Positions 1 to 40,311 of a DNA stretch of 40,311 nucleotides are shown here, piece after piece. Under the pieces are notes generated by a model, which was not told the DNA's origin, did not search any database, and was given only the letters and a program-made list of their open reading frames with translations. Source of the DNA: a virus. The stretch is from positions 1 through 40,311 of the IMG/VR virus record IMGVR_UViG_3300019487_000054; one strand, given 5' to 3'. The position numbers and the translations under genes are program-made. The stretch's first letter is position 1. The number at the start of each line of letters is the position of its first letter.

Positions 1-43
1 GAACGGAACATTAACATAACATTCTGACAAGGAGAATGACAAC

Positions 44-1315
44 ATGAGCAACAAACATTACAATCTTGGTGGTATCCACCAAACATTGAGCGGTCAATAC
101 AGAATTTCTGTAGTTGACGCCGAAACCGAAGAAATAATTTGGCAGCAGCCGGAATTACAGAAGAACCTTATCTTGAATCAAGGTATGGACGCCGTTAATT
201 CCTTCTACTACGCCCAACTCGGAACCAACGCCATAGCTGGTACAGGCACCCGCCTGAACTATATCGATCCGGCAGGGTCCATGTTGTCTCAAGCAGGCAC
301 CACTGTAACCTTGGTCCCAACTGGTTCTGGTACTGGTCTTAACCATCTTACCGAATCATTTGGTAACTACTCAGTTGCTTTGCAGGCAGGAGATGTGATT
401 CAATACGCTACTGGTAGCGGAGGCGTTACAACTGTCATTGTCCTTGGAGTGTCGGACTTGACGGCTTCGGTTGATACTTCATTGAGTATCTCTCCTTCAC
501 AAAGCTTCACGATTTGGAAAACAACTCAGACCGGATTGCATCAAGAAATCAAGCGTTCAAGTACCTACCTTGTCGGTACTGCGAATTGCGGATATACGGA
601 TACGACTGGTTCAAGAACATTCCGTAGAACGATGGACTTTAGCTCAGAAAGCTTCCTTCGAACATATACGGAAGTCGGAATTGGATGGTCGGCAGTTGCA
701 TCGAGTTCCACGGTGTTCAGCCGTGTATTGCTTGATACTCCTGTTGCTGTAGATGTTGGTCAAAAGTTGCGTGTTTTTTATCAGTGGAGAGTTGACGTTT
801 ATCCAACAGCATCCATACCACGACCAAACGTTACTATTACGGGATGGCCGGTCTCTCCATCTACGACCACAAATGGAAGCGAATCGGTTCAACTATTTTT
901 CCTCTCTGGAATTGATTCCAATGGAAATTCACAAACTTCATTGGCGGCATTGGAACCAGTGAGCTTTGACTCTATATGTAACTTCTTCATCTCCCATGTT
1001 TCTGCATCTTTGCAGCCGTGGGGAAGTTCGGTGGATCGTACCGGAACCTCGCCAACTGCTGCCATTGCATTTTCGACCAAGCTGGCATATACAAACGGAA
1101 GTTACACCTGTGATAAAACTGCTACGTTTTCCGCAGCGTCGTGGGATGGTGCAAACATTCGTAGCATGGGATTTGGACCATTCAACGTTGTAGGAAGTGC
1201 AGTTTTCTTCAACCAAGCATTCGCTTTTGTATTTGAACAATCGCAAAGCAAGTCTAATACGCAAACATTGACCCTAGCCTATCGCTGGACATGGGGTCGT
1301 TCGCTGATTAACTAA
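44..1315 (+). CDS. Virion structural protein, tail/fibre-like
   Basis: The 423-residue product is rich in Ser, Thr, Gly and aromatic residues, has no predicted membrane segment or enzyme motif, and looks beta-rich throughout. Its C-terminus (LTLAYRWTWGR) is of the kind seen at the end of phage tail and fibre proteins. A clear Shine-Dalgarno (AAGGAG, 29-34) lies 9 bases before the ATG, which fixes the start. It is followed 6 bases later by another structural gene, so both are probably co-transcribed. I infer a virion role from composition and from its neighbours (propeller protein, small virion protein). I do not recognise a named family. The gene could encode a fibre, a baseplate protein or a decoration protein. 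Confidence 0.6.
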   Translation: MSNKHYNLGGIHQTLSGQYRISVVDAETEEIIWQQPELQKNLILNQGMDAVNSFYYAQLGTNAIAGTGTRLNYIDPAGSMLSQAGTTVTLVPTGSGTGLNHLTESFGNYSVALQAGDVIQYATGSGGVTTVIVLGVSDLTASVDTSLSISPSQSFTIWKTTQTGLHQEIKRSSTYLVGTANCGYTDTTGSRTFRRTMDFSSESFLRTYTEVGIGWSAVASSSTVFSRVLLDTPVAVDVGQKLRVFYQWRVDVYPTASIPRPNVTITGWPVSPSTTTNGSESVQLFFLSGIDSNGNSQTSLAALEPVSFDSICNFFISHVSASLQPWGSSVDRTGTSPTAAIAFSTKLAYTNGSYTCDKTATFSAASWDGANIRSMGFGPFNVVGSAVFFNQAFAFVFEQSQSKSNTQTLTLAYRWTWGRSLIN

Positions 1316-1321
1316 TGTTTC

Positions 1322-1966
1322 ATGATCAAACAACTTGGCAAACATGACCGCTTGATTTCGCCCTTCGTTGCGGCGAAGCAGTGGGCATTGTCTAATGTTG
1401 ATCCTCAAGAAGTAGTGTTGATGGAGACGACTGGTTCGGAAGAGCCAGTCGCTCTTGAATTCACAGACTATACGGATGGTCCTCCATTCGTAAATAGGTT
1501 GTGCAACATAGCTTTGGAACAACAGTCAGGTGATCTAGCTATTCCAGAAGCAGGCGTTAGCGGCAGCGGACACTTCATTCCAGACTTAGAGCCTACCAAC
1601 CAAAAAACCAACAGTTACAAGCGGTTAATATATGACCAAATTCAGAAGGCATTCTACAATGACTATAGAAACCCCCTTCAGATTTTCGGCATAGATAACA
1701 TTGATTTCCCATTGAGTCAGACCGACCGATTCATTGGAAATGAGTTTCTGATGTTTAGCATTCCAAGAAACATTTTCGGCGACAGATTGGCTGAGACAAC
1801 GATTCGGATGTATGATGCCAATTTCAATGACAATCTAGTCATTCAAGATGATGGGGATGGAAATTTGATTGCCGGAACAAATCTGTTCTCCAAAGTTCAG
1901 GAAGTAAGAGTATTTGGAAACATTTTGAACACTGGCTCCGTCGTTTCTTGTGCCGACATTATTTAG
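1322..1966 (+). CDS. Putative virion structural protein
   Basis: The product has 214 residues, is acidic and soluble, and contains no signal peptide or catalytic motif that I can identify. The middle part (about residues 95-125) is predicted helical and rich in Tyr, Lys and Asn. The C-terminal half alternates short hydrophobic strands with an Asp/Gly-rich turn (DDGDGN near residue 180). It starts 6 bases after the preceding gene and has no strong Shine-Dalgarno, which suggests translational coupling. Position between two virion-type genes suggests a tail or baseplate component. This assignment rests on context only. The 120 bases after it (1967-2086) hold no gene or hairpin that I can see. 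Confidence 0.5.
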   Translation: MIKQLGKHDRLISPFVAAKQWALSNVDPQEVVLMETTGSEEPVALEFTDYTDGPPFVNRLCNIALEQQSGDLAIPEAGVSGSGHFIPDLEPTNQKTNSYKRLIYDQIQKAFYNDYRNPLQIFGIDNIDFPLSQTDRFIGNEFLMFSIPRNIFGDRLAETTIRMYDANFNDNLVIQDDGDGNLIAGTNLFSKVQEVRVFGNILNTGSVVSCADII

Positions 1967-2086
1967 AGCGAAGCTAGTTCTTCGTGGGATACAGAGTTTT
2001 CTTTTTGGAATGACTGTAATTTATCTCCGGCAAGTGGCTCGGAAGAAGAAAATAATTGACCGACGCAAATATGTATTGAAAGACCT

Positions 2087-4504
2087 ATGTTTATCCAAAT
2101 AACAAGCGAAAACTCAGGGTATGCCGTGGCAACCTATGGGGATTACGTTGTCGTATCAAACCCGGATACGATTCGTTACAGTTTTTCGACCTCTAGCGTC
2201 TTTCACACTGGTTCCATAGATTATTATCGTTACAACAAGAACACGGACCAGCACGATTTGGTAGGTCAATTGCATTTTTCTGCCCCCGACATGAATATCT
2301 TGTTGGCGGCGGAAAGTGGTTCAGTTCCTTCTCTCTATGATCCAATTCACACGGAAGATAATAACACGGGGTCTTCCGAAGACAAAGATTTGGAGATTGA
2401 CAAAGATTTGTACACTGCTTCTCTTGAAAATGGATTCGGAGTTTCGGTGGACATGTACTCCAAATTGTTGGCGGTAGGATGTCCATACTATCTTGAACGA
2501 GTCATGACAAGTGCAAGCTTGTTTTTGACTTCTGGCTCTCACGTTGAGGTTTTTGATCTTAGTCAAACCGAATTCATCACATTTTTGACTGGAAGTAATC
2601 CAGTGGCTTTCATCGGAGAAAATCCAGACCCCAACATCAGCGAATCGTTTGGAAAAGCTGTGAGTATCAATGATGGATGGCTGGCAGTAGGTTCTCCACA
2701 TGTCAGCGAGTCCAAGGGAATGGTTTACATGTATCGTAATACTTCTACGGGAAGCACGTACGATTGGACGTTGTTCCAGAAGATTGAGGCATCTGGATCG
2801 AACTCCGGTTCTTTGTTTGGAACAAGTTTGAAATTGAACAAACAGAGCGGTTCGTTCAGCGGAAGTTTGATTGTTGGATTTGGAGACCTCATGGCAAATC
2901 AAGCCCACTACTTTGAATTTGTGAGTGGAAGCTGGACGCCGACTTACATCTTCCGCCCCGACCGTGAAACCCCATATCCACTGACGTTTGGAGATTTTGA
3001 TCCATATCAAATCAACATGAATTTGACCAATGGATATGGATACTCGGTATCAACCTACGGAACCACGGTTATCATCGGAGAATACTTAGACCGTTCCGTA
3101 TATGAATTCAGTGGTTCAGATGCCACGGAACAAGGTTCTATTTCGATTTATGAGCGTTGCCCAAGTCACGCTACACGATTTGAATTAGTGTTGAAGACCT
3201 ATGGTACGTCTTCAATAATGAAGAACAATCGTCTTGGATATTCCGTTGATGTGTTTGGAAACAACGCTGTGGCAGGTATTCCAAAGATTGACAATCTGGA
3301 CATGAATTCGTGCTATATTGGAGGCACACTGCAACAATTGCACCAATGCCCCGACAATTTGGAGAAAGAACTGAACGGTCAAGTTATGCTTCTCCAAAAG
3401 AACACATCGTCTCTTGAGTGGGAAATAGTCAACATTTATCAGAGAAAGAAGCGTTTCTTGAATCCGTATCGTGACTTCGGAAACAGTGTTTCTATTGATG
3501 GTCGTTCGTTTGTAGTGGGTGCTCCTATCTTGATGTTTGATGAAAATCGTGAAGTCAACATTTACGTCACAGAGAGTAATGGAGCTACCCTCGGAGATGT
3601 TTCTGGAAAAGCATACATTTACAACTTGGCAAATTTGCACGACCAATTCCATGTTGGAAATGTGTTCTACCGAAATGGAAAAATCATTCTGATGACTTCT
3701 GGCTCGGTGTTTGATGGATTGTTCTTCAATCCAATTAACGTAAACACATACCAATACGATTTGTCCTTCAAGGGTCAACATACCATTTTCGAGAAACAGG
3801 TAGTTTGTTCAGTCAGCCCCGGCGAATTCAATGTAAGCACCAATCCATCGGCGATTATGCGTGCAACGTCTTCGTTGGATATTAACCAGAATGGATTCTT
3901 TGATTTTCAAGATGTGGATGTGGTTCTTAGATACATGCAATACAAGAACACGTCTCGACTCGGATTGACCATTTCAACTGATTGGAGTTCTTCAATCGTA
4001 ACGACTGATGATGAAATCAGCCTGTTGAACTGGTATCAAGCTCAAACAGGATATGATCCAGAACACACCGCTTTCATGGCGAGTGAAAGCATTGTTCGTT
4101 GGGAAACAACCGACACTTGGATGCAAGATGTTTTGGACCTGAACCAAGATAACAGAATTGATGTTCGTGATATGAACATCATATGGAAATACTTTACCAA
4201 TCGTCTGACTCAAGAAAACTATGGGTCATTCATTACTCCGTCGTGCCAAAGGAAGCTGTTCAGTGACATCATTGATTACATGAACTTCCTCAGCCAAAGA
4301 ACCTCGAAGCCGCAGATTGCATCCAAATTCTTGGATTACGAGCGATTGACTTCAACCGACAAAACTGGTTCTTTTGCTGCTCCAATGGCAACAACCATTG
4401 GAATTTACAGCGGATTGGATTTGGTTGCCGTGGCTAAATTGGGAAGCCCAATCAAAATCACCCCTGAACTTCCGATCAATTTTGTTGTGAAAATGGACTA
4501 CTGA
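2087..4504 (+). CDS. Seven-bladed FG-GAP propeller protein with dockerin-like C-terminal repeats
   Basis: The 805-residue product contains seven degenerate FG-GAP/integrin-alpha-type blade motifs of the form G-x-S/A-V-x-x-x-x-x-x-(hydrophobic)4-G-x-P. They begin near residues 10, 113, 186, 242, 315, 382 and 462, which fits one closed seven-bladed beta-propeller. Two loops with dockerin/EF-hand spacing (D-x-N-x-N/D-x-x-x-D-x-x-D) follow at residues 598-609 and 684-695, each leading into a short helix. In known families such loops bind calcium. An in-frame TGA at 2057 fixes ATG 2087 as the start. There is no signal peptide. The context (flanking virion genes) suggests a virion surface adhesin or spike. 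A propeller carrying paired dockerin-like loops could bind a host glycan or protein, but the ligand is unknown. Confidence 0.65.
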   Translation: MFIQITSENSGYAVATYGDYVVVSNPDTIRYSFSTSSVFHTGSIDYYRYNKNTDQHDLVGQLHFSAPDMNILLAAESGSVPSLYDPIHTEDNNTGSSEDKDLEIDKDLYTASLENGFGVSVDMYSKLLAVGCPYYLERVMTSASLFLTSGSHVEVFDLSQTEFITFLTGSNPVAFIGENPDPNISESFGKAVSINDGWLAVGSPHVSESKGMVYMYRNTSTGSTYDWTLFQKIEASGSNSGSLFGTSLKLNKQSGSFSGSLIVGFGDLMANQAHYFEFVSGSWTPTYIFRPDRETPYPLTFGDFDPYQINMNLTNGYGYSVSTYGTTVIIGEYLDRSVYEFSGSDATEQGSISIYERCPSHATRFELVLKTYGTSSIMKNNRLGYSVDVFGNNAVAGIPKIDNLDMNSCYIGGTLQQLHQCPDNLEKELNGQVMLLQKNTSSLEWEIVNIYQRKKRFLNPYRDFGNSVSIDGRSFVVGAPILMFDENREVNIYVTESNGATLGDVSGKAYIYNLANLHDQFHVGNVFYRNGKIILMTSGSVFDGLFFNPINVNTYQYDLSFKGQHTIFEKQVVCSVSPGEFNVSTNPSAIMRATSSLDINQNGFFDFQDVDVVLRYMQYKNTSRLGLTISTDWSSSIVTTDDEISLLNWYQAQTGYDPEHTAFMASESIVRWETTDTWMQDVLDLNQDNRIDVRDMNIIWKYFTNRLTQENYGSFITPSCQRKLFSDIIDYMNFLSQRTSKPQIASKFLDYERLTSTDKTGSFAAPMATTIGIYSGLDLVAVAKLGSPIKITPELPINFVVKMDY

Positions 4505-4506
4505 TT

Positions 4507-4516
4507 GATATTTATA
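4507..4516 (+). promoter_or_regulatory. Late-type box (TATTTATA core)
   Basis: The box reads GATATTTATA, with its core starting 21 bases before the ATG at 4530. A Shine-Dalgarno (AAAGGAA, 4519-4525) sits between box and start. This is the leadered form of the motif that recurs upstream of many genes here. A promoter role is inferred. Confidence 0.5.
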
Positions 4517-4529
4517 ACAAAGGAAACAT

Positions 4530-4826
4530 ATGCCAACGCCAAACGAAAGACCATCCCTAACGACTGACCTTCAGACTCGCTACACCAAGCAACGTGCCGG
4601 TGGAGCATTTGATGTCAAGGCAACCCTCGGCGGACCCGGCACACAACCTGCCGCTGGAACGACCATTGATGCTACCAGCATGAACGGTAATGAATTTCAG
4701 AACCCAAACGGATTTGAGGTTAAAGTCAAGCAAGGCGTCACTGCCTTCAAGGATGCTCAAGGTGTGCAATCCAAACAATTGTCACGCTACATCCGTGGCT
4801 TTTCTGCCCGTAAGTACAAGCCATAA
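4530..4826 (+). CDS. Small putative virion protein
   Basis: This 98-residue basic protein is rich in Thr, Gln, Gly and Lys and has no membrane segment. Its N-terminal third is polar and probably disordered. The C-terminus (residues about 80-98) is Arg/Lys-rich with SRYIRGFSARKYKP, suggesting nucleic acid or acidic-surface binding. It has a good Shine-Dalgarno (AAAGGAA) and its own upstream A/T box, so it is likely expressed as a late gene. A rho-independent terminator directly follows, making it the last gene of the first structural block. The family is not recognised. Confidence 0.55.
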   Translation: MPTPNERPSLTTDLQTRYTKQRAGGAFDVKATLGGPGTQPAAGTTIDATSMNGNEFQNPNGFEVKVKQGVTAFKDAQGVQSKQLSRYIRGFSARKYKP

Positions 4827-4849
4827 ACGACTCAAATATAAAAACTCTT

Positions 4850-4875
4850 ACCCCGCTTCGGCGGGGTTCTTTTTT
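4850..4875 (+). terminator. Rho-independent terminator
   Basis: A perfect 6-bp GC stem (CCCCGC/GCGGGG) with a stable TTCG tetraloop is flanked by an extra A-T pair and followed by TTCTTTTTT. It separates the structural block from the resolvase gene, whose ATG lies only 12 bases beyond the T tract. Confidence 0.92.
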
Positions 4876-4887
4876 GTACTTATCCCT

Positions 4888-5388
4888 ATGATACTAGGTT
4901 TTGACGCATCAACCTCAACATGTGGGTGGGCTTTTTATAATGGCTCGTCTATTGCAGATGCGGGGTTCATTGACCTCACCAAGAAGGAAACCAACAAAGA
5001 AAAGGCATTTCATGTCATTTCTGTCCTAGCTTCTAATCCAAACCTCCCAAACACCACTCAAATCAATCTCGAAGCCGCTCTATCGGGGTTTATGAGGGGC
5101 AGGACGAGTCAACAGGTGGTAATCAAGCTCGCACGCTTTAATGCGGTCTTCGAGTATATCATCGCCGAACAGATGAAACTGCCCGTAAAGCTCGTTTCGG
5201 TCACGACTGCCAGAAAGACGGTGTTTGGCAAATGCCGGGTAAAAGGGCTGACAGGTAAAGAATATGTTTATCAAGAACTTCCAAAAATTCATCCAGAAGT
5301 ATTAAACTTTGAAAAAATGAACAGAAAAAACGAATGGGATGTTCGGAATGCTGATATGTATGATGCAGTAGTTACCAGTATTGCATAA
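4888..5388 (+). CDS. RuvC-like Holliday junction resolvase
   Basis: The 166-residue protein has the RNase H-fold signature of RuvC-type resolvases. It opens with a beta strand ending in the catalytic Asp (ILGFDAS, D6), has a second acid in INLEAA (E62), and ends with a C-terminal helix carrying D156 and D159 (NADMYDAV). Family members cut four-way junctions. Here that would clear branched replicative DNA before packaging, the job done by endonuclease VII in T4. ATG 4888 is chosen because it begins just before the first strand and after the terminator; an upstream in-frame extension would run through the preceding gene and the terminator. The stop overlaps the next start (TAATG). Confidence 0.82.
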   Translation: MILGFDASTSTCGWAFYNGSSIADAGFIDLTKKETNKEKAFHVISVLASNPNLPNTTQINLEAALSGFMRGRTSQQVVIKLARFNAVFEYIIAEQMKLPVKLVSVTTARKTVFGKCRVKGLTGKEYVYQELPKIHPEVLNFEKMNRKNEWDVRNADMYDAVVTSIA

Positions 5389-6104
5389 TGAAAGACAAAT
5401 TTTACGTTTACCATTTGATTGATCCAAGAACGGGAACCCCGTTTTATGTTGGTAAAGGACAAGGAAACCGACTTTTTCAACACATTCATGATGTAATCAA
5501 TGGAAGAATTCCAAACGGTAACAATTACCTTTTCAACAAAATCCGAAAAATCTTATCTCTTGGATTAAAAATCGAATGTAAAAAGATTATCGAACACATT
5601 TCTGAGCAGCAGTCGTTCTTGATTGAAAAGGCTGAAATTCAAAAACATGGAATGCGTGGTAAAGGTATTCTATGTAATTTATCGTTGGGTGGGGAGGGAA
5701 ATGGTGGATATAAACATACATTGGAACAAATCGAAAAACATAGACAATCATTAAAGAAAAGATTTTCCGATCCTGTGTTTTTAGCCGAGCATCGGAAACG
5801 AATGAAACAAATCCATTCCACTCCCGAAGCCAAAAAGAAAAATTCGCAAAGAATTAAACAATTTTATCAAAACAACCCATTACAAATAAAAAAACTATCT
5901 ACTATACAAAAAAAGTTATGGAGAGATGGAAAGTATAATAATTCTAAATCATGGGTGTTTATGTCTCCTGATGGAGAAAAAACCGAGTTTGAAAATTTGC
6001 AACAATTTTGCAAAGAAAATCATTTGTGCCAATCTAATATGATTGCTGTATTTAGAGGAAGACGCAATCAACATAAAGGATGGAGACAATGTATTATATC
6101 TTAA
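5388..6104 (+). CDS. GIY-YIG homing endonuclease
   Basis: The 238-residue protein begins with a GIY-YIG-type nuclease domain (YVYHLIDPRTGTPFYVGKG, residues about 4-22), with the following Arg and His of the active site (R28, H32). A Lys/Arg-rich linker follows. The C-terminal region (about 190-236; WVFMSPDGEK then a helix and GRRNQHKGW) resembles the DNA-binding modules of intron- and phage-encoded homing enzymes. Its A of ATG is the last base of the resolvase stop codon, so it is translationally coupled. Its base use is more AT-rich than its neighbours, consistent with recent acquisition as a free-standing mobile endonuclease. No intron is evident. Confidence 0.85.
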   Translation: MKDKFYVYHLIDPRTGTPFYVGKGQGNRLFQHIHDVINGRIPNGNNYLFNKIRKILSLGLKIECKKIIEHISEQQSFLIEKAEIQKHGMRGKGILCNLSLGGEGNGGYKHTLEQIEKHRQSLKKRFSDPVFLAEHRKRMKQIHSTPEAKKKNSQRIKQFYQNNPLQIKKLSTIQKKLWRDGKYNNSKSWVFMSPDGEKTEFENLQQFCKENHLCQSNMIAVFRGRRNQHKGWRQCIIS

Positions 6105-6195
6105 ATTTAAGACATCCGTCAGAATTTACGGTTGATTTATTTATGAAATTCTATAATAAAATCAAAAGTATAATGATCAATGGAATGTATAACTT

Positions 6196-6408
6196 ATGAA
6201 AGACATCCGAATTACTTGTGATCGCTGTGGAAAAGTTGTCCACGGACTTATTGACGAAGGAAATCCCAAAATGACAGGCGGGTTCTATGACGTGACCGAA
6301 GGAACATGGTCTCAATTTGCCCGATGGGAAGAAGAAAAAGTGTGTGATGACTGTATGCACAGTTGCCCAAAATACAAAAAGATTCACCACACGCCCGCAC
6401 CAGAATAA
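6196..6408 (+). CDS. Small zinc-binding protein
   Basis: This 70-residue protein has a treble-clef/zinc-ribbon-like pattern: CDRCGK near the N-terminus (C9, C12) paired with CDDCMHSC near residues 52-58. It is soluble. It lies between two GIY-YIG genes and ends 3 bases before the next start. The upstream gap (6105-6195) is AT-rich and contains a TATTTATG box at 6138-6145 plus two TATAAT-like hexamers without a convincing -35 partner. Function is unknown; single small zinc-ribbon proteins in phages often bind nucleic acid or protein partners. Confidence 0.6.
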   Translation: MKDIRITCDRCGKVVHGLIDEGNPKMTGGFYDVTEGTWSQFARWEEEKVCDDCMHSCPKYKKIHHTPAPE

Positions 6409-6411
6409 GTT

Positions 6412-6720
6412 TTGAAAATTGGTTACTTATACATAATCGTGAACGATGCCTATCCCGGTTGGGTTAAGGTTGGAACCACGACAAATTTGACGGAACGCCT
6501 TCACGTCTATCAGACCGGCGACCCATTTCGCAGTTATAAAATTGTTTACTCCCTCCATCATCCTGAGTTTCGAGATGCAGAAAAACGCATTAAAGAAACC
6601 ATGAAACACTTCGCATTGGAAATCAAGGGCGAGTGGTATCGAATTGATCTGAACATGGCAAAAAGCCGCTTGGAAGAACAATTGGACGAATACCACGAAA
6701 CCCTCAGCCAGTTAAAATAA
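6412..6720 (+). CDS. GIY-YIG nuclease-fold protein (T5orf172/MUG113-like)
   Basis: The 102-residue product consists of a single GIY-YIG-like domain: GYLYIIVND as the first strand, WVKVGTTTNLTERL as the second strand and helix carrying the Arg, and E52/E57-type acidic helix positions followed by EWYRI. This arrangement matches the T5orf172 group rather than the long homing enzymes. A TTG start is required because there is no ATG before the first strand, and the TTG lies 3 bases after the previous stop. It could be a small DNA nuclease, but no DNA-binding module is attached. The fold call is good; the substrate is unknown. Confidence 0.72.
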   Translation: MKIGYLYIIVNDAYPGWVKVGTTTNLTERLHVYQTGDPFRSYKIVYSLHHPEFRDAEKRIKETMKHFALEIKGEWYRIDLNMAKSRLEEQLDEYHETLSQLK

Positions 6721-6721
6721 G

Positions 6722-7696
6722 TTGAGTTTTGCCTTTTTGTCGAGTAGTATTGGGCAAATGCTCGTACAGTCCCAAATTGTAGCTCTTCTCAACGAGTTGC
6801 TCGGTCAGACAGCACGGCTTCGTAAAGGAGGCAATCAGGCTGTTTATTTCTGCCCCTGTTGCCATCACTACAAGCGAAAATTGGAAATCAATTTGGAGAC
6901 GGGTCAGTGGCATTGTTGGACGTGTAACATCAAGGGTTCGTTCTTAGGTTCTTTCCTCAAAAAAGTCAAAGCCTCAAGTTCTTACAGAGAAAGAATGGCA
7001 GAACTGACGGGCGATTTGCGAATTGCTATTCGCAAAAAAGGAAAGGAAGACGAACAGGCGTTAATGCTGCCGGACGAGTTTCATCCGTTGGCGAAACCCG
7101 TTGCCTCAATTGAATACCGAAATGCATTGAGCTACTTGAAACGTCGTGGGGTTCTTCGTGAAGACATCATCCGATACAACATTGGATATGCAGAAAGTGG
7201 AGACTATGCATTTTATGTCATCATTCCATCCTACGATGCCGAGGGAAATCTGAATTTTTTCATGGGTAGGCGTTATTATGAAAGCGAGGGAACAATCCCA
7301 CACAAGAAGCCGCAAGTGCCCATGAATCTGGTTGGCTTTGAAAGCTTTGTCAATTACAGCGAACCACTGAATTTCTGTGAAGGAGCATTTGATGCGATGG
7401 CAATCAGAACCAATGCCATTCCGCTCTTTGGAAAATATCCTTCCAAGAAGCTTCGTGAGCGAATGGTAATACACGATGTCAAACGTGTCAACATGGTGTT
7501 GGACGATGATGCACTTAATGATGCAGTAAAAAATTACGAACTGCTAGTTAAAGATGTGCCCGGAATTTCGGTCTTCATTGTTAAGCTCAATGGCAAAGAC
7601 CCTTCCAAACTTGGATTTTTGAAGACGCACAAATTGATTCGGGAAGCAGAAGAATTCACAGAGTCCGATTTGTTAGCGTACAAACTGAACATATGA
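6722..7696 (+). CDS. DNA primase (gp61/DnaG-type)
   Basis: The 324-residue protein has an N-terminal zinc finger (C44, C47, C65, C68; CPCC and CWTC) of the CHC2 primase type. A Toprim-like core follows with FCEGAFDAMAI (glutamate plus DA) and an acidic VLDDDA cluster. These motifs synthesise RNA primers for lagging-strand replication. The length is close to T4 gp61. The first start is TTG 6722; an in-frame ATG at 6758 (residue 13) is a credible alternative and still precedes the zinc finger. The stop overlaps the following nuclease gene by ATGA, so primase and recombination nuclease are coupled. No helicase gene lies in the window. Confidence 0.88.
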   Translation: MSFAFLSSSIGQMLVQSQIVALLNELLGQTARLRKGGNQAVYFCPCCHHYKRKLEINLETGQWHCWTCNIKGSFLGSFLKKVKASSSYRERMAELTGDLRIAIRKKGKEDEQALMLPDEFHPLAKPVASIEYRNALSYLKRRGVLREDIIRYNIGYAESGDYAFYVIIPSYDAEGNLNFFMGRRYYESEGTIPHKKPQVPMNLVGFESFVNYSEPLNFCEGAFDAMAIRTNAIPLFGKYPSKKLRERMVIHDVKRVNMVLDDDALNDAVKNYELLVKDVPGISVFIVKLNGKDPSKLGFLKTHKLIREAEEFTESDLLAYKLNI

Positions 7697-10600
7697 TAAC
7701 TATCCTAAAGACGGAAAACAAGAAGTTCACCCATATTCTGCACGTTGCAGACATCCACATCAGGTTGAACAAGCGACACGACGAATATCGCAACGTCTTC
7801 AAAACTCTCTACGAAGAAGTCAGAAACAGTCCACCAGATACAGTTGTTGCTTTGCTGGGCGACGTTTTTCATAGCAAGTCCGACCTTAGCCCCGAATGCG
7901 TTCAAATGGCAACCGATTTGTTCAAGAATCTTGCCGACATTCGTCCTGTCATTTTGATTGCGGGAAATCACGACGCCACACTTTCCAACAAGAGTCGCTT
8001 GGACAGTTTGACTCCAATCGTAGATGCATTAAGTCATCCCAACTTACACTATTTGAAGAACACGGGGTTGTATGGATATGGAAACATTTTGTGGAACAAC
8101 ATGGGTGTGTTTGATCAGCCAGAAAACTATATCCGTGGTCAAGACATTCCAGATTTGTATCGCAATCAGTACGACCACATAATCGCACTATTCCACGGGG
8201 CAGTTGATAAAGCTGCTTTGGAGAGCGGTTATGCCATCAGCAATCCCGCCATCATGGTTCCAATGTTTGATTGGCACGATATTGCCTTGCTTGGAGACAT
8301 TCACAAAAAGCAAGACATGCAAGACTATGATCCCGAAAATCATAAGCCATGTGTGCATTATGTGGGAAGTATGGTTCAACAAAACCACGGCGAAGACCTT
8401 CATGGACATGGTTATTCAATGTGGGATTTGCCGACTCGTTCCTACGAATTCCACGAACTCAAAAATGAAGTTGGGTACTTCACAGTTGATATTCATAAGG
8501 GGCAGGTCACTACAGATTTGACTGAGCTTCCCGCTCAAGTTCATCTTCGTCTCCGATGCTATGATACAATTGCTTCGGAAGTCAAGGCGGTTGTAGCCAA
8601 GCTCAAAGAACGCTGTCAGATTGTTGAAACGGCGTATGTCCGCATGGACCAAGAAGCCGACAAAAAGGATGTTATTCCACTTTGTACCGACGTTGTATTG
8701 ACCGATTTGACCAATGTTGAATATCAAAACGAACTGATCAAAGAGTTCTTGGAGAAAAAGCTTCAAATCACAAATCCACAAAAAGCGGATGATATTCTTA
8801 ACATCAATCGTGCAACAAATCTCCTTATCAAACGAGACGAGTTTGCTCGCAATTTGAAGTGGAAGCCCATCAAATTTGAATGGGATAATATGTTCACTTA
8901 TGGGGAAGGAAACTCAATTGACTTCACCCAAATGGATGGCGTCTATGGAATCTTTGGTCCAAACTGTGCTGGAAAATCAAGCATTCTTTCATCTCTGATT
9001 TTCTGCTTGTATGACAAGTTTGACCGTGGGTTTAAGGGTCTTCATGTACTCAACGTTCAAAAGTCTTCCTTCCGCTGCAAACTGGAATTTGAGATTTCTG
9101 GTGTCCGATATTTCATTGAGAGAAAAGGCTCAACTACTCGTTCTGGAAACGTCAAGGTTGACGTGAAGTTCTGGAAAGTAGTGAATGGTGTGGAAGAAGA
9201 ATTACACGGCACGGCTCGGCGTGATACCAACGAAGTCATTCGTGATTATATTGGAACATACGAAGATTTCGTACTCACCGCTGCCTCTTTCCAGACCGCA
9301 AAGAACAACACGTCGTTCATTGACATGGGCAATAGCGAACGGAAAGACTTGCTTGTTCAATTCATTGGATTGAATGTGTTTGACCGTCTTGCCGAATCGG
9401 GCAGTGAACGCAACAAAGAACTCAATACGTTGCTAAAGGTTCATAAGGATAAGAACTATCCATTTGAAAAGCAACAGAATGAGAATGCGTTGGCACACGC
9501 CGACACACTTCTCAATCAAGCCAACAAAGACTTGGATTCGTTGAAGAAACAAATCTCCGATGTCAATGAACAAATTGTTATTGAGACAGGAAACTTGATT
9601 AAGCTGGACGATGAAGTTCCAACCAACATTCCCCAACTTAACGACCGAAAAATTGCAGCGGAGACTTCCGTTCGACAAAAACGTGCTGCTTTGGAAGGAT
9701 TTCGCACGGCGGTTGCTGAGAAAGAAGGCTCCATCACAGACATCAATCAGAAGATTCAAGACATTGAATCGTCCAATCTTGTTGAGAGTCACAAGACCTA
9801 CAAGACTTTATCAGACAAAATCAATGAAGTGAAGCAACGGGTCGATCTCAAGAAGGTGGAGATCAAGGGTAAGTTGGAAAAAGCCGACCGTTTGAGTGTC
9901 CACGAGTACGACCCCAATTGCCGCTACTGCACGAACAATTCCTTTGTGAAGGATGCAACTCGTGCAAAACAAGAATTGATTCAAGACAAAAAAGATACGG
10001 ACCACATGGTCTCTGCGTTGGAAAATCTTCGCACTGAGTTTGCCAAGTATGAGTGGGTCGAAAAGGCATATGAAACCTACACCAAGCTTTTGAATGAGAG
10101 AAGTAAGGTGAAGGATGAATATGGAACCCTGTCCCGAAACATCATTGTTGGAACCAATGAGCTTGAAAAATTGGAAGTGGCACTGAAGACTGTTACGGGT
10201 CAGATTGAACTTTACCATCGCAACGAAGTCGCCGTGGAAAGTAACTCAAAGGTTCATGCCAAGATTTCTTCTTACAAGACGACCATTACTCGGTTGGATT
10301 TGGACTTACAAAAACAGAACCGATTGATGATGGACATTTCCGGCAAGCGTGAAATCTTCCGCAACAACATTGAGAAGCTGTGCAAGACTATGGAAGAGCT
10401 TAAAGCTTTGGAATATGAAGCTGATTCGTATCAGTTGTACCTTGCCTCGGTAGGACGTGATGGCATCCCGTACCAAGTCATCTGCAATACCGTTCCGGCA
10501 ATTGAAAAGGAAGTGAATTCTATTCTCTGCCAAGTGGTTGACTACACAATCCAGCTTGAGACGGATGGGAAGAACGTAGTTCCGTACGTTGTCTATGACC

Positions 10601-10899
10601 ACGGACGCTGGCCAATTGAGCTTACGTCTGGATTTGAGAGATTTGTTGCCTCGGTTGCAATCCGTGTAGCCCTGACAAACATATCAAATCTCCCCAAAAC
10701 CACATTCTTGGCGATTGATGAAGGCTTTGGAACATTGGATGCCGATAACATGGCTGCGATGTACACTTTGTTCTCATTCCTGAAGAGCAATTTTGACTTT
10801 ATCCTTGTCGTGAGTCATTTGGACGCCCTGAAAGACGCCGTTGACAAGCAGATTGAGTTAAAGAAAGAGGGCAGCTTCTCCAAAGTAACATTTGAATGA
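7693..10899 (+). CDS. Fused SbcD/SbcC-type recombination nuclease-ATPase (gp47-gp46 fusion)
   Basis: The 1068-residue chain joins both halves of the Mre11/Rad50 system. The N-terminal calcineurin-like phosphoesterase shows D20-x-H22, D57 (LLGDVFH) and N92-H93-D94. From about residue 405 an ABC ATPase half begins with Walker A (GPNCAGKSS, 422-430). A long coiled coil carries a zinc hook (CRYC, 743-746). The C-terminal ATPase half has a signature near 978 (LTSGFERF) and Walker B D1009/E1010 (AIDEGFGTLD). In T4 these are separate genes 47 and 46, needed for end resection and recombination-dependent replication. Reading is continuous with no internal stop. It overlaps primase upstream and an HNH gene downstream, each by ATGA. 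Confidence 0.9.
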   Translation: MITILKTENKKFTHILHVADIHIRLNKRHDEYRNVFKTLYEEVRNSPPDTVVALLGDVFHSKSDLSPECVQMATDLFKNLADIRPVILIAGNHDATLSNKSRLDSLTPIVDALSHPNLHYLKNTGLYGYGNILWNNMGVFDQPENYIRGQDIPDLYRNQYDHIIALFHGAVDKAALESGYAISNPAIMVPMFDWHDIALLGDIHKKQDMQDYDPENHKPCVHYVGSMVQQNHGEDLHGHGYSMWDLPTRSYEFHELKNEVGYFTVDIHKGQVTTDLTELPAQVHLRLRCYDTIASEVKAVVAKLKERCQIVETAYVRMDQEADKKDVIPLCTDVVLTDLTNVEYQNELIKEFLEKKLQITNPQKADDILNINRATNLLIKRDEFARNLKWKPIKFEWDNMFTYGEGNSIDFTQMDGVYGIFGPNCAGKSSILSSLIFCLYDKFDRGFKGLHVLNVQKSSFRCKLEFEISGVRYFIERKGSTTRSGNVKVDVKFWKVVNGVEEELHGTARRDTNEVIRDYIGTYEDFVLTAASFQTAKNNTSFIDMGNSERKDLLVQFIGLNVFDRLAESGSERNKELNTLLKVHKDKNYPFEKQQNENALAHADTLLNQANKDLDSLKKQISDVNEQIVIETGNLIKLDDEVPTNIPQLNDRKIAAETSVRQKRAALEGFRTAVAEKEGSITDINQKIQDIESSNLVESHKTYKTLSDKINEVKQRVDLKKVEIKGKLEKADRLSVHEYDPNCRYCTNNSFVKDATRAKQELIQDKKDTDHMVSALENLRTEFAKYEWVEKAYETYTKLLNERSKVKDEYGTLSRNIIVGTNELEKLEVALKTVTGQIELYHRNEVAVESNSKVHAKISSYKTTITRLDLDLQKQNRLMMDISGKREIFRNNIEKLCKTMEELKALEYEADSYQLYLASVGRDGIPYQVICNTVPAIEKEVNSILCQVVDYTIQLETDGKNVVPYVVYDHGRWPIELTSGFERFVASVAIRVALTNISNLPKTTFLAIDEGFGTLDADNMAAMYTLFSFLKSNFDFILVVSHLDALKDAVDKQIELKKEGSFSKVTFE

Positions 10900-11357
10900 A
10901 AATATGTTCCTCATGTCGTAAGACTAAGCCGTTAAATGAATTTGGAAGGCAAAAAGATCGTCAAGATGGACGGCGAAGTCATTGTAAATTATGCATCCGA
11001 GATTATAATAAAACCAAGGCTAAGTCCAGAGGCAACTGGTGGAAAAAATCAAATGAAACACTTTTAGGAAAATTTCAGTATTTTAGACAATCAAGTCGTA
11101 GAAGAAAATTGAAATGGAATCTTTCCTTTGAAGATTTTTCTAAAATTCCACAGGTATGTTACTATACCGGACTTCCTCTTACTCTCAAACGAAATAACGA
11201 CCATACGCTATCATTAGACCGGATAAATAGCCGGGTTGGATACACAAAAAATAACGTGGTATTTTGTTGTAGTGCGGTAAACTACATGAAATCCGACCTT
11301 ACACTGAAAGATTTTATATCTTTTTGTCGCAAAGTATCCAAGAAGTTCCCGCTCTAA
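10896..11357 (+). CDS. HNH endonuclease
   Basis: The 153-residue protein starts with two CxxC pairs (CSSCRK, CKLC) forming an N-terminal zinc module. It then has an HNH-like core with CYYTGLPL, SLDRINSRVGYTKNN and a C-terminal Cys pair region (FCCS). The central D-R-x-N-x-x-x-G-Y-x-x-x-N pattern is typical of phage HNH homing nucleases. It begins inside the stop codon of the recombination nuclease gene (ATGA) and is more AT-rich than that gene, so it looks like a mobile endonuclease that has inserted to be translated by coupling. It ends well before the next gene and may use readthrough transcription only. Confidence 0.85.
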   Translation: MKICSSCRKTKPLNEFGRQKDRQDGRRSHCKLCIRDYNKTKAKSRGNWWKKSNETLLGKFQYFRQSSRRRKLKWNLSFEDFSKIPQVCYYTGLPLTLKRNNDHTLSLDRINSRVGYTKNNVVFCCSAVNYMKSDLTLKDFISFCRKVSKKFPL

Positions 11358-11375
11358 TTAAGACAAAGTTACATG

Positions 11376-11395
11376 CGTTCTATATTTATAGAACG
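11376..11395. repeat. 20-bp perfect palindrome around a late-type box
   Basis: Nine-base arms (CGTTCTATA/TATAGAACG) flank a central TT. It contains the TATTTATA core and ends one base before ATG 11397. It could act as an operator or as a hairpin at the transcript start. Confidence 0.6.
11382..11390 (+). promoter_or_regulatory. Late-type box (TATTTATA core)
   Basis: The box reads ATATTTATA, with its core starting 14 bases before ATG 11397. If it acts as a -10 element, transcription would begin at or next to the start codon, giving a leaderless mRNA. Promoter role inferred from recurrence. Confidence 0.5.
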
Positions 11396-11396
11396 T

Positions 11397-13673
11397 ATGC
11401 CTCAGCAATTACTCTCAGCGTTCGGTAAAAAAGGTGTTGACCTTGGTTTGGATACCATGCAGGTTGACATCGAGGATACCCTATTTCTTTCCAAATACTT
11501 CGGGATAGCTGAGTTCAACCCTGTCTTCACGGGTGGACGAAACCCGATGTCTTTTAATGGGTCCGTTCTTCTCAAGGAAGGTTCCGAAATTCAAGTTGAG
11601 TGTATTGATTCCAACGGTAACTCCCTCTACATTGAACGTCCGAGAAGTTCCACACAGTTTGCCGACGTAGCCAAGTTTGTCCTTTCGGTAAATGTTTACA
11701 ACGAGACTTACAACGGTCCCGCCAAAATCATTCTTGTTGGAACGTCTGCCAAGGATGAAATTGTCCGATGGCAACAAGACATCACAATTGATAAGACCGT
11801 TCAGAACGCAGCCAAGGTTCGTTTCTATAACAAACCATCCATTGAAGTCCGACCGTTGCTTTATCCAGTCGTAGATAGTAACGTGGGGTCAGCATTGACT
11901 TATCAATACACCTTGACTGGTTCTTTTTCTGCTTTCGCTGCTGCACCTAAAAAGGATGTAAACAAAAAGAACATCAATCCAAAAAAGACCGATATTGATT
12001 ATCGTGTGGTGTTGAATGTTGCTGCTGCTGACGCCGGACCTCAGTTGTATCCAACTAAGTCCTTCAATACTCAGATGGAGAATCAATCATTTGTATTGAC
12101 TGCAAAGACGATTCAGGCTCCATTCTCATATGTTGATCGTTCCACAGATGTTACGGCTTCCCTCAAGGTAAAAAAAGTCATTGATAGCAAAACGTTGCAA
12201 TTGAGCGACGCTTTCTTTTTCCCATACAACACAAGCCAAATTGTTACTAACATCAATTACGGGACGTTCACAGCATCTTACAAGTGGGTTGCATATAACA
12301 CGGCATCGGACTCCTATCAGAAATACGTGCCACTAACGGGGTCTCCAATTTTCATCAAAGAATCCTATGCCGAAGTAGTGTACCGAAACATTAGACCGTT
12401 TTCTGGATTTATTGCTCGCCATAAACTCTACCGAAAGAGCTTGGTTTACCCCGGCGACTTTCAATTGATTACAGACGAGCCGTTAGGAGCATTTGAGATT
12501 CTCACAGACCCCGTTACAGCCAATAAAACCTACTCTTTATTGGGGTCTTTTTACAATCAATCTCACATCAACAAGTATTGGTTTGTTGGGTCTAGTTCAA
12601 TCAATATGTCTCTATCTCATTCGGTCAGTCCGTTGATCGACGCAATGAGAATTGCTGCTCCGAAGAACATTTGGCCGGATGGAACAACCTACATCATAGC
12701 TAAAAACGATTCTGCCGGTGTGGTGAATGATGCGGTCTATTATCCATATGATAGTGGGTCTTTCAATGACTTGACTGGTTCTTCATATAACTCTAACTTT
12801 GTCAATTTGAAGGCGGGTGCTTTGTATGTTCTGTCTATGAACGTCATCATGGAGAAGCCGAAGCTGGCAACCGACTCCAAGGTCTCATTCTATTTCACAA
12901 GTTCCATTGATAGCATTACCAAGGAAAAGGATTACATAAGTCCGTTTGGATTAAAAATTGGCGAGGTAGCTACAAGAGAAGAGACCACCACGAAGACGTT
13001 TAAGGACAAGCAAATGTTGTTCTTTACTCCGTCCAACGATTACTATGGAACTCTCGTGATTGTTCCAACCGATTGTAATGTCACGTTGTCTGAACTCTCA
13101 TTGAAGGTCTATGGGGACTATGGATTCTCGCCAGATATTTTGTTCTCCAAGATTCCATTCCGAATCAATGTGCCGAACGAAGGGTTTATTATCAAGGCAG
13201 AACTTTTTGATGTCAATTCTACCCTTGTGTATTCTGATCTTCAAACGATTCAATCGTTTGATCCCGGAGGAGAGAGTCTATTCGTTTTCATCTCTAATTC
13301 CAACCTTGACCCAACCAAGGTTCAGTTCATTTCGGGAAGCTTGAGTATTTCTCAAAGCTTGTTCCTTCCAAACATTCCGCAGTGTCCAAACGTAGATACT
13401 AGGTTGTTGAGTTGGAGGGTTCCTACCCACTCTCCTCCACAAACGGGTGAGGGTCAGGTTTGTTATACAAACGTGGACCAACTCAAAATTACCACTTCTG
13501 GTGCGGGAACGTCTATCGTGGGCGATTATTTGACCCTTGGAACGGTCGCTTTTTCGGGTTCTGGACTCGTAGAAAGCATAGCTACAGCACTTTCTATAAA
13601 ATACGATGGTGCCACAAACAAGGGAAGGAAGATTATCGTCAACTCCGCAGGCTCGAAAAGTGTCTTCCCATAA
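11397..13673 (+). CDS. Large putative tail/baseplate structural protein
   Basis: The product has about 758 residues, no signal peptide, and a mixed beta composition with many Ser/Thr/Tyr-rich strands. The N-terminal 60 residues (KYFGIAEFNPVF) precede a series of beta-sandwich-like segments. Two starts are possible: ATG 11373 and ATG 11397, in the same frame. I prefer 11397 because the A/T box at 11382-11390 lies inside the longer version at the same distance from ATG 11397 as in other genes here. Neither start has a strong Shine-Dalgarno. Its neighbours are the nuclease module and the terminase block. A tail, baseplate or fibre-base role is inferred from size, composition and position only. 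Confidence 0.55.
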   Translation: MPQQLLSAFGKKGVDLGLDTMQVDIEDTLFLSKYFGIAEFNPVFTGGRNPMSFNGSVLLKEGSEIQVECIDSNGNSLYIERPRSSTQFADVAKFVLSVNVYNETYNGPAKIILVGTSAKDEIVRWQQDITIDKTVQNAAKVRFYNKPSIEVRPLLYPVVDSNVGSALTYQYTLTGSFSAFAAAPKKDVNKKNINPKKTDIDYRVVLNVAAADAGPQLYPTKSFNTQMENQSFVLTAKTIQAPFSYVDRSTDVTASLKVKKVIDSKTLQLSDAFFFPYNTSQIVTNINYGTFTASYKWVAYNTASDSYQKYVPLTGSPIFIKESYAEVVYRNIRPFSGFIARHKLYRKSLVYPGDFQLITDEPLGAFEILTDPVTANKTYSLLGSFYNQSHINKYWFVGSSSINMSLSHSVSPLIDAMRIAAPKNIWPDGTTYIIAKNDSAGVVNDAVYYPYDSGSFNDLTGSSYNSNFVNLKAGALYVLSMNVIMEKPKLATDSKVSFYFTSSIDSITKEKDYISPFGLKIGEVATREETTTKTFKDKQMLFFTPSNDYYGTLVIVPTDCNVTLSELSLKVYGDYGFSPDILFSKIPFRINVPNEGFIIKAELFDVNSTLVYSDLQTIQSFDPGGESLFVFISNSNLDPTKVQFISGSLSISQSLFLPNIPQCPNVDTRLLSWRVPTHSPPQTGEGQVCYTNVDQLKITTSGAGTSIVGDYLTLGTVAFSGSGLVESIATALSIKYDGATNKGRKIIVNSAGSKSVFP

Positions 13674-13694
13674 GCATTTTTCATCCTTTTGGAC

Positions 13695-13704
13695 GATATT
13701 TACA
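13695..13704 (+). promoter_or_regulatory. Late-type box (variant)
   Basis: The box reads GATATTTACA, with its core starting 36 bases before ATG 13733. It lies in the 59-base gap that separates the large structural gene from the terminase block. Confidence 0.4.
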
Positions 13705-13732
13705 TACGTATAGAAAGGTTCAAACACAAGTT

Positions 13733-14404
13733 ATGAAAAGAGCATCTGGAAAGAGCAACATTGACATCGTTAAAGACTACTTGGCAGGAGAAAGACCTTT
13801 TGTACAAGTAGGATACACGGGTGACGACCATAAACATCGTAATGAAGGGGAGAAATGGACTGACTCCAAAGGTGTGAAGTGGGTAAAGAAGGGCGGAAAG
13901 CCCGTTCGGTTAACCAAGACCCAAGGGGAGATTATCCGAGAAGCTATTGGCGACACGCTTGATTGTAAGTCGTGTGGTGCCAAGTGGAAATGGGTAGATG
14001 CCAAGGATCAGAAGATGATTTCTCGAACCGGATGCTGCCTTGACTGCTTGATAGATTACGAGACCAAACTTAGGGTTTTGGGAATCTATGGTGACTACGA
14101 AAAGTATCGTTTAGCCACCTACGAACTCGGTCACTTGAAAGAGTTGAGAATCAAAATTACAGAAACGCTTGAGTATTACAAGCGAACGGGAGGGGATGCA
14201 ACAACTATTCCCGAAAGTGAATACGACGAAACCATTGTTTGGAAGAATACAAACAAGGACAAAATGATTGACGATACTACCGAAGACTTGAAAAGAGTTG
14301 AAGAATTGATTTCAAAAGGTACGGAAATTACCTCCGACCTGAAGAGCAAATATCTTGAAAGCATCAAGAAGTATGATTTCAAGGATATTGTGACTAAAGA
14401 CTAA
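13733..14404 (+). CDS. Zinc-finger protein upstream of terminase; candidate small-terminase analogue
   Basis: The 223-residue protein is highly charged. It has a central zinc-binding pattern (CKSCGAKW and CCLDCL, about residues 81-103) and a helical, coiled-coil-prone C-terminal half (LKELRIKITETLEYYKR). It ends 3 bases before the large terminase start, the usual place for a small terminase subunit in T4-like genomes. T4 gp16 is shorter and lacks a zinc finger, so homology is not shown. ATG 13733 follows an A/T box and an AGAAAGG purine stretch. An upstream in-frame extension is possible but would lie inside the preceding gene. The role is inferred from position. Confidence 0.55.
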   Translation: MKRASGKSNIDIVKDYLAGERPFVQVGYTGDDHKHRNEGEKWTDSKGVKWVKKGGKPVRLTKTQGEIIREAIGDTLDCKSCGAKWKWVDAKDQKMISRTGCCLDCLIDYETKLRVLGIYGDYEKYRLATYELGHLKELRIKITETLEYYKRTGGDATTIPESEYDETIVWKNTNKDKMIDDTTEDLKRVEELISKGTEITSDLKSKYLESIKKYDFKDIVTKD

Positions 14405-14407
14405 TCT

Positions 14408-16060
14408 ATGCCCGACGATCCAAAGACTCCAAAGTCGTATCAAGAGATCATTCGTGAAGAGTACAAGAAGTGCTATGCTTCTCCTGTTTACTTCATGAAG
14501 CACTACGTCAAGATTCAACACCCTATTCGTGGCAGCATTTTCTTTGATCTCTATCCCTTCCAAGAAGGAACTCTTCAAGACCTTCACGATTACCATTTCA
14601 ATATCATTTTGAAATCCCGTCAAATGGGTATTTCAACTCTTGTCGCCGCATATTCTTTGTGGTTAATGATATTCCATAAAGACAAGAACATCCTTATCAT
14701 TTCGTTGAAGCAAGACGTTGCCAAAGAAATCATTACCAAGGTTAGATTTGCCAACGACAATCTTCCAACTTGGCTCAAAGTCAAGTGCGAAGAAGACAAT
14801 CGTTTGTCGCTTAAATTTCAAAACGGGTCACAAATCCGAGCCACATCCACCACAAAGAAATCAGGTGTTTCCTTGGCACTGTCGCTTCTGATTATTGACG
14901 AAGCTGGTCTTATTGAAGAAGCCGAGGAACTTTGGACTTCTGCACAACCTACGTTGTCAACTGGTGGTCGTGCCATCATTCTTTCAACCCCTCGTGGTGT
15001 CGGTAATTGGTTCCACAAAATGTGGGTCGGTGCCGAAGAAAACAACGATGGACGACTTGGAAAAAATGGATTCCACCCAATCAAACTTCCGTGGGATTTG
15101 CATCCCGAACGTGATCCAGAGTGGCGTCGCATTGAGGGAGAGAAACAAGGAAATCCTAAAAAAGCGGCACAAGAATTTGACTGCGACTTTATTGCTACAG
15201 GTGATAACGTTGTCGATTTGGGCATCGTTGAATGGTATAAGAAGACCAAGAAGAAAGAACCAGTGGATACTCGTGGAGTAGATAAAGGACTTTGGGTTTG
15301 GCAATTCCCAGATTACAGTCATACCTACATTGTTTCTGCTGACGTAGCTCGTGGAGATGGTGCTGACTTTTCTGCTGCCCACGTCATTGATGTTTCTCTG
15401 GAAACTCCTACTCAAGTAGCCGAATACAAAGGGAACCTTGGAACCAAAGATTTTGGAAACTTTCTTGTAGCCTTAGCCACGGAATACAACAACGCACTGT
15501 TGATTGTTGAACGTGAAAACGTCGGATGGTCCACGATCCAAACCATCATTGATCGAGATTACAAAAACCTTTTTTATAGTTCTGCGGACTTAAAATATGT
15601 CGATGTTCAACGACAATTGACAAACAGTCATGCCAGCGAAGAAAAGAAACTTGTCCCCGGTTTCAGTACAAATATAAAAACCCGTCCACTCGTTATTGCT
15701 CACTTGGAGCAGTTCTTCCGTGAGAAGGCTATTGATATTTTCTCTGCCCGAACGTTCGCCGAATTGGAAACATTCATTTGGAAGAACGGTAAAGCTCAAG
15801 CAATGGAAGGCTATAATGACGACTTGGTTATGTCATTGGGGATTGCACTTTGGGTAAGAGATACAGCCCTTCGTTTACGACAGGAAGGCATTGAATTGAC
15901 TCGTATTGCGGTGGAAGGAATGAACCGTAACAAGAGCGATCACGCTCCCGTGTACAAGAGTCAACAGGCTCAAGTAGGTCAACAAGCATGGAAAATGAAA
16001 ACCGGGCGGAATGGCTTTGGAAAAGACAACTACGAAGATATTACGTGGCTCTTGGGCTAA
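14408..16060 (+). CDS. Terminase large subunit (gp17-like)
   Basis: The 550-residue packaging motor has an N-terminal ATPase with a Walker A variant (KSRQMGIST, 69-77), Walker B and catalytic Glu (LLIIDEAGL, D164/E165), and a coupling-type motif (STPRGVGNWF). It also has a C-terminal RNase H-fold nuclease whose acidic residues include D312 (SADVARGDGADFS), the Glu of LLIVERENVGW and the Asp pair in GYNDDLVMS. The protein translocates DNA into the prohead through the portal and cuts the concatemer. Length and motif order match T4 gp17. It lies directly between the zinc-finger gene and the portal gene. Confidence 0.96.
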   Translation: MPDDPKTPKSYQEIIREEYKKCYASPVYFMKHYVKIQHPIRGSIFFDLYPFQEGTLQDLHDYHFNIILKSRQMGISTLVAAYSLWLMIFHKDKNILIISLKQDVAKEIITKVRFANDNLPTWLKVKCEEDNRLSLKFQNGSQIRATSTTKKSGVSLALSLLIIDEAGLIEEAEELWTSAQPTLSTGGRAIILSTPRGVGNWFHKMWVGAEENNDGRLGKNGFHPIKLPWDLHPERDPEWRRIEGEKQGNPKKAAQEFDCDFIATGDNVVDLGIVEWYKKTKKKEPVDTRGVDKGLWVWQFPDYSHTYIVSADVARGDGADFSAAHVIDVSLETPTQVAEYKGNLGTKDFGNFLVALATEYNNALLIVERENVGWSTIQTIIDRDYKNLFYSSADLKYVDVQRQLTNSHASEEKKLVPGFSTNIKTRPLVIAHLEQFFREKAIDIFSARTFAELETFIWKNGKAQAMEGYNDDLVMSLGIALWVRDTALRLRQEGIELTRIAVEGMNRNKSDHAPVYKSQQAQVGQQAWKMKTGRNGFGKDNYEDITWLLG

Positions 16061-16078
16061 AGAAACACATTTATACAC

Positions 16079-16092
16079 GGGCATTTATGCCC
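16079..16092. repeat. 14-bp perfect palindrome upstream of portal gene
   Basis: GGGCAT/ATGCCC arms around a central TT lie 33 bases before the portal ATG, just after a CATTTATA sequence at 16069-16076. It may be a regulatory hairpin or operator. Confidence 0.5.
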
Positions 16093-16124
16093 AAACACAT
16101 ACACATTGACAAGAAGGAAACAAT

Positions 16125-18209
16125 ATGGCTACACCAAACAATCTAAATTCGTTTGATGACGAAATCTTAGACGTAAAGAAACAGTCTCTATATGCGAGAC
16201 TGAAGCGTCTTTTTTCGACTGATGTTATCGTAAGAAACGTCGGTGGAAAACAGATCAAAGTCAAGGATACGGACAACATCATGATGGCGACGGATCGCAA
16301 TTCTTTGCGAGACCGCTTCAATCGTATTCGTTCCACGGCTTACAACGCATATACTCGTGACTTTTCTCTTTCGTATCAAGCAGCCCGCATGGATTTGTTC
16401 CGTGACTATGATACGATGGACATGGACCCAATCATTTCCTCGGCTCTGGACATTTATGCAGATGAATGTCTGACCTATAATGAAATGGGCAAGATGCTTA
16501 CCGTTCACTCAAACAACAACAACGTTAAGCAAATTCTTGAAAATCTCTTTGACGAAATCCTGAACATTCGTTTCAACCTCTGGTCGTGGATTCGTAACAT
16601 GACCAAGTACGGTGATTTCTTTCTCAAACTCTACATCACTCCCGAATACGGCATCTACATGGTAGAACCAATCTCGGCATACAACGTAGAACGTATTGAG
16701 AATTCCGACCCTTACAACAAGCGTTATGTAAAATTCCAAGTTCGTCCTACCGATACGTCGCAGGCTGAAGTATTGGAAAACTATGAGATGGCTCACTTCC
16801 GTCTCATGTCTGACAGCAATTTTTTGCCATACGGAAAAGGCATGATTGAAGGTGCTCGCCGTGTGTGGAAGCAGCTTTCATTGATGGAAGACGCAATGTT
16901 GATCCATCGTATCATGCGTGCTCCTGAGAAACGCATTTTCTACACTGATATTGGAAACATTCCTCCTGCTGAAATTGATAACTACATGCAGAAGATGATG
17001 GATAAAATGAAGAAAGCCCCCTACATGGATGACCAAACCGGGGAATACAATCTTCGCTTCAACCTGCAAAACATGGTTGAAGACTACTACATTCCTGTTC
17101 GTGGTGGAGATAGCGGAACCAAGATCGATACCCTCGGTGGTATGGAATGGACCGGCACTGAAGATATTGAATACCTTCGTAACAAGCTGATGGCGGCTTT
17201 GAAGATTCCAAAGGCATTCCTTGGATATGAAGAAGGTATTTCTGGCAAGGCAACCCTTGCATCGGAAGATGTTCGTTTCGCACGAACCATTCAACGTCTG
17301 CAACGAATCATCGTTTCAGAACTCAGCAAAATTGCGATTGTTCATTTGTATGCACAAGGCTATCGTGATGATAGCTTGGTTGATTTTGAGCTTGAACTCA
17401 CCAATCCATCCACGATCTTCGAGAAAGAGAAGTTGGAGATTTGGTCTGATAAGGTTGCAGTAGCAACTGACATGGTTGAGAATAAATTCTTCTCTCGTGA
17501 TTGGATTTACAAGAATATCTTCAACATGTCCGAAGACGACATCAAAGAAGTCCGAGACCAAATCGTTGAGGATGCCAAACAGAACTATCGCTTTGCTTCT
17601 ATTGAAGAAGATGGTGATGATCCAGCCAAGCCGTTTAAGAAAATTGGTGGTGGGGATAAGGGCGGCGAGGACGACGAAGGAGATGATGGTGGACTTCCTG
17701 ACATTGGTGGGGGCGGTGGTGGTGGAGGTTTAGGCGATCTTGACCTTGGGGATGGCGGCGGCGAAGGAGAAGGGGAAGAAGGTAAGGGAGAAGAGGGAGA
17801 AGAAGGTCCAGAAGGAGAAGAGCCTGATCTAGAAAAGCCAGAAGATTTAGTCAAAGAACGAAAGTTGGAACGTGATCAGAGTGGTCAACACGATGCACGG
17901 GCACAACATCCGTTCGGAGAAGACCCTCTCGGTCACAATGAACTGTCGGGAAATACCCGAAAGAACAGTGAAGGTAAGAAAAAGAGTGCTCTCACCCAAA
18001 ATAGTGAGAAAAACTCCCCATTGCACCTTCAAGAACAAAAACCTGCTGCAAAACCGGCACCTGTCAAAAAGAAGGCAGACTCCGCTATGATAAAAAGTCT
18101 TGGTGAATTCTTGAGCAAAACAAATGCCGATACCAAGAAAGAACTTCTTAGCGAGAATCAGGCGACCGGAAGTAAGTCCATGATGGACGAGAGGAACATA
18201 TTAGAATAA
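16125..18209 (+). CDS. Portal vertex protein (gp20-like)
   Basis: The 694-residue protein matches T4-like portals in size, in its place after the terminase and in conserved segments: MDPIISSALDIYADE (about 105-119), WSWIRNMTKYGDFF, YGKGMIEGARRVWKQL, APEKRIFYTDIGN and the stem-region GGMEWTGTEDIEYLRNKL followed by FLGYEEGISGKATLA. It forms the dodecameric ring for DNA entry and tail attachment. From about residue 505 the C-terminus is an unusual Gly- and Glu-rich low-complexity tail, then a Lys-rich segment, together about 190 residues and likely disordered. A purine-rich Shine-Dalgarno (AAGAAGGAAA) lies before the ATG. Confidence 0.95.
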   Translation: MATPNNLNSFDDEILDVKKQSLYARLKRLFSTDVIVRNVGGKQIKVKDTDNIMMATDRNSLRDRFNRIRSTAYNAYTRDFSLSYQAARMDLFRDYDTMDMDPIISSALDIYADECLTYNEMGKMLTVHSNNNNVKQILENLFDEILNIRFNLWSWIRNMTKYGDFFLKLYITPEYGIYMVEPISAYNVERIENSDPYNKRYVKFQVRPTDTSQAEVLENYEMAHFRLMSDSNFLPYGKGMIEGARRVWKQLSLMEDAMLIHRIMRAPEKRIFYTDIGNIPPAEIDNYMQKMMDKMKKAPYMDDQTGEYNLRFNLQNMVEDYYIPVRGGDSGTKIDTLGGMEWTGTEDIEYLRNKLMAALKIPKAFLGYEEGISGKATLASEDVRFARTIQRLQRIIVSELSKIAIVHLYAQGYRDDSLVDFELELTNPSTIFEKEKLEIWSDKVAVATDMVENKFFSRDWIYKNIFNMSEDDIKEVRDQIVEDAKQNYRFASIEEDGDDPAKPFKKIGGGDKGGEDDEGDDGGLPDIGGGGGGGGLGDLDLGDGGGEGEGEEGKGEEGEEGPEGEEPDLEKPEDLVKERKLERDQSGQHDARAQHPFGEDPLGHNELSGNTRKNSEGKKKSALTQNSEKNSPLHLQEQKPAAKPAPVKKKADSAMIKSLGEFLSKTNADTKKELLSENQATGSKSMMDERNILE

Positions 18210-18255
18210 GTCGAACGTACATGAATATTTACATTGATTTTCAAATTCGATGTCT

Positions 18256-18264
18256 ATATTTATA
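18256..18264 (+). promoter_or_regulatory. Late-type box (TATTTATA core)
   Basis: The box reads ATATTTATA, with its core starting 33 bases before ATG 18290; a GAAGAGAG purine stretch precedes the start. A second, weaker copy (GAATATTTACAT) lies about 30 bases upstream in the same gap. Confidence 0.5.
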
Positions 18265-18289
18265 ATTAAGTTGAAGAGAGTCTAATACT

Positions 18290-19183
18290 ATGCAGAAACG
18301 AATGCGTCATTCAAAGTTTAGGAATACCGGCATTCTGTTTGAACTCCTGACAAAACAGGTGACAGCAGATATTATTGCCGGGCACGAAACATCCGTCGCC
18401 AAAGACCTTCTTCACAAATACTTCCGAGAGAACACGGAACTTGGGAGAGAGTGGCAACTTTATGGTTCGTTGTTGAACGAAAAGATCAAGGATGAAACAC
18501 ATGCTGAAAGATTTCTAAGTGTTGTTCTTGAAGCCCGTAAGAAGTTGAACAACAAAAGATTGACCCAACTCAAGTATGACTTGATTAAAGAGGTCAAAGC
18601 GTCGTATCCAATCGACGAAATGCTGAAAGCCCCGGTCAGAAACTATAGAGTTCTGGCTTCCATTTACAAGATTTTTGAAGACGTAGCATCCTCGGACTGT
18701 AAATTTGATGTCAAAGAAGTGTATCAATCTAAAAACTGCATAGTAGAGCACGTCGTTGACAAACCAAAGGTTACACGTTCCGAAGACGAACTCATCAACT
18801 ATTATCAAGTTCAGTCTGAGGATATACGTCTTCTTACTTACAAACTTCTGGTCGAGAAATTCAACGAGAAATACGCTGGCGTTCTTGACGATGGACAGAA
18901 GTCGGTTTTGCGTGAATATATCTGCAACGTTGCCAACACGAACAACTTTGACGTTTTTGTAAAGTCAAAGGTTGCGGAGATTAAACAATCGCTAACGGAA
19001 AAGATCGGAAAGATCAAAGACTCCGATGTTACCAAGATCAAAATCCGTGAGGTTGTCAACCAGTTGGATAAAATCAATCCCGGCAAGCTCGTTAAAGACA
19101 ATCACGTTATGGTTTTGATGCTCTCTTACGAATTGCTGAAGGAAGTCCAAAAGCAAACGGAGGGAACATCACATGTCTCCTAA
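18290..19183 (+). CDS. Head-module protein of unknown function
   Basis: The 297-residue protein is strongly helical and charged, with abundant Lys, Glu and Leu, and has no signal peptide or enzyme motif. Its N-terminus is basic (MQKRMRHSKFRNTG) and the C-terminal third has coiled-coil character (KSKVAEIKQSLTEKIGKIK). It lies between portal and protease, where T4 encodes prohead core proteins 67 and 68, so a core or assembly role is plausible, although no sequence similarity is claimed. It has its own A/T box and overlaps the next gene by 11 bases, whose strong Shine-Dalgarno lies inside this reading frame. Confidence 0.55.
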   Translation: MQKRMRHSKFRNTGILFELLTKQVTADIIAGHETSVAKDLLHKYFRENTELGREWQLYGSLLNEKIKDETHAERFLSVVLEARKKLNNKRLTQLKYDLIKEVKASYPIDEMLKAPVRNYRVLASIYKIFEDVASSDCKFDVKEVYQSKNCIVEHVVDKPKVTRSEDELINYYQVQSEDIRLLTYKLLVEKFNEKYAGVLDDGQKSVLREYICNVANTNNFDVFVKSKVAEIKQSLTEKIGKIKDSDVTKIKIREVVNQLDKINPGKLVKDNHVMVLMLSYELLKEVQKQTEGTSHVS

Positions 19184-20666
19184 CAAAGACACACTTCAAA
19201 AACTCTTTCAAGAGTATTACATCATGGCGATCCCTCAGTTCGCCCCTGCCCTAGCTCATAGAATTAAGGCAGACCCCCAACACGATCAAGCTCTCAATGA
19301 TGAAGGATATGTGTGGGATCGAAAACAGGTTGTGTACCAACATCCACGTATGGGAGCTATTGTCGCCCTTCCAAATGGAATGTTCATTTGGATGATTGGA
19401 AACTTTGGGAAGGTTCTCAAGAATCCAGATAAACTATCCATATGGATTAACGGTCGTAACGAAGAATTTATTGGGAAGTATATGCAGGCAATGGGACAGA
19501 CTTCCGACGACATCAAGTTTGGTGGAGAAGGAGAACGAAGCAAACCATATAATCCTACTCCTGTGGAAAAAGGCGACCCAACAGATCAAGCAATTGCAAA
19601 ACTCCGAAAACAAGCAGGACCAAAGAAAGCTCTGCCTTCGGATTTGATGATTTCTTTGGGACAATCCGCCAAAAAAGACGGCAATCAAAAAATGTTGGAC
19701 TTTTTGAAGACCATGAATCCTATCATGGAGAACACCATCAAACGCTCTCAACTTGATGCTCTTATTCGTGAAATCGTTCGTGGAATTGTCAAGGAAGGAT
19801 ATAACCCCGACGATAACCTCGTCTATGATTTAGCAGATAAAGCTTGGGGAAGACAACAGTGGTCCATCCGCAAGCAAAAATCTTCTGAGCATGGAACTGT
19901 TTATCAACTTTCTTTCTCTCAACCACATAGCAGGTTTTTGTGGAAGACGCCAGACGGAAATTGGAAAGCTCTCGATCCAAAAACCCACAAGTGGAATGAC
20001 ATTCAAGGAAATGTGGGAGAAATGACCACAACCGGAGCCGTATCTCCTGTGATGACCCCAAAGGCATTTAAGAAGGGTCCAATGGAAGAGGGGAAAAAGT
20101 GCCGAATAAAGGGATGTGGCGGAAATGTAAAGACTCCTCCCGAAACTCGTGCAGGTCTTGGTGGACTATGTGCAAAACACGTAGATTCTCAAACAGATCG
20201 TGAACGTCAGAGCGGAGAACATTCCAAAATGATCAATTGGATTCACACTGGTAAACACGAACTTCCAGAAGAACAAATTGATGAAATGACGACCACAGGA
20301 GCAGTCGATGGATATAATGTTCCCGGTGCTTTTTCAAAGAAGGGTGGAAGTCATAAGGGAGTAGAAGGTTCGGCGGCTCTTGGATACACTTTGACTCCTC
20401 AAGGGGAAAAAGAAATGCAACGTAAGGCAGACAAACTTTTGAATGAAAAACAAAAGGTTGATGAAGCCAGTGGATTTGGAAAGAAGTTTGACGCAGCACA
20501 ACGTCATTACGACAATATGTCTCCTCCCGACGACGATCAAACAATTGAGTGTGATGAATGTGGTGAAGATGCCCATGTATATGACCACGGAAAACGTGGA
20601 GGATACTGGTGGATGAGAGCCAAGTGTCATCACTGCGGAAATGAAATGTCTAAGGACAATATCTGA
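19173..20666 (+). CDS. Head-associated zinc-ribbon protein with duplicated MTTTGAV motif
   Basis: The 497-residue product starts after a near-perfect Shine-Dalgarno (GGAGGG, 19159-19164). The N-terminal 110 residues look folded (WMIGNFGKVLKNPDKLSIW). A helix at about 190-210 (LDALIREIVRGIVKEG) matches the amphipathic type seen at the N-termini of neighbouring proteins. A short motif EMTTTGAV occurs twice, at residues 283 and 371, the second after Q-I-D, which fits the I/L-x-E cleavage rule of T4 gp21. Two zinc patterns follow: CRIKGCGG...LCAKH (about 310-335) and CDECGED...CHHCGNE at the C-terminus. It is probably an internal head or core protein, inferred from position and these features. 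Confidence 0.55.
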   Translation: MSPNKDTLQKLFQEYYIMAIPQFAPALAHRIKADPQHDQALNDEGYVWDRKQVVYQHPRMGAIVALPNGMFIWMIGNFGKVLKNPDKLSIWINGRNEEFIGKYMQAMGQTSDDIKFGGEGERSKPYNPTPVEKGDPTDQAIAKLRKQAGPKKALPSDLMISLGQSAKKDGNQKMLDFLKTMNPIMENTIKRSQLDALIREIVRGIVKEGYNPDDNLVYDLADKAWGRQQWSIRKQKSSEHGTVYQLSFSQPHSRFLWKTPDGNWKALDPKTHKWNDIQGNVGEMTTTGAVSPVMTPKAFKKGPMEEGKKCRIKGCGGNVKTPPETRAGLGGLCAKHVDSQTDRERQSGEHSKMINWIHTGKHELPEEQIDEMTTTGAVDGYNVPGAFSKKGGSHKGVEGSAALGYTLTPQGEKEMQRKADKLLNEKQKVDEASGFGKKFDAAQRHYDNMSPPDDDQTIECDECGEDAHVYDHGKRGGYWWMRAKCHHCGNEMSKDNI

Positions 20667-20669
20667 GAT

Positions 20670-21530
20670 ATGGAAATTCTCCTAAAAAGGATAGTTGAAC
20701 AATACGGTGCCGATGGTCAGTTTTATGACCTTGGGCGTGATTTTGCCAACTTTCGCCGTTCCATTGACGGAACGTTTGATCAAATCAAGCAGAGATTTGA
20801 ACAGATGATTGGAGAAAAACTCAATGGAAAGCGTGTGCGGGCAAGGGCTTCACGAGGCTATAAGCAGTACGTGAAAGACTACGAATTTGATGTGACTAGA
20901 ATCACTTTGGACGACTATTACGATAATTATGTAGTAGTAGCACACGACAATACTACGCCAAAGGCAAAAGAATACTTTTTGAAGCCCGGTTTTAAGATTC
21001 AAATCTTGGGACCGGCAACAGGACAGCCAAGTCAAGGGGATAAAAAAGAGAAAGCTGCGGCACCATTGGTTACTCCACAAGAGAACCCAACCGCTGCACA
21101 AGCTAAACCTATAGCACCTGTTGGTGGAAGTCCATCCGTCAAGGAGGATGTTTCTTCCTTGGATGACAAGCCAATTGGAACTGGTCATTACGATGCATAT
21201 CCAATTGATACCATTGCCCAAGATATTAGGGGATGGTTGTCGAAGATTCTGGTGAAGCCAAAAGAAGCGGTTCGAGACTTCGTTGTTGGGCTTGGATGGC
21301 TCAAGAATGTAAGTAAAGGAAAGACCGTTGCTATGTTTGATTTGAAGCTCCCCATCAAGGGAGTCAAATTGCCGTTGTCAACGGATAACTTGACGAAATT
21401 GCTTCGAAGTGCAAACAAGTACGGCAATTTCACCGTGGAATACGATTTAGTGAAAGCTACGCCCGACATGAAAAAAGAAGTGATGATCGTCAGGGTAAAG
21501 AAAACAATGACAGACCGGAGTGCTATATGA
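20670..21530 (+). CDS. Head-module protein of unknown function
   Basis: The 286-residue protein begins with a short amphipathic helix (MEILLKRIVEQYG). A beta-containing region follows (about 50-115, with RVRARASRGYKQYVKDYEF), then a Pro/Ala/Lys-rich linker (about 115-160) and a second folded part with several strands (VAMFDLKLPIKGVKLPL). It contains no known motif. It starts 3 bases after the preceding stop and its own stop overlaps the protease start by ATGA, so it is part of the portal-protease operon. A structural or prohead-core function is inferred only from this linkage. Confidence 0.5.
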   Translation: MEILLKRIVEQYGADGQFYDLGRDFANFRRSIDGTFDQIKQRFEQMIGEKLNGKRVRARASRGYKQYVKDYEFDVTRITLDDYYDNYVVVAHDNTTPKAKEYFLKPGFKIQILGPATGQPSQGDKKEKAAAPLVTPQENPTAAQAKPIAPVGGSPSVKEDVSSLDDKPIGTGHYDAYPIDTIAQDIRGWLSKILVKPKEAVRDFVVGLGWLKNVSKGKTVAMFDLKLPIKGVKLPLSTDNLTKLLRSANKYGNFTVEYDLVKATPDMKKEVMIVRVKKTMTDRSAI

Positions 21531-22165
21531 GCAACAATGACAAAAAACTTTTGATGGAGTGTATCACCTTTGAGGCTGATCCACAAATGCTCAAAGAATC
21601 CGCCAACGATTCTAACCGCCCATTCAGGGTGCAAGGCATCCTGCAACGCAAGGGAAAGAAGAACCAAAACGGACGTATTTATCCCGACGAGGTTCTGATT
21701 CGTGAAGCCCAAAAATACTCCGAGACCTTCATCAGTGGTCGCCGGGCAATGGGCGAATTGGACCACCCCGAAAGCTCGGTCGTCAACCTCAAGAATGTTT
21801 CTCATAATGTTGTCGAAATGCATTGGCAAGGCGATGACTTGGTTGGAACGGTTGAAGTTCTTACTACTCCTAACGGAAACATTCTTCGTGAATTGTTTCG
21901 TAACGGAATCAAACTCGGAATCTCAAGCCGTGGTCTTGGTTCTCTCAAAAAGATTTCCGAAAATGCAGCAATTGTCGGCGACGACTTTGAATTGATTGCA
22001 TTTGACTTCGTTTCTAACCCATCTACTCAAGGTGCATTCATGGCTCCCGTAGCTGGTGCAAATACTCAAATTGCATTGGCAGAAGGAGTTGTTCAGAATC
22101 CCGTGACAAATCGTTGGGAAAGAACTACAGACATCGTTCGCAACATCCTCTCCGAACTCGGTTAA
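21527..22165 (+). CDS. Prohead maturation protease (gp21-like)
   Basis: The 212-residue serine protease has the family's catalytic His in GELDHPES (H80) and catalytic Ser in LGISSRGLGS (S133 or S134). The N-terminal NGRIYP segment and the DFELIAFDFVSNPS motif are typical of gp21-type prohead proteases, which share a fold with herpesvirus assemblins. It cleaves scaffold, core and capsid precursor proteins, usually after I/L-x-E, during head maturation. Length equals T4 gp21 closely. It overlaps the preceding gene by ATGA and is followed 4 bases later by a zinc-ribbon head-type gene. Confidence 0.93.
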   Translation: MSNNDKKLLMECITFEADPQMLKESANDSNRPFRVQGILQRKGKKNQNGRIYPDEVLIREAQKYSETFISGRRAMGELDHPESSVVNLKNVSHNVVEMHWQGDDLVGTVEVLTTPNGNILRELFRNGIKLGISSRGLGSLKKISENAAIVGDDFELIAFDFVSNPSTQGAFMAPVAGANTQIALAEGVVQNPVTNRWERTTDIVRNILSELG

Positions 22166-22169
22166 TCAT

Positions 22170-23306
22170 ATGGGGCTTGACCTTCGCAAACTTATCAAAG
22201 AATGCGTAACTCAAGTTCTCAGAGAAGAACTTGAAGAACCATTGTACGTCGAATACGTCTCCGAGCGTCCGGGAGAAAATCCATTCATGTTACATGGAAA
22301 AAAGTTCCAATATGTCAATGCCAAGTATCCTGATGGAAAGATTGATGTCGGAGTGTATGCATTCGCAGGGGACATGGTGTATGCATACAATGCTTTTCGT
22401 ACAATGATGGGAATCCAAGAAGGATTTGACCCCACTTCTGTCGGACCAAACCCCGAAGCTTCTGAAGGACTTTCTGATGGAAATCCCTATGCCGCATGGA
22501 ATGCAAAGATGCGTCAGATGGAAGGTGCCGGACCTCTTGAGCTTACTGCAACGGGAGAGGAAGATGATTGGAATCGTCCAATTTATCGTGGTGCTGATGG
22601 AAAAGTCTATGTTGATGTGAATCTAGGAAATGGAGAACCTTCCATTCATAGTGTCACTGATAGCGGAGAACCCCTCTCACCTGTAACCAACGTAAAAATT
22701 TCTGGCGGAACAACGAATAAGTTTCCCAATGCACTGTGCCCTCGCTGCAAAAACAGCGACCCAAAACGCATGAAGATGACTCCCGGTGGAAAAATGTCTT
22801 GTACATCCTGTCATTGGCAAGATAATCCCGGAGAACCCTATAAAGGACCACTCAAGGAGTGGAAAGATGAAGAAACGGCATACGAGAATGGAAACAAAAA
22901 TGGAAGGTTTGATCGTGAATATACAGGAAAGTTTTCACACGTATCCGCTAACGCAGGGTATTCCCCAAATCAACGTGCTTATTCAACTGGATATGTTGAT
23001 GGATATAAAGGGATACACAAAAATCATTTCAAAAAGCCCATCGGAGAAAACGAACATGGACGCTATGCCCAAGACGCAGGAGCGGTTTACAACGATGGCT
23101 TTGATGAATTTCGCAAAGAAATTGGTGAGAAAAAAGTAAATGAATTCCTCGCCAAGTTTGGACTTGGACCCGACTACAAACCATCCAAACCAAAAATGTA
23201 TGAATGTCCTCAGTGTAAAAAGCACCAAGCCCAATACAAGGAAATGCACGCAGATACGGACATGAATGAGATGGTATTAGAATGTCCTGATTGTGGCGAG
23301 CAATAA
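22170..23306 (+). CDS. Zinc-ribbon head-module protein
   Basis: The 378-residue protein opens with an amphipathic helix (LRKLIKECVTQVLREEL). A central beta region follows, with an NGDGK-like turn section (RGADGKVYVDVN). One zinc ribbon is at about 190-215 (CPRCKN...CTSCHW) and a second is at the extreme C-terminus (CPQCKK...CPDCGEQ). Between them is a Tyr/Gly/Asn-rich stretch (AYENGNKNGRFDREY). It lies 4 bases after the protease gene and ends the head operon. The N-terminal helix resembles those of other proteins in this window and may be a capsid-targeting segment. Function is unknown. Confidence 0.5.
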   Translation: MGLDLRKLIKECVTQVLREELEEPLYVEYVSERPGENPFMLHGKKFQYVNAKYPDGKIDVGVYAFAGDMVYAYNAFRTMMGIQEGFDPTSVGPNPEASEGLSDGNPYAAWNAKMRQMEGAGPLELTATGEEDDWNRPIYRGADGKVYVDVNLGNGEPSIHSVTDSGEPLSPVTNVKISGGTTNKFPNALCPRCKNSDPKRMKMTPGGKMSCTSCHWQDNPGEPYKGPLKEWKDEETAYENGNKNGRFDREYTGKFSHVSANAGYSPNQRAYSTGYVDGYKGIHKNHFKKPIGENEHGRYAQDAGAVYNDGFDEFRKEIGEKKVNEFLAKFGLGPDYKPSKPKMYECPQCKKHQAQYKEMHADTDMNEMVLECPDCGEQ

Positions 23307-23338
23307 ATTGGTTACTCGGCTGAGACAGTTAAAATAAC

Positions 23339-23367
23339 TTTACCTTTTCCTCATTTTGGCGTATGCT
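23339..23367 (+). promoter_or_regulatory. Sigma70-like promoter for guaC
   Basis: TTTACC and TATGCT are separated by 17 bases. The -10 ends 11 bases before ATG 23379. Matches to consensus are partial (4 of 6 at -35). The spacing is like two stronger promoters in the window. Confidence 0.45.
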
Positions 23368-23378
23368 TGTTCCTGCAT

Positions 23379-24323
23379 ATGCCAAATTCTCTCTTCACGT
23401 ACGATAACGTCTGTCTAAGACCAAAGTATTCGGACCTTCCAAGCCGCTCCGAAGCCATCACTTCAACCACATTTCTCGGAAGAACGTTTCGTCTTCCCGT
23501 CATACCGTCCAACATGCAAGATGTTATCTCTTGGGAACTTGCGGGAGGACTCGCTTTGAATGACTATTGCTATATCATGCATCGATTTGACAACGCAAAT
23601 ACAAAAATGCCGGGACATGTCAAGGATTTCGCAAAGTTGCGAAGCATCAGCGTTGGCGTCAACGATGCCTCACGAAATGAGTTGGAAGCATTTGCTCGTG
23701 AAGGTCATACCCCCGATTTTATCACGATTGATGTAGCACACGGACATCATTTCAAAGTGAGCGAAATGATTCAATTCATTCAAAAGACCTTCAAACAAAG
23801 ACCAAAGATTATAGCTGGAAATGTTGCTACGGCAGAAGCTTACCAGTACCTCTGTGATTTGGGAGTCGATGCTGTAAAGGTTGGAATTGGTGGTGGGTCA
23901 ATTTGCAGCACTCGTTACAAGACAGGATTTCATCTTCCAACGGCATATTCCGTTTGGGAATGTGCAACAAAAGGACACCGGGATATTCCAATCATTGCAG
24001 ATGGTGGAGCAACACATTTTGGAGACATTGCCAAGGCTCTTGTCCTTGGGGCTGATATGGTAATGTCGGGACGATGGTTTGCTGAGTGTATTGATTCGCC
24101 AGCACGCATCCATGATGGAAAGAAGATTTACCGTGGGTCCACATCATTTGAATCCAAAGGTCATAACAATCACATTGAAGGTCATACTCTCAAAATCACG
24201 GAAGGATGTAAGTATGGCGAACGACTTTTGGAGATACAACAAGCTTTGCAATCATCCATTTCCTACGCCGGTGGACGTGATTTGTCGTGTTTCAATCATG
24301 TTGAATGGGAGACTTTACGATGA
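23379..24323 (+). CDS. guaC: GMP reductase
   Basis: The 314-residue TIM-barrel enzyme carries IMPDH/GMPR family motifs: DVAHGHH, IIAGNVATAEA, VGIGGGSICSTR with catalytic Cys176, and IIADGGATHFGDIAKAL. The C-terminus QSSISYAGG matches GMP reductases of the Bacillus type rather than IMP dehydrogenases, and there is no CBS insert. GMP reductase converts GMP to IMP with NADPH, shifting guanine nucleotides towards adenine nucleotides. ATG 23379 follows a sigma70-like promoter; an earlier in-frame TTG at 23367 is less likely. It starts the accessory island and overlaps the next gene by ATGA. An IMPDH activity cannot be fully excluded without biochemical testing. Confidence 0.88.
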   Translation: MPNSLFTYDNVCLRPKYSDLPSRSEAITSTTFLGRTFRLPVIPSNMQDVISWELAGGLALNDYCYIMHRFDNANTKMPGHVKDFAKLRSISVGVNDASRNELEAFAREGHTPDFITIDVAHGHHFKVSEMIQFIQKTFKQRPKIIAGNVATAEAYQYLCDLGVDAVKVGIGGGSICSTRYKTGFHLPTAYSVWECATKGHRDIPIIADGGATHFGDIAKALVLGADMVMSGRWFAECIDSPARIHDGKKIYRGSTSFESKGHNNHIEGHTLKITEGCKYGERLLEIQQALQSSISYAGGRDLSCFNHVEWETLR

Positions 24324-24538
24324 ATCGCCGTGGATTTCTCAGCAAACTTGGCTTGGTTGTGGCTGCGGCAGCGTTGCCGATTGATGTCATTTCTTATGAC
24401 CCAATAACACAAACCGTATTAAAGTCGAAGTGGACTGATGAAATGTCCAAAGACTTGGTTGGCTATTATGGAGACTCCTTTCTTGCTGCGGGCTACGTTT
24501 ATGCTCCATACATACCTCTTTATCAAACACGATCATGA
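24320..24538 (+). CDS. Tat-signal protein carrying a capsid C-terminal-like segment
   Basis: The 72-residue protein has a twin-arginine-type leader (NRRGFLSKLG followed by an alanine-rich hydrophobic stretch to about residue 20). A C-terminal 24-residue segment (47-70) is clearly related to the major capsid protein encoded at 30771: 14 of 24 positions are identical to capsid residues 501-524, including PYIPL. The start at 24320 overlaps the guaC stop (ATGA); an in-frame ATG at 24305 is possible. In known systems Tat leaders export folded proteins to the periplasm or membrane. Why a capsid-like tail would be exported is unknown. Its stop overlaps the next gene by ATGA. Confidence 0.65.
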   Translation: MNRRGFLSKLGLVVAAAALPIDVISYDPITQTVLKSKWTDEMSKDLVGYYGDSFLAAGYVYAPYIPLYQTRS

Positions 24539-24984
24539 GACTCACAATTACAGGTCACAGAGAAGAAAAACTATCTCTATATGATTGTGATTGGATTGCC
24601 AATACCATTTCTGAATGGGTCTATACTCTCAAGATTGATCGTGGAATAGCTTTAGGATATTCCGGCATGGCAAGTGGAGTGGACCTTTGGTTTTGTGAAG
24701 CTTGTTTCAAATACCAAATCCCGTTCATTGCTTGTGTTCCATTTGAAGAACAGGCGGATTATATGACCGAAGAAACACGAGCCAAGCGTAAAACTTTGTT
24801 ATCGTTAGCTGCCCAAACCATGTCAGTCAAAAACTCGTGGATGGTTGAGCACACCGACATCGCAATTGTTGTGTGGGACGGAAACAAAGGAGGAACGCAT
24901 AACGTTGTCCAGCAATTGGTTGAGAAAAACGTGCCATTCCTTTGGATAAACCCCGTGGGACAAAAGATTTGGCATTGCACTTGA
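24535..24984 (+). CDS. SLOG-fold (DprA/YpsA-like) nucleotide-binding protein
   Basis: The 149-residue protein has the Rossmann-like pattern of the SLOG superfamily: an N-terminal MRLTITGHRE strand, GYSGMASGVDLWFCE in the nucleotide-binding position (the equivalent of GGA-x-GVD in relatives), and a late AIVVWDGNKGGTHNVV motif. SLOG proteins bind nucleotides or nucleic acid; some act as sensors in defence systems and others are ligand-processing enzymes. It overlaps the Tat-signal gene by ATGA and is the last gene before a new promoter. Its partner and ligand cannot be read from the sequence. Confidence 0.75.
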   Translation: MRLTITGHREEKLSLYDCDWIANTISEWVYTLKIDRGIALGYSGMASGVDLWFCEACFKYQIPFIACVPFEEQADYMTEETRAKRKTLLSLAAQTMSVKNSWMVEHTDIAIVVWDGNKGGTHNVVQQLVEKNVPFLWINPVGQKIWHCT

Positions 24985-25008
24985 CTTCCTCTTGGATTCT
25001 GCTATACT
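24981..25008 (+). promoter_or_regulatory. Sigma70-like promoter
   Basis: TTGACT and TATACT are separated by 16 bases. The -10 ends 9 bases before ATG 25018, so transcription would start only about 3 bases ahead of the start codon. The -35 overlaps the stop of the preceding gene. Confidence 0.7.
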
Positions 25009-25017
25009 TCCCCTGCA

Positions 25018-25518
25018 ATGTCGCCAAAAGCGTACTTAGTTTTCGGTCCTGAATCAAGCGGGACGAGGATGATGACTCAATACATGACACTGAATGGAGT
25101 GACGTTTGGTGATTGGGGTCATTATCAAGCATTGGATAGAGAAAAGACGTTTGATTTTCTCAGTCCTACCGCAGACATTACGTGGCGACGTTCATTGCCA
25201 CATGGGGGAATCTGGCCAAACATCGGAGGAATGACTTTGTGGTTGGAACGAAGGGGATTTCAAGTCATTTGCATTGGAACCACTCGTGAACGTCAAAAGA
25301 CGATTGATTCGCAGTTTCGTCATGGTCATATTAAGACCACTGAACAAGGACTTTCTAATTACAAGAAGGCAATGCAAATGGTGAAGCAACACGCTCACCA
25401 CATTGTCAATTATGATGAATTTTGCTCTTCAAAGGCATATCGGCGAGCCTTCCTGAAGGCATTGGGATTGAAGTTTCCAAAGGTAGAACCAATGGAAGTG
25501 CGGGAGCCGAGATTCTGA
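25018..25518 (+). CDS. P-loop sulfotransferase-like protein
   Basis: The 166-residue protein begins with a strand and loop YLVFGPESSGTRMMT, which matches the PAPS-binding/P-loop start of sulfotransferase-fold proteins. A central strand with an Arg (VICIGTTRERQKTIDSQ) is consistent with the family's second binding motif, as is HHIVNYDEF near residue 130. Full sulfotransferases are usually longer (250+ residues), so this is a minimal form. The start is fixed by the P-loop and a strong promoter immediately upstream. The fold call is moderate; it could instead be a small kinase-like P-loop enzyme. It is one base from the next gene. Confidence 0.6.
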   Translation: MSPKAYLVFGPESSGTRMMTQYMTLNGVTFGDWGHYQALDREKTFDFLSPTADITWRRSLPHGGIWPNIGGMTLWLERRGFQVICIGTTRERQKTIDSQFRHGHIKTTEQGLSNYKKAMQMVKQHAHHIVNYDEFCSSKAYRRAFLKALGLKFPKVEPMEVREPRF

Positions 25519-25519
25519 T

Positions 25520-26041
25520 ATGAAAAAGTCTGATCGTATTCGGAAAGATGCGGAAAGAACAATGGAGAAAATCCGCTTTATTGCGAGACACATTCGCAAT
25601 GTAGAGGACAATTGTTTGTTGCTTGGAGAGCGACTGATTGAACGTGGTGAGGTTGATTTGGGACACAAATTGATCGCCAACGGGTATATCCACGATGCGT
25701 CAAAATTTCATGGTATTGAGTGGGAACAGATGGTGCCGGGAGAAGCAAGTGCAGTTGAATCAAAGCTGAAGCTGAAACTTGCAGTTCAACATCATAATCG
25801 AACAAATGCCCATCATCCTGAGTTTTGGGGTGACATTCGGCTCATGCCCCGGCTGTATTTAGCCGAAATGGTTGCGGACTGGAAAGCCCGCAGCGAAGAA
25901 TTTGGTACATCTCTCCGAGATTGGATTGATGACCAAGCAACCAAGCGGTTCGCCTTTTCTACGGATGAAAAGGTGTATCAAGAAATCATGGAGTTTGTGG
26001 ATTTGCTCTGTGCCAAACCGTTTGAAAACTTGAACAAGTAA
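25520..26041 (+). CDS. DUF5662-like putative metal-dependent (HD-type) protein
   Basis: The 173-residue helical protein shows YIHDASKFH (H58/D59) and then VQHHNRTNAHHPEFW (about 91-106) and EMVADWKARSEE. This arrangement of an H-D motif, a His-rich turn and a final Ala-Asp-Trp helix matches the small phage/bacterial family annotated as DUF5662, thought to be related to HD phosphohydrolases. Members have no established substrate; nucleotide hydrolysis is possible. The gene starts one base after the preceding stop (TGA-T-ATG), indicating translational coupling. Confidence 0.65.
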   Translation: MKKSDRIRKDAERTMEKIRFIARHIRNVEDNCLLLGERLIERGEVDLGHKLIANGYIHDASKFHGIEWEQMVPGEASAVESKLKLKLAVQHHNRTNAHHPEFWGDIRLMPRLYLAEMVADWKARSEEFGTSLRDWIDDQATKRFAFSTDEKVYQEIMEFVDLLCAKPFENLNK

Positions 26042-26058
26042 TCCACTTTAGTAAACCT

Positions 26059-26250
26059 ATGCCAACTACACCAAAATCAATAAATGTCGCTGTAGCCGAG
26101 CAAGTAGAACAACTTGGCTCGACTAAAGTGGTCAACACTGTTGTTGAAAAGCTCGTCACCGCCGAAGTCGGAAAGCGTGCCGAAGCTCTTGCCGCCGCAA
26201 TCAAATTGTCCGAAGACAATGCCCGTGAATTGAATCATGCAATCACATGA
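26059..26250 (+). CDS. Small helical protein of unknown function
   Basis: The product has 63 residues and is rich in Ala, Val, Glu and Lys, with heptad-like spacing (VVNTVVEKLVTAEVGKRAEAL), so it is probably an oligomeric helix. No known motif is present. It overlaps the following Dam-fragment gene by 14 bases. It lies in the same direction as the island genes with no strong Shine-Dalgarno. It may be real because of its position between two overlapping genes, but coding evidence is limited. Confidence 0.45.
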   Translation: MPTTPKSINVAVAEQVEQLGSTKVVNTVVEKLVTAEVGKRAEALAAAIKLSEDNARELNHAIT

Positions 26251-26497
26251 CCGAACCGACACGTTTATTTATGCCGATCCCCCATATCATCATGATGTTC
26301 GTGGAGCTACCCGATATGTCCATGACTATACCAATGAGGATCAAGAACGATTTATTGATTGCGTTTTGAGCATAAAGACTAAGGTGTTAATTTCGGGATA
26401 TGCATGTAAGGCATACGAACGATTGGAACAAAACAATTTCAGACGAGTTGATTTTACCACCAACACGATAGTTGAAAGCCTTTGGAAAAATTACTGA
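26237..26497 (+). CDS. N-terminally truncated Dam-type (D12) DNA adenine methyltransferase
   Basis: The 86-residue protein corresponds only to the C-terminal part of D12-class adenine methylases. Motif IV is intact (YADPPYHHD, near residue 14), followed by the helix E-D-Q-x-R-F, the strand KVLISGYACKAYERL and the terminal ESLWKNY typical of these enzymes. The S-adenosylmethionine-binding motif I (F-x-G-G) and the target-recognition region, normally some 150 residues before DPPY, are missing. The upstream region encodes an unrelated small protein. The reading frame is open and translationally coupled, so it may be expressed. It is most simply a relic, or a subunit needing a partner. Confidence 0.7.
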   Translation: MQSHDRTDTFIYADPPYHHDVRGATRYVHDYTNEDQERFIDCVLSIKTKVLISGYACKAYERLEQNNFRRVDFTTNTIVESLWKNY

Positions 26498-26499
26498 TC

Positions 26500-27243
26500 A
26501 TGAGCGAAAACAGAATTCTATACGGGGATGCTAGGACCGAGTTGCCTACATTGGAACCAGCTAGTGTGGACGTGTGTATTACATCCCCACCATACAAGGA
26601 CTGTGACGGATACACCGGCGATTTGATCCTTGATGTTTTCACGGATGTCTATGAGATACAAAAGGACAACACGCTTTTGTTCTTCAACTTTGGGCATCTG
26701 GCAGAAGACAAGTTCCGTCCGTTTGAAGCGGTTCGGATTCTAATGAGCATCGGCTATCAATTGAACGATACTATCGTTTGGGTAAAGAATCATTACAAGC
26801 CGATTCAAGGCGAACGGAGATTGAACAACCTGACTGAGTTTATCTTTGTGCTCTACAAAGGAAAGATGCCGAAGCTGAATCGGTTGGCTCTTGGAGTTCC
26901 TTACAAGGACAAGACCAATGCGAAGAGATTTGCAGGCGGAAGAGATTTGAAGTGTGGTGGGAACGTTTGGTACATCAACTACGAAACCATTACAAGCTCC
27001 GACGAAAAACTGCACAATGACCGATTTCCCGTGGAGTTGCCGGAACGTTGTATCAAGCTTTGTGGGTATCCTGTGAACGTGGTACTGGACCCATTCTTTG
27101 GGTCTGGAACAACCGGATTAGCCGCAATGAATCTCGGCAAGAATTACATTGGTATTGAACGAAACAAGCAGACGCATCAAGTAGCGTTTGACCGTTTGAA
27201 CAATGTTATTCAGCCGCCTTCTGCTGTTCTTTTGCCTTCTTAG
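26500..27243 (+). CDS. DNA methyltransferase (N4-cytosine/N6-adenine, beta-type motif order)
   Basis: The 247-residue enzyme has the catalytic motif CITSPPYKD (S29-P-P-Y32) before the AdoMet-binding motif DPFFGSGTTGLAA (197-209). This is the permuted beta-class order of M.PvuII/CcrM-type enzymes. SPPY favours N4-cytosine but adenine methylation is also possible in this class. The region between them holds the target-recognition part. It starts 2 bases after the truncated Dam gene, and its 3' end overlaps the convergent minus-strand gene by 38 bases. It probably protects phage DNA from restriction or marks it for regulation. No cognate restriction gene is present in the window. Confidence 0.88.
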   Translation: MSENRILYGDARTELPTLEPASVDVCITSPPYKDCDGYTGDLILDVFTDVYEIQKDNTLLFFNFGHLAEDKFRPFEAVRILMSIGYQLNDTIVWVKNHYKPIQGERRLNNLTEFIFVLYKGKMPKLNRLALGVPYKDKTNAKRFAGGRDLKCGGNVWYINYETITSSDEKLHNDRFPVELPERCIKLCGYPVNVVLDPFFGSGTTGLAAMNLGKNYIGIERNKQTHQVAFDRLNNVIQPPSAVLLPS

Positions 27244-28063
27244 CTCGGTAGATAATAGAGAACAAAGCAACTGCCAGCTTCAATTCTTCAGGAGACAATT
27301 CCTTCAAGTCAACCGAATTGCTTGGAGTGTCTTTTGGAGGAAGTCCCATCTCAGCACGCATTGTATTCATGTGCCTAGAGCAAATACCATGTGACCATCC
27401 TACGCTTGGAACCTTATATTCCTGTTCGCAATTCGCACATGGATGTTTGAACAACTTTTGAAGGACTGCTTTTCGAGCAGCGGGAAGTTGTTTGAATTGT
27501 TGAAGAGCCTCTTTGGTCTGTTCTGGTGATAGAACAGGAATTTGGGGCTTAGACTGCATTTTGGATCGGATGTCGGCTAAGTCTGCGTCCGACATTCCTT
27601 CCATTATTCCTGTGGAGGAACCGGAGGCATCTGCATTTCCGTCACTTTTTTTAAGATCGTAGTAGCGTCCGAGGACGTGACCAATATCTTGATAAGCGAC
27701 TCCCAACTGTTGCATCTTGGCGTAGCATTCTTTGGCGAGTTTACCGTACTCCATGACACGTTTCTTGACTTCCTTCATGTCACGCTTCACAATGTCTTGT
27801 TGAAACCAATCTCCACACTCGTTGAGAGCATATGCCTCGGCGAGTTCGCAGAGTTCGGTCATTGCACGAGCGGAGTTGACGATTGCCTCTTCGTTGCGAA
27901 GGGCGGCACCGTAGTTTTCAAACATGGATGCCATCTCCATGAGACGTTTCTTTTGGTCGGGGGAAAGCTTGGGGGTTTCTTGTCCCAATCCCTTGTCGGG
28001 AATCTTGCCAAGATTTTCCACAATACGCTTGAGAGTGAATTTCGTTGTCTTTGGAGTACTCAT
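27206..28063 (-). CDS. Putative head-associated zinc protein
   Basis: The 285-residue, highly helical protein contains a KFTLKRIVENLGK segment near the N-terminus, a central helical bundle (about 40-150) and a compact zinc pattern CANCEQEY...HGICSRH at about 208-232. It is convergent with the methyltransferase gene and overlaps it by 38 bases. The ATG lies 5 bases after an A/T box on the minus strand and lacks a Shine-Dalgarno, so translation may be leaderless. The helix near the N-terminus and the zinc knuckle resemble other proteins of the head block, which suggests an internal virion protein. Function is not known. Confidence 0.5.
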   Translation of the reverse strand: MSTPKTTKFTLKRIVENLGKIPDKGLGQETPKLSPDQKKRLMEMASMFENYGAALRNEEAIVNSARAMTELCELAEAYALNECGDWFQQDIVKRDMKEVKKRVMEYGKLAKECYAKMQQLGVAYQDIGHVLGRYYDLKKSDGNADASGSSTGIMEGMSDADLADIRSKMQSKPQIPVLSPEQTKEALQQFKQLPAARKAVLQKLFKHPCANCEQEYKVPSVGWSHGICSRHMNTMRAEMGLPPKDTPSNSVDLKELSPEELKLAVALFSIIYRAKKAKEQQKAAE

Positions 28064-28068
28064 ACGCT

Positions 28069-28077
28069 TATAAATAT
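28069..28077 (-). promoter_or_regulatory. Late-type box (TATTTATA core, minus strand)
   Basis: Read on the minus strand the box is ATATTTATA, with its core starting 13 bases before the ATG at 28063. The distance predicts transcription starting at or next to the start codon. Confidence 0.55.
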
Positions 28078-28091
28078 GTGTCTGAAGGACG

Positions 28092-28412
28092 TTATTTCAA
28101 CTTTTTGTCTATTTCCGGCTGAGAGTAATGATCAAAGTAATCAATGACATCATTGAAGTTATGGAATCTCTTATTTTCTCGTTCCGGCTCTTCTATAAAA
28201 AAGAACTCATGTTCCTTCTTTGCTTCGTCAACATCCTTCTTTTTATAGATGGTAATTTTGGGGTCTTTTGAAGTGACCATGTGATGATCGTCTGCAAATT
28301 CAAATCCCATTGCTACAAGGTGGTCAACATCCGGCCAACGCCAGTCATCAATGCTGATTAGACCATCCTTCTTTTCGTGGGACATTGTGTGAATGATTTC
28401 ACTGAGCTTCAT
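28092..28412 (-). CDS. Small acidic protein of unknown function
   Basis: The 106-residue protein begins MKLSEIIHTMSHE, an amphipathic start similar to several head-block proteins. It is rich in Asp, Glu, His and Lys, with an aromatic centre (IDDWRWPDVDHL) and a C-terminal helix. It starts in the ATGA overlap with the upstream minus-strand gene, so both form one transcript. It has no membrane segment and no motif that I recognise. A virion-internal role is a guess from its genomic position and N-terminus. Confidence 0.45.
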   Translation of the reverse strand: MKLSEIIHTMSHEKKDGLISIDDWRWPDVDHLVAMGFEFADDHHMVTSKDPKITIYKKKDVDEAKKEHEFFFIEEPERENKRFHNFNDVIDYFDHYSQPEIDKKLK

Positions 28413-29224
28413 ATGTCCACCTTCCTTAAAAAATCTCCCAAAATGTTTGCTCCTTCCACGTCGCTTGTGAAAGTGATTGATTTCATGATACGAATTTGAT
28501 CTTCAAACGTTGTTTGATCTCCCTCTCCCTCTGGCTGTCCTTCTTCCTCGGCACGTTCATGTTTTGAAAATGCAGTCCAGCAAAATTGAGAACCTTCCTT
28601 CATCTTCTTTAGAACAACCGTATCATTGGTTCCAAATTCGTCGGTATTTTCATACTTGACAAAAAACTTGTCTTGTTGGGTAGGCTTGGCATTTTTGTAT
28701 CCAAGGATGGCTTGTAATTCCTTGGGAGTCATTTGGATGCCTCGGTGTTGATTGACGTAACTATCAAAATCTGCTTTGGTATCAAAGGTTTTGGCGACGA
28801 CGTTTCTTTCCATTGTAGTTCCATCTTCCGATACAAAATTGTCTGGATTAGAAATGTCCGTCTCTCCCCCGATGTTTCCAGTAACTTCTTCTTGGACAAG
28901 TTTTTTGAATTGATTCAAAAGCTGCACCATCTTCTTTTTACCTTGTGGGGACAGGCATTCTTTCATCTTTACGATATTACGAATGCGGTTAACTGTGTTT
29001 TCGTTGAGCATAGCTTTTGACTCATTTACAGAAGAGTCGAAATCGAACCTTCTATAAGTATGATTGCCGAGGGCTGGAATGTTGTGAGAATGTTCTTTAC
29101 CTGCAAAGTCTCGTTTCCAAGAACAGTTCTTACAATAGTGTAAAACCGGACCTTCATGGTTGGTCTGGATTTTATCCTTATGTCCGCAGACTGAACAAAC
29201 GTATGGACGATAGTCAAGCTTCAC
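28409..29224 (-). CDS. Zinc-ribbon protein of unknown function
   Basis: The product has about 271 residues from a proposed GTG start at 29224 (an in-frame TTG at 29230 and longer versions exist). It begins with a zinc ribbon (YVCSVCGHKD...HYCKNCSWKRDF, about residues 7-38). Then come a helix (VNRIRNIVKMKECL), a polar linker with an N-I-G-G-E-T turn, and a folded C-terminal part. GTG is preferred because the A/T box on this strand ends 5 bases upstream and overlaps longer starts. Its stop overlaps the next minus-strand gene (ATGA). No catalytic motif is seen; possibly a head-associated or nucleic-acid-binding protein. Confidence 0.45.
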   Translation of the reverse strand: MKLDYRPYVCSVCGHKDKIQTNHEGPVLHYCKNCSWKRDFAGKEHSHNIPALGNHTYRRFDFDSSVNESKAMLNENTVNRIRNIVKMKECLSPQGKKKMVQLLNQFKKLVQEEVTGNIGGETDISNPDNFVSEDGTTMERNVVAKTFDTKADFDSYVNQHRGIQMTPKELQAILGYKNAKPTQQDKFFVKYENTDEFGTNDTVVLKKMKEGSQFCWTAFSKHERAEEEGQPEGEGDQTTFEDQIRIMKSITFTSDVEGANILGDFLRKVDI

Positions 29225-29228
29225 ATTC

Positions 29229-29238
29229 AATAAATATC
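29229..29238 (-). promoter_or_regulatory. Late-type box (variant, minus strand)
   Basis: Read on the minus strand the box is GATATTTATT, with its core starting 12 bases before the proposed GTG start at 29224. It helps to choose that start over longer ones. Confidence 0.45.
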
Positions 29239-29267
29239 TACAAATTTTTTTGTTTTTCAGAATTTTG

Positions 29268-29281
29268 ATAATAGTTATTAT
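29268..29281. repeat. 14-bp perfect palindrome in the divergent intergenic region
   Basis: ATAATA/TATTAT arms around GT lie between the minus-strand zinc gene and the scaffold gene. The 163-base gap (29225-29387) also holds a smaller inverted repeat (GAAGTT/AACTTC, 29347-29363) and no gene. Confidence 0.45.
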
Positions 29282-29387
29282 ACAGAAATGCCGCATTCCT
29301 ATGCCGCCAACCGACTCACTAGAGTCACGTTTTAATAACCTTCATTGAAGTTTGAATAACTTCAGAACCCTAATAAGGAAAATCCAT

Positions 29388-30725
29388 ATGGATAGCAACC
29401 TGTTGAAAGAGGCTATCGCAGATGCAAAGGCAGTTCGTCAAACCGCACTCGCCAATGCCAAAGTCGCTCTGGAAGAAGCATTCTCCGAGCGTTATCATGC
29501 GATGTTTGCCGAGAAGTTGAAAGAAGATGCCGCTATGGGAGATGCTCCCGCAGCCGCACCAGCAATGAAAACTGACGTAACTGTATCTGAGCAAGAAATC
29601 GACGAGCTTATCAAAGAACTTGAGGCTGAAGTCGGTGGCGAAGCTCCCGTAGCACCCGAAGGCGAAATGCCTCCAATGGATGCTGCACCAGTTGCACCAG
29701 CACCAATGGCTCCTCCCGTTCCGGGAGCAGTGCCTCCGGGTTGCCCACCTGTTGCTCCTGTAGCACCAGTACCAGCAGTCGGAGCACCAGTACCTCCAAT
29801 GGGAGCACCAATGGATATTGCACCAGCAGCACCCGCTGCACCAGTACCAACGGCACCACCATCTGATGTCCCACCAGTCTCTGGCGAGGAAGCAGACGAG
29901 GATGTCAATTTGGATGAACTTTTGCAGAGTTTGAAAGAAGAGATCGAAGGCGACGAAGACAAGCACGAAGAGAAAGACAAGATGGATGAGCAAACCAAGC
30001 TCGCATCTTCGGCTATCGCTCCCGGCGGCAACAAGAAGCCTTCCGCATCAGCTAACGCAAGCTCTCACATTGAAACGGGTGGAATGAAGGACGAAGGTCT
30101 GCCAATGAGCACGACCAAAGCCTCTGACCCGACCGAAGCATCTCGCCCAAACAGCGATGGTGACTTTGAAAATACGCCTAAGCTCGCTAAGGAGAGCATT
30201 GCACTGAAGGACAAGGGTGTTCCCGGTGGCAAGGTTGGTCCAGAAGACGCAACCAAAGCTGCTCGTCCTAACAGCGACGGCGACATCGAAGATACGGCAA
30301 AACTGACGAAGGAAAACGTATCTCTCAAGAAACAACTTAATGAAGCCGAAGAGGTCATTAAGTATGTGAAAGTACAACTTAATGAGGTTAACTTGCTGAA
30401 TGCCAAACTGCTTTACACGAACAAGCTGTTTAAGGAATACGCAATGAACAACGAGCAAAAGATGCGTGTTGTTGAAATGTTTGACCTCGCCAAAAACGTT
30501 CGTGAAGTTAAACTGACTTACGCTAACATTGCAGAGTCGTTGAATTTCAGTGGATCGGACAAGAAGAAGGCTAAAGAAGCCCCAGCTTCCGTCCAAAGCA
30601 TCACTGAAGGTCTCGCATCCAAGCCAGTCGGAAGCACGAAGCCAAGCACTCAGATCATTTCTGAAAGCAAGGCAACGGGCATGGTATCTAAATTCCAAAA
30701 ACTCGCAGGAATTAAGAAAGCCTAA
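29388..30725 (+). CDS. Prohead core scaffold protein (gp22-like)
   Basis: The 445-residue acidic protein lies just upstream of the capsid gene, the gp22 position. It has a helical N-terminus (LLKEAIADAKAVRQTALANA), a long Pro/Ala/Val-rich low-complexity region (about 70-165), an acidic helix (LLQSLKEEIEGDEDK), and a conserved scaffold-type coiled region (about 305-390; LLNAKLLYTNKLFKEY). Scaffold proteins form the prohead core and are degraded by the prohead protease. A 40-residue unit is repeated twice (residues about 246 and 286). ATG 29388 follows a purine-rich Shine-Dalgarno (AATAAGGAAAA) and is preferred over an in-frame TTG at 29352. Confidence 0.82.
   Translation: MDSNLLKEAIADAKAVRQTALANAKVALEEAFSERYHAMFAEKLKEDAAMGDAPAAAPAMKTDVTVSEQEIDELIKELEAEVGGEAPVAPEGEMPPMDAAPVAPAPMAPPVPGAVPPGCPPVAPVAPVPAVGAPVPPMGAPMDIAPAAPAAPVPTAPPSDVPPVSGEEADEDVNLDELLQSLKEEIEGDEDKHEEKDKMDEQTKLASSAIAPGGNKKPSASANASSHIETGGMKDEGLPMSTTKASDPTEASRPNSDGDFENTPKLAKESIALKDKGVPGGKVGPEDATKAARPNSDGDIEDTAKLTKENVSLKKQLNEAEEVIKYVKVQLNEVNLLNAKLLYTNKLFKEYAMNNEQKMRVVEMFDLAKNVREVKLTYANIAESLNFSGSDKKKAKEAPASVQSITEGLASKPVGSTKPSTQIISESKATGMVSKFQKLAGIKKA
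30123..30332 (+). repeat. 120-bp direct repeat inside scaffold gene
   Basis: Two copies in the same frame, 120 bases apart, encode related segments sharing RPNSDGD followed by a (D/E)(D/N)T-x-KL-(A/T)KE pattern. The first copy starts at 30123 and the second at 30243. Codons differ between copies, so the duplication is not recent. Confidence 0.8.
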
Positions 30726-30770
30726 ACATCAACCGCAAAGTTAGCGAGTAAAAAACAAACAACCAATCAT

Positions 30771-32465
30771 ATGGAAAACGTAAAAGAACTGTTGACCAAT
30801 GCATTGAATCCTCAAGCACGCTTGATGTCTGAGACCCGTGGACTCGTGTCCAAGTGGGAAAAGACTGGCTTGCTCGAAGGACTCAAGAATGACATTGAGA
30901 AATCCAACATGTCTGTTTTGCTGGAAAACCAAGCAAAGCAGCTTATTGAAGAATCGTCTGTAACCGGCACTCAGAGCAACTCTGAGCAATGGGCAGGCGT
31001 CGCACTCCCACTCGTTCGTCGTGTATTCGCCGAAATCGCAGCTAAGGAGTTCGTCTCCGTCCAACCAATGAACCTGCCTTCAGGTCTGGTGTTCTACTTG
31101 GACTTCAAGTATGGAATCAACTCTGGCGTGTTCACTCAAGACTCCAGCACCAACTATTCATCGCTCTTCGGTGGAACGGGTGCAAAGTCTGGTTCGACTG
31201 ACCAACCAACGGGTGGTCTCTACGGTCCCGGTCGCTATGCCTACACGGTTAACGATCAGATCGCTTGGAACCAATCCACTGGTTCTGTTGCTACTGTCGC
31301 TGACATCAACTTCGACACTGGTAACTCCAACGACCCTGTTAACCAAGCTCTCTCGGCTTCGTTGGCAGCAGGACAACTCTACACCCTTACAACCAACGGT
31401 TTGACCGCCGCAGTTCTCGCTGCTTCGTCTTCTTACCCTGACTTGAACGCAGTTCGCTCGTTCACCGTCTCTGGTTCTGGCGTGTTGACCTACTTCCCCG
31501 GCTTCACCCGCTTTAGCGGCTCTGAAGTTGTGTTCGTAGTCTCTGGTTCTACTCCGTTGACTGGCTCCGGTGCTCCCGCAGTCAAGATCAACTTGAGCCT
31601 GCAACCTCGTGATACTTCCCGTGGTGATTTTGAAGACCGTCTTGGTGCTTCTACTACGGCAACGGATACTGGTCTTAACAAAGACATTGGTATTCCTGAA
31701 GTTAACCTTGAGCTTCGCTCTGAGCCTATCGTGGCTAAGACCCGCAAGTTGAAAGCAGTTTGGACTCCCGAACTCGCCCAAGACTTGAACGCCTACCACT
31801 CGGTAGATGCTGAAGCCGAATTGACCGCTCTGTTGTCTGAGTATGTCTCTATGGAAATCGACCTCGAAATCCTTGACATGCTGATCAACAACGCTCCAGC
31901 AGTCAACAAGGAACGTTGGAGTGCAAAACTCAATCGTGAAATCATCAAGACTGGTGCTAACAGCTATCAGATTGTTGATCAAACCACGGCTGGTTCGGGT
32001 GGATACTACACCAAGGCAACTTGGTATCAGACCCTCGGAAACAAGATTCAAAAGGTATCTAACAAGATTCACCAATTGACTCTGCGTGGTGGTGCAAACT
32101 TCATGGTCGTGGGACCAGATGTTGCAACGATCCTCGAATCCATCCCCGGATTTGTCGTGAACACCGATGGTGATTCCGCCAAGTTCGCAATGGGTGTGAG
32201 CCGTGTTGGTAGCTTCGCAAGTCGCTTCCAAGTGTACAAGAACCCATACATGCAAGAGAATTTGATTCTCTTGGGCTTCCGTGGAAATAACTTCCTCGAA
32301 ACCGGAGCAGTGTATTCCCCATACATTCCTCTCATTCAGACTCCACTGGTCTATGATCCAGTGAACTTCACGCCTCGCCGTGGAGTTATGACTCGGTATG
32401 CTAAGAAAATAGTCCGGCCAGAGTTTTACGGGTTAATCTACGTAGCAGATACGAACCAAGTCTAA
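30771..32465 (+). CDS. Major capsid protein precursor (gp23-like)
   Basis: The 564-residue protein has T4-like capsid landmarks: a charged N-terminal propeptide, ALPLVRRVFAEIAAKEFVSV (about 79-98), QPMNLPSG, a long variable Ser/Thr/Gly-rich insertion (about 120-270), and the conserved C-terminal P-domain with TRKLKAVWTPELAQDLNAYH, TGAVYSPYIPLIQT and RYAKKIVRPEFYGLI. The propeptide probably ends after L-I-E (E60) or I-E-E (E61), matching the gp21 I/L-x-E rule; gp23 of T4 is cut at a similar position. It follows the scaffold gene by 45 bases and is closed by a strong terminator. Confidence 0.94.
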   Translation: MENVKELLTNALNPQARLMSETRGLVSKWEKTGLLEGLKNDIEKSNMSVLLENQAKQLIEESSVTGTQSNSEQWAGVALPLVRRVFAEIAAKEFVSVQPMNLPSGLVFYLDFKYGINSGVFTQDSSTNYSSLFGGTGAKSGSTDQPTGGLYGPGRYAYTVNDQIAWNQSTGSVATVADINFDTGNSNDPVNQALSASLAAGQLYTLTTNGLTAAVLAASSSYPDLNAVRSFTVSGSGVLTYFPGFTRFSGSEVVFVVSGSTPLTGSGAPAVKINLSLQPRDTSRGDFEDRLGASTTATDTGLNKDIGIPEVNLELRSEPIVAKTRKLKAVWTPELAQDLNAYHSVDAEAELTALLSEYVSMEIDLEILDMLINNAPAVNKERWSAKLNREIIKTGANSYQIVDQTTAGSGGYYTKATWYQTLGNKIQKVSNKIHQLTLRGGANFMVVGPDVATILESIPGFVVNTDGDSAKFAMGVSRVGSFASRFQVYKNPYMQENLILLGFRGNNFLETGAVYSPYIPLIQTPLVYDPVNFTPRRGVMTRYAKKIVRPEFYGLIYVADTNQV

Positions 32466-32484
32466 ACGATTTGGTAAACCAATC

Positions 32485-32513
32485 AAAGAGCCGCCTTTGG
32501 GCGGCTCTTTTTT
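32485..32513 (+). terminator. Rho-independent terminator after capsid gene
   Basis: An 8-bp GC stem (GAGCCGCC/GGCGGCTC), extendable by three A-T pairs, has a TTTG loop and is followed by six T residues. Confidence 0.93.
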
Positions 32514-32546
32514 ATCTAAAATAACTTGATATTCCCACCAATATCT

Positions 32547-32556
32547 GATATTTATG
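32547..32556 (+). promoter_or_regulatory. Late-type box (variant)
   Basis: The box reads GATATTTATG, with its core starting 13 bases before ATG 32562 and 10 before ATG 32559. It would give the mobile endonuclease its own, nearly leaderless transcript beyond the capsid terminator. Confidence 0.45.
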
Positions 32557-32561
32557 GTATG

Positions 32562-33320
32562 ATGAAAAGTGGAATATACAAGATAACAAATAATGTGACT
32601 GGTAAGTTTTACATTGGTAGTGCCAAGGATATTGATTGGCGTTGGATTATCCATCGGCGGGATTTGAGAGCCAATAGACATTGTAACCCAAAACTACAGC
32701 ACTCTTGGAACTTCTATGGAGAAGACAAGTTTTCCTTCATTATTCTTGAAGAAGTCGAACCAATCCAAGAGAAGTTATTTGAACGTGAGCAGTATTATTT
32801 GGATACCTTCAAACCGTATATTCGTGGGTTAGGATACAACATTAGCCCAAAAGCAGATGGTGGTGATAACATAACATATCATCCTGATAGAGATGCATTC
32901 ATTGAAAAAATGAGTGCGATTTGTTCCGGTGAGAATAATCCTATGTTCGGAAGAACCCATAGTGATGATACGATTAAAAAACAAAAAGAAAAAGCAAACG
33001 GCAGATTTACGCTTGAGTGGTTTATTGAGAAGTATGGATTAGAACAAGGTCAACAAAAATATGATGCTCGCAGATTGATGTTGGCTAATAGGAAAATGAA
33101 ACAGAACAATGAACCGTGGAATAAAGGAAAAGACACCGGCATTAGATGGAAACATAAAGATGGCTGGTTAGAAAAAAGAAAACAAACTGCCGAGTATTTT
33201 ATCAATCATTTTAATGAATTCAGAGCATTGGTTCTTTCAGGAAATCATAGTCAACGAGAACTATGTAAAATTTTGGGTGTAGGAAGGGAATGTTTAAGAA
33301 AAAATATAAAAAGAATTTGA
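32562..33320 (+). CDS. GIY-YIG homing endonuclease with NUMOD-type DNA-binding modules
   Basis: The 252-residue protein starts with the GIY-YIG domain (SGIYKITNNVTGKFYIGSA, residues 3-21), with active-site candidates in the following WRWIIHRRDL helix. NUMOD3-type motifs follow (GENNPMFGRTHSDD near residue 126, and EPWNKGKDTG), and a C-terminal helix-turn-helix (HSQRELCKILGVGRECLRKN). These modules bind DNA in phage and intron homing enzymes. The next-base alternative start ATG 32559 would add one Met. The gene is AT-rich compared with the capsid gene, sits immediately after its terminator, and is a typical free-standing mobile endonuclease beside a conserved structural gene. Confidence 0.88.
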   Translation: MKSGIYKITNNVTGKFYIGSAKDIDWRWIIHRRDLRANRHCNPKLQHSWNFYGEDKFSFIILEEVEPIQEKLFEREQYYLDTFKPYIRGLGYNISPKADGGDNITYHPDRDAFIEKMSAICSGENNPMFGRTHSDDTIKKQKEKANGRFTLEWFIEKYGLEQGQQKYDARRLMLANRKMKQNNEPWNKGKDTGIRWKHKDGWLEKRKQTAEYFINHFNEFRALVLSGNHSQRELCKILGVGRECLRKNIKRI

Positions 33321-33331
33321 TATTTTTGTTT

Positions 33332-33341
33332 GATATTTATA
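33332..33341 (+). promoter_or_regulatory. Late-type box (TATTTATA core)
   Basis: The box reads GATATTTATA, with its core starting 42 bases before ATG 33376. It is the only promoter-like signal between the endonuclease and the glycine-rich gene. Confidence 0.45.
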
Positions 33342-33375
33342 AAAACTCGGATATGGTGTCCGAAATTTGAAACCT

Positions 33376-33942
33376 ATGACAACATTAAACATAACAACTG
33401 GTTCTATAACTATAGCCAACACAATTGGTGGAGGAATAAATGGAATAGCATATTTCACTGCCTCTGCGACTTGGACAATTCCTAATGGAATTACAAAAGT
33501 TCGTGTAATCGCCATTGGTGGAGGAGGCGGTGGAGCCACTGGTGCGGCTGGTGGAGGAGGAGGCGGATATGCAGAAGATGTAGTAGATGTAAGTTCTTAT
33601 TCAACTTTACCAGTAACCGTGGGGAGTGCCGGGGCACAATATGTTGGTGGAAGTAATGGTGGAGATGGAGGAGATAGTGGATTTCTCAATGTTACCGCAA
33701 GCGGAGGTAAAGGTGCTATTGCTGGTGGTGCAACTACAAACGGAGGCATCGGCGTTTCTGCGACGCTTGTTGGGCGAGGAGGATATGGAGATAATTTAGG
33801 AGGAGGAGTTGCAGGAAATCTTCCGTGGGTATTTCCATTACCTACATCTGTATTGAACACATCAATAAACCTTAATACGATTGGATGTGGTGGATATGGA
33901 AATGCTACTGCAAGTTATGGAGCAGTAGTCATTTATTACTAA
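33376..33942 (+). CDS. Glycine-rich adhesin-like tail protein
   Basis: The 188-residue protein has a beta-rich N-terminus with ATWTIPNGITKVRVIAIG, the standard entry strand of glycine-rich receptor-binding domains. Polyglycine runs follow, interleaved with Ala/Ser/Asn (GGGGGG, GGSNGGDGGDSG, GRGGYGDNLGGG), and the protein ends in the strand YGAVVIYY. Proteins of this type act as fibre-tip adhesins (T4-like gp38 family and related) or tail collar proteins. ATG 33376 is chosen over an in-frame TTG at 33367. The stop is followed by a terminator hairpin. Host receptor specificity is not visible from the sequence. Confidence 0.7.
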   Translation: MTTLNITTGSITIANTIGGGINGIAYFTASATWTIPNGITKVRVIAIGGGGGGATGAAGGGGGGYAEDVVDVSSYSTLPVTVGSAGAQYVGGSNGGDGGDSGFLNVTASGGKGAIAGGATTNGGIGVSATLVGRGGYGDNLGGGVAGNLPWVFPLPTSVLNTSINLNTIGCGGYGNATASYGAVVIYY

Positions 33943-33954
33943 AAATCAACACAA

Positions 33955-33980
33955 CAACCCTCCATTAGTGGAGGGTTGTT
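33955..33980 (+). terminator. Terminator hairpin between convergent genes
   Basis: A perfect 10-bp stem (CAACCCTCCA/TGGAGGGTTG) with a TTAG loop lies between two convergent genes. On the plus strand it is followed by only a short TTTA, so termination may be moderate. Confidence 0.75.
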
Positions 33981-33988
33981 TATGTACA

Positions 33989-34645
33989 TTATTCACGTAG
34001 TCTATAAACTAACAAATCATCGGTCTTTCTTTCTTTGCAAAACCACTCGTGCTTCAAATCATAATTGAGATCATTAAAGAATTGTTTGCATTCATCATGA
34101 TGTCCTTTTTTAACAAGACTTTCATGAGTATAAATAAATGCCCATCTAATTTTTCCTTCCTCAAATGTTTTTCGGTTGTCTTGTAACATTTGAAGCTCAC
34201 TTCCATCAATGTCACAATGCAGAAAATCGATCTCGGACAGGTGTGCATTTAACATAATAAGTTTTAATGTGACGGTCGGAACTTTAGAAGTTTTATTATC
34301 CCATTTCCATGCTTTTCCCACTCCTGCATTGTAAAATATCCCTTTACAATTGTTCAATGCAAACTCCTTTTCTCCCATTTCCAATCTCCATCTAAATGGT
34401 TCAACCATAATGTTGAGTGTCCTGTCTTTTCCAATAATGTGCTTGAACAACAGTGAGTAGTAAGCATTTGCTGCTCCTAGTTCAACCATTGAAGATATTG
34501 GTTTGTTTTGTATTTTCAATTCTAGGGCTTCCTGTTCAAACAGTTCTATCGGAACAGTTTCCCATCGTTCAAAAAAGGTAGGATGGACTGATTTTCCAAA
34601 TTGATCTACAGAGACCCTAAACCCATATTTTTCAGTAATTGTCAT
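33989..34645 (-). CDS. FkbM-type methyltransferase
   Basis: The 218-residue protein has the Rossmann AdoMet-binding loop MVELGAANAYYSLLF (near residues 53-67), an acidic strand end (IMVEPFRW) and the family hallmark FLHCDIDGSELQML (near 140-153), followed by WAFIYTHES. These are features of FkbM-type O-methyltransferases, often found in glycan or lipid modification clusters. A Shine-Dalgarno (AAAGGAAG) lies just before the ATG. It is divergent from the release-factor gene and convergent with the glycine-rich adhesin gene. It may modify a fibre-linked or host surface glycan. The target is unknown. Confidence 0.72.
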   Translation of the reverse strand: MTITEKYGFRVSVDQFGKSVHPTFFERWETVPIELFEQEALELKIQNKPISSMVELGAANAYYSLLFKHIIGKDRTLNIMVEPFRWRLEMGEKEFALNNCKGIFYNAGVGKAWKWDNKTSKVPTVTLKLIMLNAHLSEIDFLHCDIDGSELQMLQDNRKTFEEGKIRWAFIYTHESLVKKGHHDECKQFFNDLNYDLKHEWFCKERKTDDLLVYRLRE

Positions 34646-34667
34646 AACTTCCTTTGATTGGCTTGAC

Positions 34668-34676
34668 TATAAATAG
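34668..34676 (-). promoter_or_regulatory. Late-type box (TATTTATA core, minus strand)
   Basis: Read on the minus strand the box is CTATTTATA, with its core starting 30 bases before ATG 34645. A Shine-Dalgarno lies between box and start, so this is the leadered form. Confidence 0.5.
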
Positions 34677-34689
34677 TGTGTTTTTACTC

Positions 34690-34718
34690 TTGACAAATAC
34701 TTATTCTTGTCATACATT
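34690..34718 (+). promoter_or_regulatory. Sigma70-like promoter for release-factor gene
   Basis: A perfect TTGACA -35 and a TACATT -10 are separated by 17 bases. The -10 ends 9 bases before ATG 34728, giving a leader of about 3 bases, the same geometry as the promoter at 24981. Confidence 0.75.
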
Positions 34719-34727
34719 TGACGACTT

Positions 34728-35379
34728 ATGATCGTAGAAATCAGAGCAGCAGAAGGTGGGGCCGACGCCAAAGACTTGGTGTTGGTTCAAGTAGATATTT
34801 ACACTCGCTTGGCAAAGCGGGGGTTGCTTTGACCTCGAAATTGTTGACCTAAGACCGGGGTTGGCAGTTCTTCAAGTAGGCGGTCATAAAGCTTCCGAAA
34901 TCTTCCAACACGAATCCGGCGGACACCGATGGCAGCACGCTCCTACAGGCAAAGTCCATACTAGCACCATTACGGTCGCTGTATTGGAAGAGCCTACTCA
35001 ACAGGAGCTTGTTATTCATCAAAAAGACCTCCATATAGCCACATGTCGGGGTGCGGGCAACGGTGGACAACACCGCAACAAAACCGATTCCGCTGTGATT
35101 GTTACGCATATACCTACCAAAACGGTAGTTAGGTGTGAAAACGAGCGTTCTCAGCATCAAAACAAGGAATTGGCTATAAAAACCCTCCGAGCACGCCTTT
35201 GGCAATCCATTCAAGAAAAGACTGCCTTGGCAGTATCACAGATTAGAAACAATCAAATAGGGTCAGGACAACGGGGAGACAAGCGGAGGACAATTCAGGC
35301 TCAGAATAATGTCGTAAAAGACCATCTGACGGGTCGGAAGTGGAGATATGAGGATTACATCAAAGGTAGATGGGATTAA
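34728..35379 (+). CDS. Domain-1-less class I release factor expressed by predicted +1 frameshift
   Basis: Two reading frames form one release factor: 34728-34829 (34 codons, ending in an in-frame TGA) and 34831-35379 (+1 frame). Skipping T34830 yields 216 residues. The first part, VEIRAAEGGADAKDL, corresponds to the start of RF domain 2 and the +1 part continues it without a gap (HESGGHRWQ, HTSTITVAV). Then come the GGQ loop (GAGNGGQHRNKTDSAV, Q114), ERSQHQNKELA and GSGQRGDKRRT, signatures of peptidyl-tRNA-hydrolysing release factors. Domain 1 (about 100 residues) is absent: an in-frame TGA lies 9 bases upstream of the ATG. The stop-codon recognition segment is short (APTGKVHTS). It has its own sigma70-like promoter, so it may be an early gene. 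Confidence 0.85.
34819..34833 (+). other. Predicted programmed +1 frameshift site (prfB-like)
   Basis: GGGGG (34819-34823), a three-base spacer TTG, then slip codon CTT and TGA C. This has the same slip codon, stop and following base, and the same spacing from the G run, as the Escherichia coli prfB site (AGGGGG TAT CTT TGA C). In prfB, slow UGA termination lets peptidyl-tRNA slip +1 with help from the Shine-Dalgarno-like pairing. Frameshifting here is inferred. Confidence 0.88.
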
Positions 35380-35666
35380 GAAAAGCCAAGGGCAGTTCTT
35401 TCTTCAACTGTCAACTTAGCAAGTGCTTGAATCTTTGTCTGTTCTTTGAGTTCGGCTGCGGCTGCTTCGGCATCTTCCACACCTTTTTTTATAACGTAGG
35501 CTTCGTACCAACTTCGGAATTCTGGATATTGTTCCAGAAGTTTGGGTTCGTTTGCTGCCACAGTCGCCGCAATTGGTTCCAAAATATCAAAGGACTCTTT
35601 TATGATTCGTGGGTCGTATGCCACCGGAAGTGACACTCCATCGGGCGTTATTATTCTAAAAGGCAT
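35376..35666 (-). CDS. Small helical protein of unknown function
   Basis: The 96-residue protein starts MPFRIITPDGVSLPVAYD. It then becomes helical and acidic with a coiled-coil-prone segment (VEDAEAAAAELKEQTKIQAL) and the ending EERTALGFS. ATG 35666 is chosen because a minus-strand A/T box ends just 3 bases upstream; a longer in-frame start at 35684 would overlap that box. Its 3' end overlaps the release-factor stop by 4 bases. No motif or homolog is recognised. The box suggests it is expressed late, unlike the neighbouring release factor. Confidence 0.5.
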   Translation of the reverse strand: MPFRIITPDGVSLPVAYDPRIIKESFDILEPIAATVAANEPKLLEQYPEFRSWYEAYVIKKGVEDAEAAAAELKEQTKIQALAKLTVEERTALGFS

Positions 35667-35669
35667 GGT

Positions 35670-35679
35670 AATAAATATC
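35670..35679 (-). promoter_or_regulatory. Late-type box (variant, minus strand)
   Basis: Read on the minus strand the box is GATATTTATT, with its core starting 11 bases before ATG 35666. It is paired with an opposing box at 35700-35708, making a compact divergent promoter region of about 50 bases. Confidence 0.5.
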
Positions 35680-35699
35680 GCCAAAGGAGTATCCGTTCC

Positions 35700-35708
35700 A
35701 TATTTATA
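35700..35708 (+). promoter_or_regulatory. Late-type box (TATTTATA core)
   Basis: The box reads ATATTTATA, with its core starting 19 bases before ATG 35720. The leader would be only a few bases long and shows no clear Shine-Dalgarno. Confidence 0.5.
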
Positions 35709-35719
35709 TCTGAGCTACT

Positions 35720-36460
35720 ATGATTTCATTTTCAAAATTGATGCGGAAGGTTTTAACTGAACGAATGTCTTTCCGTGACTTGTTTCGTGTCAGTGAACCC
35801 GGACGCATAGACCGTGCTCGTGATGTCAATGCAAAGTCATTGAAAGTTACCAGCATGGACGGAAATGAAGCATGGACGTTTTCATACAAAAGTAATCCAA
35901 GCACCACTGGCAATCGTTGGCAGGGTTACGTCCGGTTTTTGAAAGAAGACGTAAGCCACAAAGATCGTGCCGACCAATTGGATTGTATGGTTGACTGCAC
36001 TTGTCCTGACTATCGTTTTCGATGGGCATATAACAATGCCAAACAAGATGCCGGTGCTCTTGGACCGGGAGCGTGGAATGACAATAACGGAACCGCTCCT
36101 CGTCCTCGTGAACAAGGCGGTGTTGGAGATCAAGGTCCGGGAATGTGCAAGCACTTAATCGCCTTGGGAGAATTTCTAAAGACAAACATTGAGCCAGAAG
36201 CTCCGAGTCCAGAAGAACCCAAGGCTCCTGAACCAACGATCAAGCCTACTCCCACAGCAAAGAAAGAACCCGTGCCCGTAAAGGCAACTGTTCAAGCTCC
36301 GGAACCAGAAGATACTTATAGCGACAGTCGTGCCGGTGACAATGACGATACTTATTCCGATTCACGAGGCGGACTCGAAGAAGGACACGGACAACTGACG
36401 CAGAAGCTCAACAACCTCGTAAAGACCAAGCCTCAATTTGACGTGTTCTATGAAGATTGA
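35720..36460 (+). CDS. SWIM-type zinc-finger protein
   Basis: The 246-residue protein has a CxC...CxH zinc pattern: VDCTCPDYRFRW (C93, C95) and GMCKHLIALGEFL (C143, H145). This is a SWIM domain with an insertion of about 47 residues (rich in Gly, Asn and Pro), longer than typical. The N-terminus is a short amphipathic helix (SKLMRKVLTERM). Residues about 155-200 form a Pro/Glu/Lys-rich linker, followed by a tandem acidic repeat DTYSDSR (two copies near residues 196 and 209). SWIM domains bind DNA or proteins. The last 11 bases overlap the next gene. It is possibly virion-internal, inferred from its N-terminus. Confidence 0.7.
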   Translation: MISFSKLMRKVLTERMSFRDLFRVSEPGRIDRARDVNAKSLKVTSMDGNEAWTFSYKSNPSTTGNRWQGYVRFLKEDVSHKDRADQLDCMVDCTCPDYRFRWAYNNAKQDAGALGPGAWNDNNGTAPRPREQGGVGDQGPGMCKHLIALGEFLKTNIEPEAPSPEEPKAPEPTIKPTPTAKKEPVPVKATVQAPEPEDTYSDSRAGDNDDTYSDSRGGLEEGHGQLTQKLNNLVKTKPQFDVFYED

Positions 36461-37592
36461 ACAACTGGAAGAACTAATCCAAAGAATAGTGTGCGAAAGT
36501 CTTGACGCATTGTCGGAAGACCATCAAAAAGGTGAGTGGTGGATTGATGACCACGGACAGACCATTTTTGCAGACATTGACATCGGCGATTCGGGACATG
36601 AAGGTGTGGTCATTCAATACTTGGTTCATGAAATTCTTTCCCACTTTGGAATTGAAGAACATGAAGTAGGATTATTGATTCACTACGACGATCAAATCAA
36701 ACAAGCTTTGATTGACGACGACAACTTCTCAGAGGAAGATGCTCAACAATGGGAGCGTGAAGGTCCATCCGAAGTCATTCTCAAGAAGTTGATTGAAGAC
36801 AAGGCATATCCAGACCCAAAACAAGCTGAGGACGCCGTTTACATTGCTTACAATAACACTAGCCGTGATGCTAGAAACTATGGTATGCAATATCTGAACT
36901 GGAAAATCATGAAGACCGTTGGGTCTGATATTGAAATCCAAACATGGCATTTGAAGCCCGAAGATTTGGGAATTATTGTTCGTGGCATTTGGGACATCAT
37001 GGAAGACACAGATGACCCCGAAGATTCTGATAACGAAGTCGGAGAAGATGGGTATCCCGGTCCTCGCATTAACGTAACCATCCAAGCCACGGGCAAACGC
37101 TTTCATGATATTCCCCTTACCGTGTTGGAAAAGAAGCTTCCATCTTCTTTGATCAACTATCGCAGCGGACTCCACTCAGATTTCCGTGAAGGACTCAATG
37201 AAGAGTATCATGTTCATCACAAAGAATATCGCCTCTATGAAGGAAACCGCAGTATAGTAGCAATCTTTGAGGACAATACTCGTCTGAAGTTTGAAGTTCA
37301 TTTCCGTGACAACCGTGGAGAGGACAAAGAAAAGTGGAGACACAAAGCTATGACCACTTGGAAATCTCTTGCCAACGAGATTCATGGAGACGTTCAATTA
37401 TCAGATGCTTTGAATCCTATTGTGAAGGCTTGGAAAGAATGTTTTCAAGAGGCATTGAAGCATCCCAAGATGAAGGATTATGTCCGCCTAAAAAGACATC
37501 AAAAGATTTTTCCTGACAAGGGATACCCACCATGCGTTCAGGGAAAACCACAAATTATGACGGACCCCATGAATTTTACTTCTCACGGATAA
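36450..37592 (+). CDS. Large acidic protein of unknown function
   Basis: The 380-residue soluble protein begins with the amphipathic helix MKIEQLEELIQRIVCESL. It then shows a WWIDDHGQTIFADIDIGD region, an acidic low-complexity stretch (DTDDPEDSDNEVGEDG, about 195-210) and a C-terminal part rich in Arg, Lys and His. It starts inside the SWIM gene and is probably co-translated with it. ATG 36450 is preferred over an in-frame TTG at 36438. Its 3' end overlaps the convergent fibre gene by 10 bases. No family is recognised; the pairing with the SWIM protein suggests a shared role. Confidence 0.5.
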   Translation: MKIEQLEELIQRIVCESLDALSEDHQKGEWWIDDHGQTIFADIDIGDSGHEGVVIQYLVHEILSHFGIEEHEVGLLIHYDDQIKQALIDDDNFSEEDAQQWEREGPSEVILKKLIEDKAYPDPKQAEDAVYIAYNNTSRDARNYGMQYLNWKIMKTVGSDIEIQTWHLKPEDLGIIVRGIWDIMEDTDDPEDSDNEVGEDGYPGPRINVTIQATGKRFHDIPLTVLEKKLPSSLINYRSGLHSDFREGLNEEYHVHHKEYRLYEGNRSIVAIFEDNTRLKFEVHFRDNRGEDKEKWRHKAMTTWKSLANEIHGDVQLSDALNPIVKAWKECFQEALKHPKMKDYVRLKRHQKIFPDKGYPPCVQGKPQIMTDPMNFTSHG

Positions 37593-38377
37593 GACGAAAT
37601 GTAGTCTGGAAATCCAGTTATTGTCCCAAATGGAGTTCCACTCTTTCCTTTGTTGCTTTGGTCAATGACTGACTTGGCGGTTCCAGATGTATAGGATGAC
37701 CCACTTGACATTTCATTTAATGGCCAATATCCCTGCAAGCTTCCACTGCGAATTTGTAACGGAATCCCCGATATTTTTGACTTGGCCAACATGTTAATTT
37801 CTGGCTCACTCAAATTCGCATTCCATATACATACCTCGGATATTCTTCCTAAGAAGGCACCCGTTCGTGCTCCATTTGATGTTGCGGCTGTAGCAATGCA
37901 CATGAATTGTCTGGAACCGGAATCAACCGTTCTAACGTTTGCATTAGTGCTAGTAACCAATGATGTCGAGTCTAATACTCCGTTAATGTAACCCCTCCAA
38001 CTTCCGGTATTAAGAGAACTCGAATTTGTGTATGTAACACAAACATGTACCGGCCATCCATGTGATGCGGATGTAGCAGAAAATACATGAGGATGATTTA
38101 GTCCATTATTCAAATCTTCAAAATCCGAACAAAACTTAGATGCCGAAGGAACAAATCCCAAAAACCAAGGAAAGTTAAGTCCAATAGTTTCTGATTCTCC
38201 TTGTCCACCCGTAATAATTGGTTCAATGGCAGCATGTCCGCCGGTGCCGGTTGATATTGAAGTTCCGGTTCCTACCCTATGTACCCAGCAAGCAATTGTG
38301 AAAGAACTTGATACTTGAAATATCGAAGACGTTCCACAATTTATTCCGGTACCAGTAGTATTTGGAAATTGAAGCAT
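37583..38377 (-). CDS. LamG/concanavalin-like tail adhesin
   Basis: The 264-residue protein looks like a single jelly-roll of the LamG type: FTIACWVHRVG as an early strand, WPVHVCVTYTNSS in the middle, WRGYINGVLDSTSL, and FLGRISEVCIWNANLSEPEINML near the end, followed by LQGYWPLNE. In relatives such domains bind carbohydrates. It lies 3 bases after the preceding minus-strand fibre-like gene and is therefore likely part of the same tail-fibre operon. There is no signal peptide. Receptor binding on host surface glycans is a reasonable inference. Confidence 0.75.
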   Translation of the reverse strand: MLQFPNTTGTGINCGTSSIFQVSSSFTIACWVHRVGTGTSISTGTGGHAAIEPIITGGQGESETIGLNFPWFLGFVPSASKFCSDFEDLNNGLNHPHVFSATSASHGWPVHVCVTYTNSSSLNTGSWRGYINGVLDSTSLVTSTNANVRTVDSGSRQFMCIATAATSNGARTGAFLGRISEVCIWNANLSEPEINMLAKSKISGIPLQIRSGSLQGYWPLNEMSSGSSYTSGTAKSVIDQSNKGKSGTPFGTITGFPDYISSYP

Positions 38378-38380
38378 ATT

Positions 38381-39679
38381 TTACAAAGTTACATATTCAA
38401 ACATTAGCCCATGAATTGCCACGTCGGTTGATACTGTGTCTATAACATTTGAAGCCAGACGTTCTACTTCAAATACAAGCATTTCGCTGGCAGTAATGTT
38501 TGTAGAATTAGTCAATGACAAGCTAGTAGTGATCATAGTGTTTGCGGCTTGGCTTGAAGATACCGACGCTGTAAGGACGGTTGATGCGGTCGTAAATGTA
38601 TCTACGGTAATTCCTTGTCCTACGGCGGCTGTCTTAAATGCCCACGCCGATGAAGATACAGGTATGCCTTGTGCAGCAGTTACCGAGTATTTCATATAAA
38701 TTTTCGGCGATGAAGCATAGTCTGGAGGAATTACAAATTGCCATGAAGCACTTTGATTAGAAGTCGGGTCAAATAATAATCTCCACGTTCTATTTCCGGC
38801 ATCTATTCTTGCTGAACTTGTCGATGGAAGTTTTGCTGATTGGATTGGAAACCATACAAATCCTTTGCGACCACTAACGTAGGAAGATGTAATAGTATAT
38901 GATGATGTTTGTGAGTATGATGCAGTTATTGCTCCATAAGCATGTTCATTTGAACTTACAAGAATGGTGCTTGTTCCTGATCCCGAAGCCACTAATGTCC
39001 CTACAAATACTTGTTCCGATGGAAAAGCTGGTTGGGTTGTTTGAAATGATCCAGATGTTGTGGAACTTAACCACAAAGGAGAACCCGTGGGAAGATTGAC
39101 TGATAATCCATTTACCCTTCCATACAAGGTTATGTATCCATATGTAAATGGGTTGATGGTTGTTGTGGCAACTCCTGCAAAATTAAATTTGGTACGTGTT
39201 CCATCGGCAATTGCCAGCCATGCACATGGAATGTTATTGAACGAAGATGAAATATATGTTGCAGCACCATTTTGAATGGTGTTTGATGCAGAATTAAACA
39301 CCCGAATAATTCCTTCCTGACCAACATTCACCATCATCTGTGTATTGTCATTGTAATATACTAATGTATATGACGACGTATCATAAAAAACCGTTCCGGG
39401 AGTGTGTGGAGGATTGGAGCCAGATAAATTGGATACCAAATATGATGCTGTTGTAGCATATATCGAAAAACTTGCTGTTGTAGAATTTGAGGCGGTGGTG
39501 TTTGCTCCCGCTGTCAAAAATGATGCAGTGACTTGAGTTAGTCCACTTCCTCTACCAGTAAATGAACCAGTGACCAGTGTGGCAGGAACAAAATTGATTG
39601 TTGTTCCTGTAGCTGCTCTGAAAGAAGCTGAAAGTTCTACATCCGAAAAACTTGCTGAGTCTGTATTGAATACTGGCAT
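38381..39679 (-). CDS. Tail fibre-like protein with TAS repeats
   Basis: The 432-residue protein begins with a Ser/Ala/Thr-rich N-terminal part (FSDVELSASFRAATG, then NTTASNSTTASFSIYATTASYL) of the repeat type that forms elongated trimeric fibres. A middle region with TPGTVFYDTSSYTLVYYND follows and a C-terminal beta domain (FVWFPIQSAKLP onwards) ends at MFEYVTL. It lies 1 base after the upstream gene stop and 3 bases before the LamG gene start, so the three genes form one operon. A fibre shaft or joint role is inferred from composition and from its neighbours. Confidence 0.7.
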   Translation of the reverse strand: MPVFNTDSASFSDVELSASFRAATGTTINFVPATLVTGSFTGRGSGLTQVTASFLTAGANTTASNSTTASFSIYATTASYLVSNLSGSNPPHTPGTVFYDTSSYTLVYYNDNTQMMVNVGQEGIIRVFNSASNTIQNGAATYISSSFNNIPCAWLAIADGTRTKFNFAGVATTTINPFTYGYITLYGRVNGLSVNLPTGSPLWLSSTTSGSFQTTQPAFPSEQVFVGTLVASGSGTSTILVSSNEHAYGAITASYSQTSSYTITSSYVSGRKGFVWFPIQSAKLPSTSSARIDAGNRTWRLLFDPTSNQSASWQFVIPPDYASSPKIYMKYSVTAAQGIPVSSSAWAFKTAAVGQGITVDTFTTASTVLTASVSSSQAANTMITTSLSLTNSTNITASEMLVFEVERLASNVIDTVSTDVAIHGLMFEYVTL

Positions 39680-39680
39680 A

Positions 39681-40311
39681 TTAGTAATACTCTCCTACTG
39701 TGACCGCTTGCCAAAACACATTATCCACAATCGCTGTATTTGAATTTGAATTTATTACAAAGCTTCCACTCACTTTGCTTTGTACTGTCCATGTTCGAGA
39801 CGATTCGCCGGTCAATGTTATGGTATAGTTATTGTTTGAGAAGGGTCTTGTAAAAGTTACGGAAGCAGTTCTTGGACTTCCACCAAATAAAGAACCAGTT
39901 ACAATTCCACTTTTAATTGGCGGGAATCCCAATAAATAACTAGATGTTATTGCATTTGATGATGTAAGAACATAAATCTTGCCCGAATCAAATGTTGCCG
40001 ACGACGAAATGTAACTAGCTGTGTTGGAAGTTAATGCCAACGCCGCTGTAATTGCCGTTGATGCGGATAGTGCATAAGAAGCACTGGTAACGGAACCAAG
40101 AAGAATGCTTGCTGTTAATGAATATGAGGCGGTTGTGGCATTCGAAGATGTAATAGCATTGCGTGCCCAACTTGCCGTTCCCAACAAAGATGCTGTTACG
40201 GATGATGCCGTGACGTTTAGAACGTAAATGTTGTTCCAGTATGCCGAGCCAGACCCCAAATTGAAAGCACTACTCGTTGCACTTTGGCTGACAAATGGAA
40301 CGAGTGAAGAA
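39681..40311 (-). CDS. Tail fibre-like protein (5' end outside window)
   Basis: The frame is open to the window edge, so only about 210 C-terminal residues are present. They start with PFVSQSATSSAFNLGSGSAYW and continue with WNNIYVLNVTASSV and repeated TAS-Y units (TASYSLTAS, SASYALSAS, NTASYISSS), then a beta C-terminal domain (about the last 80 residues; NNNYTITLTGESS). The WNNIYVLNVTASS segment and the T/A/S repeats are typical of long phage fibres. The true N-terminus lies beyond 40311. A TTG at 40257-40259 could be read as a start but is preceded by clearly homologous coding sequence. Confidence 0.72.
   Translation of the reverse strand, partial: SSLVPFVSQSATSSAFNLGSGSAYWNNIYVLNVTASSVTASLLGTASWARNAITSSNATTASYSLTASILLGSVTSASYALSASTAITAALALTSNTASYISSSATFDSGKIYVLTSSNAITSSYLLGFPPIKSGIVTGSLFGGSPRTASVTFTRPFSNNNYTITLTGESSRTWTVQSKVSGSFVINSNSNTAIVDNVFWQAVTVGEYY

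Follow-up and report, generated by a model that had tools for sequence, protein, structure and literature searches.

A recurrent TATTTATA box in a T4-like phage lineage resembles a variant of T4-type late promoters

Results

A directional box precedes genes on both strands of the window

The window, that is the whole 40,311-nt stretch of viral DNA analysed here, contains eight exact copies of the octamer TATTTATA against 0.79 expected, a number reached by none of 100 shuffles. The first-pass annotation had placed eleven related cores upstream of genes, and all eleven were found within 2 bases of the positions that it gave; seven are exact TATTTATA and the others are variants. As it had also proposed, the cores point toward the next gene on both strands: all eleven precede a start codon on their own strand, each opening at least 60 codons. 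The box itself is confirmed. The sites are listed below with the gap between box and start codon.

4509..4516, + strand: TATTTATA box, gap of 13 nt to ATG 4530; also before the orthologous gene in six relatives
11383..11390, + strand: TATTTATA box, gap of 6 nt to ATG 11397 (MPQQLLS...)
13697..13704, + strand: TATTTACA variant, gap of 28 nt to ATG 13733
16068..16075, + strand: CATTTATA variant upstream of ATG 16125, the start of the portal gene, with a short hairpin after the box; outside the eleven annotated cores
18257..18264, + strand: TATTTATA box, gap of 25 nt to ATG 18290 of the gene after the portal
28069..28076, - strand: TATTTATA box, gap of 5 nt to ATG 28063; leaderless geometry
29229..29236, - strand: TATTTATT box, gap of 4 nt to GTG 29224
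32549..32556, + strand: TATTTATG box before two ATGs in a row, at gaps of 2 and 5 nt; the gene is GIY-YIG-like by protein reading
33334..33341, + strand: TATTTATA box, the start being TTG 33367 (gap of 25 nt) or ATG 33376 (gap of 34 nt)
34668..34675, - strand: TATTTATA box, gap of 22 nt to ATG 34645
35670..35677, - strand: TATTTATT box, gap of 3 nt to ATG 35666; divergent from the box at 35701
35701..35708, + strand: TATTTATA box, gap of 11 nt to ATG 35720; pairs divergently with the box at 35670, 23 bp lying between the two

The eighth exact copy (34129, - strand), absent from the first-pass annotation, lies within a gene. Of the eight exact copies, five fell in the zone from 2 to 40 nt before a called start, which covers 2.4% of positions (p = 4e-7), compared with one sense copy of the T4 late box TATAAATA. 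In the 60 nt before the starts of the window, TATTTATA ranked fourth among 8-mers with four or more copies, behind overlapping words. The simple in-house caller used for the genes put some starts in the wrong place (11373 instead of 11397, 35765 instead of 35720).

Several sites were also found in relatives. The gap of 5 nt at 28069 was the same in all four orthologs (G004, G009, G012 and G041), the gap at 11383 was 6 nt in G041 and 3 nt in G022, and at 18257 the sequence TATATTTATAA was unchanged in four of four aligned orthologs. The ortholog alignment for the 4509 box put the copy of one relative, G018, in the wrong place. At 13697, the motif model described below scored the overlapping TACGTATA as the box.

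The box differs from the T4 late box at two positions

The comparison of TATTTATA with TATAAATA showed that positions 1-3 and 6-8 are common and that positions 4-5 alone differ (AA to TT), a swap that happens to make TATTTATA the reverse complement of TATAAATA. The relatives use TATGTATA as well: in the motif model, built without the start codon in its input, position 4 is T in 68% and G in 30% of cases, giving the consensus TAT(T/G)TATA, carried by about 20% of genes. Some TATGTATA sites sit within longer inverted repeats. The proposal that the box is the T4 motif read backwards was rejected because of the two-base difference and the TATGTATA variant, which a flip does not predict. The annotation's diverged late sigma/coactivator pair is supported as regards a diverged sigma-like protein, described below, and not as regards a separate coactivator or recognition of a flipped motif.

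No -35 element was found, the information upstream of the box reaching at most 0.27 bits per position over 94 sites; a weak A was present 16-17 nt upstream of the box in these sites, and TTTG counts in the -35 search were scattered. The absence of a conserved -35 is shared with T4 gp55-dependent promoters, whose -10 box, sense TATAAATA, is replaced by TATTTATA. PMC7892883 describes deep pockets of T4 gp55 that accommodate A-12 and A-8, and in our own alignment both A's are retained in TATTTATA. With one -10-like box and no clear -35, the element has the appearance of a variant T4-type late promoter, for which the label of a novel promoter class is too strong.

The box follows the phage lineage

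Among 80 relatives from terminase searches, 35 had their contigs screened for the pattern alone; 11 were used in the motif work, with G028 added later. Some records were taken in part (G036, 160,000 of 161,982 bases; G028, 180,000 of 184,824; G041, 120,000 of 120,796; LR756508, 120,000 of 484,177). Outside gene bodies and no more than 40 nt upstream of an open ATG, ten related contigs and the window together held 121 boxes and 42 reverse complements, and at gaps of 3-5 nt 51 and 6, respectively. The sense core therefore outnumbers its reverse complement, and the equal frequency that would have spoken against the annotated direction was not seen. TATTTATA was also the top 8-mer ending 3-5 nt before an open ATG (34 vs 2.85 expected, among 8-mers counted at least five times). 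It ranked first in the 60 nt upstream of starts in nine relatives, with 35 copies vs 2.7 expected and 2 for the reverse complement; this count takes in G017, 90% the same as G002 and left out of later motif counts. In G041, the signal was weak with called starts (4 vs 0.7) and clear with open ATGs (24 boxes, 9 of them at 3-5 nt).

In Flavobacterium phage immuto, genes at 78-160 kb had TATTTATA as their top upstream 8-mer, with 13 copies where 0.73 were expected and 2 copies of the reverse complement; at 0-65 kb the signal was weak (3 vs 0.5). This concentration agrees with the annotation's assignment of the box to late genes. The box was also enriched in the isolate Microcystis phage Mel-JY01. 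Its presence in phages from a Flavobacterium and a cyanobacterium indicates that it follows the phage lineage and not the host. The same test applied to controls returned TATAAATA (11 in T4, 9 in cyanophage ACG-2014f) rather than TATTTATA (2 and 0). The gp55 encoders BUCT-ZZ01 and Moby had little or no signal of either word, and neither word was enriched in the 120 kb tested of LR756508 (weak at best in a further test).

Many boxes lie 3-5 nt from the start codon

The short gaps, found for 51 of the 121 boxes when none of 20 T4 boxes lies closer than 12 nt to a start, suggest, from spacing in the sequence, that many late mRNAs in the clade of the window are leaderless. Since the flavobacterial sigma-A box occupies -12 to -5 in the accessible part of PMC9723704, a gap of 4 nt to +1 is predicted, in the middle of the observed 3-5. 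The flavobacterial spacing is used as a yardstick, and a flavobacterium may not be the host of the window's phage. Short gaps are all but absent from Mel-JY01, with 1 of 27 boxes at 3-5 nt. Under T4 geometry, a gap of 3 nt would place +1 inside the ATG, which counts against leaderless placement.

The gp118 family is a candidate reader of the box

The unannotated gp118 family of immuto is present as one copy in each of ten lineage records searched, in a recurring gene order in relatives, and is absent from T4. It is also absent from the window, whose phage presumably carries the gene beyond the ends of the fragment. The search of IMG/VR gave at least 600 matches. Sigma70_r2 (Pfam) was matched by 11 of 53 gp118 homologs (best 2.6e-4) and the gp55 PHROG by 6 of 53 (best 9.9e-4), each being the most-matched family in its library; gp118 itself matched phrog_234 weakly (E 0.008). 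All matches to sigma families were below curated cut-offs, and T4 gp55 was equally weak against sigma-70 region 2 (E 0.0045). Comparison with nine gp55 proteins by hhalign was colinear with P 3.6e-4 and a probability of only 15.8%.

The gp118 AlphaFold2 model had its best match in 7d7c_F, the gp55 chain of the RNAP open complex, at a Z of 10.4 and an rmsd of 3.9 A across 111 residues. Sigma factors made up most of the matches listed. Helical folds may score high by chance. With Foldseek by itself the model had no match at E<=0.001, and the gp118 profile had none among the sequences of solved structures. With residues paired by eye, the equivalent of gp55 Y97 is Y in 86 of 86 family members, and that of T99, which reads A-8 in T4, varies between G (63 of 86), Q (18) and S (5). 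L233, which has a stop codon, was excluded from alignment A1, and so, to be on the safe side, were L255 and L261; L215 was excluded from A2. gp118 has an extra C-terminal domain of ~100 aa, modelled with a pLDDT of 82.6, whose best match was an SRP protein (Z 5.6), followed by SigA region 4 (5.1). No further gp55 match was found in immuto or Mel-JY01. From these sequence comparisons and the model, gp118 is the likely reader of the box.

Discussion

What the sequence shows is the box with its direction, spacing and spread, and, in relatives, the sigma-like protein with its neighbouring genes. We consider it probable, on sequence and modelling grounds, that the box serves a late promoter as its -10-like element, that a gp118-family sigma reads it on the host RNAP and that the resulting mRNAs are often leaderless. 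The sigma, a putative distant gp55-like region-2 protein with its C-terminal domain, would join the host RNA polymerase, which would then open the DNA at the box and begin transcription ~4 nt downstream. In the clade of the window, the start codon would often stand right at the transcription start, giving many leaderless late mRNAs; the remaining ones would keep a leader, some with a hairpin directly after the box.

Another phage factor might read this late promoter, with gp118 having a different role. Such an assignment is unlikely: gp55 is the best fold match of gp118, no second gp55 match exists in immuto or Mel-JY01 and none of ten records matches the RNAP beta family, although the sequence similarity to sigma factors is weak and LR756508 encodes gp118 without box enrichment in the 120 kb tested. 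A translation-initiation element, as an AU-rich signal before starts in hosts making little use of Shine-Dalgarno, would account for the 51 boxes at 3-5 nt and for the Shine-Dalgarno-like word in 2 of 37 genes with a box at 0-8 nt vs 84 of 409 without a box. We hold this to be very improbable, as the remaining boxes lie as far as 40-60 nt upstream and their starts frequently follow a Shine-Dalgarno-like word (15 of 43), Mel-JY01 has the same box almost without short gaps, only part of the genes carry it and T4 has a known promoter box of like shape.

TATAAT is a host promoter element that is AT-rich and begins with TA. The box shares these features with it and, in the available text of PMC9723704 and PMC7366714, with the Bacteroidetes TAnnTTTG, so that a -10 (or -7) element for the host's own sigma could be envisaged. 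The consensus matches neither, TATA standing where TTTG would be, and the occurrence of the same box in Flavobacterium and cyanobacterial phages and its concentration at immuto late genes make a host element, if anything, the least probable of these alternatives.

Beyond the late promoter read by gp118, we tentatively propose, as a possibility somewhat short of even, a large, mostly uncultured T4-like branch with its own late system, in which a gp118 sigma would act with a C-terminal domain replacing gp33 or the clamp, the -10 code would have shifted to TATTTATA or TATGTATA, and leaderless late mRNAs would be far more frequent than leaderless mRNAs are in the hosts. In the open-access literature searched, most subscription papers lying outside the search, no TATTTATA phage late promoter was described; nor did the open-access texts, available in part, describe a T4-like late promoter in Bacteroidetes phages. 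The lineage offers a testable sigma-box pair for phages common in metagenomes. If true, it would illustrate the way in which a region-2 sigma comes to read a box altered at two bases, allow the late genes of such phages to be predicted and raise the question of how the hosts' ribosomes cope with many leaderless mRNAs.

Comparison with known systems

According to the accessible text of PMC5312081, phiKZ late promoters consist of TATG with +1 at G and need a phage-encoded multisubunit RNAP. A very short AT-rich element near the transcription start, here a predicted one, is common to both systems. Unlike phiKZ, the lineage showed no phage-encoded multisubunit RNAP: PF00562 (RNAP beta) was matched in 0 of 10 records, which for IMG/VR may be incomplete, while the control rings gave 14 of 14.

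The Bacteroidetes sigma-A promoter, as far as the available text of PMC9723704 goes, has a like distance from box to +1, predicted in our case, and differs in its TAnnTTTG against TAT(T/G)TATA. The same text gives 5.5% of host mRNAs as leaderless, compared with leaderless geometry for 51 of the 121 boxes of the present set.

T4 late promoters work with gp55, gp33 and gp45 (PMC7892883, available in part). The lineage has no gp45 family match, phrog_223 having matched T4 alone among 24 records, G017 included, a search that a diverged clamp could escape. It differs further in its box (TATTTATA for TATAAATA), in a gp118 too diverged from gp55 for database cut-offs and extended at its C-terminus, and in the many boxes close to the ATG. 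In common with T4, as described in that text, are a single 8-base -10-like box without a conserved -35, late genes on both strands, T4-type head genes and, by prediction, a region-2 sigma-like protein.

Identity of the window

The window is a virus record of 40,311 bases. PHROGs annotation named a primase (6722), an SbcC/SbcD-like fusion (7693), a terminase large subunit (14408), a portal (16125), a head maturation protease (21527) and a major head protein (30771); the window is therefore a piece of a T4-like phage genome. By terminase comparison, the closest isolates were Flavobacterium phage immuto, at 49.5%, and Microcystis phage Mel-JY01, at 49.3%, and IMG/VR contains relatives at 70-79%. 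ARAGORN called a tRNA-Phe at 35910-35987, within the gene 35720-36460, probably a chance match.

A directional box upstream of genes

The recurrent box reported in the first-pass annotation was confirmed: the window has 8 exact copies of TATTTATA, where 0.79 are expected, and all 11 listed sites have a same-strand start 2-28 nt downstream. In the window, the zones reaching 60 nt upstream from called starts contained TATTTATA 5 times (0.22 expected) and its reverse complement, TATAAATA, once. The same zones in nine relatives, a set that takes in both contig G002 and its near-copy G017, held 35 (2.7 expected) versus 2, and those of the more distant G018 and G022 held 21 (1.7 expected) and 6. When the window and ten contigs (G017 left out) were searched within 40 nt of open ATGs, and not from called starts alone, 121 boxes were found versus 42 reverse complements. 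An EM model of 371 upstream regions gave the motif (G/T)A-TAT(T/G)TAT(A/t), whose fourth core position is G in 30%; conservation 5' of the box was weak (at most 0.27 bits at any upstream position). The box that precedes the 4530 gene was found again in six relatives, and TATATTTATAA before 18290 is unchanged in 4/4 aligned genomes. A palindrome, GTTCTATA-TT-TATAGAAC (11377-11394), encloses the box at 11383. One divergent pair has 23 bp between its boxes:

35670, minus strand, box
35701, plus strand, box

The same comparison upstream of genes gave 17 TATTTATA versus 4 reverse complements in immuto genome-wide (13 and 2 in its late half), 10 versus 1 in Mel-JY01, and 14 versus 2, 21 versus 3 and 14 versus 1 in the related contigs G036, G043 and G028. 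T4 (45-165 kb) showed the opposite preference (TATAAATA 11, TATTTATA 2), cyanophage ACG-2014f had 9 and 0, and BUCT-ZZ01 (2 and 0) and Moby (0 and 0) gave little signal. The 484-kb phage genome LR756508.1 is an exception: it encodes a homolog of gp118, the candidate reader described below, and neither word was enriched in 120 kb of it. Words such as ATATTTAG and ATTTAGGT were also enriched upstream genome-wide in immuto; their absence from the top words of both the early and the late part tested points to the small-gene region between them (about 65-78 kb), and they are possibly an early promoter.

A candidate reader of the box

The PHROG of gp55, the T4 late sigma, matched a single protein in 23 non-T4 records, immuto gp118, and weakly (E 0.008). 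Homologs of gp118 number at least 600 in IMG/VR and occur in Mel-JY01, LR756508 and the relatives G002, G011, G012, G017 and G022; the window and the remaining fragments of that set gave no match. The family profile found exactly one copy in 10/10 lineage records searched and zero in T4. Weak matches to Sigma70_r2 and to the gp55 family were obtained for 11 and 6 of 53 homologs, and hhalign gave a colinear alignment between the family and nine gp55 proteins (P 3.6e-4, probability 15.8%). The AlphaFold2 model of the homolog from sequence L227 (pLDDT 73.8) had as its best structural match 7d7c_F, gp55 in the open complex (Z 10.4, rmsd 3.9 Å, 111 residues); Foldseek alone ranked sigma structures top, without significance. 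The C-terminal ~100 residues are predicted fairly confidently as a helical domain without clear structural match, SigA region 4 being second (Z 5.1). The gp118 family, diverged and sigma-like, is the likely reader of the box.

At seven loci compared, the gene just upstream of the sigma gene encodes a small protein whose N-terminus is hydrophobic and which contains a conserved F-x-x-D-D-x-V-G stretch; it may act as an anti-sigma or as a regulator bound to the membrane. The gene downstream encodes a protein of 116-143 aa that has a common N-terminal pattern. Examples, with others elsewhere, are:

L227:5714-6001, small upstream protein
L232:5696-5986, small upstream protein
L241:5700-5996, small upstream protein
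L138:2517-2810, small upstream protein
L227:6977-7360, conserved downstream protein of 116-143 aa

In G022, G028 and G043, a box lies 4-6 nt before the ATG of the downstream gene.

Spacing to the start codon and hairpins

The ATG lies exactly 3-5 nt past 51 of the 121 boxes (22, 15 and 14 at 3, 4 and 5 nt), versus 6/42 reverse complements. Such gaps were found in 24/74 cases in G043 and G028, 7/71 in immuto and G036, and 1/27 in Mel-JY01. Gap length is conserved between orthologs, and the gene at 28063 has a gap of 5 in 5/5 phages found. Shine-Dalgarno-like words precede 2/37 genes with a box at 0-8 nt, 15/43 with one at 15-60 nt and 84/409 without a box. PMC9723704 places the flavobacterial sigma-A box at -12 to -5, from which a gap of 4 is expected, a spacing that may not be that of the window's host. 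Judged from sequence, many late mRNAs are probably leaderless.

Among the clade's 45 leadered boxes, several are followed by a hairpin beginning 0-5 nt past the box. In a six-phage set, the hairpin after a TATGTATA or TATGTATT box showed two-sided changes in 6/7 pairs; support was weaker for the portal-gene hairpin (1/6 pairs). The boxes are mostly TATGTATA, and the hairpin is retained while its sequence varies. Hairpins starting right at the box do not fit easily with a transcription start 4 nt downstream. Positions in the window and in sequences of relatives (L numbers) are:

Window 16068-16090, box and hairpin before portal gene
L105:13089-13126, box and hairpin
L100:15009-15049, box and hairpin
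L112:10651-10688, box and hairpin
L108:18233-18273, box and hairpin
L089:7965-8006, box and hairpin
L110:7019-7063, box and hairpin

Comparison with T4 late promoters

The first-pass annotation, whose interpretation was partly right, had proposed a late promoter read by a diverged sigma/coactivator pair that recognizes a flipped T4 motif, or a novel promoter class. TATTTATA and the T4 box differ only at positions 4 and 5. According to PMC7892883, pockets in the gp55 open complex hold A-12, A-9 and A-8, which in our alignment are box positions 2, 5 and 6; TATTTATA retains -12 and -8 and is altered at -10 and -9. The two-position difference and the kept A's at -12 and -8 argue against the flipped motif; TATTTATA equals the reverse complement of the T4 box by coincidence, the motif being nearly palindromic. 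A late promoter and a diverged sigma-like protein are supported, with gp118 as the likely reader. By its sequence, the box is probably a variant form of the T4-type late promoter, T4 having TATAAATA and the window lineage TATTTATA; whereas none of 20 TATAAATA boxes in T4 is nearer than 12 nt to the start, many boxes in the window clade lie 3-5 nt from the ATG.

What the first reader, a model, noticed from the sequence alone, without database searches (positions are those of the whole stretch)
34728..35379. Phage release-factor gene with a prfB-type +1 frameshift site in a new location
Seen: the first 34 codons end in CTT TGA C, with GGGGG three bases before CTT, the same slip codon, stop context and spacing as Escherichia coli prfB. 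Skipping one base joins two segments into one release factor with GGQ. Known: in bacterial prfB the site lies in domain 1 and autoregulates RF2. Here domain 1 is absent and the site falls inside domain 2, so it was either moved or arose independently. Inferred: the phage makes its factor mainly when UGA termination is slow, for example if host RF2 becomes limiting as UGA-ending genes are expressed.
Basis: partly seen in the sequence, partly recalled or inferred. Interest (0 to 1): 0.93.

Follow-up and report, generated by a model that had tools for sequence, protein, structure and literature searches.

The report
Phage mini release factors behind stops
Many phages carry a shortened version of the protein that ends translation, and its gene almost always contains an early stop signal that ribosomes must slip past or read through, so the phage probably makes the factor mainly when stop signals are being read poorly.

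Summary
Window 34728-35379 encodes a 216-aa class-I release factor without domain 1, split by a prfB-type +1 site (GGGGG-TTG-CTT-TGA-C; E. coli prfB is AGGGGG-TAT-CTT-TGA-C). It is not an error. The break recurs at the same residue in relatives at 49-62% identity. In 76 distinct +1 loci the slip codon is CTT 76/76 times, against 13% of leucine codons elsewhere in those genes. The gate stop is TGA (60), TAG (15) or TAA (1).

The proteins form one clade beside RF1, not RF2 or RFH/PrfH. Of 189 distinct domain-1-less members sampled, 182 carry an early stop: 85 need a +1 shift and 97 in-frame readthrough of one or two stops. In 74 of these the TGA lies at RF1's conserved Trp; TGA is a working stop in those phages. 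Readthrough-gated RF genes were stated to be unknown in bacteria (Atkins 2016); the nearest analogue is Mimivirus eRF1.

Best explanation: expression is gated by slow termination, as in prfB, giving a backup termination factor for phage translation. Several large-phage copies sit in tRNA arrays. Which stops it reads, and so whether this is self-feedback or a sensor of host RF2/RF1, is not shown.

The parts
34690..34718 (+). Promoter-like TTGACA-17-TACATT placed so that the mRNA would be leaderless or nearly so (ATG 10 nt after the -10 hexamer)
   Evidence: 1 found; shuffles give 1.4, so not significant alone; the same layout upstream of L002, L003, L018 and L019 (read by eye)
34728..34832 (+). 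ORF1: first 34 codons (strand 1 and helix 1 of domain 2, with the stop-reading tip EIRAAEGGADAK) plus the in-frame TGA
34819..34823 (+). Shine-Dalgarno-like GGGGG, 3 nt before the slip codon
34827..34833 (+). Slip site and stop: CTT TGA C; T34830 is skipped in the +1 shift
34831..35379 (+). ORF2 in the +1 frame: rest of domain 2, domain 3 with GGQ, domain 4 remnant; ends at TAA 35377-35379
34927..34962 (+). Codon-recognition loop RWQHAPTGKVHT; four residues shorter than the family's usual RVPPTEKRGRVHT
35062..35070 (+). GGQ catalytic motif (GGT GGA CAA), residues 112-114

Best explanation
The gene encodes a phage 'mini-RF': an RF1-derived class-I release factor that has lost domain 1. Its full-length synthesis requires ribosomes to get past an early stop codon. 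In the window this happens by a prfB-type +1 slip at CUU UGA C, helped by an upstream Shine-Dalgarno-like run; in relatives it happens at CUU UAG, or by in-frame readthrough of one or two UGA/UAG codons. SHOWN by comparison: both fragments are conserved as one protein, and the gate is maintained and has changed form repeatedly. INFERRED: when termination is fast, ribosomes stop and release a useless peptide of about 34 aa; when termination at the gate stop is slow (release factors limiting, titrated or disabled during infection), ribosomes slip or read through and make the factor, which then restores peptide release for phage translation. I think it most likely that the factor itself can act at the gate stop and so closes a negative-feedback loop as in prfB; that last step is the least certain (about 0.5).
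For: Same break in relatives at 49-62% identity. CTT 76/76 and an SD-like run in 64/76. N-part dN/dS well below 1. Fold search gives ribosome-bound RF1 first, TM 0.89. Family is one clade next to RF1, SH-aLRT 96* and 94. 182 of 189 distinct domain-1-less proteins are gated, while all 22 RF1 controls with an N-terminal extension of domain-1 size are not. The gate type changes at least 9 times and TGA/TAG at least 12 times on the tree, so selection seems to keep 'a stop to be bypassed'. UAA, which both host RFs read, is nearly absent as a gate. tRNA-rich context and tmRNA nearby in several large phages fit a role in phage translation.
Against: No expression or biochemical data. Most loops look RF1-like (PPT, Gln kept), which in ordinary RF1 would not read UGA, the commonest gate. 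Loop type and gate stop show no link. Seven members are ungated, so the gate is not indispensable. The match between gate stop and genome stop use does not hold up when the tree is taken into account.
Confidence: 0.75

Rival explanations
1. Cross-sensor: the factor keeps RF1 specificity (UAA/UAG). A UGA gate senses host RF2 shortage and a UAG gate senses host RF1 shortage, without the factor acting on its own UGA gate.
For: RF1 ancestry; RF1-type Gln and PPT/PPN loop in most members; UGA is the main gate.
Against: UAG gates occur in the same family with the same loops, where an RF1-type factor would act on its own gate; the Glu of RF1's GGxE tip is Asp in nearly all members, so specificity may have changed.
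Confidence: 0.3
2. Ribosome-rescue factor, working like RFH/PrfH: it acts on ribosomes damaged or stalled by host defence, and the gate detects ribosomes that terminate badly.
For: Domain 1 is absent as in RFH (PMC1586002); a few members, the window included, have a shortened codon-reading loop; tmRNA next to the gene in L005 and L030; RNA-ligase-like ORFs near eight loci.
Against: Tree and bit scores put it with RF1, not RFH; the GG of the tip and the full loop are kept in most members; RtcB is absent from most records and never adjacent.
Confidence: 0.15
3. The phages reassign UGA or UAG to an amino acid, so the in-frame stops are ordinary sense codons.
For: Some large phages do this (PMC13037316); in-frame stops occur at several columns.
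Against: Cannot explain the +1 loci. In the TGA@34 group TGA ends 110 of 398 other long ORFs and the next stop follows after a median of 9 codons, as for TAA. No suppressor tRNA was seen in the loci scanned. The double-stop group has fewer data (17 of 102 ORFs end in TGA).
Confidence: 0.03
4. Assembly error, pseudogene, or independent use of the two ORFs (a 34-aa peptide, or internal initiation of the C part).
For: In the window alone a frame break could be an indel; the ORF2 frame has a TTG at 34861.
Against: The same site recurs in dozens of unrelated assemblies, including the complete Minicystis rosea chromosome (L096) and the 485-kb phage genome LR745208. ORF1 carries the conserved stop-reading tip EIRAAEGGxDAK under purifying selection.
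Confidence: 0.02

Closest known systems
Bacterial prfB (RF2) programmed +1 frameshift, E. coli CTT TGA C
   Same: Slip codon CTT, stop, SD-like run and 3-nt spacing are the same; early stop in a release-factor gene.
   Different: Here the protein is RF1-derived, without domain 1, and the site is inside domain 2. TAG gates are common, whereas none was seen in 8,164 genomes for prfB (PMC12421855). In-frame readthrough relatives exist.
Mimivirus/Megavirus eRF1 (R726/mg280), readthrough plus frameshift (PMC3521657)
   Same: Virus-encoded class-I release factor whose gene has early stops bypassed by readthrough and frameshift.
   Different: That factor is eukaryotic/archaeal-type in viruses of amoebae; this one is a bacterial RF1-type protein, and each gene uses either a shift or readthrough.
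RFH / PrfH (prfH)
   Same: Class-I factor of about 200 aa lacking domain 1, sporadic distribution (PMC1586002).
   Different: Different branch of the tree, no RtcB partner, GG kept at the tip (RFH has GP), and stop gates.
Release factors 1 and 2 reported in huge phages (PMC7162821)
   Same: Phage-encoded termination factors, some genomes with tmRNA and tRNA genes.
   Different: The paper's main text does not mention frameshifting; the gates are not described there.

Membership tests
prfB-type +1 programmed frameshift element | CTT TGA C with an SD-like run at prfB spacing and the coding sequence continuing in +1 | tested here: met
   conserved at the same residue
prfB-type +1 programmed frameshift element | Frameshifting is measured and depends on release-factor level | not testable with these tools
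   needs a reporter or mass spectrometry
Release factor 2 (prfB) | Groups with RF2; SPF-type loop | tested here: not met
   tree places the family next to RF1; loop HAPTGK here, PPT in most relatives; TIGR00020 133 bits, cut-off 370
Release factor 1 (prfA) | Shared ancestry: closest to RF1 in tree, profile and fold | tested here: met
Release factor 1 (prfA) | Full-length protein with domain 1, over the family cut-off | tested here: not met
   stop just upstream of the ATG; TIGR00019 175 bits, cut-off 423
Release factor 1 (prfA) | Reads UAA and UAG only | not testable with these tools
   needs an in vitro release assay
RFH / PrfH | Groups with RFH and passes TIGR03072 | tested here: not met
   82.9 bits, cut-off 166.65; apart from RFH in the tree (one RFH row only, on a long branch)
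RFH / PrfH | Adjacent RtcB gene | tested here: not met
Giant-virus recoded eRF1 (Mimivirus R726) | eRF1-type sequence with one readthrough and one frameshift in the same gene | tested here: not met
   bacterial RF1-type protein; each gene uses either a shift or readthrough

The most novel reading that the evidence does not exclude
A widespread phage (and sometimes bacterial) release-factor family has repeatedly evolved stop-codon gates of different forms. The factor acts at more than the RF1 set of stops, including its own gate, and so serves as a self-adjusting terminator that phages switch on when host termination fails: a bacterial-virus parallel to the giant-virus eRF1.
Probability: 0.4. 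Interest if true: 0.95.

Novelty: new variant of a known kind. Interest (0 to 1): 0.9.

Why it matters
Recoding control was known for RF2 but not for RF1, and Atkins et al. 2016 state that an early in-frame UGA read through in RF2 genes, or the UAG/RF1 counterpart, was unknown. Here one RF1-derived phage family shows +1 shifts at UGA, UAG and UAA and readthrough at one or two stops, with many changes between them. That suggests selection keeps 'a stop that must be bypassed' rather than any one site. It gives a natural series for testing how termination speed is sensed and which residues set RF specificity, and suggests that termination is a step phages control. Standard gene calling splits or truncates these genes, so they are likely undercounted.

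Tried and rejected
Sequencing error or pseudogene: rejected by conservation. RFH/RtcB operon: rejected. Stop reassignment: rejected for the TGA@34 group, weaker evidence for the smaller groups. Autoregulation judged from loop type: no link between loop and gate stop. Gate stop tracking genome stop use: significant without tree correction (p=1.6e-4), not with it, so not used. A conserved neighbour gene: none across the family; only local groups share RNA-ligase-like, NADAR-like and GIY-YIG-like ORFs (named by eye from motifs). A Myxococcota house-keeping gene: rejected; among the listed best matches in 237 genomes only Minicystis carries it, the others being open frames of RF1 size (weaker matches were not all listed). 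Paper searches found no report of frameshifting in phage RF genes; subscription papers and preprints were not searched.

Full report
1. Observation. Window 34728-35379 holds ATG + 33 codons ending CTT, then TGA C; GGGGG lies three bases before CTT. Dropping T34830 gives one 216-aa protein with PCRF and RF-1 domains and GGQ at 35062-35070. A stop just upstream of the ATG rules out a fused domain 1. The E. coli MG1655 prfB site, fetched for comparison, is AGGGGG TAT CTT TGA C. The window is a 40,311-bp IMG/VR viral contig with T4-like capsid (Gp23), portal and terminase genes. The gene stands alone between two opposite-strand genes and has a TTGACA-17-TACATT promoter-like sequence placed for a leaderless or nearly leaderless mRNA; relatives L002, L003, L018 and L019 show the same layout by eye.

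2. It is real recoding. The first relatives found, L002-L005 from IMG/VR and L006 from a 485-kb uncultured phage genome, have 49-62% protein identity and all break at the same codon with CTT TGA. A profile search added many more, including the complete chromosome of Minicystis rosea DSM 24000 (L096) and other Myxococcota and Deltaproteobacteria MAGs. Over 76 distinct +1 loci the codon before the stop is CTT in 76, while CTT makes up 13% of leucine codons elsewhere in the same genes. 64 have a 5-nt SD-like run within -18..-4, and the best anti-SD pairing starts at -11 in 53. The stop is TGA 60, TAG 15, TAA 1. The N fragment is under purifying selection.

3. The gate is broader than a frameshift. 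Some relatives showed no shift but an in-frame TGA. Two further scans used only C-terminal motifs, so the gate was not part of the search. Of 160 new loci, 90 have one in-frame stop, 16 have two, 49 have a +1 shift, 1 is uninterrupted, and in 4 the N part was not found. The two scans started from gated subgroups and kept only the best 80 matches each, so the proportions are not a census of nature. After removing identical proteins: +1 at column 35 (65 CTT-TGA, 13 CTT-TAG, 1 CTT-TAA), +1 at column 51 (6 CTT-TAG), in-frame TGA at column 34 (74) or 35 (2), two in-frame stops at 36+49 or 41+49 (15, two of them with TAG at 49), single stops at 45-49 (6, one TAG). Seven domain-1-less proteins are ungated, and 22 ordinary RF1-type proteins with an N-terminal extension the size of domain 1 or longer are all ungated.

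4. Not a different genetic code. In 83 TGA@34 loci, 110 of 398 other long ORFs end in TGA, and the next stop follows after a median of 9 codons, as after TAA (10). No suppressor tRNA was seen in the loci scanned. The TGA at column 34 stands where 10 of 11 RF1s have Trp; tRNA-Trp is the classical near-cognate reader of UGA (established knowledge; the Mimivirus paper, PMC3521657, also infers Trp), so readthrough could restore the ancestral residue. The second stop of the double-stop group is mostly followed by CTG or CTA, a known leaky type of context (established knowledge).

5. What the protein is. In a 114-row tree with the gate columns removed, the 94 domain-1-less rows form one clade (96*) next to RF1 (94), apart from RF2 and the one RFH row. 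NCBIfam gives prfA 175, prfB 133 and prfH 83 bits, all below the curated cut-offs. AlphaFold gives pLDDT 88.7 and pTM 0.73; the junction lies between helix 12-30 and strand 35-42. The best PDB matches are ribosome-bound RF1, TM 0.89; PrfH gives 0.64. Most members keep the RF1-type Gln and a PPT/PPN loop whatever the gate stop. The window and a few others have a loop four residues shorter.

6. Context. Many loci in large phages lie within tRNA arrays (for example 34 tRNAs plus tmRNA in L030; tmRNA near the gene also in L005). RtcB is not a partner. In Minicystis and a Sphingomonas MAG (L133) the neighbours tested are cellular-type genes (GDSL lipase, PA14; TonB receptor, methyltransferase), so cellular copies may exist outside prophages. 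Both look rare in their groups.

7. Mechanism. Shown by comparison: one protein in two segments, an obligatory stop bypass, conservation of the slip signal, and frequent change of gate form (at least 9 changes of type, at least 12 of TGA/TAG on the best tree). Inferred: the bypass rate reports how slowly the stop is read, so the factor appears when termination is limiting. UAA, which both host RFs read, is nearly absent as a gate, which fits a sensor that must depend on one factor. Undecided: whether the factor reads its own gate stop (feedback), only UAA/UAG (sensor of host RF2 or RF1), or damaged ribosomes (rescue).

8. Known background. The prfB survey (PMC12421855) found no TAG gate in 8,164 genomes and no programmed shift in prfA. 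Atkins et al. 2016 (PMC5009743) state that an early in-frame UGA with readthrough in RF2 genes, and the UAG/RF1 counterpart, are unknown, apart from the giant-virus case. That case is Mimivirus/Megavirus eRF1 with readthrough plus frameshift (PMC3521657). The huge-phage paper reports RF1 and RF2 genes without mentioning frameshifting in its main text (PMC7162821). I found no earlier description of this family's gates in the open-access library; subscription papers and preprints were not searched.

Noticed in passing
L021:3425-3502, L023:4366-4440, L025:3977-4054: tRNA-Leu-like genes, two with an 8-nt anticodon loop called 'taag' by ARAGORN and one called aag, in phages whose gated factor slips at CTT. 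They might influence decoding of CUU-U.
   Followed up: partly
window 34690-34728; L002, L003, L018, L019; L021-L023, L025, L029, L083, L136: Promoter-like sequences end just before the start codon, suggesting leaderless or nearly leaderless mRNAs for this gene in several phages (relatives read by eye).
   Followed up: partly
window 7693-10899: One ORF joins a calcineurin-like phosphoesterase domain and an AAA_23/SMC domain, like a fused SbcD-SbcC (T4 gp47-gp46) protein.
   Followed up: no
window 35910-35987: ARAGORN tRNA-Phe call inside ORF 35720-36460; Rfam gives no match, so probably false.
   Followed up: yes
window 32526-33320: GIY-YIG-like homing-endonuclease ORF directly after the capsid gene (judged by eye; a cluster of similar ORFs lies near other loci).
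   Followed up: no
L133:6001-6700, L096:6001-6658: Gated mini-RF genes in a Sphingomonas MAG and in the Minicystis rosea chromosome next to cellular-type genes rather than obvious prophage genes.
   Followed up: partly
G036 (Minicystis) C1:15127277-15129039: RtcB matches directly followed by an RF-like match, apparently an RFH-RtcB locus in the same genome as the gated mini-RF.
   Followed up: no
G036 (Minicystis) C1:293287-294321: The host prfB match contains one TAA, an unusual stop if it is the prfB frameshift site.
   Followed up: no
L226, L233, L241, L257, L259, L094: Six members have a CTT TAG +1 site at column 51, without a clear SD-like run, a second location for the shift in this family.
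   Followed up: partly

What the first reader, a model, noticed from the sequence alone, without database searches (positions are those of the whole stretch)
34930..34985. Shortened stop-codon recognition segment in the phage release factor
Bacterial RF1 carries P-x-T followed by several residues before the HTS motif, and RF2 carries S-P-F. Here the segment is APTGKVHTS (residues 71-79), several residues shorter than in RF1. A PxT-like remnant suggests RF1-type or altered specificity, yet the gene's own frameshift stop is UGA. If the factor reads UAA/UAG only, the switch would sense host RF2 rather than itself. If it reads UGA, the loop is a new solution. Loss of domain 1 also recalls rescue factors such as PrfH.
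Basis: partly seen in the sequence, partly recalled or inferred. Interest (0 to 1): 0.72.

Follow-up and report, generated by a model that had tools for sequence, protein, structure and literature searches.

The report
Phage release factor behind stop switch
This phage carries a trimmed protein-release factor of the RF1 lineage whose gene is interrupted by a stop codon that ribosomes must bypass, and whose codon-reading loop has lost four residues; many relatives share the stop switch, and a few other lineages lost the same loop tip separately.

Summary
The gene (34728-35379, +) encodes a 216-residue class-I release factor without domain 1, made only by a +1 shift at CTT-TGA (stop at 34830-34832). 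Its decoding loop (QHAPTGKVHTS) is exactly four residues shorter than in RF1. By profile, tree and predicted structure it is RF1 lineage, not RF2 or PrfH. The 'PT' is no conserved PxT remnant: its sister L001, with the same short loop, reads ISG.

The larger finding is the family. Of 87 viral members first analysed (window included), 66 need the same kind of +1 shift (stop TGA 51, TAG 14, TAA 1) and 17 carry in-frame TGA though TGA is an ordinary stop in those genomes; 4 have neither. Myxococcota chromosomes share the shift, and three proteobacterial plasmids carry in-frame TGA. Full-loop members keep the RF1 motif (mostly PPT), so the UGA switch sits on RF1-type factors. Two papers read here say no programmed frameshift is known for RF1. 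Short loops arose at least four times on the tree, always minus four residues.

Best reading: a back-up release factor licensed by failing termination. What stop codon the short loop reads is open; relaxed second-base reading is my favoured guess.

The parts
34690..34718 (+). sigma-70-like promoter TTGACA-17-TACATT ending 9 nt before the ATG, so a nearly leaderless mRNA
   Evidence: Consensus match only; a like site 6-9 nt before the ATG in all 5 rows of the window's clade (WIN, L001, L015, L002, L016) and, within 14 nt, in 4 of the 177 other rows examined, two of those four being near-copies.
34728..34832 (+). 0-frame ORF: first 34 codons, then TGA (34830-34832); holds the GG of the helix-5 tip (34755-34760)
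   Evidence: codon-position entropies over this part in 82 relatives 0.76/0.57/1.59 bits.
34818..34833 (+). frameshift cassette CGG GGG TTG CTT TGA C (SD-like G run, 3-nt spacer, slippery CTT, stop, C)
   Evidence: in 82 distinct shifted relatives CTT-T is present in 82, an SD-like match of 5 or more of 6 in 63, of these 3-nt spacing in 49.
34831..35379 (+). +1-frame part of the release factor, residues 35-216, ending TAA
   Evidence: Pfam RF-1 2.8e-27 and PCRF 3.3e-10 for the joined protein.
34936..34965 (+). shortened decoding loop with flanks, H70-S79 (APTGKVHTS = 34939-34965)
   Evidence: AlphaFold2 model: strands 64-70 and 77-86 with residues 71-76 between.
35062..35070 (+). GGQ catalytic motif, residues 112-114
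   Evidence: invariant in 99 aligned rows.

Best explanation
The gene makes a domain-1-less, GGQ-bearing class-I release factor of the RF1 lineage under 'termination-failure licensing'. Ribosomes start at 34728, reach CUU-UGA at codon 35 and normally stop there, giving a useless 34-residue peptide. When termination at UGA is slow (host RF2 scarce or busy), the Shine-Dalgarno-like G run 3 nt upstream pulls the CUU-bound tRNA one base forward and the full factor is made; it then enters A sites at stop codons and frees peptides. In full-loop relatives the factor should read UAA and UAG, so the UGA site senses host RF2 rather than the factor itself. In the window's branch four residues, the tip that carries PxT, are gone while the helix-5 GG, the Gln before the loop and the His-Thr after it remain; my favoured guess is that second-base discrimination is relaxed so that UGA may be read too. 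Shown from sequence: anatomy, lineage, conserved switch, convergent loop loss. Inferred: frameshifting in vivo, sensing of RF2, codon specificity.
For: Frame and product. RF1 lineage: NCBIfam prfA 174.9 bits, prfB 132.7, prfH 82.9; tree with RF2 set apart at 100/99; predicted structure (pLDDT 93.3, pTM 0.78) best on T. thermophilus RF1, Z 22.1, rmsd 1.7, 216 aligned. Switch: 66 of 87 viral members need the +1 shift, 17 more have in-frame TGA; 82 distinct shifted proteins all have CTT-T before the stop. Coding on both sides: after the site the +1 frame shows 1.43/1.00/1.79 bits at codon positions 1/2/3. In-frame group: TGA is a stop there (130 of 443 ORFs of 120 aa or more end in TGA; open run after TGA 18.0 codons against 19.4 after TAA) and the RF genes have 70 TGA, 69 of them at codon 32-33, against 141 TGG elsewhere. 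Loop: 7 of 172 parsed are short, all by 4 residues, at least 4 origins. The RF2 precedent: PMC5009743 section 29, PMC12421855 passages.
Against: No expression, frameshift or release data. If the switch were a simple loop on the factor's own codons, site stop and loop should co-vary; TGA and TAG swap about 12 times on the tree with no link to the PxT third residue or the His/Gln change (few informative pairs). Eight members have no stop in the region (L020, L037, L067, L009, L194, L205, L091, L093), so the switch is not indispensable. UAA sites exist in 2 of 82 and would sense both host factors. Why a phage would want an RF1-type factor when RF2 fails is only guessed (both read UAA, so it could free RF2). 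The model has no ribosome, so loop contacts were not seen.
Confidence: 0.6

Rival explanations
1. The short loop keeps RF1 specificity: a tighter hairpin with a Ser/Thr-Gly-like turn still reads UAA/UAG, and the UGA switch senses host RF2 only. (This rival differs from the best explanation in the loop part alone.)
For: Residues around the loop that mark RF1 are kept (Q69, H77, T78, hydrophobic V76); profile and structure are RF1-like; full-loop relatives carry the same UGA switch with an RF1 motif; the short loops share a Ser/Thr followed by Gly or Asn.
Against: The part lost is the one that carries PxT in RF1; its loss four times, always by 4 residues, suggests a change of function, not drift.
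Confidence: 0.35
2. The short-loop factors are codon-independent or damaged-ribosome rescue factors that work like PrfH.
For: PrfH also lacks domain 1 and has a 3-residue gap in the loop (PMC1586002 passages); loop loss is what one expects if no codon is read.
Against: GG kept at the helix-5 tip, no SXY; no RtcB called beside the gene in the window or in the families shown for 109 phage and 59 bacterial neighbour ORFs (25 of 33 and 25 of 42 families were shown); sisters such as L017 and L004 have full codon-reading loops.
Confidence: 0.18
3. Classical autoregulation as in prfB: all members, full loops included, read UGA, so the factor's own level closes the switch.
For: Same cassette as prfB; both UGA and UAG are used at the site, which fits a factor reading both; the PxT third residue varies (T 76, N 10, S 2, L 1, G 1 among 90 full loops).
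Against: Nearly all full loops are RF1-type with Gln before the loop, no SPF; RF2 is apart in the tree.
Confidence: 0.2
4. Two separate proteins: the downstream ORF is started internally and the 34-codon ORF is a leader peptide.
For: The G run could act as a ribosome-binding site.
Against: Only 40 of 82 have ATG/GTG (51 of 82 with TTG) within 20 codons after the site in the +1 frame; residues 1-34 are part of the RF fold and conserved as protein; the spacing to CTT is the prfB one (prfB spacing recalled).
Confidence: 0.05
5. Decayed gene or sequencing error.
For: A frame break in a viral contig.
Against: The break lies at about the same codon with the same cassette in 82 distinct proteins from many metagenomes, including the complete genome of Minicystis rosea.
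Confidence: 0.02

Closest known systems
Bacterial RF2 gene prfB with its +1 programmed frameshift
   Same: Same cassette: SD-like G run, CTT, TGA, mostly C (prfB consensus CTT_TGA_C with SD-type stimulator in PMC3711429 passages).
   Different: Factor is RF1 lineage; domain 1 absent; cassette lies after the GG tip of domain 2, not in domain 1; TAG is used in 17 of 82, whereas none of 8,164 bacterial genomes has TAG in the prfB motif (PMC12421855 passages).
Bacterial RF1 (prfA)
   Same: Fold, GGQ, Gln before the loop, HTS/QTS after it, closest profile and structure.
   Different: No domain 1, far below the family cut-off (174.9 against 423.25 bits), frameshift switch, and in the window a loop 4 residues shorter.
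PrfH (RFH), partner of RtcB
   Same: Lacks domain 1 and has a shortened loop (PMC1586002 passages).
   Different: GG not GP, no SXY, no RtcB neighbour called, score under cut-off.
Mitochondrial mtRF1a / mtRF1
   Same: mtRF1a is the second-nearest Foldseek match.
   Different: mtRF1 has a longer, changed loop (recalled), the window a shorter one; no switch known to me.
Giant-virus release-factor gene with readthrough and frameshift
   Different: Eukaryote-type eRF1, unrelated fold (recalled); not compared here.

Membership tests
RF1 (prfA) | RF1 lineage by profile and tree | tested here: met
   prfA 174.9 bits over prfB 132.7 and prfH 82.9; RF2 set apart at 100/99, but the branch that parts the family from RF1 is only 99/52.
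RF1 (prfA) | NCBIfam equivalog cut-off (423.25 bits) | tested here: not met
   174.9 bits.
RF1 (prfA) | N-terminal domain 1 | tested here: not met
   The match begins at prfA position 115 of 361; the 0-frame ORF starts at 34728.
RF1 (prfA) | PxT in a full-length decoding loop | tested here: not met
   Window loop 4 residues short; met in most full-loop relatives.
RF1 (prfA) | release at UAA/UAG only | not testable with these tools
   needs a release assay
Class-I GGQ peptidyl-tRNA hydrolases (PF00472) | GGQ motif and RF-1 domain | tested here: met
   PF00472 2.8e-27, 95.4 bits over cut-off 35; GGQ invariant in 99 rows.
RF2 (prfB) | SPF/SPY loop and RF2 branch | tested here: not met
RF2-type frameshift cassette | SD-like run, CTT-TGA-C, +1 product | tested here: met
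   CGGGGG-TTG-CTT-TGA-C with conserved +1 product; frameshifting itself not measured.
PrfH | NCBIfam cut-off (166.65 bits) | tested here: not met
   82.9 bits
PrfH | GP at helix-5 tip and SXY in the loop | tested here: not met
   EGG and HAPTG; features as given in PMC1586002.
PrfH | RtcB partner gene | tested here: not met
   Nearest window neighbours: FkbM methyltransferase-like (33989-34645) and two without a Pfam family.
PrfH | acts on ribosomes cut in the decoding centre | not testable with these tools
   needs an assay

The most novel reading that the evidence does not exclude
A widespread class of RF1-lineage release factors in phages, Myxococcota and proteobacterial plasmids is produced only when termination fails, through interchangeable switches (+1 shift at UGA or UAG, or readthrough of an in-frame UGA), a cross-sensing arrangement in which an RF1-type factor answers to RF2 shortage; several lineages, the window's included, then trimmed the same four residues of the decoding loop to make a factor with relaxed or all-stop reading.
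Probability: 0.35. Interest if true: 0.9.

Novelty: new variant of a known kind. Interest (0 to 1): 0.8.

Why it matters
[quoted passage not shown] Here is a family, mostly in phages, of RF1-lineage genes with both forms, at about the same place in the gene. It makes testable whether phages sense host termination capacity, and offers natural pairs of full-loop and short-loop factors (L016/window, L017/L019, L004/L007) in which to ask how little of the loop is needed to read a stop codon. It also warns annotators: such genes get split (seen in the Variovorax plasmid), and in-frame TGA in them is not evidence of a changed genetic code.

Tried and rejected
UGA recoding of the in-frame-TGA phages: my first reading, dropped because TGA ends 130 of 443 long ORFs in 70 such loci and the TGA sits at one Trp position while other Trp codons are TGG; in the flanks of L008, L010 and L012 the code-4 ORFs hold 2, 2 and 1 TGA against 37, 20 and 17 TGG. 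ARAGORN found no UCA-anticodon tRNA in 20 of these loci, but only flanks were read. Selenocysteine at the TGA was not tested.

PrfH membership: rejected (see membership test). A conserved partner gene: none seen in 59 neighbour ORFs of 15 bacterial loci and 109 phage neighbour ORFs (25 of 42 and 25 of 33 families shown; of 140 phage neighbour ORFs listed I gave 109, leaving out mostly very short ones). Link of site stop (TAG or TGA) with loop residues: none seen, few informative pairs. Other residues changing with the short loop: none beyond the loop that I judged to repeat over origins. Rfam in 33900-36600: 3 hits, all under their gathering scores. A pattern scan for further WQ short loops in viral contigs gave 5 hits: the contigs of L019, L024, L001 and L015, and L311, which is not a release factor. 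Single-sequence AlphaFold2 was useless (pLDDT 38). Searches with an in-frame-group protein gave only matches under 60% identity among phage records and plasmids.

Limits of counts: scans keep the 80 best loci, so counts are of what was fetched, not prevalence; the 87 rows hold some near-copies; L207 and L208 lacked a readable N part; L088 (shift at codon 47) and L132 were left out of the 82; 15 near-copies were left out of the tree, whose bootstrap had not settled.

Full report
What is there. Reading 34728-35379 with a +1 step at TGAC gives a 216-residue protein. The 0-frame ORF ends at codon 35 (TGA, 34830-34832) within CGG GGG TTG CTT TGA C. Pfam finds PCRF (residues 2-83) and RF-1 (92-199); NCBIfam ranks prfA 174.9 bits, prfB 132.7, prfH 82.9, all below their cut-offs. 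Domain 1 is absent. The loop between the two strands of the codon-reading hairpin is QHAPTGKVHTS, 4 residues shorter than in RF1. The window is an IMG/VR virus record with T4-type genes: gp23-like capsid (2e-74), large terminase and portal.

Relatives. One protein scan gave 4 viral loci, all with the TGA shift at the same codon. An alignment scan gave 80 loci. With 6 records of the phage collection and the window, 87 members were read: 66 need a +1 shift (TGA 51, TAG 14, TAA 1), 17 read through in-frame TGA, 4 have neither. Two further scans (193 and 313 relatives found, 80 kept each) gave 78 further distinct proteins: 66 with one in-frame TGA, 1 with in-frame TAG, 7 shifted (TGA 3, TAG 3, TAA 1), 4 without a stop seen, two of these lacking a readable N part.

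Bacteria. The genome scan gave 43 loci. Of these, the domain-1-less type with CTT-TGA or CTT-TAG is in 16 of 43 (L090, L092, L094-L104, L112, L114, L130), most named Myxococcota or deltaproteobacteria, among them the complete Minicystis rosea genome; two more (L091, L093) are of the type without a stop; most others are ordinary RF1. Minicystis also holds ordinary RF1, an RF2 with SPF, and a PrfH-like protein under the cut-off. Plasmids of Variovorax, Bosea and Rhizobium carry relatives with in-frame TGA; in Variovorax the annotators split the gene in two.

The cassette. Among 82 distinct shifted proteins (viral and bacterial; L088 and L132 left out) the stop is TGA in 63, TAG in 17, TAA in 2; CTT-T is present in 82 of 82; the base after the stop is C in 60; an SD-like 6-mer with 5 or more matches is present in 63, with 3-nt spacing in 49 of them. 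Codon-position entropies are 0.76/0.57/1.59 before the site and 1.43/1.00/1.79 in the +1 frame after it, the pattern of two coding frames joined. Only 40 of 82 have ATG or GTG within 20 codons after the site, which speaks against internal starts as the rule.

The in-frame group. In 70 such loci TGA ends 130 of 443 ORFs of 120 aa or more, and the open run after TGA (18.0 codons) is like that after TAA (19.4); in the RF genes TGA occurs 70 times, 61 at codon 33, 8 at codon 32 and 1 elsewhere, while TGG occurs 141 times at other Trp sites. So the code is standard and the TGA is special to this gene. Readthrough with Trp is my inference.

Lineage and loop. In a 122-row tree built without the loop columns, RF2 is set apart (100/99); the family lies beside RF1 (99/52, weak for the exact branching), with the single PrfH row on a very long branch. 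Short loops need 4 changes and starred branches force 4: window+L001+L015 (100/93), L014, L007 (sister L004), L019 (with L017 and L021). All are minus 4 residues; 165 of 172 parsed loops are full length. The PxT third residue is T in 76 of 90 full loops, otherwise N, S, L or G. TAG and TGA swap about 12 times on the tree and show no link with the loop residues, with few informative pairs.

Structure. With 99 rows AlphaFold2 gave pLDDT 93.3 and pTM 0.78. VIA-align places it on ribosome-bound T. thermophilus RF1 (Z 22.1, rmsd 1.7, 216 aligned), then mtRF1a (20.6), RF2 (best 18.7 among rows named RF2), PrfH (14.4, rmsd 4.0). The loop is thus a local deletion in an otherwise ordinary RF1 fold in its ribosome-bound form.

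How it may work. In RF1 the PxT Thr contacts the first and second stop bases, the Gln before the loop and the Thr of HTS the third, and the helix-5 tip the first (recalled). The window keeps all but the PxT tip. That leaves several options for its codon use, given with confidences in the rivals; none was testable here. The switch is better supported: it has the prfB cassette, conserved through wide divergence, and takes several forms with one result, that the full factor appears only when a stop is not read. Since full-loop members carry RF1 loops, the UGA form should sense RF2. Because RF1 and RF2 both read UAA (PMC12421855), extra RF1-type factor could free RF2; that benefit is a guess.

What is in print. 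PMC12421855 (passages) found programmed frameshifting in prfB, none in prfA, and no TAG in the motif among 8,164 genomes. PMC5009743 (section 29 read) says no RF2 gene has an in-frame UGA read straight through and that the RF1 counterpart is unknown, noting a giant-virus exception. PMC7162821 (passages) lists RF1 and RF2 among huge-phage genes without mention of a switch in the passages seen. PMC10746230 (passages) tells of RF1 in code-4 phages. PMC1586002 (passages) describes PrfH. Ten literature searches showed no report of this family in their listings; subscription papers are mostly not held, so a report may exist.

Verdict.

Noticed in passing
window 34690-34718; L001, L015, L002, L016 upstream of the ATG: All five rows of the window's clade have a sigma-70-like promoter ending 6-9 nt before the ATG, predicting a nearly leaderless mRNA, while the frameshift itself would use an SD-like element.
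   Followed up: partly
L263, L264, L296, L089, L248 (in-frame group): In several sampled loci the release-factor gene with in-frame TGA lies within dense tRNA gene arrays (up to 14 tRNAs in about 8.7 kb).
   Followed up: no
L088 codon 48; L227 codon 47: Odd switch forms: L088 shifts at CTT-TAG about 13 codons later than the rest, L227 has an in-frame TAG.
   Followed up: no
L014, L047: In-frame TGA at the codon of the shift site, with CTC or CTA in place of CTT, so no shift is needed.
   Followed up: no
window 35910-35987: ARAGORN calls a tRNA-Phe inside the ORF 35720-36460; probably a false call.
   Followed up: no
window 32526-33320: GIY-YIG/NUMOD3 homing-endonuclease-like gene just after the gp23 capsid gene.
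   Followed up: no
window 33953-33980, - strand: Terminator-like hairpin of 12 pairs between convergent genes.
   Followed up: no
window 34800-34900: RNA around the shift site folds somewhat better than shuffles (z -2.14), with a hairpin just before the G run.
   Followed up: no
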